Assembly (NCBI RefSeq): GCF_946480385.1
Contig: NZ_CAMLJP010000050.1
Location: 1 to 40,725, forward strand
Direction of reading: 5' to 3'
DNA length: 40,725 bases
Origin: an uncultured Azospirillum sp.
GTDB taxonomy: Bacteria; Pseudomonadota; Alphaproteobacteria; Azospirillales; Azospirillaceae
The notes under the pieces are model-generated. The model was not told the origin of the DNA. It did no database searches and saw only the letters and a list, made by a program, of their open reading frames with translations. Position numbers and translations under genes: made by a program. How positions within the stretch are numbered: the stretch's first letter is position 1; every line of letters begins with the position of its first letter. Positions 1 to 40,725 of this stretch are shown piece after piece.

Positions 1-1
1 G

Positions 2-1153
2 ACCGGCAGCAAGCGCCACACCGTGACGATGACGGCGGCCCAGGCCAACGGCTTCACCAGCGTCACCGGGGCCGTGACCGGCGATGCCTTTGCCATCGCC
101 GGGGCGTCGCTGTCCGGCAGCGTCGGGTCGGGCACCGGCAGCACGCTGCAGGCCGGGCAGGTCCAGGCGGAGACGGTGAACGGCGTCACCCTGGTGCATT
201 TCGGGCTGGATTCGACCGCCGGCGCCGACATGACCCTGCGCATCGCCGGCAGCTTCGCCGCGTCGGACATCAGCCTGTCGGGCAACACCATCACGCTGGG
301 GCAGGCCGGCACCGGCGGCTCCACCGGCGGCGGCGATACCGGGGGCGGCACCGGCGGCAACACGGGTGGCGGCACGGGGGGAACGGCCGGGCTGACCCTG
401 ACCGGCACCGACGCCCGCGACTATCTGGCCGGCGGCAGCGGCAACGACACCATCATCAGCAACGCCGGCAACGACTATATGGTCGGCGGCGCCGGCAGCG
501 ACAGCTTCGTCTTCAAGCCGGGTGACGGCTGGGATTACATCGGCGATTTTCAGGCCGGCAGCGGCGGCGACGTGCTGAATGTCGCCGGCTGGAGCGGGCT
601 GAAGGACTTCGCCTCGGTCATGGCCGTCACCGTTCAGGACGGCGCCAACACCGTCGTCCGGTTCGACAACGGCAACAGCGCCATCCTGGCCAACGTCACC
701 CGCAGCAGCCTGACCGCCGCCAACTTCTCGTTCGCAACGGTCGGCGGTTCGACGGGCGGCGGCACCGGCGGGTCGACTGGCGGCCCCACCGGCCAGACCA
801 TCACCGGCACCTCGGCCGGGGAGTTCCTGGCCGGCGGCAGCGGCAACGACACCATCACCGGCAATGGCGGCAACGACTACATAGTCGGCGGCGCCGGACG
901 GGACACCTTCGTCCAGAATGCCGGTGACGGCTGGGACTGCATCGGCGACTTCCAGGCCGGTACCGGCGGCGACGTCGTCGACCTGCGCAGCATCTCCGGC
1001 TTCTCCAGCCTGAACGACGTGCTGACCCACTCGGCGCAGAACGGCGCCGACATGTCGATCGACCTGGGAGCCTTCAACTCCATCAAGATGATGGGCGTCG
1101 ACCGCAACAGCCTGACGGCGGAGAACTTCCTGTTCGCCAACCCGGTGGGCTGA
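2..1153 (+). CDS. RTX-type calcium-binding secreted protein, C-terminal part (5' truncated by window edge)
   Basis: The frame is open to the left edge, so the start lies outside the window. Numbering from the first Met (base 23), residues 1-95 are Ala/Gly/Thr-rich beta-type sequence. Two tandem C-terminal modules follow (about 124-239 and 258-376). Each begins with a glycine/aspartate nonapeptide-like block (LAGGSGNDTI, GNDYMVGGAGSD) typical of haemolysin-type Ca2+-binding repeats, followed by a conserved GDGWD-IGDFQAG segment. Each module is preceded by a Gly/Ser/Thr linker (96-123, 241-257). Proteins of this family are usually exported by type I secretion using an uncleaved C-terminal signal, and the sequence ends with a C-terminal stretch of that kind. 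Function is unknown; it could be an adhesin, an enzyme with an RTX tail or a surface protein, because any catalytic domain is off-window. Confidence 0.8.
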   Translation, partial: TGSKRHTVTMTAAQANGFTSVTGAVTGDAFAIAGASLSGSVGSGTGSTLQAGQVQAETVNGVTLVHFGLDSTAGADMTLRIAGSFAASDISLSGNTITLGQAGTGGSTGGGDTGGGTGGNTGGGTGGTAGLTLTGTDARDYLAGGSGNDTIISNAGNDYMVGGAGSDSFVFKPGDGWDYIGDFQAGSGGDVLNVAGWSGLKDFASVMAVTVQDGANTVVRFDNGNSAILANVTRSSLTAANFSFATVGGSTGGGTGGSTGGPTGQTITGTSAGEFLAGGSGNDTITGNGGNDYIVGGAGRDTFVQNAGDGWDCIGDFQAGTGGDVVDLRSISGFSSLNDVLTHSAQNGADMSIDLGAFNSIKMMGVDRNSLTAENFLFANPVG

Positions 1154-1160
1154 GCTTTTT

Positions 1161-1310
1161 CCCTCTCCCGTCCCGGGAGAGGGAAGGGGCCCAAGCGGAG
1201 CTTGGGAAGGGTGAGGGGTGATCCAAGGAGCCCGAACCGCATGGTTCCTTGGAATACCCCTCACCCTCCCCACTTCGTGGGTCCCCTCCCTCTCCCGGGG
1301 CGGGAGAGGG
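1161..1310. repeat. Large REP/BIME-like inverted repeat, possible bidirectional terminator
   Basis: Nested palindromes fill the gap between two convergent genes. Hairpins lie at 1161-1183 (CCCTCTCCC/GGGAGAGGG), 1190-1206 (CCCAAGC/GCTTGGG), 1269-1281 and 1288-1310 (CCCTCTCCC/GGGAGAGGG). The whole element also folds on itself: 1209-1219 pairs with 1256-1266 (GGGTGAGGGGT/ACCCCTCACCC) and 1223-1229 with 1246-1252 (CCAAGGA/TCCTTGG). This cruciform-type layout is typical of repeated extragenic palindromes in GC-rich Proteobacteria. Its position at two gene tails suggests transcript-end protection or termination; that role is inferred. Confidence 0.75.
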
Positions 1311-1326
1311 CGTTACGCTTACCGCT

Positions 1327-3503
<2,177 letters not shown>

Positions 3504-3536
3504 TGCTGTTGCTGATGCCTTCTCAGCGGGAGCGTA

Positions 3537-4808
3537 TCACTCCGCGGGCGCTTTCACCTGCTCGGCCATGGCGTTGGCGCGGTCCAGCACGGCGTGCAGC
3601 AGCACCTCGCAGCCGGCGGTCGACCATTCCGGGGTCGTCTCCTCGACCTCGTTGTGGCTGATGCCGTCGATGCAGGGGATGAAGACCATGGCGGTCGGCG
3701 CCACCTTCGACAGGTAACAGGCGTCGTGGCCGGCGCCCGAGACGATGTCGCGGAAGCTGTGGCCGGTGCGCTCCACCCCCTTGCGGACGGCGGCGACGCA
3801 GGTCTCGTCGAACTTGATCGGGGCGTAGTACCAGATCTGCTGGAAATCGGTCTCCAGCCCGATCTCGCCGGCGATGCGCTCCACCTCGGCGCGCAGTTCG
3901 CCGTCCATGGCGGCGAGGATGGCGTCGTCGGGATGGCGGAAGTCGACGGTGAAAAAGACGCGGCCGGGAATGACGTTGCGGCTGTTGGGGTGGATCTGCA
4001 TCAGGCCCACCGTGGCGCAGGCCAGCGGGCCGTACTTCATGCCGATCCGGTTGACCGCGTCGACCACGCGCGCGGCGCCCAACAGGGCGTCCTTGCGGCG
4101 GACCATCGGGGTCGGGCCGGCATGGGCCTCCTGGCCGGTGAAGGTGATCTCGTACCAGCGTTGGCCCTGGCAGTCGGTGACGACGCCGATGGTCTTGCCC
4201 TCGATCTCCAGGATCGGACCCTGTTCGATGTGGGCCTCGAAATAGGCGCCGACCTTGCGGCCCCCGACCTCCTGGTCGCCGGCATAGCCGATGCGGGCCA
4301 GCTCCTCGCCCATCGTCTTGCCGTCGAGATCGGCGCGCGACAGGCCGTAGTCGAGGTCGAACACCCCGGCGAAGACGCCGGACGACACCATGGCCGGGGC
4401 GAAGCGCGACCCCTCCTCGTTGGTCCAGACCGCGACCTCCACCGGGGCCTCGGTGACGTAGTTCATGTCGTTCAGGCTGCGCACCACCTCCAGCCCGGCG
4501 AGCACGCCATAAACGCCGTCATACTTGCCGCCGGTCGGCTGGCTGTCGAGATGACTGCCCATGATGACCGGGGGCAGGCTGTCGTCGCGGCCGGGGCGGC
4601 GGGCGAAGATATTGCCCATCTTGTCGACCGACACGGTGCAGCCGGCCTCCTCGCACCAGCGCACGAACAGGTCGCGGCCCTGTTTGTCGAGGTCGGTCAA
4701 CGCCAGCCGGCACACGCCGCCCTTGGGCGTGGCGCCGATCTGCGCCATGTCCATCAGGCTCTGCCACAGGCGCGAGCCGTTCACGGCGACATTCTGCGGG
4801 GTGGACAT
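3537..4808 (-). CDS. Beta-ureidopropionase / N-carbamoyl-amino-acid amidohydrolase (M20 family)
   Basis: This 423-residue zinc-dependent amidohydrolase is of the HyuC/AllC/PydC type. It would hydrolyse N-carbamoyl-beta-alanine, or the methylated analogue from thymine, to the beta-amino acid, CO2 and ammonia. Metal ligands of the family are visible: H86 (GSHLDSQ), D97 (GGKYDG), E131/E132 (NEEGSRF), H193 (EAHIEQG) and H385 (SHNEVE). The dimerisation insert contains GQEAHAGPTPM. It follows preA by 39 bases and precedes the rutR-like gene by 33 bases in the same operon. Allantoate amidohydrolases and L-carbamoylases share this fold, so substrate comes from context: it is the third enzyme needed after PreTA and dihydropyrimidinase. 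Confidence 0.88.
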   Translation of the reverse strand: MSTPQNVAVNGSRLWQSLMDMAQIGATPKGGVCRLALTDLDKQGRDLFVRWCEEAGCTVSVDKMGNIFARRPGRDDSLPPVIMGSHLDSQPTGGKYDGVYGVLAGLEVVRSLNDMNYVTEAPVEVAVWTNEEGSRFAPAMVSSGVFAGVFDLDYGLSRADLDGKTMGEELARIGYAGDQEVGGRKVGAYFEAHIEQGPILEIEGKTIGVVTDCQGQRWYEITFTGQEAHAGPTPMVRRKDALLGAARVVDAVNRIGMKYGPLACATVGLMQIHPNSRNVIPGRVFFTVDFRHPDDAILAAMDGELRAEVERIAGEIGLETDFQQIWYYAPIKFDETCVAAVRKGVERTGHSFRDIVSGAGHDACYLSKVAPTAMVFIPCIDGISHNEVEETTPEWSTAGCEVLLHAVLDRANAMAEQVKAPAE

Positions 4809-4832
4809 GTTGCTCTCTCCTGAAGGTCGTTC

Positions 4833-4860
4833 TTATTCGGCGGCTGATTATTCGGCGGCT
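4833..4860 (-). repeat. Tandem duplication across the preA stop codon
   Basis: The 13-mer TTATTCGGCGGCT occurs at 4833-4845 and again at 4848-4860 (period 15). On the coding strand this is the last four codons of preA with its TAA stop, repeated immediately after the real stop. A similar event marks the end of the GntR gene at 19145. Confidence 0.85.
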
Positions 4861-6131
4861 TCTGGGACGCGCATCGGGTTGCGGGCGTCGTTGGGCCAGG
4901 TGACGTAGGGCAGGTCGGTCTGCTCCGGCACCATGGTGATGCAGTCCGGCACCGGGCAGACATGGTTGCACAGGTTGCAGCCCACGCACTCCTCGTTGAC
5001 CACGGTGAAGACGCGGCGGCCTTCTCCTGCGTCGATGCGGATCGCCTGGTGCGAGGTGTCCTCGCAGACGATGTGGCAGCGGCCGCAATCGATGCACAAG
5101 GCGGGGTCGATCACCGCCTTGGTCGAGAAGTTCATGTTCAGGTCGTTCCAGTTGACGACGTTGCGCACCGCGCGGCCGCTCAACTCGTCGAGGGTGCGGT
5201 AGCCCTTCTCGTCCATCCAGTTGGACAGGCCGTCGATCATGTCCTCGACGATCTTGAAGCCGTAGGTCATGGCGGCGGTGCAGACCTGGACGTTGGTGGC
5301 GCCCAGCGCCAGGAACTCCGCCGCGTCGCGCCATGTCGTGATGCCGCCGATGCCGCTGACCGGCAGGCCGCGGGTATCGGGGATGCGGGCGATCTCCGCC
5401 ACCATGTTCAGCGCGATCGGCTTCACCGCCGGGCCGCAATAGCCGCCATGGCTGCCCTTGCCGTCGACCACCGGGGTCGGCGCCATGGCGTCGAGATCGA
5501 CCGCGACGATCGAGTTCACCGTGTTGATCAGCGAGATCGCGTCGGCGCCGCCGCGCTTGGCCGCTTCGGCCGACCACAGGATGTTGGTGATGTTGGGGGT
5601 CAGCTTGACGATCACCGGCAGGTTGACGGCGTTCTTCACCCAGCGGGTGACCTGCTCCACCATCTCCGGCACCTGCCCGATGGCGGAGCCCATGCCGCGC
5701 TCGCACATGCCGTGCGGGCAGCCGAGGTTGAGTTCCAGGCCGTCGGCGGCTCCGGTCTCGGCGATGCGGCGGGCAAGGCCGGCCCAGGCGGTTTCCGTCA
5801 TGGTCGCCATCAGCGAGACGACCATGGCGCGGTCGGGCCAGTCGCGCTTGACCTGGATGATCTCCTGCAGATTGACGTCGAGCGGCCGGTCGGAGATCAG
5901 CTCGATGTTGTTGAAGCCGATCATCCGGCGGTCGGTGTCGAGATGGGCGCCGTAGCGGCTGGAGACGTTGACCACCGGCGGGTCCTCGCCCAGCGTCTTC
6001 CACACCACGCCGCCCCAGCCCGCCTTGAAAGCGCGGACGACGTTGTAGGCCTTGTCGGTCGGCGGGGCGGAGGCCAGCCAGAAGGGGTTGGGGGAGCGGA
6101 TGCCGGCGATGGTGCTGCGAAGATCGGCCAT
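4848..6131 (-). CDS. preA: NAD-dependent dihydropyrimidine dehydrogenase, catalytic subunit PreA
   Basis: This 427-residue protein reduces uracil or thymine to the 5,6-dihydro base in complex with PreT. Residues 1 to about 330 form the dihydroorotate-dehydrogenase-like FMN barrel (KLTPN at 176-180; SGIGGI at 259-264). Two [4Fe-4S] ferredoxin motifs follow: C346, C349, C352, C356 and C382, C385, C388, C392. The start is set at 6131, where AAAGGGAG precedes the ATG; an in-frame extension to 6239 overlaps preT and is unlikely. In the active-site loop GCPHGMCERGMGSAIGQ, the position holding the catalytic Cys of mammalian DPD (GLACGQ) is I151, while an extra Cys sits at 143. It is co-transcribed with preT, 17 bases upstream. 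Confidence 0.95.
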   Translation of the reverse strand: MADLRSTIAGIRSPNPFWLASAPPTDKAYNVVRAFKAGWGGVVWKTLGEDPPVVNVSSRYGAHLDTDRRMIGFNNIELISDRPLDVNLQEIIQVKRDWPDRAMVVSLMATMTETAWAGLARRIAETGAADGLELNLGCPHGMCERGMGSAIGQVPEMVEQVTRWVKNAVNLPVIVKLTPNITNILWSAEAAKRGGADAISLINTVNSIVAVDLDAMAPTPVVDGKGSHGGYCGPAVKPIALNMVAEIARIPDTRGLPVSGIGGITTWRDAAEFLALGATNVQVCTAAMTYGFKIVEDMIDGLSNWMDEKGYRTLDELSGRAVRNVVNWNDLNMNFSTKAVIDPALCIDCGRCHIVCEDTSHQAIRIDAGEGRRVFTVVNEECVGCNLCNHVCPVPDCITMVPEQTDLPYVTWPNDARNPMRVPEAAE

Positions 6132-6148
6132 GATGTGGCTCCCTTTCC

Positions 6149-7483
6149 TCAGGCGGTCAGGTGGCTGTGGATGGCAAGGGCGGCGAGCTTGCCGTCCTGC
6201 ACCGACTGGACCGTCAGATCCTCGCCCGTGGCGACGCAATCACCGCCGGCCCAGACCTTGGACAGCGTGGTGCGGTAGGCGTCGTCGATGGCGATCTTGC
6301 CGCCGGTGACCTGCAGCCCGTCGAGCGCGTCGGCCGACAGTTTCTGGCCGACCGCCTTCAGCACCATGTCGGCCTGGAGGGTGAAGGTCTCGCCAGTGCC
6401 GGCCAGCTTGCCGTCGGTCAGGCGGGTGCGTTCGAAGGTGATGGTGGTTTCGCCGATTTCCTTGGGCGCGGCGAAGGTCTTGAGGACGACGCCTTCGGTC
6501 TGGGCCAACTCCTGCTCCCAGGCGGTGGCGCCCATCTGGGCCCGGCCGCGGCGGTAGACCAGGGTGACGTCCTCCGCACCCAGGCGCTTCGCCTGGATGG
6601 CGGCATCGATCGCGGTGTTGCCGCCGCCGATCACCACGACGCTGCGGCCCACCGCGGGCGGCTGGCCGGGGGGAGCCTGACGGACACGCTCGATGAAGGC
6701 GGTGGCGTCCTCGACGCCCGCACGCTCCTCGCCGGGGATGGCGAGGCGGTTGTTGGAGCCGAGGCCGACGCCGAGGAAAACGGCGTCGAAATCGGCGCGC
6801 AGGCTGTCGAGCGACAGGTCGGCGCCGAGCTTGCGGCCATGCTCCACCGTGATGCCGCCGATGCCGAGGATGAAGGCGACCTCGCGCTGGGCGAAATCGT
6901 CGGCCATCTTGTAGGGGGCGAGGCCGTATTCGTTGAGGCCGCCGGACTTCGCCTTCGCCTCGAACACCGTCACCTCATGGCCGAGCGTGGCGAGGCGATG
7001 GGCGCAGGACAGGCCGGCCGGGCCGGCACCGACCACGGCAACGCGCTTGCCGGTGGCGGCGGCGCGCGGGAAGGGATGGGCGGGCTCGCCCCCAGATTCT
7101 TTGGCGATCAGGCGGTCCGTGGCGTGGCGTTGCAGCCGGCCGATGGCGACGGGGCGGTCCTCTGCCCGGTTGCGGACGCAGGACTGTTCGCACAGAGTCT
7201 CGGTCGGGCAGACGCGGCCGCAGGTGCCGCCCATGATGTTCTCCGACAGGATCGTCGTCGCGGCACCCTTCAGGTTGCCGGTGGCGATCGAGCGGATGAA
7301 GGCCGGAATGTCGATCCCGGTCGGGCAGGCCTTTATGCAGGGCGCATCGTAGCAGAACAGGCAGCGGTTGCTCTCGGCCAGCGCCTGCACCGGCGTCATC
7401 GCCGGGCTCAGGTCGGCGTAGGGCGAGGCGCGGCCGTCTTCGGCAGGATCTTCGGCGGTGGAAAGCGTAGCGATCAGGGTCAT
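6149..7483 (-). CDS. preT: NAD-dependent dihydropyrimidine dehydrogenase, electron-input subunit PreT
   Basis: This 444-residue flavoprotein takes electrons from NAD(P)H and passes them through iron-sulphur clusters to PreA. The N-terminal GltD-type Fe-S domain has C41, C44, C49, C53 and C88, C92, C98, C102. An FAD-binding GAGPAG (152-157) and a second nucleotide-binding GGGNTA (286-291) follow, with a C-terminal WAGGDC motif. It is the first gene of the minus-strand pyrimidine operon and has a strong AAGGGAAG ribosome site. Upstream lie a perfect sigma-54 promoter (7533-7549) and a putative operator/enhancer module (7593-7637), so nitrogen-limited, pyrimidine-responsive expression is likely. 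Confidence 0.95.
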   Translation of the reverse strand: MTLIATLSTAEDPAEDGRASPYADLSPAMTPVQALAESNRCLFCYDAPCIKACPTGIDIPAFIRSIATGNLKGAATTILSENIMGGTCGRVCPTETLCEQSCVRNRAEDRPVAIGRLQRHATDRLIAKESGGEPAHPFPRAAATGKRVAVVGAGPAGLSCAHRLATLGHEVTVFEAKAKSGGLNEYGLAPYKMADDFAQREVAFILGIGGITVEHGRKLGADLSLDSLRADFDAVFLGVGLGSNNRLAIPGEERAGVEDATAFIERVRQAPPGQPPAVGRSVVVIGGGNTAIDAAIQAKRLGAEDVTLVYRRGRAQMGATAWEQELAQTEGVVLKTFAAPKEIGETTITFERTRLTDGKLAGTGETFTLQADMVLKAVGQKLSADALDGLQVTGGKIAIDDAYRTTLSKVWAGGDCVATGEDLTVQSVQDGKLAALAIHSHLTA

Positions 7484-7532
7484 GGCGGATGGCTTCCCTT
7501 CGGTCGCAGAGCGGCGTGTCTACCGAAGCGTC

Positions 7533-7549
7533 AGCAACCCGCGTGCCAA
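7533..7549 (-). promoter_or_regulatory. Sigma-54 (-24/-12) promoter of the preT operon
   Basis: The minus strand reads TTGGCACGCGGGTTGCT, an exact match to YTGGCACG-N4-TTGCW with GG and GC ten bases apart. The predicted start of transcription is near 7522, giving a leader of about 40 bases to the preT ATG. The E. coli rut pyrimidine operon is also sigma-54/NtrC dependent, which fits the function. The site match is seen directly; use in vivo is inferred. Confidence 0.88.
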
Positions 7550-7592
7550 GAAAACCAACCAGTACTGCCAACGAAGACGGGCGGCGGAAAAG

Positions 7593-7637
7593 CTGACTGT
7601 TCGGTCAAGAACTGACGGTATGGACAGGCATGGTCCG
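7593..7637 (-). promoter_or_regulatory. Two-part upstream control element of preT (RutR-like site plus GGAC/GTCC element)
   Basis: Part 1 (7593-7608, CTGACTGTTCGGTCAA) matches 10 of the 14 defined positions of the E. coli RutR consensus TTGACCA-N2-TGGTCAA; the TTGACC half is exact on the minus strand. The identical 10-mer GAACTGACGG (7609-7618) follows, then part 2, GGACAG (7622-7627) and TGGTCCG (7631-7637). The same parts in the same order occur upstream of the ABC importer at 31074-31115. The element lies about 80-110 bases upstream of the predicted sigma-54 start, where an operator or enhancer would sit. Confidence 0.65.
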
Positions 7638-7758
7638 ATCATGCCAGCCATGCGGATTGCACGCAACTCAGCCTTTTGGCGCCTCTTTTGGCGGCGATAC
7701 GCAAGAAACGCATGGGAATGTGCGGATACGGAAACCGGAAATTTCGCCGTATCAAAGG

Positions 7759-7808
7759 GTTGCATCGGAAAGGCGCTGCCTTCAATTTCGGCAGCGCGCC
7801 TATGCAAC
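7759..7808 (+). promoter_or_regulatory. Structured leader (nested hairpin) upstream of ogt
   Basis: GTTGCAT (7759-7765) pairs with ATGCAAC (7802-7808). Inside it, GCGCTGCC (7773-7780) pairs with GGCAGCGC (7790-7797) around a 9-base loop. The structure ends 18 bases before the ogt ATG and leaves the ribosome site exposed. There is no T-run, so it is not an obvious terminator; a role in mRNA stability or translation is only a guess. Confidence 0.5.
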
Positions 7809-7826
7809 AGGGATCGGGGTGCCGCC

Positions 7827-8348
7827 ATGTCCGCTGCGTCCAGCCTGCTGATCGACCGCACCGCCACGCCCATCGGCGAGCTGATCGTGGTCGCCGACAC
7901 CGACGGCGCTCTGCGCGCGATCGACTGGACCGACCATGAGGACCGGCTGCACCGGCTGCTGCGCCTGCACCATCCCGGCGGTTACGAACTGCGGCCGTCC
8001 GCCGATCCGGGCGGGCTGACGCGGGCCATGGATGCCTATTTCGCGGGCGAGCTTGCGGTGATCGACCGGCTCCCGGTGCGCACCGGCGGGACGCCGTTCC
8101 AGCGCGCGGTGTGGGCGGCGCTGCGCGGCATTCGCTGCGGCGGCACCATTTCCTATCGCGAACTGGCGGCGCTGGCCGGGCGCCCGGCGGCGGTACGGGC
8201 GGCGGGGCATGCCAACGGCGCCAACCCGATCAGCATCGTGGTGCCCTGCCATCGGGTGATCGGCTCCGGCGGGGCGCTGACCGGCTATGGCGGCGGGATG
8301 GAGCGCAAGCGCTGGCTGCTGGCCCATGAAGGCGTGGCCGTACGGTAG
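7827..8348 (+). CDS. ogt: Methylated-DNA--[protein]-cysteine S-methyltransferase
   Basis: This 173-residue suicide DNA-repair enzyme removes O6-methyl groups from guanine onto its own cysteine. The active-site motif PCHRVIG places the acceptor at C141, and the C-terminal domain (about 88-170) has the expected helix-turn-helix and GTISYRELA segment. Residues 1-85 form the short N-terminal domain. The start at 7827 is preceded by GGGATCGGGG and gives a standard Ogt length; an upstream in-frame extension to 7458 would overlap preT antisense and is rejected. The lack of an AraC-type domain separates it from Ada. It is not functionally linked to the neighbouring operons. Confidence 0.93.
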   Translation: MSAASSLLIDRTATPIGELIVVADTDGALRAIDWTDHEDRLHRLLRLHHPGGYELRPSADPGGLTRAMDAYFAGELAVIDRLPVRTGGTPFQRAVWAALRGIRCGGTISYRELAALAGRPAAVRAAGHANGANPISIVVPCHRVIGSGGALTGYGGGMERKRWLLAHEGVAVR

Positions 8349-8467
8349 GCGCGCGCCTACCGCTTTTGCGCAGCGCACTTTGCGGCTCCGCTTCGGTTGT
8401 TGAAGGGAGAGGCGACGCAGCCGGTCAGCCGGCCGGCGCCGTCACCACGCCAACGAAAGGGAGCGCC

Positions 8468-8749
8468 ATGAGCGACAAGAACGACAAGAGCCGGACCGCA
8501 GGCGACAACGAGCGCATGAAGGGCGTGATCGACCAGGCCAAGGATCGGGCCGCCGGCGACCTGTCCGGCCACGAGCAGGACGGGCGCAAGGGCGGCGAGC
8601 AGACCAGGCGCGCCGTCGACGCCATGTCCACCGGCAACACGCCGCGGAGCGGCGACGACCCGCAGCACATCACCGGCGACACCATGCGCACGCCGATGCC
8701 GGACGAGACCGGCGGTGAAGGCGCCAAGCGGCGGGGCAAGGACAAGTAG
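8468..8749 (+). CDS. Small hydrophilic protein of unknown function
   Basis: This 93-residue protein is almost devoid of hydrophobic residues and very rich in Lys, Asp, Glu, Gly and Arg, so it is probably disordered. The segment MKGVIDQAKDRAAGDLSG (17-34) faintly resembles CsbD-type stress proteins, but the match is too weak to name it. A good AAAGGGAG ribosome site precedes the ATG, and a strong intrinsic terminator follows the stop, so it is probably a real single-gene transcript. No signal peptide, membrane segment or cysteine is present. Confidence 0.75.
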   Translation: MSDKNDKSRTAGDNERMKGVIDQAKDRAAGDLSGHEQDGRKGGEQTRRAVDAMSTGNTPRSGDDPQHITGDTMRTPMPDETGGEGAKRRGKDK

Positions 8750-8759
8750 GAACGCAGAA

Positions 8760-8787
8760 GGGGGGACGATCGCCGTCCCCCCTTTTT
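8760..8787 (+). terminator. Intrinsic terminator of the small hydrophilic protein gene
   Basis: A perfect 9-bp stem GGGGGGACG/CGTCCCCCC with a 5-base loop (8769-8773) is followed by TTTTT (8783-8787). It starts 10 bases after the stop codon. Confidence 0.92.
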
Positions 8788-8806
8788 CGGTGGAGAACGG
8801 CCGTCG

Positions 8807-9520
8807 TCAGGCGCCGAAGCCGCCGTCGATGGTCTGGAACGAGCCGGTGATCATCGCGGCATGCGGGCCGGCGACATAGGCGGTCAGTTCAGCGACCTCG
8901 TCGGCATGGATGTGGCGCTTGATGGCCATGAACTCGCGCATGGCGGGCGCCATTGGCCCGTCGGCTGGATTCATGTCGCTGTCGGTCGGACCGGGCTGGA
9001 TGGCGTTCACGGTGATGCCGCGGTGGCCGAAATCGCGGGCGAGGCCGCGCACCATGCTCTGGACCGCCGACTTGGTCATGCCATAGGCGGCGCCACCGGC
9101 GAAGGGCACGCGGTCGCCGTTGACCGACCCGATCACGATGATGCGCCCGCCATCGTTCATGCGCCGGGCCGCTTCGACCGACGCGTGGTAGGGCGCGCGC
9201 ACGTTGATGTCGATCATGCGGTCGACGGCGTCGGGATCGAAGGTCAGCGGATCGCCGATGATCGCGGTGCCGGCATTGACGACCAGCACGTCCAGCGCGC
9301 CGCGGTCGGCGACGGTGGCGATCAGGGCGTCGCGGTCGGCGCTGTCGGTCTGGATGGCCTCCGCGCCGGTTTCGGCGGCAAGCGCCTCGGCGGCATCCTT
9401 CGACCCGGCATAGGTGAAGGCGACGGTGCCGCCGGCCTTGGCGAAGCGGCGGACGATGGCCTTGCCGATGCCGCGGCTGCCGCCGAGGACCAGGATCTTG
9501 CGGCCGGTGAACTCACCCAT
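8807..9520 (-). CDS. bdcA: BdcA-like SDR (cyclic-di-GMP-binding biofilm dispersal mediator family)
   Basis: This 237-residue short-chain dehydrogenase/reductase has GGSRGIG (13-19), NAG (82-84), S132, Y146 and K150. The sequence follows E. coli BdcA closely over its full length, for example FTYAGSKDAAEALA, the PYHASVEAARRM block, GSVNGDR and QPGPTDSDMNPADGPM, and has the same length. BdcA in E. coli is reported to bind cyclic-di-GMP and promote biofilm dispersal. The gene is divergent from a BdcR-like TetR regulator, as in E. coli, which supports the assignment. AAGGAG precedes the ATG. Any catalytic substrate is unknown. Confidence 0.88.
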   Translation of the reverse strand: MGEFTGRKILVLGGSRGIGKAIVRRFAKAGGTVAFTYAGSKDAAEALAAETGAEAIQTDSADRDALIATVADRGALDVLVVNAGTAIIGDPLTFDPDAVDRMIDINVRAPYHASVEAARRMNDGGRIIVIGSVNGDRVPFAGGAAYGMTKSAVQSMVRGLARDFGHRGITVNAIQPGPTDSDMNPADGPMAPAMREFMAIKRHIHADEVAELTAYVAGPHAAMITGSFQTIDGGFGA

Positions 9521-9541
9521 GATGTGCTCCTTGAGAAAATG

Positions 9542-9553
9542 TAGTGACCGCTA
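9542..9553. promoter_or_regulatory. Putative BdcR operator 1
   Basis: TAGTGACCGCTA is an imperfect palindrome 22 bases upstream of the bdcA ATG. It matches operator 2 at 9592-9603 through the shared pattern TAGYGRYCRCTA. It abuts a TATATAAAT stretch that could be the -10 region of either divergent promoter. Confidence 0.65.
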
Positions 9554-9591
9554 TATAAATTCGGGCAGGGGGTTTGTGCAAGGAGAAAATA

Positions 9592-9603
9592 TAGTGGTCG
9601 CTA
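9592..9603. promoter_or_regulatory. Putative BdcR operator 2, overlapping the bdcR start codon
   Basis: TAGTGGTCGCTA is the second copy, 50 bases from the first and covering the GTG start of the TetR gene. A repressor on both copies would block both divergent promoters. Confidence 0.6.
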
Positions 9604-10211
9604 CAGAATCATCCCCAAAAGACTCATCCGGGCCGCGCGGGCGGCGGCGATCCTTCGATGTGGACGAGGCGGTCGAGACCGCGATGAGGCTTTTCCATGC
9701 GCGCGGCTACGACGCCGTCGGCGTCGCCGAACTGGGGTCGGAACTGGGGATCAAGCCGCCGAGCTTCTATGCGGCCTTCGGCAGCAAGGCCGGGCTGTTC
9801 GAGCGGGCGTTGCGGCGCTATGCGGCGGGGGAGGCGAACATCTTCGCCCGTGCGAAGGTGGACGGCGGCAGCGTGGCCGAGGTCGTCGAGCGCACGCTGC
9901 TGCTGGCGGCGCGGCTCTATCCGGAGCGGAACGGGGTGGCGGGCTGCCTCGTGCTCGACGGCGCGCGCAACAGCGCCGACCCGGAGGCCTGCGCGCTGGC
10001 CGAGGCGATGAGGAAAGCCGGTGTGGCGGCGCTCCGCGACTTCATCGCCGGGGAGGCGCCGGAGCGGGCCGACGCGTTGGCCGACTTCGTGACGATTGCG
10101 ATGCGGGGAATGTCGGCGGCGGCGCGCGACGGCGCCGACGAGGCGACGCTCACCACCTTCGCGGAGATGGCGAGCCGCGCCTTCCGCCGCGAACTGGCGG
10201 CGGAAGGGTGA
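9594..10211 (+). CDS. bdcR: BdcR-like TetR-family repressor
   Basis: This 205-residue TetR regulator has a helix-turn-helix at about 42-64 (VAELGSELGI, then PPSFYAAFGSKAGLF), closely resembling E. coli BdcR in both the DNA-binding region and the AGCLVLDGAR segment of the ligand domain. The start is taken as GTG at 9594 because AAGGAG lies 8 bases upstream; the longer open frame to 9414 runs through bdcA antisense. It is divergent from bdcA with two shared operator-like palindromes between and over the starts, so it probably represses itself and bdcA. It ends 8 bases from the convergent kdgK stop. Confidence 0.87.
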   Translation: MVATESSPKDSSGPRGRRRSFDVDEAVETAMRLFHARGYDAVGVAELGSELGIKPPSFYAAFGSKAGLFERALRRYAAGEANIFARAKVDGGSVAEVVERTLLLAARLYPERNGVAGCLVLDGARNSADPEACALAEAMRKAGVAALRDFIAGEAPERADALADFVTIAMRGMSAAARDGADEATLTTFAEMASRAFRRELAAEG

Positions 10212-10219
10212 CAACCTGT

Positions 10220-11140
10220 TCAGGCCGGCATTGCCTCGCGCGGGATGATGGCGCCGCGGTGCTGGATGACGGCGGCGGCCAGCCTGTGGGCGGCGCGGGC
10301 GGCGTCGGCCGGACCCTCGCCGCGCAGCCGGGCGGCGAGATAGCCGGCGCTGAAGCTGTCGCCGGCCGCCGTGGTGTCCACCACCGTGGCGACCTTCAGC
10401 GCGGGAACCTCGACGGCCTCGCCATTCTCGATCACCACGCAGCCGGGCTGTTCCAACTTCAGCACGATCTCGGAGACGCCGGCGTCCCGCACGCGTGCCA
10501 GCACGGCGTCGGCATCGGCGTCGCCATAGAGGTCGCGCAGGTCGGTGACGCCGGGCAGCGCGATGTCGGTCAGCCGCAGCATGCGGTCGAAGGCGACGCG
10601 GGCGGTCTCGATGTCCGGCCACAGGCGCGGGCGCCAGTTGGTGTCGAAGGCGACCTTGCCGCCGCGTGCCCGGACCCGCTGCAGCACCTCGAACAGCCGC
10701 TCGCGGCCCTGCTCGCCCAGGATGGCGATGCTGATGCCGGAGAGATAGACGATGCCGTAGCCCTCCAGCGCCTTGGACAGCTCCGGCGTCTGGGGCAGGG
10801 CGAACAGTTCGCGCGCCGGCGCGCGGTCGCGCCAGTAGAGGAAGCGGCGCTCGCCGCTGGCGTCCGTCTCGATCAGGTAGAGGCCGGGCAGGCGGTTCGG
10901 CACGCGCAGCACATGGCCGGTGCCCACCCCTTCGGCGGCCCAGGCGGCGATCATGTCCTCGCTGATGGTGTCGTCGCCGAGAGCGGTGACATAGTCGACC
11001 GGCGTGCCCAGACGCGCCAGATAGACCGCGGTGTTCAGCGTGTCACCACCGAAGCCCATGGTCAGCGACCCGTCCGGCCGCCGGAACATCTCGATCATGC
11101 ATTCGCCGAGCGCGGCGACGCGGTTGGGCGTGTCGGTCAT
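10220..11140 (-). CDS. kdgK: 2-dehydro-3-deoxygluconate (KDG) kinase
   Basis: This 306-residue PfkB/ribokinase-family kinase phosphorylates KDG to KDPG, the common end of both uronate branches in this window. Visible motifs are the GGDTLNTA substrate region (31-38) and DTTAAGDSFSAGY (255-267) with the catalytic base D261. The start at 11140 has GGAG 7 bases upstream; a 5-residue extension is possible. It is the last gene of the uxaC-uxaA-transporter-kdgK operon, 46 bases after the transporter. The Entner-Doudoroff aldolase that would cleave KDPG is not in the window. Confidence 0.92.
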   Translation of the reverse strand: MTDTPNRVAALGECMIEMFRRPDGSLTMGFGGDTLNTAVYLARLGTPVDYVTALGDDTISEDMIAAWAAEGVGTGHVLRVPNRLPGLYLIETDASGERRFLYWRDRAPARELFALPQTPELSKALEGYGIVYLSGISIAILGEQGRERLFEVLQRVRARGGKVAFDTNWRPRLWPDIETARVAFDRMLRLTDIALPGVTDLRDLYGDADADAVLARVRDAGVSEIVLKLEQPGCVVIENGEAVEVPALKVATVVDTTAAGDSFSAGYLAARLRGEGPADAARAAHRLAAAVIQHRGAIIPREAMPA

Positions 11141-11186
11141 GCTTGTTCTCCGCAAGCCGGGAATGCCCCGGCAAATCCTTATTATT

Positions 11187-12170
11187 TCATGCCACCGCAG
11201 CGCGGCGTTCCCGTGCCCGCATCCGTTCGCGGTGCGCGGTGTAGAGGCCGCTGGCGATGATCACGCCGGTGCCGACGAAGGTCCAATGGTCGGGCACCGC
11301 GCCGAAGACGAGGAACCCCAGCGCCGTGGACCAGATCAGCTGCACATAGGTGAAGGGCGCCAGCACCGATGCCTCGCCCTGGCGGTAGGCCAGGATCAGC
11401 AGCCATTGCGATGCCGTGTAGACCAGCCCGATGAAGACCCCCAGCAGCATCTCCCACGGCGTCGGCCAAGCGGCGTGCAGGGGAAGCAGCGCGGACAGAG
11501 CGATCAGGCCGGTCAGCGCGCTCCACACCATGGTGGTCAGCGGGTTCTCCTGCACCGTCATCTTGCGCGTCGCCACAAGGCCGAGCGCCCAGCTGAAGGC
11601 GGTCAGAATCGGCAGCAGCGAAGCCGGCTGGAAGCCCTCCGCGCCCGGCCGGATGACGATGATGACGCCAGCCAGCCCGACCAGCAGCGCCGCCCAGCGG
11701 CGGATGCCGACCTTCTCGCTCAGCAGCAGGATCGACAGCACGGTGACGAAGACGGGGGAGACGAAGCTGATCGCCGCGGCCTCGGCCAGCGGCAGATGCT
11801 GCATCGCCATGATGAAGAACAGCGCCGAGCCCAGCATGCCCAGGCCGCGCAGGACCTGAAGCCCCGGCCGCGTCGTCTTCAGCACGTGCAGCGAGCCGCC
11901 GCGCAGCGCCAGCGGCATCACCAGCGCGGTGAAGACGACATAGCGCATCCAGGCGATCTCGGCCGGCGGCAGGGTCCGGCCGAGATATTTCGCCGTGGCG
12001 TCGGAGCAGGACAGGCAGGCCACCGCCAGCACCACCAGCAGGATCGCCCGCATCGGCTCCGTGCCCTTGGACACCGATCCAGTGGGCTGGATCGGGGTCT
12101 GCGGCGCGTTGACCGGCTGGGGGCCGGGATCGCGGTGGGGGCCAGAGAGAGGGGTGGAACTGTCAGGCAT
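11187..12170 (-). CDS. EamA/DMT-family membrane transporter
   Basis: This 327-residue integral membrane protein has about ten predicted helices arranged as two EamA repeats. A proline-rich hydrophilic N-terminal tail of about 39 residues precedes the first helix (RAILLVVLAVACL), so translation may instead begin at Met40 (12053). It is embedded between uxaA and kdgK, so it may move hexuronates, KDG or a related intermediate. DMT proteins transport many unrelated metabolites and direction cannot be read from sequence. No TRAP or MFS uronate transporter is present in this window. Confidence 0.85.
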   Translation of the reverse strand: MPDSSTPLSGPHRDPGPQPVNAPQTPIQPTGSVSKGTEPMRAILLVVLAVACLSCSDATAKYLGRTLPPAEIAWMRYVVFTALVMPLALRGGSLHVLKTTRPGLQVLRGLGMLGSALFFIMAMQHLPLAEAAAISFVSPVFVTVLSILLLSEKVGIRRWAALLVGLAGVIIVIRPGAEGFQPASLLPILTAFSWALGLVATRKMTVQENPLTTMVWSALTGLIALSALLPLHAAWPTPWEMLLGVFIGLVYTASQWLLILAYRQGEASVLAPFTYVQLIWSTALGFLVFGAVPDHWTFVGTGVIIASGLYTAHRERMRARERRAAVA

Positions 12171-12212
12171 GGTGCCGGCTCTTCAACGGTTTCCGATAAG
12201 GGGGCGGACCCC

Positions 12213-13748
12213 TCACATAACCGCTCCCATCTGCCAAGGAGCAAATTCATCGGCGCCGACGCCGAGTTCCTCGCTCTTGGTCTTGCGGCCCGACGCGGTG
12301 TCGAGCACCAGCTCGAAGATTGCGCGGCCGACCTCCTCGATCGAGGCGTCGCCGGTGGCGATGGCGCCGCAATCAATGTCCATGTCGTCCGGCATCCGGC
12401 GGAACAAAGTGCTGTTGGTCGCCAGCTTCAGGCTGGGCGTCGGCTTGCAGCCGAACACCGAGCCGCGGCCGGTGGTGAAGCACAGCACGTTGGCGCCGCC
12501 CGCCACCTGCCCGGTCGCCGACACCGGGTCGTAGCCGGGGGTGTCCATGAAGACGAAGCCCTTCTCGGTGATCGGCTCGGCATAGCGGTAGACGGCGGTC
12601 ATCGGGGTGGTGCCGCCCTTGGCGACCGCGCCCAGCGACTTTTCCAGGATGGTGGTCAGGCCGCCCTTCTTGTTGCCGGGCGACGGGTTGTTGTTCATCT
12701 CGCCGCCGGTGCGGCTGGTGTACTCCTCCCACCAGCCGATGCGCTCGACCAGCGCCTCGCCCACCTCGCGGCGGACGGCGCGGCGGGTCAGCAGATGCTC
12801 GGCGCCATAGACCTCCGGCGTCTCGCTCAGCACGGCGGTGCCGCCGTTGCGGACCAGCAGGTCGACGGCGTAGCCCAGCGCCGGGTTGGCGGTGATGCCC
12901 GAATAACCGTCGGAGCCGCCGCACTGCAGAGCCAGCGTCAGGTGGCTGGCGGGCAGGGTCTGGCGGGTGACGTCGTTGATCTCCGGCAGCAGCGCCTCGA
13001 TCCGGCGGATGCCCTCGCGGGCCGCGGCGGCGGTGCCGCCCATGTCCTGGATGCCGATGGGGATGACGCGGGCGCCGGCCTCAAGGCCGGTGGCCTCCAT
13101 CAGCTTGTCGATCTGGTTCACCTCGCAGCCGAGACCCAGCAGGATCACCGCGGCGAAGTTGGGGTGGCGGGCGTAGCCGGCGATGGTCCGGCGCAGCGTG
13201 TCCATCACCTCGCCGCTGCCGGCCATGCCGCAGCCGTAGCCGTGGGTCAGGGCGACGACGCCGTCGATGTTGGGATAGGCGGCCAGGGCCGACCCGCGGA
13301 AATGATCGGCGATCATCCGCGCCGCCGTGGCGGAGCAGTTCACCGAGGTCAGCACGCCGATGTAGTTGCGGGTGGCGACGCGGCCGTCCGGGCGAACGAT
13401 GCCCTGGAAAGTGGCGCGCTCGGCCTCCGGGATCGGTTCCACCGGGTGGACGTCGGCGCCGAAGGCGTAGTCGCGCTCGAAATCGCTGCCCATGCCCATG
13501 TTATGGACATGGACATGGTCGCCCGGCTGGATCGCCGCGGTGGCGAAGCCGATGACCTGATTGTACTTGCGCACCGGTTCGCCCGGCGCGATGGCGCGCA
13601 CCGCGACCTTGTGCCCGGCCGGCACCGGTCCGGTGGTCGCGACGCCGGTGTCCTCAGTGGGGCCGGGCAGGGCGGTGCCGGGCTCCAGGTCGGCGCCGGC
13701 GACGACGACGTTGTCGGCGGGGTGCAGGCGGATGGTCAGCGATGCCAT
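12213..13748 (-). CDS. uxaA: Altronate dehydratase (UxaA/GarD family)
   Basis: This 511-residue dehydratase would convert D-altronate to KDG in the galacturonate branch. An N-terminal SAF domain spans about 1-90. The large dehydratase domain follows, with NCSATAARMI (C138), LTHGYGCGMAGSG (H169, C173), LGLGCEVNQ and LQCGGSDGYSG. The SAF part carries a roughly 15-residue Pro/Gly-rich insertion (about 28-44). It lies between uxaC and the transporter gene, with AAGGAC ahead of the ATG. Galactarate dehydratase is a close relative, but the adjacent uronate isomerase favours altronate. The altronate oxidoreductase (UxaB) that should link the two enzymes is not seen here. Confidence 0.88.
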   Translation of the reverse strand: MASLTIRLHPADNVVVAGADLEPGTALPGPTEDTGVATTGPVPAGHKVAVRAIAPGEPVRKYNQVIGFATAAIQPGDHVHVHNMGMGSDFERDYAFGADVHPVEPIPEAERATFQGIVRPDGRVATRNYIGVLTSVNCSATAARMIADHFRGSALAAYPNIDGVVALTHGYGCGMAGSGEVMDTLRRTIAGYARHPNFAAVILLGLGCEVNQIDKLMEATGLEAGARVIPIGIQDMGGTAAAAREGIRRIEALLPEINDVTRQTLPASHLTLALQCGGSDGYSGITANPALGYAVDLLVRNGGTAVLSETPEVYGAEHLLTRRAVRREVGEALVERIGWWEEYTSRTGGEMNNNPSPGNKKGGLTTILEKSLGAVAKGGTTPMTAVYRYAEPITEKGFVFMDTPGYDPVSATGQVAGGANVLCFTTGRGSVFGCKPTPSLKLATNSTLFRRMPDDMDIDCGAIATGDASIEEVGRAIFELVLDTASGRKTKSEELGVGADEFAPWQMGAVM

Positions 13749-13780
13749 GGGAAGATGTCCTTGAGAAGACGTGATGTCCG

Positions 13781-13806
13781 CTCTCCCCCGCCTGAGCGGG
13801 GGAGAG
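13781..13806. repeat. Perfect REP-like hairpin between uxaC and uxaA
   Basis: CTCTCCCCCGC (13781-13791) and GCGGGGGAGAG (13796-13806) form an 11-bp perfect stem with a CTGA loop in the 72-base gap between two co-directional genes. Its composition resembles the hairpins at 1161-1310. With no T-run it more likely stabilises the upstream uxaC transcript or tunes uxaA expression than terminates. Confidence 0.75.
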
Positions 13807-13820
13807 GGAGGTTCAGCCGA

Positions 13821-15221
13821 TCACAGCTTGTAGGCGTTCTTGGCGAGGCGGTAGGCGAGGTCGACGGCCAGTTCCGCGGCTTCGTCCTCGGCCAGCCGGT
13901 GTTCGGCGACCAGACGGGCGAGGAAGCTGCAATCGACGCGGCGCGACACATCGTGGCGGGCCGGGATCGAGCAGAAGGCGCGGGTGTCGTCGTTGAAGCC
14001 CACCGTGTTGTAGAAGCCGGCGGTTTCCGTGATCATCTCGCGGTAGCGGCGCATGCCCTCGGGGCTGTCGTGGAACCACCAGGCCGGGCCGACGCGCAGC
14101 GCCGGATAGTGGCCGGCCAGCGGCGCCAGCTCGCGGGCGTAGCTGTCCTCATCCAGGGTGAACAGGATGATGGTCAGGTCACGCTCGTTGCCGAAGCGGT
14201 CGAGCAGCGGCTTCAGCGCCCGCACATACTCGGTGCCGCTCGGGATGTCGGCGCCCTTGTCGCGGCCGAAGCGCTGGAACACGAGGTCGTTGTGGTTGCG
14301 GAAAGACCCGGGATGGATCTGCATGACCAGACCGTCCTCCAGGCTCATCCGCGCCATTTCGGTCAGCATCTGGGCGCGGAACAGCTCGGCTTCCTCGGCC
14401 GTGGCGCCGCCGCGACGCACGATGTCGAACAGCTTCTCGGCTTCCCCGCGGGCCAGATCGGCGGTCGCCGCCGTCGGGTGGCCATGGTCGGTCGAGGTGG
14501 CGCCATAGCTCTTGAAATACTGGCGACGGTCGGCGAGCGCGGCGAGATAGCCGTCCCAGGTCGCGGTGTCCTTGCCGGTGATGCGGCCCAGCTCGGCGAG
14601 GTTCTCGCGGAAGCCCTCGAATTCCGGATCGACAACCGGGTCGGGACGGAAGGCGGTGATGACCCGGCCCTTCCAGCCGCTCTCGCGGATCGCCTTGTGG
14701 TGCACCAGCGGGTCGAGCGGCGATTCGGTGGTCGCCAGCACTTCGAGGTTGAAGCGCTCGAACAGGGCGCGCGGGCGGAACTCCGGCTTGCGCAGGCAGT
14801 CCTCGATCTGGTCATAGATGCGGTCGGCGCTGGCAGCGCTCAGACGCTCGGTGACGCCGAAGACCGTCTCGAAGGCGTGGGTCAGCCACATCGAGGTCGG
14901 CGTGCCACGGAACAGGTGCCAGTTGCTGGCCAGCAGGCGCCAGATCGCGCGCGAATCGGACGAGGTCTCGCCACCGTCGCGGCGCGGAACACCCAGCTGC
15001 TCCAGCGGAATTCCCTGGCTGTAGAGCATGCGGAATGCATAATGGTCGGGCTTGACGAACAGGCTGGCCGGGTCGGGGAAAGCCTCGTCCTTCGCGAACC
15101 AGGACGGATCGGTGTGGCCGTGCGGGCTGACGATCGGCAGGGCGGCGACTTCGCCATACAGGCGGCGCGCGATGTCGCGTTGCGTCGGGTCGCTCGGGAA
15201 AAGACGGTCGGGGTGAAGCAT
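13821..15221 (-). CDS. uxaC: Uronate isomerase (glucuronate/galacturonate isomerase)
   Basis: This 466-residue amidohydrolase-fold isomerase converts D-galacturonate to tagaturonate or D-glucuronate to fructuronate. The metal motif SPHGHTD gives H34 and H36; other family segments are QIHPGSFRNHN, WWFHDSPEGM and the C-terminal LAYRLAKNAY. Length is normal. It is the first gene of the minus-strand operon, with AGAGG upstream of the ATG and an AT-rich palindromic operator candidate (15317-15328) about 96 bases upstream. Confidence 0.95.
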   Translation of the reverse strand: MLHPDRLFPSDPTQRDIARRLYGEVAALPIVSPHGHTDPSWFAKDEAFPDPASLFVKPDHYAFRMLYSQGIPLEQLGVPRRDGGETSSDSRAIWRLLASNWHLFRGTPTSMWLTHAFETVFGVTERLSAASADRIYDQIEDCLRKPEFRPRALFERFNLEVLATTESPLDPLVHHKAIRESGWKGRVITAFRPDPVVDPEFEGFRENLAELGRITGKDTATWDGYLAALADRRQYFKSYGATSTDHGHPTAATADLARGEAEKLFDIVRRGGATAEEAELFRAQMLTEMARMSLEDGLVMQIHPGSFRNHNDLVFQRFGRDKGADIPSGTEYVRALKPLLDRFGNERDLTIILFTLDEDSYARELAPLAGHYPALRVGPAWWFHDSPEGMRRYREMITETAGFYNTVGFNDDTRAFCSIPARHDVSRRVDCSFLARLVAEHRLAEDEAAELAVDLAYRLAKNAYKL

Positions 15222-15531
15222 CGGAAGCCTCTACGCTGCAAGAGAAGGACAAAAGCAGGGTGGGGAAAAGGCGGGGTCCGTGCGGGGGACCGTCCCTACC
15301 GGCTGGCTGTATAATATTAATATATCAGATTAGATTGCAAGCCCAATCGTTCCCGTTCCGCGGCATCGGCGCCGGTGCGGCCTGCGCCCAGTCGCCGCAC
15401 CCGATCCTTTTGAGAGGACGGCGATGGATTTGACCTTGGTGAAGGGGGACGGGTAGATTGTCGGGTATGACGAACATCCCACGGGCGGCGCAGTGCTGCC
15501 CGGTTACATGCCTGCCGGAATGGAGCCATCG
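15222..15531. other. Divergent intergenic region uxaC / gntR1
   Basis: These 310 bases hold no convincing gene except a weak 22-codon leader frame (15467-15535). The only striking signal is the AT-rich block 15309-15328 containing the uronate-regulon operator candidate. Confidence 0.6.
15317..15328. promoter_or_regulatory. Uronate-regulon operator candidate A (uxaC / gntR1)
   Basis: TTAATATATCAG matches CTAATATATTAG at 10 of 12 positions and overlaps a perfect 10-bp palindrome ATATTAATAT (15314-15323). Such an AT island is exceptional in this GC-rich DNA. It lies between the divergent uxaC and gntR1 genes. Confidence 0.62.
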
Positions 15532-15535
15532 GTGA
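15467..15535 (+). CDS. Possible 22-residue leader peptide overlapping the gntR1 start
   Basis: An ATG at 15467 opens a 22-codon frame whose TGA (15533-15535) overlaps the GTG start of gntR1 in the arrangement GTGA. The peptide contains three Cys and no recognisable motif. The ribosome site is weak. If translated, it would couple to gntR1; it may equally be chance. Confidence 0.2.
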   Translation: MTNIPRAAQCCPVTCLPEWSHR

Positions 15536-16302
15536 AGAAGGTCGCGACGACAGAGGATGAAGGCGGCCTGGTCTCCGCAACCGTGCGCCGCGCGGCAGCC
15601 CCGGCCGCGGCGGTCCGTCCGCCGCGCCGCGCCGCGACTGTGGCGTCGCGCATCTACCGCGATCTGCGGGCGGAGATCGTCTCGCTGAAGCGTAAGCCCG
15701 GGGACGCCATTGCCGAGAAGCAGATCGCCGAGGCCTATGGTGTCAGCCGCACGCCGGTGCGCGAAGCGGTGCTGAAGCTGGCCGACGAGGGACTGATCGA
15801 GATTTTCCCGCAGTCTGGCACCTTCGTGTCGCGCATCCCGCTGGACGCCCTGCCGGAGGCCTTCGCCATCCGCAAGGCGCTGGAGGAGGCGACGGTGCGC
15901 TATGCGGCGGCGCGGGCCAGCCGCAGCCAGATCGCGGCGCTCCGCGCCAATCTGGAATTGCAGCGGGAGATGCAGGAAACCGCCAACTATGAAGGTTTCC
16001 ATCAGGCCGACGAGGCGTTCCACGCGCTGATCGCCGACATCGCCGGCTATCCCGGATTCTGGACGCTGATCCAGCAGACCAAGGTGCAGATCGACCGTTA
16101 CCGCCTGCTGACCCTGCCGGTGCGCGGCCGCATCGCCGAGGTGATCGCGGAGCATGCCGCCATCGTCGAGGCGGTGGCGGCCAACGATCCCGCGGCCGCC
16201 ATCAAGGCGCTGGACGACCATCTGGACGACCTGCAGATCTCGATCGCCGACATCCGCCGCGATTATCCGCGCTATTTCACCGCGCCGGGAGATCCGGCTT
16301 AA
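15532..16302 (+). CDS. GntR/FadR-family regulator 1 of uronate metabolism
   Basis: This 256-residue regulator has an N-terminal winged helix (AEAYGVSRTPVREAVLKLAD) and a C-terminal FCD ligand domain with the metal-binding pattern Asp (ADEAFH), His (FHALI), His (EHAAI) and His (DDHLDD). GTG at 15532 is chosen because GGAG lies 6 bases upstream and the length then matches its paralogue at 19145-19903; in-frame starts at 15493, 15508 and 15520 are alternatives. The two paralogues agree at 47 of the first 60 aligned residues of the winged-helix region. It is divergent from uxaC with an operator candidate between them. The ligand is probably a uronate or KDG-type acid (inferred). Confidence 0.88.
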   Translation: MKKVATTEDEGGLVSATVRRAAAPAAAVRPPRRAATVASRIYRDLRAEIVSLKRKPGDAIAEKQIAEAYGVSRTPVREAVLKLADEGLIEIFPQSGTFVSRIPLDALPEAFAIRKALEEATVRYAAARASRSQIAALRANLELQREMQETANYEGFHQADEAFHALIADIAGYPGFWTLIQQTKVQIDRYRLLTLPVRGRIAEVIAEHAAIVEAVAANDPAAAIKALDDHLDDLQISIADIRRDYPRYFTAPGDPA

Positions 16303-16330
16303 AGGGCCGGTCTAAACGGAGTTCGGGGGC

Positions 16331-16702
16331 TTACTTCGCGTCGGCTGCCGCGGCGTAGGCCACCGGCTCGCCCAGGAAGTCCTCGCGGATCGGCGTGAAG
16401 ATGTCGAGCAGCACGCCCGGCTCCAGCGCCACCACGCCATGCAGCACGTTGGACGGCACCATATAGCCGTCGCCGGCGTTCAGGCGCTGGGTACGGCCGT
16501 CGATGGTGACGTCGAAGGAGCCCTTCTCCACCACGGCGCACTGCACATGGGGATGGCGATGCTGCGCGCCGATGGCGCCGGCCTCGAACTCCACCCGCAC
16601 CATCATCATCGTGTCGTTGTAGCCGAGAATCTTGCGGCGCACGCCGTCGCCCAGATCCTGCCACGGAATGTCGCCCGCGGTGACGAACACGTCGGTGGTC
16701 AT
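16331..16702 (-). CDS. kdgF: KdgF-type cupin, unsaturated uronate hydratase/tautomerase
   Basis: This 123-residue single-domain cupin matches the KdgF family. KdgF speeds conversion of 4,5-unsaturated uronates, released from pectin or alginate, into the linear ketonised form used by KduI. Metal ligands are H48, H50, Q54 and H88 (HRHPHVQ, VLHGV). The family's conserved acidic/aromatic/basic set is visible in LDIFTPIREDF as D100, F102 and R106. It is downstream of kduD by 66 bases that contain a hairpin, in the kduI-kduD-kdgF operon, exactly where a KdgF should act. A good GGGAGG ribosome site precedes the ATG. Confidence 0.88.
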   Translation of the reverse strand: MTTDVFVTAGDIPWQDLGDGVRRKILGYNDTMMMVRVEFEAGAIGAQHRHPHVQCAVVEKGSFDVTIDGRTQRLNAGDGYMVPSNVLHGVVALEPGVLLDIFTPIREDFLGEPVAYAAAADAK

Positions 16703-16728
16703 CCCTTGATTTCCTCCCCCAATGGAAA

Positions 16729-16760
16729 GCCCTCCTCCGCCCGTGAGGGGCGGGGAGGGC
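16729..16760. repeat. REP-like imperfect hairpin between kduD and kdgF
   Basis: GCCCTCC-TCCGCCC pairs imperfectly with GGGGCGG-GGAGGGC around GTGA. Composition and loop resemble the hairpin between uxaC and uxaA. It may set differential expression of kdgF. Confidence 0.6.
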
Positions 16761-16768
16761 CGTTATCG

Positions 16769-17527
16769 TCAGCGCGCCAGCCAGCCGCCGTCGACGGGCA
16801 GGATGGTGCCGTGGATGTAGTCCGCGGCTTCCGACGCCAGGAACACCGCCGGGCCGCCGATGTCGGACGGCACGCTCCAGCGGCCGGCCGGGATGCGGCC
16901 GAGGATCTCGGCGCTGCGGCTCTCGTCGGCGCGCAGAGCCGCGGTGTTGTTGGTGGCGACATAGCCCGGCGCGATGGCATTCACGTTGATGCCCTTGCCG
17001 GCCCATTCGCAGGCCAGAAGCTTGGTGATGCCGGCGACGCCGCTCTTGGACGCGGTGTAGGACGGAACGCGGATGCCGCCCTGGAAGGACAGCATGGACG
17101 CGATGTTGATGATCTTGCCCTTGCGGCCTTCATTGATGGCGTAGCGGCCGAAGGCTTGGCAGAGGAAGAACACCGTCTTAATGTTGATGTTCATCACGAG
17201 GTCCCAGTCGGCCTCGCTGAAGTCGACAGCATCGGCGCGGCGGATCAGCCCGGCGTTGTTGACCAGGATGTCCAGCTTGCCGAACGTGCCGACCGTCTCC
17301 TCCACCAGCCCCTGGACCGGGGCGATGGAGGTCAGGTCGGCATGGATGCCGTGGAACTTGCGGCCCGCCGCCTCGACCAGACCCTTGGTCTCGTCCAGCG
17401 ACACCACGTCGACGGCGGCGATGTCGGCGCCGGCCTGGGCCAGCGCCACGGCGATGCCCTGGCCGATGCCGGTGTTGGCGCCGGTGACCAGCGCCACCTT
17501 GCCGGTCAGGTCGAACGAAATGCTCAT
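16769..17527 (-). CDS. kduD: 2-dehydro-3-deoxy-D-gluconate 5-dehydrogenase (KduD)
   Basis: This 252-residue SDR reduces 2,5-diketo-3-deoxygluconate to KDG with NAD(P)H. It has TGANTGIG (15-22), NNAG (90-93), S144, Y157 and K161, and ends in the family-typical PVDGGWLAR. Its position between kduI and kdgF identifies it among SDRs. The product KDG feeds kdgK in the neighbouring operon. It is 44 bases downstream of kduI. Confidence 0.93.
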   Translation of the reverse strand: MSISFDLTGKVALVTGANTGIGQGIAVALAQAGADIAAVDVVSLDETKGLVEAAGRKFHGIHADLTSIAPVQGLVEETVGTFGKLDILVNNAGLIRRADAVDFSEADWDLVMNINIKTVFFLCQAFGRYAINEGRKGKIINIASMLSFQGGIRVPSYTASKSGVAGITKLLACEWAGKGINVNAIAPGYVATNNTAALRADESRSAEILGRIPAGRWSVPSDIGGPAVFLASEAADYIHGTILPVDGGWLAR

Positions 17528-17571
17528 GGTCGGTTTCCGTTCTTATAGGTTCGTTTGCTCTCGGTGGCGCG

Positions 17572-18408
17572 TCAGCGCAGGCGGTCCATGGCGACGAAGT
17601 CCATGTCCGTGAAGTCCTGGTTGTCGCCGCCCATCGCCCAGATGAAGGTGTAGTTGCGGGTGCCGACGCCGGAATGGATCGACCAGGGCGGGGAGATCAC
17701 CGCCTGCTCGTTGGCGACCACGAGGTGGCGGGTCTGCTCCGGCTCGCCCATCAGGTGGATGACGCGGGCGTCATCGGGCAGGTCGAAGTAGAAATAGACC
17801 TCGCAGCGCCGGTCATGGGTGTGGCACGGCATCGTGTTCCACATGTTGTTCGGCTTCAGCACCGTCATGCCCAGAACCAGCTGCGCGGTGCGGACCACGT
17901 CCGGGTGGATCATCTGGTAGATGGTGCGCTCGTTCGACTGGGCCGGGTCGCCGAGATGCACGGCCTTGGCCTGACCGATCGAGATCTTCATCGTCTCGAA
18001 CCGGGCATGGGCGGGGGTGCTGTTCAGGTAGAACTTGGCCGGCTCGCGGCGGTCCAGGCTCTCGAACGTGACGTCCTTGCTGCCCATCGCGACATAGAGC
18101 GCATCGCGCGGCGCCAGTTCATACACGGCACCGTCGACGGTGACGCGGCCGGCGCCGCCGACATTGACCACGCCCAGCTCGCGCCGGTCGAGGAAGTTGG
18201 GCGAGCCGATTTCCTTGGACGATTCCAGCTTCACCGGGCCGGCGACCGGCATGGCGCCGCCGACCACGAAACGGTCGATGTGGCTGTAGGTGAAGACGGT
18301 CTCGTCGGCCTCGAACAGGGTCGGGACCAGGAAATGGTCGCGCAGCGTCTTGGTGTCGAAAGCGCGGACGGCATTGGGGTGGGAGGCGTGCCGGACGGAG
18401 ATTTTCAT
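17572..18408 (-). CDS. kduI: 5-keto-4-deoxyuronate isomerase (KduI)
   Basis: This 278-residue cupin-type isomerase converts 5-keto-4-deoxyuronate to 2,5-diketo-3-deoxygluconate. The Zn ligands fall at H196, H198, E203 and H245 (CHTHDRRCEV, WSIHSG), the same numbers as in E. coli KduI, and the length is identical. It is the first gene of the kduI-kduD-kdgF operon. AAAGGA precedes the ATG, and an operator candidate (18466-18477) lies 58 bases upstream. Confidence 0.96.
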   Translation of the reverse strand: MKISVRHASHPNAVRAFDTKTLRDHFLVPTLFEADETVFTYSHIDRFVVGGAMPVAGPVKLESSKEIGSPNFLDRRELGVVNVGGAGRVTVDGAVYELAPRDALYVAMGSKDVTFESLDRREPAKFYLNSTPAHARFETMKISIGQAKAVHLGDPAQSNERTIYQMIHPDVVRTAQLVLGMTVLKPNNMWNTMPCHTHDRRCEVYFYFDLPDDARVIHLMGEPEQTRHLVVANEQAVISPPWSIHSGVGTRNYTFIWAMGGDNQDFTDMDFVAMDRLR

Positions 18409-18465
18409 GGGGTGGTCCTTTCAAATCTGTGCAGCCGGCTGTCCGGCAGGTCTGGCGCCATCATA

Positions 18466-18477
18466 CTAATATACTAG
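18466..18477. promoter_or_regulatory. Uronate-regulon operator candidate B (kduI)
   Basis: CTAATATACTAG matches CTAATATATTAG at 11 of 12 positions, within a wider near-palindrome TACTAATATACTAGTA (18464-18479). Confidence 0.7.
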
Positions 18478-18599
18478 TAAGCAGGGCAAGGGTTAATGAT
18501 GGAAATCCGGACATTTCATCAAGCGGAGGGTGCGACAAAGTTGCTTTGAGAGGGCGAACCGAGGCGGGGTGGGGGACCCGCGTTGCGCTGGCGGGCGAC

Positions 18600-18611
18600 C
18601 TAATATATTAG
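18600..18611. promoter_or_regulatory. Uronate-regulon operator candidate C (mgsA)
   Basis: CTAATATATTAG is a perfect 12-bp palindrome 30 bases upstream of the mgsA ATG, close enough to overlap its promoter or transcript start. Confidence 0.72.
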
Positions 18612-18640
18612 TGGACGGTCCTCGTCCGGAGTGTCCATTC

Positions 18641-19111
18641 ATGTCCACCGAGCAATCTGGCCGGCAATCTGGCCAGCAGCCCCGCAAGCGCATCGCCCTC
18701 GTCGCCCATGACGCCCGCAAGGCGGACCTCATCGCCTGGATCGGCGCCAACATCGCGGCGCTGGACGGCCACGCCTTCTGGGCGACCGGCACCACCGGCC
18801 AGAAGGTGCGCGACGCCCATCCCGGCCTGGACGTGACCCCGCTGAAAAGCGGTCCGCTGGGCGGCGACCAGCAGATCGGCGCAATGATCGCGGAGGGGCG
18901 GATCGACCTGCTGGTCTTCTTCGTCGACCCAATGACCGCCCAGCCGCACGACGTGGATGTGAAGGCGCTGACCCGGCTGGCGACGCTCTACAACATCCCG
19001 ATGGCCTGCAACGAGGCGACGGCCGACATGATCGTCTCCTCCGCCCATTTCGCCAGCGGCTACGCCCCGCGCGCCGCCAGCTTCACGGCATACGAGACGC
19101 GCAAGGTGTGA
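18641..19111 (+). CDS. mgsA: Methylglyoxal synthase
   Basis: This 156-residue enzyme converts dihydroxyacetone phosphate to methylglyoxal and phosphate, bypassing lower glycolysis when triose phosphate accumulates. Active-site residues are present: H23 and D24 (AHDARK), D76 (GPLGGDQQ), H103 and D106 (PHDVDV), each offset by 4-5 from the E. coli numbering. FWATGTTG forms the phosphate-binding region. The start at 18641 gives a family-normal length and has GGAG 9 bases upstream. It lies between kduI and gntR2 with its own copy of the AT-rich uronate operator, so regulation with uronate genes is likely. Confidence 0.94.
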
Positions 19112-19127
19112 GCGCGTCCCGCCATCG

Positions 19128-19160
19128 TCAGGCGGTGAAATACATCAGGCGGTGAAATAC
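19128..19160 (-). repeat. Tandem duplication across the gntR2 stop codon
   Basis: TCAGGCGGTGAAATAC occurs at 19128-19143 and 19145-19160 (period 17). On the coding strand the last codons of gntR2 (Y-F-T-A-stop) are repeated just after the stop, mirroring the event at the preA stop (4833-4860). Confidence 0.85.
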
Positions 19161-19903
19161 TGCGGATAGGTCTTCTGGACGTCGGCGATGCCCAGCTGCA
19201 GGTCGGTCAGGTGGTGGCGCAGTTCACCCACCGCGCGGTCGGGGTCGCGGTCGGCGACCGCCTCGACGATGGCGCTGTGTTCGCCCAGCGCCTTGTCCAT
19301 CCTGCCGGCCGCCGGCAGGGTCAGGTGGCGGTAGCGGTCGATCTGCCGCTTCACCTGCTGGGTCACCGCCCAGAAGCCGGGATAGCCGGAGATCTCTGCC
19401 AGCAGCGCGTGGAACGCCTCGTCGGCATCGTGGAAGCCGTCGAGATTGCCGGCCTCCTTCATCTCGCGCTGCAGTTCCAGGTTGGCGCGCAGCCGCGCGA
19501 TCTGGCTGCCGGTCGCCTGTTCGGCGGCGTAGCGCACCGTCGCCTCCTCCAGCGCGCGGCGGATGGCGATGGCCTCCGGCAGGGCGCTGATCGGGATACG
19601 GGCGACGAAGGTGCCGGACTGCGGGAACACCTCCACCAGACCTTCGTCGGCAAGCTTCAGCATCGCCTCGCGCACCGGCGTGCGGCTGACGCCGTAGGCC
19701 TCCGCCACCTCCTTCTCGATCACCGGCTCGCCCGGCTTGCGGCGCAGCGAGACGATGTCGTCGCGCAGGTCGCGATAGATGGTGCCCGACACGGTGGCGC
19801 CGCGATGGGCAGGTCTCGCGGTGGCGCTGGCGGGCCGGCGGCGGCGGCGGCGCGCCGGTGCGGCCACGGCCACCAAATTCGAATCGCCCGCATTGGAATC
19901 CAT
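19145..19903 (-). CDS. GntR/FadR-family regulator 2, paralogue of the regulator at 15532
   Basis: This 252-residue regulator has an Arg-rich N-terminal tail (RRRRRRP at about 18-24), a winged helix (AEAYGVSRTPVREAMLKLAD) and an FCD domain with the same Asp/His/His/His pattern as its paralogue. Both end in YFTA. Sequence similarity is high throughout, so the pair arose by duplication and probably reads the same or very similar operators. An operator candidate (19944-19955) lies 41 bases upstream of its ATG, suggesting autoregulation. It is convergent with mgsA and divergent from the exporter operon. Confidence 0.88.
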   Translation of the reverse strand: MDSNAGDSNLVAVAAPARRRRRRPASATARPAHRGATVSGTIYRDLRDDIVSLRRKPGEPVIEKEVAEAYGVSRTPVREAMLKLADEGLVEVFPQSGTFVARIPISALPEAIAIRRALEEATVRYAAEQATGSQIARLRANLELQREMKEAGNLDGFHDADEAFHALLAEISGYPGFWAVTQQVKRQIDRYRHLTLPAAGRMDKALGEHSAIVEAVADRDPDRAVGELRHHLTDLQLGIADVQKTYPQYFTA

Positions 19904-19943
19904 GGTCGTCCCGATCCTGTCCTTCGGCCTGATGCCGCAGTTA

Positions 19944-19955
19944 CTAATATATATC
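19944..19955. promoter_or_regulatory. Uronate-regulon operator candidate D (gntR2)
   Basis: CTAATATATATC keeps the full left half of CTAATATATTAG and matches 9 of 12 positions; flanks TTA...GC resemble site B. It is the weakest of the four and lies between gntR2 and the divergent exporter operon. Confidence 0.5.
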
Positions 19956-20140
19956 GCTGCGCTTCCATGGGCGAAAAGCCTTTTGCCGCCGGAAATTCAT
20001 GGCCGCCCGGTAACAGGTCCTGTGACAGCTTGGGACAGGCGGTTCAGCAGGGTTGCATCGGCCCCGCTGCTTGTTTCACTCTCCACAACCTACCCATTCG
20101 TATACCCACCTTTACACCGCCCATTGCGAGCCCGATCCGC

Positions 20141-21421
20141 ATGACCGCTGCGCCGACCACCCCCTCGCCAGCGGAAAGACTGTTCCGCAAGGCGGCGCTC
20201 GACCGCCTGTCGTCGCCGGAGGAGCTGGACCGGCTGGTCACGCTGACCACGCCGCGGGGCTGGCTGGCTTTGACCGCGCTGCTGGGGCTGCTGGGGCTGG
20301 CGCTGGTGTGGGCGGTGGTGGGGACCATCCCGACGCGGGTGACCGGCTCCGGCCTGCTGGTCAGCAGCGGCGGCCGGGTGTTCGACGCGGTCGCCAGCGC
20401 GTCCGGCGCGCTGGTCGCGCCGCTGGTGAAGCCAGGCGACACGGTCACCGCCGGCCAGTTGCTGGCCCGCGTCGACAAGGCGGAGCTTGAACAGACGCTC
20501 GACCACGCGCGGGCGGTGGTGAGGGAGCGGGAGCAGGATCTGGCGCGCCGCACCACCCAGCTGGAGCGTGAGGCGCAGGCCCGTCGCGCCAATTTCGCCG
20601 CCCGCCGCGCCGCCCTGCGGCAGGTCGTGGCCGCCGCCGAGACGCGCGTGCAGTTCCTCGACACCCTGCTGCGCGGGCAGGAGGACATCGCCAGCCGCGG
20701 CTTCACCACCCGCCAGCGGGTGGAGGACACGCGCCAGGAGCTGGCCGCCGCCCGCCAGAAGGTCAGCGACGCCAAGAGCCAGCTTCTGCAGATCGACACC
20801 GAGGAGCTGGACATGGCCAGCCGGGCCGAGCAGACGCTGACCGAGGGGCGCGACCGCGTCGCCGATGCCCGCCGGCGGGTGGACGAGCTTGCCCTGCAGC
20901 TGGAGCAGGACACGCAGATCCTCAGCCCGACCGACGGGCGCGTCACCGAATGGAAGGTGGCGGAGGGCGCCCGCGTCGCCGCCGGCACCCCGGTGGTCAG
21001 CATCGAAAGCGGATCGCGCGGCCTGCAGCTGGTGCTCTATGTCCCGCCGGAGCATGGCAAGAAGCTGAAGCCCGGCATGGATGTCCGCATCGCGCCGTCG
21101 ACGGTGCGCAAGGAGGAATACGGCACGCTGGTCGGCCGGGTCGCCGAGGTTTCGGACTTCCCCTCCACCCCGCAGGGCATGCAGGCGGTGTTGCAGAACG
21201 ACCGGCTGGTGACGCAGTTCTCCGCCAAGGGACCGCCCTTCGCCGTGCGCGTCGATCTGGTGCCGGAGGCCGGCACGCCGTCCGGCTACCGCTGGTCGTC
21301 CGGTGCCGGTCCGGCGATGACCATCACCAGCGGCACCCTGGCCGAAGGCGAGGTGACGGTGCGCGAACAGCCGCCGATGGCCTTCGTCATCCCGGCCCTG
21401 CGCAAGGCGACCGGCCTGTGA
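20141..21421 (+). CDS. HlyD/NHLM-type membrane fusion protein
   Basis: This 426-residue periplasmic adaptor belongs to an ABC peptide exporter. A cytoplasmic N-terminus of about 40 residues is followed by one membrane helix (about 41-61), a lipoyl-like half-motif near 85-112 (SGALVAPLVKPGDTV), a long charged coiled-coil hairpin (about 115-275) and the second lipoyl/barrel portion (ILSPTDGRVTEW onward). The start at 20141 is the first Met before the helix; its ribosome site is poor. The stop overlaps the next gene by GTGA, indicating tight coupling to the C39 exporter. It belongs to the family found with NHLM-type export systems. No TolC-like outer membrane gene is adjacent. Confidence 0.85.
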   Translation: MTAAPTTPSPAERLFRKAALDRLSSPEELDRLVTLTTPRGWLALTALLGLLGLALVWAVVGTIPTRVTGSGLLVSSGGRVFDAVASASGALVAPLVKPGDTVTAGQLLARVDKAELEQTLDHARAVVREREQDLARRTTQLEREAQARRANFAARRAALRQVVAAAETRVQFLDTLLRGQEDIASRGFTTRQRVEDTRQELAAARQKVSDAKSQLLQIDTEELDMASRAEQTLTEGRDRVADARRRVDELALQLEQDTQILSPTDGRVTEWKVAEGARVAAGTPVVSIESGSRGLQLVLYVPPEHGKKLKPGMDVRIAPSTVRKEEYGTLVGRVAEVSDFPSTPQGMQAVLQNDRLVTQFSAKGPPFAVRVDLVPEAGTPSGYRWSSGAGPAMTITSGTLAEGEVTVREQPPMAFVIPALRKATGL

Positions 21422-23595
21422 GCGCAAAGCCGCCGGTTCGCAAACCGACCCGCGTGCGCACGCCCACCCTGCTGCAGATGGAGGCGGTGGAGTGCGGCGC
21501 CGCCTCGCTCGGCATCGTCCTGGCTTATTTCGGCCGCTGGGTGCCGCTGGAGGAGCTGCGCGTCGCCTGTGGCGTGTCGCGTGACGGCAGCAAGGCCAGC
21601 AACCTGCTGCGCGCGGCGCGGCGCTACGGCCTGACCGCCAAGGGCTTCAAGAAGGAGCCCGACGCGCTGGCCGACATGCCCTGGCCGCTGATCGTCCATT
21701 GGAACTTCAACCATTATCTGGTCTTCGAAGGCTTCAAGGGCGATCACGCCTATCTGAACGATCCGGTCACCGGCCCGCGCCGCGTCACCCGCGCGGAGTT
21801 CTCCGAGGCCTTCACCGGCGTGGCCCTGGCCTTCGAGACGGGGCCGGAGTTCGTCGCCGGCTCGAAGCCGCCGAGCCTTGCCGGCATGCTCGGGCGGCAG
21901 TTGACGCGGTCGCGTGCCGCGGTGGGCTTTGCACTGGCGGCCAGTCTGGCGCTGGTGCTGCCGGGCATCGCCCTGCCGGCCTTCACCAAGGCCTTCGTCG
22001 ACGAGGTTCTGATCGGCGGGCAGCGCAGCTGGCTGGTCCCGCTTCTGCTGGGCATGGGCGCCACGGCGCTGCTGCGGGCGGCGCTGACGGCATTGCAGCA
22101 GTCGGCCCTGCTGAAGCTGGAGACCAAATTCGCCATGGTGATGGCCAGCCGCTATGTCTGGCGGCTGCTGCAACTGCCGGTGCCCTTCTTCGGGCAGCGC
22201 CATCCCGGCGACATCGCCGGCCGCGTCGCCGCGAATGACCGGGTGGCGCGGCTCTTGTCGGGAGAGATGGCGACGGCGGCGATGAGCCTGCTGACGGTGG
22301 TCTTCTTCGGGCTGGTCATGCTGACCTACGACGTGGCGTTGGCGGCGGTGACCATCCTGCTGGTGCTTGGCAACGTGCTGTTCCTGCGCGGCGCCTCGCG
22401 CGGGCGGGAGGATGCCGGGCGGCGCCTGCTGTCGGAACAGGCCAAGCTGGGCGCCGTCACCATCGGCAGCATCCAGGCGATCGAGACGCTGAAGTCGGCC
22501 GGGCTGGAGGGGCAGGCGTTCGAGCGCTGGGCCGGCTATCAGGCGCGGCTGTTGTCGGTGCGCCAGACTCTGGGGGTGCATTCGGCGATGCTGGCGGTGG
22601 CGCCGGCCTTCCTCAACGCGCTGGGCACGGCGGCGATCCTGGGGCTGGGCGCGGTGCGGGTGATGGACGGCGCGCTGACCGTCGGCGCGCTGGTGGCGTT
22701 CCAGAGCCTGGCCGCCAGCTTCTCCGAGCCGGTCGCCAGGCTGGTCGGCATGGGTGGGACGCTGCAGCGGGTGAAGGCCGACCTGCAGCGGCTGAACGAC
22801 ACGCTGGACCATGCGCCCGACCCGCAGTCCGGCCTTGCCGCCGAGGGGGCGGAGGTTGCAGACGGGCCGGCGCGGCTGAGCGGGGCGGTGGAACTGGTGG
22901 ATGTGTCCTTCGGCTTCAGCGTGCTCGACCCGCCGCTGATCGAGGGACTGTCGCTGGCGCTGGCGCCGGGGATGCGGGTGGCGCTGGTCGGCGGATCGGG
23001 CAGCGGGAAATCCACCGTCGGCCGGCTGATCTGCGGCCTTGTCCAGCCCTGGTCGGGGCAAATCCTGTTCGACGGACGGGCGCCGGCGGAGATCCCGGTG
23101 GGGCTGCGCGCCGCCTCCATCGCCTATGTCGACCAGGACGTCTTCCTGTTCGACGGGTCGGTGCGTGACAACCTGACCCTGTGGGACCGCACGGTGCCGG
23201 AAGCGGCGCTGACCCGCGCGCTGGAGGATGCTGCCATCCTGGGCGAGGTCGCCGGGCGCCAGGGCCAGCTCGACGCGCCGGTCGCCGAGGGGGGCGTGAA
23301 TTTCAGCGGCGGCCAGCGCCAGCGGCTGGAGATCGCCCGCGCGCTGACCGGCAACCCGTCGATCCTGGTGCTGGACGAGGCGACGGCGGCGCTGGACGTC
23401 GCGACCGAAAAACTGATCGACGACAATTTGCGGCGGCGCGGCTGCACCTGCATCATCATCGCCCACCGGCTGAGCACGATCCGCGATTGCGACGAGATCA
23501 TCGTGCTGAACCAGGGCCGGGTGGTGGAGCGCGGCAGCCACGAGGATCTTCTGGCGCGCGGCGGCGAGTATGCCTCGCTGATCGCGGCGGGGTGA
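21418..23595 (+). CDS. NHLM/PCAT-type peptidase-containing ABC exporter
   Basis: This 725-residue exporter processes and exports a leader peptide-bearing substrate. The N-terminal C39 peptidase domain (about 15-140) is intact: Q20 and C26 (QMEAVECGAAS), H99 (NHYLVFEG) and D115 (LNDP). A six-helix membrane domain (about 155-440) and an ATPase domain follow, with Walker A GGSGSGKST (525-533), FSGGQRQR signature, Walker B ILVLDEAT and the switch His in AHRLST. The start is a GTG inside the upstream stop (GTGA overlap). C39 domains cut after a double-glycine motif in the substrate leader, so a Gly-Gly precursor is expected somewhere in the genome. Confidence 0.9.
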   Translation: MSAKPPVRKPTRVRTPTLLQMEAVECGAASLGIVLAYFGRWVPLEELRVACGVSRDGSKASNLLRAARRYGLTAKGFKKEPDALADMPWPLIVHWNFNHYLVFEGFKGDHAYLNDPVTGPRRVTRAEFSEAFTGVALAFETGPEFVAGSKPPSLAGMLGRQLTRSRAAVGFALAASLALVLPGIALPAFTKAFVDEVLIGGQRSWLVPLLLGMGATALLRAALTALQQSALLKLETKFAMVMASRYVWRLLQLPVPFFGQRHPGDIAGRVAANDRVARLLSGEMATAAMSLLTVVFFGLVMLTYDVALAAVTILLVLGNVLFLRGASRGREDAGRRLLSEQAKLGAVTIGSIQAIETLKSAGLEGQAFERWAGYQARLLSVRQTLGVHSAMLAVAPAFLNALGTAAILGLGAVRVMDGALTVGALVAFQSLAASFSEPVARLVGMGGTLQRVKADLQRLNDTLDHAPDPQSGLAAEGAEVADGPARLSGAVELVDVSFGFSVLDPPLIEGLSLALAPGMRVALVGGSGSGKSTVGRLICGLVQPWSGQILFDGRAPAEIPVGLRAASIAYVDQDVFLFDGSVRDNLTLWDRTVPEAALTRALEDAAILGEVAGRQGQLDAPVAEGGVNFSGGQRQRLEIARALTGNPSILVLDEATAALDVATEKLIDDNLRRRGCTCIIIAHRLSTIRDCDEIIVLNQGRVVERGSHEDLLARGGEYASLIAAG

Positions 23596-23599
23596 GGCG

Positions 23600-26497
23600 A
23601 TGGACGTTCTGGAAAGCCCCGCGACCCTGCAGGCCGCCATTCTGGTGGAGGGCGGCAACCACCGGCCGCTGACGCTGGACGACCCGCGGCTGGGCTGGCG
23701 GGTGGAGGACGGCTATGTCGACCTGTTCCACCTTGCGAGTAACAGCGGGCGGCGGCGCCACCTGTTCCGGGCGGAAACCGGGGCGCTGCTGTTCGGGGTC
23801 GGCAAGCAGGAGGACGCGACGCTGGTGGCGGTCGGCTCCATCGGCTCGCGCCTCAGCGGGGTGGAACGGGAGGCACTGGCCGGGGCGGAGGATTTCCTGC
23901 CCCATGCCGAGGCCTGGATCCTGCGCCTGACCGATGCCGCGACCGGTGGCGAGGCGGTCTGGCCCGACCGGGTGGCGGAACCGGGCGAGCGCTCGCTCGG
24001 TCCCGGCGAAAGGCTGTATGCCGATCCACGCCGGCCGCTGTGGCTGACGGTGACGGAGGGGGAGGCCGCTTGGCTGGGCAGTCCGGCGACGGCGGCCGGC
24101 GAGCCGCCGCTGCCGATGGCCGACCGCGCCTGGATTGAAAGCGCTGGTGGGGCAGCTGTTTCGGTCACCGAGGCCTGGCCCGATGCCGCCGCGCTGTGGC
24201 CGGCCTTCGACCGCTTCCATGCGCTGGTGCTGGACCGCATCGGCGGGCGCATCGCCGCCCAAGCCGAGAGCGAGGCGAGGCGCGCCCTGCGCAGCCGGGA
24301 TTCGGCACGGGAGTCGCTGGCCCAGGCGCTGGGCGGCCTGTCCGACCTCGTCGACGGGCGGGCGAACACGGCCGTTCCAGTCCTTGGCGACCCGCTGTCG
24401 GGTGCGCTGTCCGCGCTGATGGCTCAGATGGGGCTGGAGGAGCCGCTTCCCCGCATCGATGCCGCCGGCAAGCCGGCCAATGAAATGCTGGACCTGATGC
24501 TGGCCGCCGCGCGCCTGCGCGGTCGCAAGGTGATCCTGCGCGACGGCTGGTGGCGGAGCGAAGGGGCGCCGATGCTCGGCTGGCTGGAGGAGGGCAGGGT
24601 GCCGGTGGCGCTGCTGCCCACCCCGGCCGGCTTCGACATGCTGCATGCCGGCGGCCGGCGTCGTGTGACGCAGGATCTCGCCGACGGCATGGCGGCGGAG
24701 GCGCTGCATCTCTACCGCCCGCTGCCGGCCCGCGCGCTGGGTGCGGCGGAGGCGATCCGCTTTCCCCTGCGCGGTCTTGGTGGCGACGGGATGCGGCTGG
24801 GGCTGAGCGGGCTGGCGGCGGCGGTGCTCGGGCTGCTGGTGCCGGTCGCCACCGGCTTCCTGTTCGACAGCGCCATCCCGCGCGCCGACACCGGGCAGCT
24901 GGTCTTCATCATCGCCGGACTGGTCGCCGCCGCCATCGGCGGAGCGGCCTTCGACATTGTCAAGGTGATGGCGGTGCTGCGGCTGGAAAGCCGGATCGAC
25001 GGGGTGATGCAGGCGGCCTTCATCGACCGGCTGTTCGCCCTGCCGGTCGGCTTCTTCCGCCGCTACACCGCCGGCGACCTCGCCGACCGGGCGCTGGGGT
25101 TGCAGACCGTGCGCGAGATTCTGGCGGCCAGCACGGTGACCGGTCTGCTGGGCGCGCTGTTCGGGTCGATCAGCCTGGGGCTGCTGGCGGTTTATGACTG
25201 GCGCCTCGCCCTGATCGCGACCGCGCTGGCGCTGCTTTCGGCGCTGGTGACCGGGGCGCTGTCCTATGGCCAGCTGCGGCACGAGCGGGAGCATATCCGC
25301 CGTCAGGGCCGGCTGGACGGGCTGGTGCTGCAACTGATCGTCGGCATCGGCAAGCTGCGCGTCGCCGGGGCGGAGCCGCGGGCGATGGCGGAATGGGCGC
25401 GCGGATTCTCGGCGCAGAAGTCCCGCGCGGTGGCCGCCCAGCGCTACGGCAATGCGCTGGAGACCTTCCACGCCGCCTTCCCGACCCTGGCGACCATCGC
25501 GGTGTTCCTGGCGGTGGCGCTGCTGATGGAATCGGACGCCAAGCAGCAGGCGCTCCAGGCGCTCGCCGCCACGCCGGGGCAAGAGGCGCCGGCCGCCTTC
25601 TCCACCGGCAGCTTCCTCGCCTTCATCACCGCCTTCGGCCAACTGCTGGCGGCGCTGACCGAGATGGCGCACGCCCTGACCAAGAGCCTGACCGTCCTGC
25701 CGCTGCTGGAGCGTGCCCGCCCGATCCTGGAGACCGCGCCCGAGGTTCTGGCCGGCCGCGACGCGCCGGGCGAATTGCAGGGCGGCATCACCTTGAGCCG
25801 TGTCAGCTTCCGCTACGCCCCCGATGCGCCGCCGGTGCTGCACGACCTCAGCCTGTCGATCGAACCGGGGGAGTTCGTCGCCATCGTCGGTGCGTCGGGC
25901 AGCGGCAAATCCACGGTGATGCGCCTGTTGCTGGGCTTCGAACGGCCGGACCAGGGGGAGGTGTTCTTCGACGGACGCGCCGCCGAACGGCTCGACCTTG
26001 CCGCCGTGCGCCGGCAGATCGGCGTGGTGCTGCAGAACGGGCGGATCACCTCGGGCAGCCTGTTCCAGAACATCGTCGGCACCGCCCCGCTCGGGCTGGA
26101 CGATGCGTGGCACGCGGCCCGGTTGGTCGGGCTGGACCGCGACATCGAACAGATGCCGATGGGCATGCACACGGTGCTGATGGATGGCGGCGGCACCCTG
26201 TCGGGCGGGCAGCGCCAGCGGCTGATGATCGCCCGCGCCCTGGTCCATCGCCCGCGCGTCCTGCTGCTGGACGAGGCGACCAGCGCGCTCGACAACCGCA
26301 CCCAGGCGGTGGTGACGGCGTCGCTCGCCAAGCTCAGCGTCACCCGCGTGGTGATCGCCCACCGCCTCAGCACCATCCGCGACGTCGACCGCATCCTGGT
26401 GCTGGAGGCCGGGCGGCTGGTGCAGGCGGGGCGGTACGAGGATCTGATGGCGGTGGACGGACCGTTCCGGACGCTGGCCAGCCGGCAGTTGCTTTAG
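23600..26497 (+). CDS. Second NHLM-type ABC exporter with large N-terminal domain
   Basis: This 965-residue protein has no peptidase domain. Residues 1 to about 390 form a soluble region whose start (RAETGALLFGVGKQ) resembles a cupin/cyclic-nucleotide-type fold, as in the NHLM ABC partner family. A six-helix exporter domain (about 395-700) follows, then an ATPase with Walker A GASGSGKST (764-772), LSGGQRQR, Walker B VLLLDEATSALD and AHRLST. It begins 4 bases after the C39 exporter stop and probably forms a heteromeric or sequential export complex with it. Its precise role in these systems is not established. Confidence 0.86.
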   Translation: MDVLESPATLQAAILVEGGNHRPLTLDDPRLGWRVEDGYVDLFHLASNSGRRRHLFRAETGALLFGVGKQEDATLVAVGSIGSRLSGVEREALAGAEDFLPHAEAWILRLTDAATGGEAVWPDRVAEPGERSLGPGERLYADPRRPLWLTVTEGEAAWLGSPATAAGEPPLPMADRAWIESAGGAAVSVTEAWPDAAALWPAFDRFHALVLDRIGGRIAAQAESEARRALRSRDSARESLAQALGGLSDLVDGRANTAVPVLGDPLSGALSALMAQMGLEEPLPRIDAAGKPANEMLDLMLAAARLRGRKVILRDGWWRSEGAPMLGWLEEGRVPVALLPTPAGFDMLHAGGRRRVTQDLADGMAAEALHLYRPLPARALGAAEAIRFPLRGLGGDGMRLGLSGLAAAVLGLLVPVATGFLFDSAIPRADTGQLVFIIAGLVAAAIGGAAFDIVKVMAVLRLESRIDGVMQAAFIDRLFALPVGFFRRYTAGDLADRALGLQTVREILAASTVTGLLGALFGSISLGLLAVYDWRLALIATALALLSALVTGALSYGQLRHEREHIRRQGRLDGLVLQLIVGIGKLRVAGAEPRAMAEWARGFSAQKSRAVAAQRYGNALETFHAAFPTLATIAVFLAVALLMESDAKQQALQALAATPGQEAPAAFSTGSFLAFITAFGQLLAALTEMAHALTKSLTVLPLLERARPILETAPEVLAGRDAPGELQGGITLSRVSFRYAPDAPPVLHDLSLSIEPGEFVAIVGASGSGKSTVMRLLLGFERPDQGEVFFDGRAAERLDLAAVRRQIGVVLQNGRITSGSLFQNIVGTAPLGLDDAWHAARLVGLDRDIEQMPMGMHTVLMDGGGTLSGGQRQRLMIARALVHRPRVLLLDEATSALDNRTQAVVTASLAKLSVTRVVIAHRLSTIRDVDRILVLEAGRLVQAGRYEDLMAVDGPFRTLASRQLL

Positions 26498-26505
26498 GGG
26501 GAACG

Positions 26506-27048
26506 ATGCGCAAGGTCCTGTATATTCTGGGAAATCTCAGCGACGAGGACATCGAGTGGATGGCCCGCGCCGGCCGGCGGCTCGATCTGGCCGGCGGGCA
26601 GGTGCTGGTGCGCCAGGGGGAGGCCTCGGACTCGCTCTACATCGTGCTGGAGGGTCATGCCACCGTCGATGTCGCCGGGGTCGGCACGGTGGCGCGGCTG
26701 GGCAGCGGCGAGGTGGTCGGCGAGGTGTCCTTCGTCGACTCGGCCCCGCCCTCGGCCACCGTGTCGGCGGACGGGCGCTGCATCGTTCTGGCGCTGGCGA
26801 AGCGGGAGATCGAGGCGCGGCTGCGCAGCGACGGCGGCTTCGCCGGGCGCTTCTACAAGGCCCTGGCGATCTTCCTGGCCGACCGCCTGCGCGGCACGGT
26901 CGACCGGCTGAAATTCGGCAAGGGCCAGTCGATGGACGGCGGCCGGATCATGGAGGACGAGCTGGACGAGGGGCTGCTCGATCAGGTCTCGCTCGCCGGC
27001 GCGCGGTTCGAGCGGATGCTGCGAACGCTGATGGCGGCGCGGGGGTAG
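26506..27048 (+). CDS. Cyclic-nucleotide-binding-fold protein, non-canonical
   Basis: This 180-residue protein carries a single cNMP-binding-like beta-roll (about 12-110; LVRQGEASDSLYIVLEG, then GEVVGEVSFVD). No DNA-binding domain follows, only a charged C-terminal region, so it is not a CRP-type regulator. The phosphate-cassette Arg of true cAMP binders is replaced: the ERSA-like position reads PPSA (P82), so it may not bind cAMP. It is 8 bases downstream of the second ABC gene with an AGGGGGA ribosome site, and the second ABC protein starts with a comparable fold. It is probably an accessory of the exporter. Confidence 0.8.
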   Translation: MRKVLYILGNLSDEDIEWMARAGRRLDLAGGQVLVRQGEASDSLYIVLEGHATVDVAGVGTVARLGSGEVVGEVSFVDSAPPSATVSADGRCIVLALAKREIEARLRSDGGFAGRFYKALAIFLADRLRGTVDRLKFGKGQSMDGGRIMEDELDEGLLDQVSLAGARFERMLRTLMAARG

Positions 27049-27068
27049 GGGGCGCGGGAAGCGCCCCC
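27048..27068. terminator. Hairpin between convergent exporter and importer operons
   Basis: GGGGGCGC (27048-27055) and GCGCCCCC (27061-27068) form a perfect 8-bp stem with loop GGGAA, starting at the last base of the exporter operon stop. There is no T-run; it may serve both convergent transcripts. Confidence 0.6.
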
Positions 27069-27078
27069 ATCCTGCTGC

Positions 27079-28095
27079 TTACAGCTTGGCCGCCGCGTCG
27101 AACACCGCGTGGCTGTAGGCGCCTTCCGGCTTCTTCGAGATGACCGGGGTGGAGGCGCCCGACATCAGGATGTCGACCGTGCGGTCGAAGTCGGCCGGGT
27201 CGAGATAGCCGGTGCCCTTGGCGCCGCCGTCGATCAGCTTGGCGACCTCCTGCATCATGGTGGTCTGGTGTTCCTCGGTCTGGGCGCCGGTGGTGTCGTT
27301 CTCCAGCACGATCTTCACCGCCTCGGCCTGGTTCTTGGCAGCGTATTCCCAGCCCTTGGCCGAGGCCTTCACGAACTTCGCCAGCTTCTCGACCGTCTTC
27401 GGATCGGACAGCGCCTTTTCCGTGGCGTAGAGGCCGTCCTCCAGGGTGGCGACGCCCTGGTCCTGATACTTGAAGACGGTCAGCTCGTCGGCCTTCATGC
27501 CGGCTTCGATCAACTGCCAATATTCGTTGTAGGTCATGGTGGAGATGCAGGAGGCCTGCTTCTGCAGCAGCGGATCGACGTTGAAGCCCTGCTTCAGCAC
27601 CTTGACGTCCGGGCTGGAGCCGGAGGTAGAGTAGCCCAGCTTGCTCATCCAGGACAGGAAGGGATATTCGTTGCCGGAGAACCAGACGCCCAGCGTGTGA
27701 CCCTTGAAGTCCTTCGGGTCCTTGATGTTGGCGTCCTTGCGGCAGGTCAGCATCATGCCGGACTTCTGGAACATCTGGGCGATGTTGACCAGCGGCACGC
27801 CCTTTTCCCGGCTGGCGAGCGCCGACGGCATCCAGTCGACGATCACGTCGGCGCCGCCGGCGGCGATAACCTGGGTCGGGTTGATGTCGGGGCCGCCGGC
27901 CTTGATGGTGACGTCCAGCCCGGCGTCCTTGTAGAAGCCCTTGGCCGCCGCGACGTAATAGCCGGCGAACTGGGCCTGGGTGACCCATTTCAGCTGGAGC
28001 GTCAGCGGATCGGCGGCGGCGGCCGGCGCACCCCAGCCGGCGAGGCCGGTGAGCGCAGTGGCGGCGAGCAGGACGGCGGAGGCAAGGGTCTTCAT
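27079..28095 (-). CDS. NMT1/ThiY-like ABC transporter substrate-binding protein (putative pyrimidine importer)
   Basis: This 338-residue periplasmic binding protein belongs to the NMT1/THI5 class. A signal peptide spans about 1-28 (hydrophobic core SAVLLAATALTGLAG, cleavage near APAAAA/DP). The mature part starts LTLQLKWVTQAQFAGYYVAAAKGFY, a signature shared with pyrimidine- and thiamine-precursor-binding proteins. The start at 28095 has GAGGA 8 bases upstream; a longer frame to 28203 is rejected because it would precede the signal peptide. It is the last gene of a four-gene operon. The shared promoter module with preT suggests uracil/thymine or related bases as substrate; thiamine precursors are the alternative. 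Confidence 0.85.
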   Translation of the reverse strand: MKTLASAVLLAATALTGLAGWGAPAAAADPLTLQLKWVTQAQFAGYYVAAAKGFYKDAGLDVTIKAGGPDINPTQVIAAGGADVIVDWMPSALASREKGVPLVNIAQMFQKSGMMLTCRKDANIKDPKDFKGHTLGVWFSGNEYPFLSWMSKLGYSTSGSSPDVKVLKQGFNVDPLLQKQASCISTMTYNEYWQLIEAGMKADELTVFKYQDQGVATLEDGLYATEKALSDPKTVEKLAKFVKASAKGWEYAAKNQAEAVKIVLENDTTGAQTEEHQTTMMQEVAKLIDGGAKGTGYLDPADFDRTVDILMSGASTPVISKKPEGAYSHAVFDAAAKL

Positions 28096-28141
28096 CGCGT
28101 TCGATCCTCTTCTGGCTGGAGCTTGTTTTGGCGTGAGGCGG

Positions 28142-29257
28142 TCAGCGTTTGCGGAAAGACGGGTGCCAGGCGGTGACATGCCGCTCCGCCAGTGCAAGCG
28201 CACCGTAGAGCAGCGATCCGGTCAGGGCGGCGACGGCGATGGTCGCCCACACGATGTCCAGATTCATCCGGGCAACCTGGGTGGAGATGCGGAAGCCCAT
28301 CCCCACCACCGGCGTCCCGAAGAACTCGGCGACGATGGCCCCGATCAGGGCCAAGGTCGAGTTGATCTTCAGTCCGTTGAACAAAAAGGGCAAGGCGCAG
28401 GGAAGCCGAAGCATCGCCAGCGTGCGCCAGTAGCCGGCACCGTAGGAGCGCATCAGGTCGAGCTGGATGCGCTCGGCGGATTGGAGACCGGCCAAGGTGT
28501 TGATCAGCATGGGGAAGAAGGTCATCACCACGATGACGGCGGCCTTCGATTGCCAGTCGAAGCCGAACCACATCACCATGATCGGCGCGATTCCCACCAC
28601 CGGCACGGCGCTGGCGAGGTTGCCGAGCGGCAGCAGCCCGCGCGCCAGGAAGGGCACCCGGTCGGCCAGGATCGCCACGAGGAAGCCGGCGCCGCAGCCG
28701 ATCAGATAGCCGCGCAGGACGGAGATCAGCACGGTCTGGCGGAAATCATCCCACAGGTCGGCGGTGTTGGCGGCGAAGGCGGTCAGCACGAGACTCGGCG
28801 GCGGCAGCAGGATCGTCGGCACCTGGAAGCCGCGGGTCAGGATCTCCCACAGCATGACCAGCGCCAGCCCGAACAGGGCGGGACCGGCCAACCGCGCCGG
28901 ACCGCTCACCCCCGCCAGCAAGGCCAGCACCCGCCACAGCAGCAGCGTCGCGCCGGCCACATAGAGCCAAAGCCCACCGGCGTGGGCGAGCGCGTAGCCC
29001 TGGTTCAGCAGCACCAGCGGTGCGGCATAGGCGGCGGCGATACCGGCGAGCAGGAGCAGGGCCTCGCCCAGGGCGGAAGCGGGCAGGCGCCTCGCCAGAA
29101 TGGTCGCGACGGTCAGCGCGAAGAGGGCAAGGGCCACCGGGATCTGCGGCAGATACAGGGCGGTGCCGTCGAGCGTGGCGAAGGGCAGCAGCGGGGCGGC
29201 CAGCATCACCAGCGGCCAAGGGGACATGGTGGGGCGCGCCTTGGTGGGACGGCTCAT
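28142..29257 (-). CDS. ABC transporter permease 1 with N-terminal membrane extension
   Basis: This 371-residue protein has about four extra hydrophobic segments in residues 14-115 before the usual SsuC/TauC-type permease domain (about 125-371). The EAA loop for ATPase contact lies around LDLMRSYGAGYWRTLAMLRLP. The ATG at 29257 overlaps the stop of the preceding permease (ATGA), fixing the start. Typical permeases of this class are near 260 residues, so the N-terminal extension is unusual. It would pair with permease 2 as a heterodimer. Confidence 0.88.
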   Translation of the reverse strand: MSRPTKARPTMSPWPLVMLAAPLLPFATLDGTALYLPQIPVALALFALTVATILARRLPASALGEALLLLAGIAAAYAAPLVLLNQGYALAHAGGLWLYVAGATLLLWRVLALLAGVSGPARLAGPALFGLALVMLWEILTRGFQVPTILLPPPSLVLTAFAANTADLWDDFRQTVLISVLRGYLIGCGAGFLVAILADRVPFLARGLLPLGNLASAVPVVGIAPIMVMWFGFDWQSKAAVIVVMTFFPMLINTLAGLQSAERIQLDLMRSYGAGYWRTLAMLRLPCALPFLFNGLKINSTLALIGAIVAEFFGTPVVGMGFRISTQVARMNLDIVWATIAVAALTGSLLYGALALAERHVTAWHPSFRKR

Positions 29258-30126
29258 CGCGCACCTCCCCGGCCGCCCGGCACCAGCGCCCGTTCGGCGA
29301 GGCCGACGGCGGCGACCAGGGTGACGCTGAGCAATGCCGCCATCACCAGCGCGCTCCAGATCTGCACGGTCTGGCCGTAATAGGAGCCGGACAGCAAGCG
29401 TGCGCCCAATCCCGCCTGACCGCCGGTCGGCAGCTCCGCGACGATGGCACCGACGACGCTGGCGGCGACCGCGATCTTCAGGCTGGTGAACAGATAGGGC
29501 AGGGAGGCCGGCAGGCGCAGCAACCGGAAGGTCTGGGCGGTGCCGGCGCTGTAGGTGCGCATCAGGTCCAGCGTCAGCGGATCGGCGGAGCGCAGCCCCT
29601 TCACCATGCCGATGGTGATCGGGAAGAAGCACAGGTACATGGCGATGATCGCCTTGGGCAGCAGGCCGGTGAAGCCCAGATTGCCGAGGATCACCACGAT
29701 CATCGGCGCAATCGCCAGGATCGGCACGGTCTGCGAGGCGATGACCCAGGGCAGCAGGCTCGATTCCAGCGTGCGCGCCTGGACGATCCCCGCCGCCAGC
29801 GCCACCCCAAGAACCACGCCCATGCCGAAGCCGGCCAGCGCCGCCCCGGCGGTGACGCCGGTGTGGTAGAGCAGATTGCGGATGCTGGTCACCGGATAGC
29901 CGGTCAGGGAGTTGTAGAGGTCCAGCGCCACCTGATCCGGCGTCGGCAGGATCGGGCGCTTCATCGCCAGCGTGGCGCGGATCAGGTCGGCGGTGGTCCA
30001 GTCATGGCCCGCGCGGTTCAGCGCATCGGTTGCCGTCGGCGCGTTCAGCCAGACCGCGCCCGCGTACCACAACACCAGCACCGCCAGCGCCATCACGACG
30101 ACGGGGAGCGTGCTTTTAGTCGTCAT
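29254..30126 (-). CDS. ABC transporter permease 2
   Basis: This 290-residue inner-membrane permease of the SsuC/TauC class has one N-terminal helix, a periplasmic stretch of about 60 residues and five or so further helices. The EAA loop is LDLMRTYSAGTAQTFRLLRLP, clearly related to that of permease 1. It starts inside the end of the ATPase gene (11-base overlap) and ends in an ATGA overlap with permease 1. Two non-identical permeases in one importer are characteristic of annotated pyrimidine ABC transporters (known context, not verified here). Confidence 0.88.
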   Translation of the reverse strand: MTTKSTLPVVVMALAVLVLWYAGAVWLNAPTATDALNRAGHDWTTADLIRATLAMKRPILPTPDQVALDLYNSLTGYPVTSIRNLLYHTGVTAGAALAGFGMGVVLGVALAAGIVQARTLESSLLPWVIASQTVPILAIAPMIVVILGNLGFTGLLPKAIIAMYLCFFPITIGMVKGLRSADPLTLDLMRTYSAGTAQTFRLLRLPASLPYLFTSLKIAVAASVVGAIVAELPTGGQAGLGARLLSGSYYGQTVQIWSALVMAALLSVTLVAAVGLAERALVPGGRGGAR

Positions 30127-30958
30127 AGCTGTGGCCCTCCATCAACCCTTCGCGGACGCGGTGGGCGATGCGCTGGAACTCCGGGCTTTCGCGGATGTCG
30201 AGTGTGCGCTCGCGCGGCAGGTCGCGGTCGCAGTCGATGACGTCGAGGATGCGGCCGGGGCGCGGGCTCATCACCACGATGCGGGTGGAGAGGAACACCG
30301 CCTCGGCGATGGAGTGGGTGACGAAGATGCAGGTCTTGCGGGTGCTCAGCCACAGGCGGGTGAGCTGCAAATTCAGGTGGTCGCGGGTGATCTCGTCGAG
30401 CGCGCCGAACGGCTCGTCCATCAACAGCAGGTCCGGATTGAAGGCGAGCGCGCGGGCGATGGACACCCGCTGCTGCATGCCGCCGGACAGCTGCCAGGGG
30501 AATTTGCGCTCGAAGCCCGACAGGCCGACGAGGTCCAACTGCTCGCGGGCGAGGGCCTGACGTTCGGCCTTGGGCAGCCCCATGATCTCCAGCGGCAGCA
30601 TGACGTTGCGCTCCACCGTCCGCCACGGATAGAGCGCCGGGGCCTGGAAGACATAGCCATAGGCGCGCTTCAGCCGTGCCTGTTCCGGCGTCATGCCGTT
30701 GACCGTCACCTCGCCGGAGGTCGGCTGTTCGAGGTCGGCGACGACGCGCATCAGCGTGGTCTTGCCGCAGCCGCTGGGGCCGATCAGCGAGATGAAATCG
30801 CCCTTGGCAATCGACAGGCTGACGTCGCTCAGCGCGTAGACCGGATGATCGGCGGCCTGATAGGTCAGGGTCAGGTTGCGGATGTCGACGATGGTGCGCG
30901 GCGCATGATCTGCACCCGGCGGAACCAGAGTGAGCGGTGCGGGCTGGGCGGCTGGCAC
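30116..30958 (-). CDS. ABC transporter ATP-binding protein (first gene of importer operon)
   Basis: This 280-residue SsuB/TauB-type ATPase has Walker A GPSGCGKTT (60-68), signature LSGGMQQR (157-164), Walker B LLLMDEPFGALDE (D181, E182) and the switch His in VTHSIAEAV. The start is set at GTG 30958: GAAGGGA lies 8 bases upstream, and this leaves room for a sigma-54-like promoter at 31001-31017. The open frame continues to 31204, but that would run through the promoter and the operator-like element at 31074-31115. It overlaps permease 2 by 11 bases. Confidence 0.88.
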   Translation of the reverse strand: MPAAQPAPLTLVPPGADHAPRTIVDIRNLTLTYQAADHPVYALSDVSLSIAKGDFISLIGPSGCGKTTLMRVVADLEQPTSGEVTVNGMTPEQARLKRAYGYVFQAPALYPWRTVERNVMLPLEIMGLPKAERQALAREQLDLVGLSGFERKFPWQLSGGMQQRVSIARALAFNPDLLLMDEPFGALDEITRDHLNLQLTRLWLSTRKTCIFVTHSIAEAVFLSTRIVVMSPRPGRILDVIDCDRDLPRERTLDIRESPEFQRIAHRVREGLMEGHSYDD

Positions 30959-31000
30959 GGCGGTCGTCCCTTCGCGTTGTCGTCTGTTGCGGAGGACGGG

Positions 31001-31017
31001 AGCAAGAAGCGAGCCAG
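31001..31017 (-). promoter_or_regulatory. Sigma-54-like promoter of the ABC importer operon
   Basis: The minus strand reads CTGGCTCGCTTCTTGCT, one mismatch from YTGGCACG-N4-TTGCW with correct GG-GC spacing. The predicted transcript start is near 30990, giving a leader of about 32 bases to the GTG start. Geometry parallels the preT promoter. Confidence 0.72.
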
Positions 31018-31073
31018 ATCGTGCAGCGGTGGGGAAGTTGGCTGGTAGTAGATTGATTTTACGAAGAGAAAAC

Positions 31074-31115
31074 TTGTCCATTGGGACAGGAACTGACGGG
31101 ACGGACAGTGGTCCG
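31074..31115 (-). promoter_or_regulatory. Two-part upstream control element of the ABC importer, copy of the preT element
   Basis: Part 1 TTGTCCATTGGGACAG (31074-31089) matches 10 of 14 RutR consensus positions. GAACTGACGG (31090-31099) is identical to the preT copy and at the same distance from part 1. Part 2 is GGACAG (31103-31108) followed by TGGTCCG (31109-31115), giving the perfect inverted repeat CGGAC-N4-GTCCG. Part 2 half-sites are 3 bases closer than at preT. Confidence 0.65.
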
Positions 31116-31266
31116 GCGGGTGTGCTTTGCGAGGAGCGCACAATTTTCGGGCTGAGGCTGTATCGGTGGTGAATTTTCGGGCAAGGAGCCATTCCCATTC
31201 CCACCCCTTGCCAGTCCTGCCCAGTCCCCGCTAACTGTTCGGACAGCCGACAAACGCACGGGTCCC

Positions 31267-31929
31267 ATGTTCGACAGTTTCCTGCTCGCCTTCACCGCCC
31301 TGTTCTCCATCGTCAATCCGCTGGCGATGGCGCTGATCTTCAGTCAGGTGACGGCGGACAGCAGTCCGCGCGACCGGGCGCGGCTGGCCGGGCTGGTCAG
31401 CATCTATTCGGCCATCGTCATGCTGACCGCGCTGTGGGCGGGTGCCTATGTGCTGAACTTCTTCGGCGTGTCGATGGCGGCGCTGCGGATCGCCGGCGGC
31501 TTCGTGGTGGCCGAACGGGCCTGGGCGCTGCTGTCGGCGCCGGAACGGCACGAGGCGCGCAAGCAGGAACAGGCCGCCCCGACCGGCGACAACGACCAGC
31601 TGGCGGAATCGGCCTTCTTCCCGATGACGATACCCTTCACCACCGGGCCGGGCACCATTTCGGTCGCCATCGCGCTGGGATCCACCCGCCCGACGCGCGG
31701 GGCCGGCGGGCTGATGGAGTTCTTCCTGGGCATGTCGGGGGCGGCGCTGGCGATCGCCGCCCTGGTCTGGCTGTCCTACCGCTCCGCCGACCGCATCGTC
31801 GCCTTCCTGGGTCCGACGCGGGTGCGGGTGCTGACGCGGCTGTTCGCCTTCCTGCTGTTCTGCGTCGGCGTCCAGATCCTGCTGACCGGTGTTCTGGACG
31901 CCTTCCCGCTGCTGTCGCAGAAGGGCTGA
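31267..31929 (+). CDS. MarC-family integral membrane protein
   Basis: This 220-residue protein has about six hydrophobic helices and the MarC-family signatures FSIVNPLAMALIF near the N-terminus and PFTTGPGTIS in the middle. The family has no firmly established function; the name comes from the mar locus, and a role in multiple antibiotic resistance was not supported by later work. It is a single plus-strand gene divergent from the importer and convergent with paaK (16 bases between stops). Its N-terminus lacks a cleaved signal. Confidence 0.88.
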   Translation: MFDSFLLAFTALFSIVNPLAMALIFSQVTADSSPRDRARLAGLVSIYSAIVMLTALWAGAYVLNFFGVSMAALRIAGGFVVAERAWALLSAPERHEARKQEQAAPTGDNDQLAESAFFPMTIPFTTGPGTISVAIALGSTRPTRGAGGLMEFFLGMSGAALAIAALVWLSYRSADRIVAFLGPTRVRVLTRLFAFLLFCVGVQILLTGVLDAFPLLSQKG

Positions 31930-31932
31930 GGG

Positions 31933-31956
31933 CGAAGGGCTGACCTCAAGCCTTCG
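31933..31956. terminator. Possible bidirectional terminator hairpin marC / paaK
   Basis: CGAAGGGCT (31933-31941) pairs with AGCCTTCG (31949-31956) with one bulged G, overlapping the paaK stop. There is no T-run. Confidence 0.4.
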
Positions 31957-33271
31957 GGCGCAGGTCCTGCACGCGCTTGGCCTTGCCGATGGAGCGGGCG
32001 ATGCCGCCGGGCTCGACCACCTCGACGCGGGTGCTGATGCCGATCAGCGACTTGATCGAGTGCTGCAGGTGCTTGGCGTGGCCGTCCCATTCCGACGGGT
32101 GGATGTCCTCGTGCATCTCCACCCGGACGGCGAGGTTGTCCATGTGGCCGTCGCGGCTGACCACCAGCTCATAGTGCGGGGCGAGCGCCGGGATCTTGCA
32201 GATCAGCTCCTCGACCTGGGTCGGGAAGACGTTCACGCCGCGGATGATGAGCATGTCGTCCGACCGGCCGGTGATCTTGTCCATCCGCCGCATGCCGCGC
32301 GCCGTCGGCGGCAGCAGACGGGTCAGGTCGCGGGTGCGGTAGCGGATGACCGGCATGCCCTGCTTGGTCAGGGTGGTGAAGACCAGCTCTCCATAGGAGC
32401 CGTCGGGCAGCACCTCGCCTGAGTCGGGGTCGATGATCTCGGGATAGAAATGGTCCTCCCAGATCACCGGGCCGTCCTTGGTCTCGACGCATTCCGACGC
32501 CACGCCCGGACCCATCACCTCCGACAGGCCGTAGATGTCCACCGCGTGGATGTTGAAGGTGCGCTCGATCTCCTCGCGCAGAGCGCCGGTCCAGGGCTCG
32601 GCGCCGAAGATGCCGACGCGCAGGCTGGTGCTGCGCGGGTCGATGCCCTGGCGGCGCATCTCGTCGGCGATGTTCAGCATGTAGGACGGCGTGACCATGA
32701 TGATGGTCGGCTTGAAGTCCTGGATCAGCTGGACCTGCTTCTCGGTCTGGCCGCCCGACATCGGGATGACGGTGCAGCCCAGCCGCTCCGCCCCGTAATG
32801 GGCGCCGAGGCCGCCGGTGAACAGGCCGTAGCCGTAGGCGATGTGCACCCGGTCGCCGCGCGTGCCGCCGGCGGCGCGGATGGAGCGGGCAACGACCTCC
32901 GCCCACACGTCGATGTCGCCCTTGGTGTAGCCGACCACCGTCGGCCGCCCGGTGGTGCCGCTGGAGGCATGGACGCGCACGATGTCCTCCATCGGCACGG
33001 CGAACATGCCGAAGGGATAGGCCTGGCGCAGATCGTCCTTCACGGTGAAGGGGAACAGCGCAAGATCCTTCAGTTCCTTGAAGTCGTCGGGATGAACGCC
33101 CTTCGCCTCGCACTTGGCGCGGAAGGAGGCGACGTTGGCGTAGGAGTGGCGAAGCGACCATGCCAGCCGCTCCGTCTGCATCGCGACGATCTCGTCGCGG
33201 CTGGCGAACTCGTAGCGGTCCATGCCGGGTTTGGTGCCCTCGCTGACGCCGGTATCGGTCATGATGGACAT
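31946..33271 (-). CDS. paaK: Phenylacetate-CoA ligase
   Basis: This 441-residue AMP-forming ligase activates phenylacetate to phenylacetyl-CoA, the entry step of the pathway. The nucleotide-binding motif SSGTTGRP is at 103-110; YGLSEVMGPG and the hinge region RSDDMLIIRGVNVFP are typical, and the C-terminal GKAKRV contains the adenylation-type Lys. It is the last gene of the paa operon, 61 bases after paaJ. GGGAG precedes the ATG at 33271; a second in-frame ATG three codons on is possible. Confidence 0.95.
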   Translation of the reverse strand: MSIMTDTGVSEGTKPGMDRYEFASRDEIVAMQTERLAWSLRHSYANVASFRAKCEAKGVHPDDFKELKDLALFPFTVKDDLRQAYPFGMFAVPMEDIVRVHASSGTTGRPTVVGYTKGDIDVWAEVVARSIRAAGGTRGDRVHIAYGYGLFTGGLGAHYGAERLGCTVIPMSGGQTEKQVQLIQDFKPTIIMVTPSYMLNIADEMRRQGIDPRSTSLRVGIFGAEPWTGALREEIERTFNIHAVDIYGLSEVMGPGVASECVETKDGPVIWEDHFYPEIIDPDSGEVLPDGSYGELVFTTLTKQGMPVIRYRTRDLTRLLPPTARGMRRMDKITGRSDDMLIIRGVNVFPTQVEELICKIPALAPHYELVVSRDGHMDNLAVRVEMHEDIHPSEWDGHAKHLQHSIKSLIGISTRVEVVEPGGIARSIGKAKRVQDLRPKA

Positions 33272-33332
33272 GGTGCGTTTCTCCCTTCGTACTGATGCCC
33301 GGCGCTTGACGGCCGGTGTTGCCGATTTTCGT

Positions 33333-34541
<1,209 letters not shown>

Positions 34542-34610
34542 GGTTCGCTCCAGAAACTATCAGATGGGGATCGTGACCGTGGCCGCCAGGGGGCGGCGCC
34601 TTTGATGGCT

Positions 34611-35054
34611 TCAGGCCACCGGAATCACGGTCCCCGCGATGCGCGCCGACTGGCCGCGGAACAGGCCGACCACCGTGCCGTCCTGGTTGGTGACGGTGAC
34701 GTCGTAGACGCCGGAGCGGCCGCGCTTGTGCACCTCTCGGCATTCGGCGGTCAGCACATCGCCCAGCTTGGCCGGAGCCGGGAAGGTGATGGAGCAGCCC
34801 GCCGCCACCGTCACCTCGTTCGCCGCGTTGCAGGCATAGGCGAAGGCGGTGTCGGCCAGCGTGAAGGTCATGCCGCCATGGCCGATGTCGTGGCCGTTCA
34901 CCATGTCCTTGCGCACGGTCATCGCCATGCGGGCATAGCCGGGGGCGATTTCCAGCAGTTCGATGCCGTGGGCCTGGGCGCAATGGTCGCGCTCGTACAT
35001 GCCGCGGCCGACCGCTTCGGCGAGGCTTTGGGGGTCGGTGTGGGTCTCAGCCAT
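34611..35054 (-). CDS. paaI: Hydroxyphenylacetyl-CoA thioesterase PaaI
   Basis: This 147-residue hotdog-fold thioesterase rescues CoA from dead-end intermediates of the pathway. NGHDIGHGGMTFTLADTAFA carries the active-site H59-G-G and D68, with the same 9-residue spacing as in E. coli PaaI. The start at 35054 overlaps the end of paaH by 8 bases and is preceded by GGAGG; the longer frame to 35156 is rejected. Confidence 0.93.
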   Translation of the reverse strand: MAETHTDPQSLAEAVGRGMYERDHCAQAHGIELLEIAPGYARMAMTVRKDMVNGHDIGHGGMTFTLADTAFAYACNAANEVTVAAGCSITFPAPAKLGDVLTAECREVHKRGRSGVYDVTVTNQDGTVVGLFRGQSARIAGTVIPVA

Positions 35055-36564
35055 GGAAGCGGTTTCCTCCAGAAATCTTGCGGCGCAGCAGGGCCGAGGC
35101 GCGGTAGCGGTCCTCGCCATAGGTGCGGGCCAGCGCGTCGAGCACGGCCAGCACATGGGGCAGGCCGATGCGGTCGGCCCAGGCGAGCGGACCCAGCGGG
35201 TAGTTCACGCCCTTGGTCATCGCGATGTCGATGTCGGCTGCGCTGGCGACGCCCTGCATCGCCGCGTCGGCCGCCTCGTTGGCGAGCATGGCGACGGTGC
35301 GCATCACCACCAGACCGGGGGCGTCGTCGATCACCGACACCGCCTTGCCCAGCACCTGGAACAGCCCGGCGGCGACGGCGACCGCCTCGGACGGCGTGCC
35401 GTCGGCGGGGGCCAGAGCCATGCGGGTGGCCTTGGCGTAGTCCAGCGCGAGGTCGAACAGCACCAGCGGGGCAATGCCGTCCTCCGCCGCACGGGCGGTG
35501 GCGGTGCGGCCATCGGTGAGGACCAGGGTGACACCGTCCACCACGAGCGTGCCGGGACCGGCGGTCTCCTCGACGGCGATACCGGCCTCGCGCAGCAGCC
35601 CGACCAGGGACGCGGCGGGGCCGAGGTTGCCCTGTACGGTGACACGCTGCGGCTTGACGGCCGGCTCGGCGCTGCGCGGCGTCGGCTTGGCGCCGCCGGG
35701 GCTGTGGTCGTAGAAGCCGCGGCCGGTTTTGCGGCCGAGGCGCCCGGCCTCGACCAGTTCCTGCTGGATCAGCGAGGGCTGGAAGCGCGGGTCGCCGAAA
35801 TAGGCGGCATGGACGGAGCGGGTGACGGCGAAGTTCACGTCATGGCCGATCAGGTCCATCAGCTCGAACGGCCCCATGCGGAAGCCGCCGGCCTCGCGGG
35901 CGACGGCGTCGATGGTGGCGGGATCGGCCGCCTGTTCCTGCACCAGCCGCAGCCCTTCGGCGTAGAAGGGGCGGGCGACCCGGTTGACGATGAAGCCGGG
36001 GGTGGAGCGGCAGCGCACCGGGCTCTTGCCCCAGGCCTTGGCCGTGTCGAACAGCGTGTCGAGCACCGCCGGATCGGTGGCGAGGCCGCTGACGATCTCC
36101 ACCAGCGCCATCAGCGGCGCCGGATTGAAGAAATGCAGGCCGGCCAGCCGTTCCGGCCGCTGTACCCCGGCACCGATGGCGGTGACCGACAGCGACGAGG
36201 TGTTGGTGGCGAGGATCGCATCCGGCCCGACGATGCCCTCAAGCTCGGCGAACAGGCGGCGCTTGACGTCGAGGTCCTCGACGATGGCCTCCACCACCAG
36301 CCCGGCGGGGGCGAGGTCGGACAGGCCGTTCACCGCGCGCAGACGGTCGACGGTGGCGTCGCGTTCCGCCGCCGTGCGCTTGCCCTTTTCGACCAGGGCG
36401 GTCAGGGCCTTGGCGATGGACTCGACGGCGGCCTGGGCGGCGCCGGGGCGGGTGTCGACCAGCAGGACCGGGTGGCCGGCCTGGGCCGCGACCTGGGCGA
36501 TGCCCTGGCCCATGGCGCCGGCTCCGACCACCGCGACGGTGATGGAGGGATCGAGCACCGCCAT
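35047..36564 (-). CDS. paaH: 3-hydroxyadipyl-CoA dehydrogenase
   Basis: This 505-residue NAD-dependent dehydrogenase oxidises 3-hydroxyadipyl-CoA to 3-oxoadipyl-CoA. The N-terminal Rossmann motif VGAGAMGQG (13-21) is followed by NTSSLSVTAIG, HFFNPAPLMALVE with the catalytic His, and two C-terminal dehydrogenase domains, giving the usual double-C-domain PaaH length. ATG 36564 overlaps the paaG stop as TGATG; a GTG one codon earlier is possible. Confidence 0.94.
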   Translation of the reverse strand: MAVLDPSITVAVVGAGAMGQGIAQVAAQAGHPVLLVDTRPGAAQAAVESIAKALTALVEKGKRTAAERDATVDRLRAVNGLSDLAPAGLVVEAIVEDLDVKRRLFAELEGIVGPDAILATNTSSLSVTAIGAGVQRPERLAGLHFFNPAPLMALVEIVSGLATDPAVLDTLFDTAKAWGKSPVRCRSTPGFIVNRVARPFYAEGLRLVQEQAADPATIDAVAREAGGFRMGPFELMDLIGHDVNFAVTRSVHAAYFGDPRFQPSLIQQELVEAGRLGRKTGRGFYDHSPGGAKPTPRSAEPAVKPQRVTVQGNLGPAASLVGLLREAGIAVEETAGPGTLVVDGVTLVLTDGRTATARAAEDGIAPLVLFDLALDYAKATRMALAPADGTPSEAVAVAAGLFQVLGKAVSVIDDAPGLVVMRTVAMLANEAADAAMQGVASAADIDIAMTKGVNYPLGPLAWADRIGLPHVLAVLDALARTYGEDRYRASALLRRKISGGNRFHG

Positions 36565-37370
36565 CACCGCCCCTCGAACTTCGGCGAGCGCTTCTCGACG
36601 AAGGCGGCGACGCCCTCGCGATAGTCGTGCGTGCGGCCGGCCTCGCGCTGGAGATCGCGTTCCAGGTCGAGCTGGGTGTCGAGGTCGTTGGCGGAGGAGG
36701 CGTTGAGCGCCTGCTTGATGAGGGCCAGACCGCGCGTCGGCTGGGTGGCGAGCTGGCGGGCGAGCGCGCCGGCCTCCGCCATCAGCGTGTCGTCGTCCAC
36801 CGCCTTCCAGATCATGCCCCAGGCTTCCGCCTGCTCGGCCGAGACCTTGTCGCCCAGCATGGCGAGGCCCATGGCGCGGGCATGACCGACCAGACGCGGC
36901 AGGGTCCAGGTGCCGCCGCTGTCGGGGATCAGCCCGATCTTGCAGAAGGCCTGGATGAAGCTGGCCGACCGCGCCGCCAGCACGATGTCGCAGGCCAGCG
37001 CGATGTTGGCGCCCGCCCCGGCGGCGACGCCGTTCACCGCGCAGACCACCGGCATCGGCAGGGCGCGCAAGGACCGGACCAGCGGGTTGTAGTTGGTCTC
37101 GATCGACACGCCGAGGTCGGGGCCCTGGGCGCCCGGCGCGACGGCGCGGTCGGACAGATCCTGCCCGGCGCAGAAGCCGCGCCCGGCGCCGGTCAGCAGC
37201 AGGCAGCGCACGGCCTTGTCGTCGCGCACCTCGCCGACGGCCTCGCGCAGCTCCTCATGCATCGCCGCGGTGAAGCTGTTCAGCCGGTCGGGCCGGTTCA
37301 GCGTGATGGTGGCGACGCCGTCGGCGATGTCGAGGAGGATGGTCTTGTCGGTGGTCTGCCGGTCGCTCAT
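36564..37370 (-). CDS. paaG: 1,2-epoxyphenylacetyl-CoA isomerase PaaG
   Basis: This 268-residue crotonase-fold enzyme converts ring-1,2-epoxyphenylacetyl-CoA to the seven-membered oxepin-CoA, and also isomerises a later double bond. The oxyanion-hole segments are GRGFCAGQDL (64-72) and NGVAAGAGANIALACD; the catalytic Asp in GLIPDSGG is D150. The start at 37370 overlaps the paaN stop (ATGA). Confidence 0.93.
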   Translation of the reverse strand: MSDRQTTDKTILLDIADGVATITLNRPDRLNSFTAAMHEELREAVGEVRDDKAVRCLLLTGAGRGFCAGQDLSDRAVAPGAQGPDLGVSIETNYNPLVRSLRALPMPVVCAVNGVAAGAGANIALACDIVLAARSASFIQAFCKIGLIPDSGGTWTLPRLVGHARAMGLAMLGDKVSAEQAEAWGMIWKAVDDDTLMAEAGALARQLATQPTRGLALIKQALNASSANDLDTQLDLERDLQREAGRTHDYREGVAAFVEKRSPKFEGR

Positions 37371-39058
37371 TGGGCGGCCTCCAGAACCGGAACGCGGCTC
37401 TGCACCACGCGGAAGCGGTTGGCGACGAAGGCGAGGTCGCACAGCGCCGCATTGGCCGCCGGGTTGGCGCCGGTGCCGTGGAAGTCGCTGAAGGCCGCCG
37501 ACTGGTTGACGAAGACGCCGCCGGTCAGATTGACTGACAGGGCGACGCCGGCCTCGACGAACAGGTCGGTCGCCTGCTCAATCACCTGCGGGTCGGTGCT
37601 GTAGAGGCCGGTGGTCAGGGCGCCCTTGGTGCGGGTCAGGCGGGCGGCGCGCTCCAGGCTGTCGGCGGTGCTGTCGGTCTTCACGATGATGGAAATCGGG
37701 CCGAACAGTTCATGGCCGTACTTGTCCTCGTCGGCCGCATCCATGGTCAGGATCAGCGGCGTGCGGATGCGGGCGTCCGGGAACTTCGGATGGGTGATGG
37801 CGCGAGACGGCAGCACGACGGTGCCGAGCTTGGCAGCCTCGTCGATGCGGGCGAGCGTGGCGTCGGACTGGATGGCGCCCAGCACCTCCACCGCGCGTTC
37901 CGGGTCGGACAGGAACTTGTCGACGCCGCCGGCCAGCGCCGAGACGACCTGATCGAAGCTCATGCGGTCAGCGCCGGCCTGGATGCCGTCCTTGGGCACG
38001 AAGATGACCTGGGTCGTCGTGCACATCTGGCCGGAATAGAGGCTGAGCGTGAAGGCGAGGTTGCGCACCATCCCCTTGGGATCGTCGGTGCCGTCGATCA
38101 CCACCGTGTTGACGCCGGCCTTCTCGGTATAGACCTGGGCCTGACGGGCGTTCTGCTCCAGCCAGTCGCCGAAGCCGGTGGAACCGGTGTAGTCGATCAC
38201 CGCCACTTCCGGACGCAGCGCCAGATCCTTGGCGACGGTGTCGCCGATCGCCAGCGTGACGAGGTTGGGGTCGAGCCCGCACTCTGCCAGCACCTCGCGC
38301 GCGATCTTCACGGTGATGGCGAGCGGCAGGATGGCGGTCGGGCCGGGCTTCACGATCACCGCATTGCCGGTGACGAGGCTGGCGAACAGGCCGGGATAGC
38401 CGTTCCAGGTCGGGAAGGTGGCGCAGCCGATGACCAGCCCGACGCCGCGGCCGACCACCTCGAAGCGCTTGTCCATCACCAGCGGCGGGTTCTTGCCCTG
38501 CGGCTTCTCCCAGCGCGCCGCCGGGGTCTGGTCGGTCATCGCCTTCCAGCCATAGGCGACCGCCTCAAGCCCACGGTCCTGGGCGTGCGGGGCGCCGGCC
38601 TGGAAGGCCATCATGAAGGCCTGCCCTGTGGTGTGCATCACCGCGTTGGCGATCTCGAAGGACCGCGCGTTCAGACGCTTGAGGATTTCCAGGCAGACGC
38701 CGGCGCGGCCGTTCGGCCCGGCCTTGCGCCAGCCCGGCATCGCCGCCTTGGCCGCCTTCACCAGCGCATCGACGTCCGACACCGGATAGGTGATGCCGAG
38801 GTCGAAGCCGAAGGGCGAGCGCTCGCCACCCACCGTGCCCCCCTTGGTGCCGGTGACGCCCGGCTGGTCCAGCTCGAAGGGCTTGTCGCGGTAAGCCGCG
38901 AAGGCCGCCTCGCCATCCGCCGCCGCCGTCTCGCCATAGGCGCGCGGGCTCGGCATTTCGGGGAAGGCCGACCAGTAGGCGCGGCTGCGGCAGGCTTCGA
39001 CGGCCTTCTGCAGCGTCGCCTCGTGCGTCTCGAACAGGCTCTGCGGGGTGGTGGTCAT
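37367..39058 (-). CDS. paaN: PaaN-type aldehyde dehydrogenase of phenylacetate degradation (no hydratase domain)
   Basis: This 563-residue protein is an aldehyde dehydrogenase-fold enzyme that oxidises the open-chain semialdehyde to 3-oxo-5,6-dehydrosuberyl-CoA. C346 (YSGQMCTTTQ) is the catalytic Cys, TEKAGVN includes the Glu region, and IDYTGSTGFG is the cofactor loop. Unlike E. coli PaaZ (about 680 residues, fused MaoC-type hydratase), it stops after the ALDH domain. The ring-opening oxepin-CoA hydrolase must therefore come from another gene, not seen in this window. It lies between paaE (28-base gap) and paaG (ATGA overlap). Confidence 0.9.
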   Translation of the reverse strand: MTTTPQSLFETHEATLQKAVEACRSRAYWSAFPEMPSPRAYGETAAADGEAAFAAYRDKPFELDQPGVTGTKGGTVGGERSPFGFDLGITYPVSDVDALVKAAKAAMPGWRKAGPNGRAGVCLEILKRLNARSFEIANAVMHTTGQAFMMAFQAGAPHAQDRGLEAVAYGWKAMTDQTPAARWEKPQGKNPPLVMDKRFEVVGRGVGLVIGCATFPTWNGYPGLFASLVTGNAVIVKPGPTAILPLAITVKIAREVLAECGLDPNLVTLAIGDTVAKDLALRPEVAVIDYTGSTGFGDWLEQNARQAQVYTEKAGVNTVVIDGTDDPKGMVRNLAFTLSLYSGQMCTTTQVIFVPKDGIQAGADRMSFDQVVSALAGGVDKFLSDPERAVEVLGAIQSDATLARIDEAAKLGTVVLPSRAITHPKFPDARIRTPLILTMDAADEDKYGHELFGPISIIVKTDSTADSLERAARLTRTKGALTTGLYSTDPQVIEQATDLFVEAGVALSVNLTGGVFVNQSAAFSDFHGTGANPAANAALCDLAFVANRFRVVQSRVPVLEAAQ

Positions 39059-39086
39059 GGCGGGGCGTTTCCTTTTTCTCGTTGAT

Positions 39087-40166
39087 TTAGGCGGCGTCGA
39101 AATCGATGACGACCCGTTCGGTCAGCGGGCGCGACTGGCAGGTCAGGACATAGCCGGCCTCGACCTCCCACGGCTCCAGCGAGTAGTTCTCGGCCATCTC
39201 GACCTTGCCTTCGCGCACCTTGGCGCGGCAGGTGCAGCAGACGCCGGACTTGCAGGAATAGGGCAGGTCGGCGCCGTGCCGGTGGGCGGCGTCGAGGATG
39301 CTGTCGCCGTCATAGGGCAGCGTGAACTCCTTGCGCTTGCCGTCCTGCAGGATGGCGATGGTCGCGGCGTCGGTGGGGGTGTCGGTCGCCACCTTCCTGA
39401 CCGTGGGCCGCGCGGCGGTCGTGGTGCCGAACAGCTCGACATGGATGTTGGCAGGCGGCGTGCCGCAGGCGGCCAGGGCGTCGCGCACCTCCTCCACCAT
39501 CGGCTGGGGACCGCAGAGGAAGGCGGCGTCGATGTCCTCGGCCTTCAAGGGACCGGCGCAGAGTTCGCGCACCAGACCGGCGCCGATGCGGCCGCCGAGC
39601 AGCCCGGCCTCTTCCGGCTCGCGGCTCAGCACATGGTGGATGACCAGCCGGCCGATATAGCGGTTCTTCAGGTCCTCCAGCTCTTCGCGGAATATGATGG
39701 AGGAGACGGTGCGGTTGCCGTAGACCAGGACGAAGCGGCTCTTCGGCTCCTGCGCCAGCACGGTCTTCAGGATCGACATCACCGGCGTGATGCCGCTGCC
39801 GGCGGCGAAGGCGACGTAGGTGCGGGCGGCATTGGGGTCGATGGGGGTGTGGAAGCGCCCCATCGGCGTCATCACCTCCAGCACCGCGCCGGGGGCCAGC
39901 GACTGGTTGGCGTGGGTGGAGAACAGGCCGCCATCGACCTTCTTCACCGCCACGCGCAGTTCGCCCTCATCCACGCCGGAGCAGATGGAATAGGAGCGCC
40001 GCACCTCCTCGTCCCCGATGTGGGTCTTGAGGGTCAGGTACTGGCCCTGGACGAAGCGGAAGCGGTCGGCGAGATCGGCCGGCACGTCGAAGGCGATCGA
40101 CACGGTGTCCGCGGTCTCCCGGCGGCACTCGCGGATGGTCAGCGGGTGGAAGCTGGGGGTGGTCAT
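39087..40166 (-). CDS. paaE: Phenylacetyl-CoA epoxidase reductase subunit PaaE
   Basis: This 359-residue ferredoxin-NADP reductase-type protein feeds electrons to the PaaABC di-iron epoxidase. FAD motif RSYS is at 57-60, the NAD(P) domain has AAGSGITPVMS and FLCGPQPM, and a C-terminal plant-type [2Fe-2S] domain has C305, C310, C313 and C343. Domain order and length match PaaE. AAGGACC precedes the ATG. Confidence 0.95.
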   Translation of the reverse strand: MTTPSFHPLTIRECRRETADTVSIAFDVPADLADRFRFVQGQYLTLKTHIGDEEVRRSYSICSGVDEGELRVAVKKVDGGLFSTHANQSLAPGAVLEVMTPMGRFHTPIDPNAARTYVAFAAGSGITPVMSILKTVLAQEPKSRFVLVYGNRTVSSIIFREELEDLKNRYIGRLVIHHVLSREPEEAGLLGGRIGAGLVRELCAGPLKAEDIDAAFLCGPQPMVEEVRDALAACGTPPANIHVELFGTTTAARPTVRKVATDTPTDAATIAILQDGKRKEFTLPYDGDSILDAAHRHGADLPYSCKSGVCCTCRAKVREGKVEMAENYSLEPWEVEAGYVLTCQSRPLTERVVIDFDAA

Positions 40167-40218
40167 TGGGTGGTCCTTGGTCGGGCCGGTTGAGTGGTCG
40201 CGGCGGGCGCCCCACTCA

Positions 40219-40725
40219 TCAATGGCATTTGAACACGTCGAACGGTTCGAGGCAGGCGTTGCAGGCGTGCAGCGCCTTGCAGGCGGTGGAGCCGAAGCGG
40301 CTGATCTGCCGGGTGTCCTGCGATCCGCAGCGCGGACAGGCGATCACCTCGTCCGGGGCGGTCAGCGACCGCTTGCCCGATGCCGGCGGCGGGACGATGC
40401 CGACCTCGGCCAGCTTTTCGCGGCCGGTGTCGCTGATCCAGTCGGTCGTCCAGGGCGGGGCGATCACCACCGAGACGCGGGCGTCGAGTTTGGCGCGGGC
40501 CAGCGCGGTTTCCGCCTCCAGCACGATCACGTTGGTGGCGGGGCAGCCGGAATATGTCGGCGTCAGGGCCACCGACAGCCGTCCGTCCGCGTCGGCGGAC
40601 ACCGCGCGGACGATGCCGAGATCGACGATGCTCAGCACCGGGATCTCCGGATCCATCACCCCGGCCAGCGCGTCCCAGGCGGCCTTCACGACCGCATCGG
40701 CGTCCGGCTCCGGTCCCCAGCAGCC
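40219..40725 (-). CDS. paaD: PaaD, iron-sulphur assembly factor for the phenylacetyl-CoA epoxidase (5' end at window edge)
   Basis: The frame is open to the right edge; a GTG at 40689 is an internal possibility, so the true start is uncertain. The MIP18/DUF59-type domain is clear (DPEIPVLSIVDLGIV, YSGCPATNVI), followed by a C-terminal four-Cys zinc- or cluster-type ribbon (CPRCGS, then ACKALHACNACLEPFDVFKCH region). PaaD is thought to help mature the epoxidase system. paaA, paaB and paaC presumably lie just beyond the window. Confidence 0.9.
   Translation of the reverse strand, partial: GCWGPEPDADAVVKAAWDALAGVMDPEIPVLSIVDLGIVRAVSADADGRLSVALTPTYSGCPATNVIVLEAETALARAKLDARVSVVIAPPWTTDWISDTGREKLAEVGIVPPPASGKRSLTAPDEVIACPRCGSQDTRQISRFGSTACKALHACNACLEPFDVFKCH

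Follow-up and report, generated by a model that had tools for sequence, protein, structure and literature searches.

Two distant operons, both on the minus strand, are the subject of this analysis of the window, by which we mean the whole stretch of 40,725 nucleotides that was studied. The first opens with preT (6149..7483), predicted to encode the NAD(P)-binding oxidoreductase subunit of dihydropyrimidine dehydrogenase; its family matches stay below their cut-offs (NF009410, 334 bits, cut-off 516), and we infer the name from its position before preA. The latter gene (4848..6239 for the ORF as listed, with the family match from residue 37) encodes the partner subunit (NF006183, 690 bits, cut-off 335) and is followed by a hydantoinase/carbamoylase-family amidase (3537..4808; TIGR01879, 426 bits, cut-off 204) that is probably the beta-ureidopropionase, by a TetR-family regulator resembling the RutR chains of the PDB (2784..3503; best E 1.5e-45), and by a dihydropyrimidinase (1327..2769; TIGR02033, 588 bits, cut-off 393). 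Since the regulator scores below both NCBIfam RutR equivalog cut-offs (TIGR03613, 199.5 bits, cut-off 368; NF011584, 180.5 bits, cut-off 230), we call it RutR-like rather than a RutR equivalog. It is thus encoded together with its putative target genes, and a homologue occurs in seven of the eight Azospirillum preT loci compared, the eighth showing genes only up to the amidase.

The second operon encodes the ATP-binding protein of an ABC importer (30116..30961, with a probable GTG start at 30961), two permeases recognised by family match (29254..30126 and 28142..28945), and an NMT1/THI5-like substrate-binding protein (27079..28203; PF09084, 156.7 bits) for which no NCBIfam match was found at E up to 1e-40. 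A related importer ATPase gene (63-87% identical) lies on the preTA strand in 22 of 72 non-Azospirillum loci, accompanied in 13 of these by the other three importer genes. This linkage supports the proposal of a first-pass annotation of the same DNA that importer and PreTA pathway go together; the importer probably takes up uracil-type compounds, the substrates of that pathway.

Upstream of both operons lies a shared element. When the two intergenic regions are compared in stretches of 35 bases, the best pair agrees at 26 of 35 positions, whereas 2000 shuffles that preserve dinucleotides reach no more than 25; the resemblance reported in the first-pass annotation is therefore real. Read on the operon strand, each copy consists of two 16-bp palindromes with a start-to-start offset of 19 bp. 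The RutR consensus is a palindrome close to TTGACCAnnTGGTCAA, and of its 14 positions the predicted operator boxes upstream of preT match nine (box 1, CTGTCCATACCGTCAG, 7612..7627) and ten (box 2, TTGACCGAACAGTCAG, 7593..7608), while those of the importer match eight (box 1, CTGTCCGTCCCGTCAG, 31093..31108) and ten (box 2, CTGTCCCAATGGACAA, 31074..31089). A TTTT tract adjoins box 2 in both copies (7588..7591 and 31069..31072; all on the minus strand); it occupies alignment columns 40-43, where T40 and T41 are invariant and T42 and T43 reach at least 90%. The shared 10-mer GAACTGACGG, present on the plus strand at 7609-7618 and 31090-31099, had been taken for a separate motif between palindromes, with GGACAG starting 13 bases past it at both loci. 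It is actually made up of the 3-bp spacer, one inner base and the right arm of the first palindrome, an arm that reads CGTCAG on the operon strand; GGACAG is the left arm of that same palindrome. TGGTCCG had been regarded as a further shared block, but its distance differs between the two copies, and in alignments judged by eye most orthologues do not keep it. Both boxes are present in all eight Azospirillum preT loci compared. The symmetry of box 2 is kept through an A/T swap (T-A in 14 and A-T in nine of 24 distinct rows), and in box 1 two of the six palindrome pairs never pair. For both boxes together, palindromic covariation is not in excess, with three double-change pairs versus a column-shuffle mean of 3.4, and it clearly exceeds only that of the slid controls.

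The element is conserved well beyond the window. Strong profile matches (E below 1e-6) occur in 22 of 45 Azospirillum genomes, always upstream of preT, and in none of the 22 Azospirillum genomes without PreT. All but one of the element-bearing genomes (21 of 22) carry a strong match upstream of importer genes as well, which in three of the 21 means the binding-protein gene alone, and when a profile is built from the preT sites only, the importer site is still recovered in 15 of 21 genomes (E up to 0.1). In Insolitispirillum the element is likewise found at both operons. This distribution supports the view of the first-pass annotation that the element is a regulatory signal. The same annotation had named, as an outcome that would speak against that view, close relatives in which one of the two loci lacks the element; the sole element-bearing genome with only one strong site has a best importer match of 82%, which is the level of the paralogous copies. 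One further genome, G028, has a single canonical box and a divergent rutR next to preT, so the twin form is not needed at that position.

Downstream of each copy we identified a sigma54-type -24/-12 promoter, a feature that, like the tandem arrangement of the boxes, had previously been missed. Such promoters have a GG-N10-GC core in a TTGGCAC-N5-TTGCW context, and scored against this consensus both sites agree with it: the preT promoter (TTGGCACGCGGGTTGCT, 7533..7549, minus strand) matches 12 of 12 positions, the best score among the window's 18 candidates, and the importer promoter (CTGGCTCGCTTCTTGCT, 31001..31017, minus strand) matches 10 of 12 and is joint second, tied with two other sites. 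Counted from the start of box 1, they begin 78 and 91 bp downstream, respectively. For all 46 element sites tabulated, which include several copies of one genome, a site scoring 9-12 of 12 begins at 59-92 bp on the same count, and GG-N10-GC is present at every Azospirillum site among them. For a period of 10.5 bp, the spacing classes 59, 67, 78, 89 and 91, five values that we picked as distinct, group around a common helical phase with R 0.77 and a P of only about 0.05, and 67, 78 and 89 are exactly 11 bp apart. An IHF-like site, found with a loosened consensus, lies between the importer element and its promoter.

Do other genera place RutR-type boxes at the same position? Counting as such any box that matches the consensus at 11 or more of its 14 positions and lies no further than 300 bp upstream of preT, we found one in 39 of 71 non-Azospirillum loci, compared to 0.95 expected from shuffles, and none in the remaining 32; the suggestion that the element is RutR-like thereby gains in weight. 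Nine of the 71 loci carry twin boxes at offsets of 18-22 bp (L019, L026, L030, L042, L046, L050, L052, L059 and L070), and shuffles yield 0.65 such pairs over all offsets of 16-40. L042, L046, L050 and L070 look closely related. Sigma54 scoring gave no site above 9 of 12 at these nine loci, although L019 and L026 do have a variant one at preT, with GA instead of GC at -12. The boxes at Azospirillum preT loci score 9-11 of 14 and have TGTCC/GGACA arms, not TGACC/GGTCA. Among 39 loci with a RutR homologue, the type of recognition helix matches the type of box in 37 (24/0 and 13/2), with a nominal Fisher p of 1e-8 that is uncorrected for related sequences. The helix of the Azospirillum protein, PKANLHYYF, is identical to that of relatives with canonical boxes, so that the helix does not account for the change of operator. 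In E. coli the box is of the TTGACC type, and the helix of the E. coli RutR chain, SKTNLLYYF, makes it an exception to the helix-box rule.

From the tandem boxes, their conservation and co-occurrence with preT, the sigma54-type promoters, the RutR-type boxes of relatives and the linkage of importer and preTA, we consider it fairly probable that the element is a degenerate tandem RutR-type operator, through which the operon-encoded RutR homologue and uracil tune two sigma54-type promoters. One dimer of the homologue would bind each of the two boxes, and uracil or a related ligand would release it. One promoter would then drive preT, preA, the amidase, rutR and the dihydropyrimidinase, and the other the NMT1-type importer of the pathway substrate. 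A TetR-type protein alone cannot activate sigma54 polymerase; an AAA+ enhancer-binding protein, nitrogen- or otherwise regulated, would supply the activation that sigma54 needs, and the RutR homologue would block or modulate this activation and thereby add control by substrate, presumably as a repressor rather than an activator. As the two operons, though far apart, carry the same pair of boxes in front of promoters of one unusual type, they are probably turned on together. A more elaborate version, which taken as one joint proposal strikes us as rather doubtful, holds that a RutR operator was rebuilt into a tandem, helically phased upstream element, at which a uracil-sensing TetR-family protein may compete with or gate the contact between enhancer and promoter at two unlinked operons, and that at preT the distance from element to promoter grew by insertion of full helical turns (67, 78 and 89 bp), as though the protein on the element had to face the polymerase.

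Which protein might serve as activator? NtrC, whose binding had been suggested earlier, finds little support, as the best NtrC-like sites, 9 of 12 near the preT promoter and 8 of 12 near that of the importer, do not rise above the window background (50, 152, 53 and six of 261 window pieces had best scores of 7, 8, 9 and 10). No activator domain was found in the subset of window ORFs scanned. Ten sigma54 activators are common to four Azospirillum genomes, and only two further ones, the response regulators L188 and L190, are shared by the three preT-positive genomes and have no counterpart in the preT-negative G020; either is a possible dedicated activator. The GAF-type L182 was rejected, as a profile search of 45 genomes with E up to 1e-100 did not find it in the element-bearing G004. 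Apart from element and promoter, alignments inspected by eye show no conserved upstream block at both loci, leaving the activator without an obvious binding site.

This last observation gives room to the idea that the twin palindrome is itself the enhancer, occupied by an AAA+ sigma54 activator whose two dimers reach the polymerase by looping a short length of DNA, and that the likeness to a RutR operator is ancestral or coincidental. As the only upstream block besides the promoter that is kept at both loci and across genera (by eye), with a distance of 59-92 bp that is a usual range for sigma54 enhancers, the common helical phase and the IHF-like site, the element would suit such a role. However, RutR-type boxes hold the same position in 39 of 71 relatives, rutR lies inside the operon, the window ORFs scanned show no activator domain, and the four-genome comparison offers only L188 and L190 besides the ten activators common to all, so that we think this unlikely. 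Sharing of the element, with RutR and an enhancer-binding activator competing for overlapping half-sites and uracil freeing the enhancer by releasing RutR, would account for RutR ancestry, phasing and the absence of another visible enhancer alike. It does call for a second protein to which nothing points directly, the common T-tract being the sole extra feature, and we hold it to be quite improbable.

RutR might also bind while the main preT promoter is an upstream sigma70-type TTGCGT-17-CATGAT, with the twin boxes a roadblock at its start and the sigma54 site secondary. By eye, this block and its 17-bp spacing recur in the window and eight Azospirillum preT regions, and in L016 and L017 it directly precedes box 1. 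Its -35 and -10 are weak, though, no counterpart was seen at the importer or in L019 and L026, and the block could equally serve the divergent methyltransferase gene, all of which makes this account highly improbable. Finally, the degeneracy of the single window boxes, at 8-10 of 14, would fit chance similarity or a recent duplication of non-functional DNA, the probability of which is close to negligible given that none of 2000 shuffles reaches the observed match and that the element is kept across 22 genomes and Insolitispirillum.

The favoured tandem RutR-type operator can be set beside several known systems. According to the parts of PMC10891134 covered, RutR binds a palindrome of about 16 bp and is prevented by uracil from binding DNA, while expression of rutA-G, an operon that encodes a uracil transporter, is NtrC-dependent under nitrogen limitation. 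Like that E. coli system, the present one combines a predicted RutR-type operator with nitrogen-scavenging pyrimidine genes and a transporter; unlike it, the pathway is that of preTA and dihydropyrimidinase, the boxes are in tandem at a fixed 19-bp offset, no NtrC site is recognisable, and the importer sits in a separate, distant operon. RutR regulons of Proteobacteria have been predicted in 68 genomes of 13 groups (PMC5343134), and the Azospirillum box variant fits the taxon-specific motif substitutions described in the passages of that survey covered here. Those passages do not mention tandem boxes or sigma54 promoters, and Azospirillum does not occur in the main text, the supplements or RegPrecise being places where its sites could be listed. 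In the literature covered, largely outside subscription journals, we found no description of the twin element; it is best seen as an extension of an established type of control, not as a system of its own. QacR, also of the TetR family, reportedly binds the single operator IR1 as two cooperative dimers, and the adjacent dimer sites predicted here from sequence resemble that arrangement. NtrC, DctD and other sigma54 activators use tandem enhancer sites, paired palindromes upstream of -24/-12 promoters, much like those at our two loci; the motif differs, however, from that of NtrC, and it is RutR-type boxes that hold the place at preT in relatives.

As such, an NMT1-type importer with a generic annotation and the catabolic operon would belong to one regulon of two operons in Azospirillum, and membership in it gives the importer a testable class of substrates. 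Furthermore, the type of promoter differs over a shared operator position, being of the sigma54 type in Azospirillum and also, though with the -12 altered at preT, in Insolitispirillum and Telmatospirillum, which opens the question of how a TetR-family sensor may act at an enhancer-dependent promoter.

Upstream of preT and of the ABC importer operon, both on the minus strand, the window carries two copies of one element (7593-7627 and 31074-31108) that agree at 26 of 35 positions, a match not reached in any of 2000 shuffles of these intergenic sequences (18-25); the alignment proposed in the first-pass annotation is borne out. In operon orientation, the sequence is CTGTCCATACCGTCAG-TTC-TTGACCGAACAGTCAG at preT and CTGTCCGTCCCGTCAG-TTC-CTGTCCCAATGGACAA at the importer. 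Both consist of two palindromic 16-bp boxes at an identical 19-bp offset, followed by a common T-tract, and the palindrome of box 1 is imperfect, with two of its six pairs never matching. The 10-mer that had been taken for a separate part is instead the right arm of box 1 plus the spacer, and the GGACAG motif is the left arm of that box. Judged by its relatives, the DNA belongs to Azospirillum: its PreT is 93-95% identical to those of A. oryzae and near relatives, and the closest genome among those compared, G001, has 43% of the window's sampled words in common. A conserved TTGCGT-17-CATGAT block (7638-7666, minus strand) stands directly upstream of the preT element; it may be a sigma70 promoter or may serve the divergent methyltransferase gene as a signal. 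In the interval from the importer element to marC we observed a direct repeat of AATTTTCGGGC (31142-31182, starts 30 bp apart), conserved only among the closer relatives within the importer-locus set, and perhaps the marC promoter region. Elsewhere, the window encodes an RTX-repeat protein (23-1153) and a pair of adjacent large ABC transporter genes (20950-26497), of which the first encodes a peptidase C39 domain.

A 46-position profile of 25 sites, run on 45 genomes of the genus of G001, gave 43 strong matches (E below 1e-6) in 22 genomes, two sites in 21 and one in G027, with seven weak matches besides (E 7e-4 to 0.095), two of these in genomes without PreT. PreT (E up to 1e-100) is present in 23 of the 45, being the 22 strong-match genomes and G028. 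One strong site lies directly upstream of preT in 22/22 genomes and the second upstream of importer genes in 21/21 two-site genomes, adjoining the ATPase gene in 18 (13 together with G012, G064, G065, G066 and G068) and the binding-protein gene in three (G017, G003 and G067); the G012 importer copy is interrupted at N positions of its sequence. Because many of the searched genomes had supplied profile sites, so that matches in those are expected, a second test used a profile of 11 preT sites only (E up to 0.1). This recovered the importer site in 15/21 genomes and missed it in G025, G035, G032, G030, G004 and G003; it also returned a 27-base match in G004 and three weak matches (E 0.08-0.095) in genomes without PreT. 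When relatives lacking the element at one locus were sought, the sole one-site genome was G027, whose best importer-ATPase match, at 82%, is at the level of a paralogue. With strong sites at both preT and importer genes in 21/45 genomes, the earlier reading as a regulatory signal holds, and we consider the conserved two-operon regulon signal real. In locus L164 of G004 (near 6751-6777), a single perfect box, CTGACCGTCCGGTCAGGTTTTCC, stands between the two operons, by eye preceded by CRISPR-like direct repeats and followed by a transposase-like reading frame.

Within the PreT-homologue set, both boxes and the promoter occur at 8/8 Azospirillum preT loci. Twin boxes with the same 19-bp offset also precede preT in Insolitispirillum (L019, whose box 1 is poorly conserved in its right arm) and Telmatospirillum (L026), followed by promoter-like TTGGCACGCCTTTTGAT or GTGGCACGCCCTTTGAT (pattern TGGCACGCC-N2-TTGAT), in which GA takes the place of the -12 GC in both genera. 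Among 24 importer-ATPase loci (L091-L114), the element is found in all 13 that are at least 88% identical (L091-L103; one departure in box 1 of L102), each with a sigma54-type site scoring 9-11/12, and by motif scan in 0/11 of the remainder (66-83% identity; paralogues or other genera). Of these, L106 has one single box-like match, and L109 has a single box-like CTGACGGATAGGACAG 20 bp before a sigma54-type TTGGCTCCGATCTTGCG (10/12), close to an importer ATPase of 80% identity. The Insolitispirillum importer operon directly precedes that of preT and bears twin boxes of its own, CTGACCAAAGGGACAG-AAA-CTGTCCTGTCGGACAG, with CTGGCTTACTTCTTGCT 90 bp further on; their letters and 19-bp offset were read off the sequence, the motif scan having reported box 1 only (box 2 scores 8/14).

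Of 80 PreT loci, 79 with upstream sequence, 71 lie outside Azospirillum. A RutR-type box (at least 11/14 positions, within 300 bp upstream of preT) is present at 39 of these 71 against 0.95 expected, which upholds the RutR-like character noted earlier; by the same criterion, 32 have none. Across 39 loci with a RutR homologue (Azospirillum included; related sequences counted separately, so that p is nominal), the outer TTTA/TAAA arm accompanies the SK(P/A)NxLYY recognition helix in 13/15 loci and the PK(A/P)N(L/I/V)HYY type in 0/24; the E. coli helix, SKTNLLYYF, would be an exception with its TTGACC-type box. G028, home of L109 and of the same genus, has a PreT only 63% identical, another preTA cluster and a divergent rutR, and carries a canonical RutR box, TTGACCGTTCGGTCAA, 94 bp ahead of the alignment-estimated preT start, with no sigma54 site in the scan. 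From the boxes at preT in relatives, the helix-box agreement and the G028 box, the Azospirillum twin element occupies the position of a RutR operator and is itself most likely such an operator, degenerate and in tandem.

Downstream of the element lie sigma54-type promoters, TTGGCACGCGGGTTGCT for preT (12/12 consensus positions) and CTGGCTCGCTTCTTGCT for the importer (10/12), which rank first and joint second (two more sites tie at 10) among 18 window sites scoring at least 9 against the sigma54 consensus. From the start of box 1 to that of the promoter, the window distances are 78 bp (preT) and 91 bp (importer). Across loci, importer spacings are 90-92 bp and preT spacings 67, 78 and 89 bp, with 59 in L026; the 11-bp steps suggest helical phasing (P about 0.05). 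This phasing, and the finding by eye of no other block conserved at both loci, keep alive the explanation that the enhancer is the twin element itself. Near neither promoter does an NtrC-like site rise above the window background, and a comparison of sigma54 activators in four genomes left as candidates, besides ten common to all, the response regulators L188 and L190, which three preT-positive genomes share. If the element is a RutR operator, RutR dimers would occupy both boxes when uracil is absent and restrain two promoters dependent on an enhancer-binding activator, and uracil would release RutR from the boxes. PMC10891134 describes a ~16-bp palindrome for E. coli RutR, prevention of DNA binding by uracil and NtrC-dependent rut expression, and PMC6245113 describes activation by RutR at carAB from a far-upstream site. 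RutR-type control is already known; in the literature searched, we found no description of a tandem RutR-type operator over sigma54 promoters. Conservation of the twin boxes and of the sigma54-type promoters, and their co-occurrence, are shown here at the level of sequence.

In G017, G003 and G067 (L153, L156 and L159), the importer operon is reduced to the substrate-binding protein, a 7.5-kb stretch yielding no ATPase or permease orthologues, yet both the twin element and its sigma54-type promoter persist. ATPase and permease paralogues exist on large contigs (84, 73 and 83% in G001; 80, 71 and 82% in G003), with no binding-protein gene found beside them in the 10 kb read; our guess is that such a set may serve the lone binding protein from elsewhere, e.g. 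in G003. The proposed tie between importer and PreTA pathway gains from other genera: 22/72 non-Azospirillum loci, several of which end at contig edges, have an ATPase gene of this kind (63-87% identity) on the preTA strand, and 13 of those 22 also have both permeases and the binding protein. This linkage supports the predicted role of the importer in supplying the PreTA-dihydropyrimidinase pathway.
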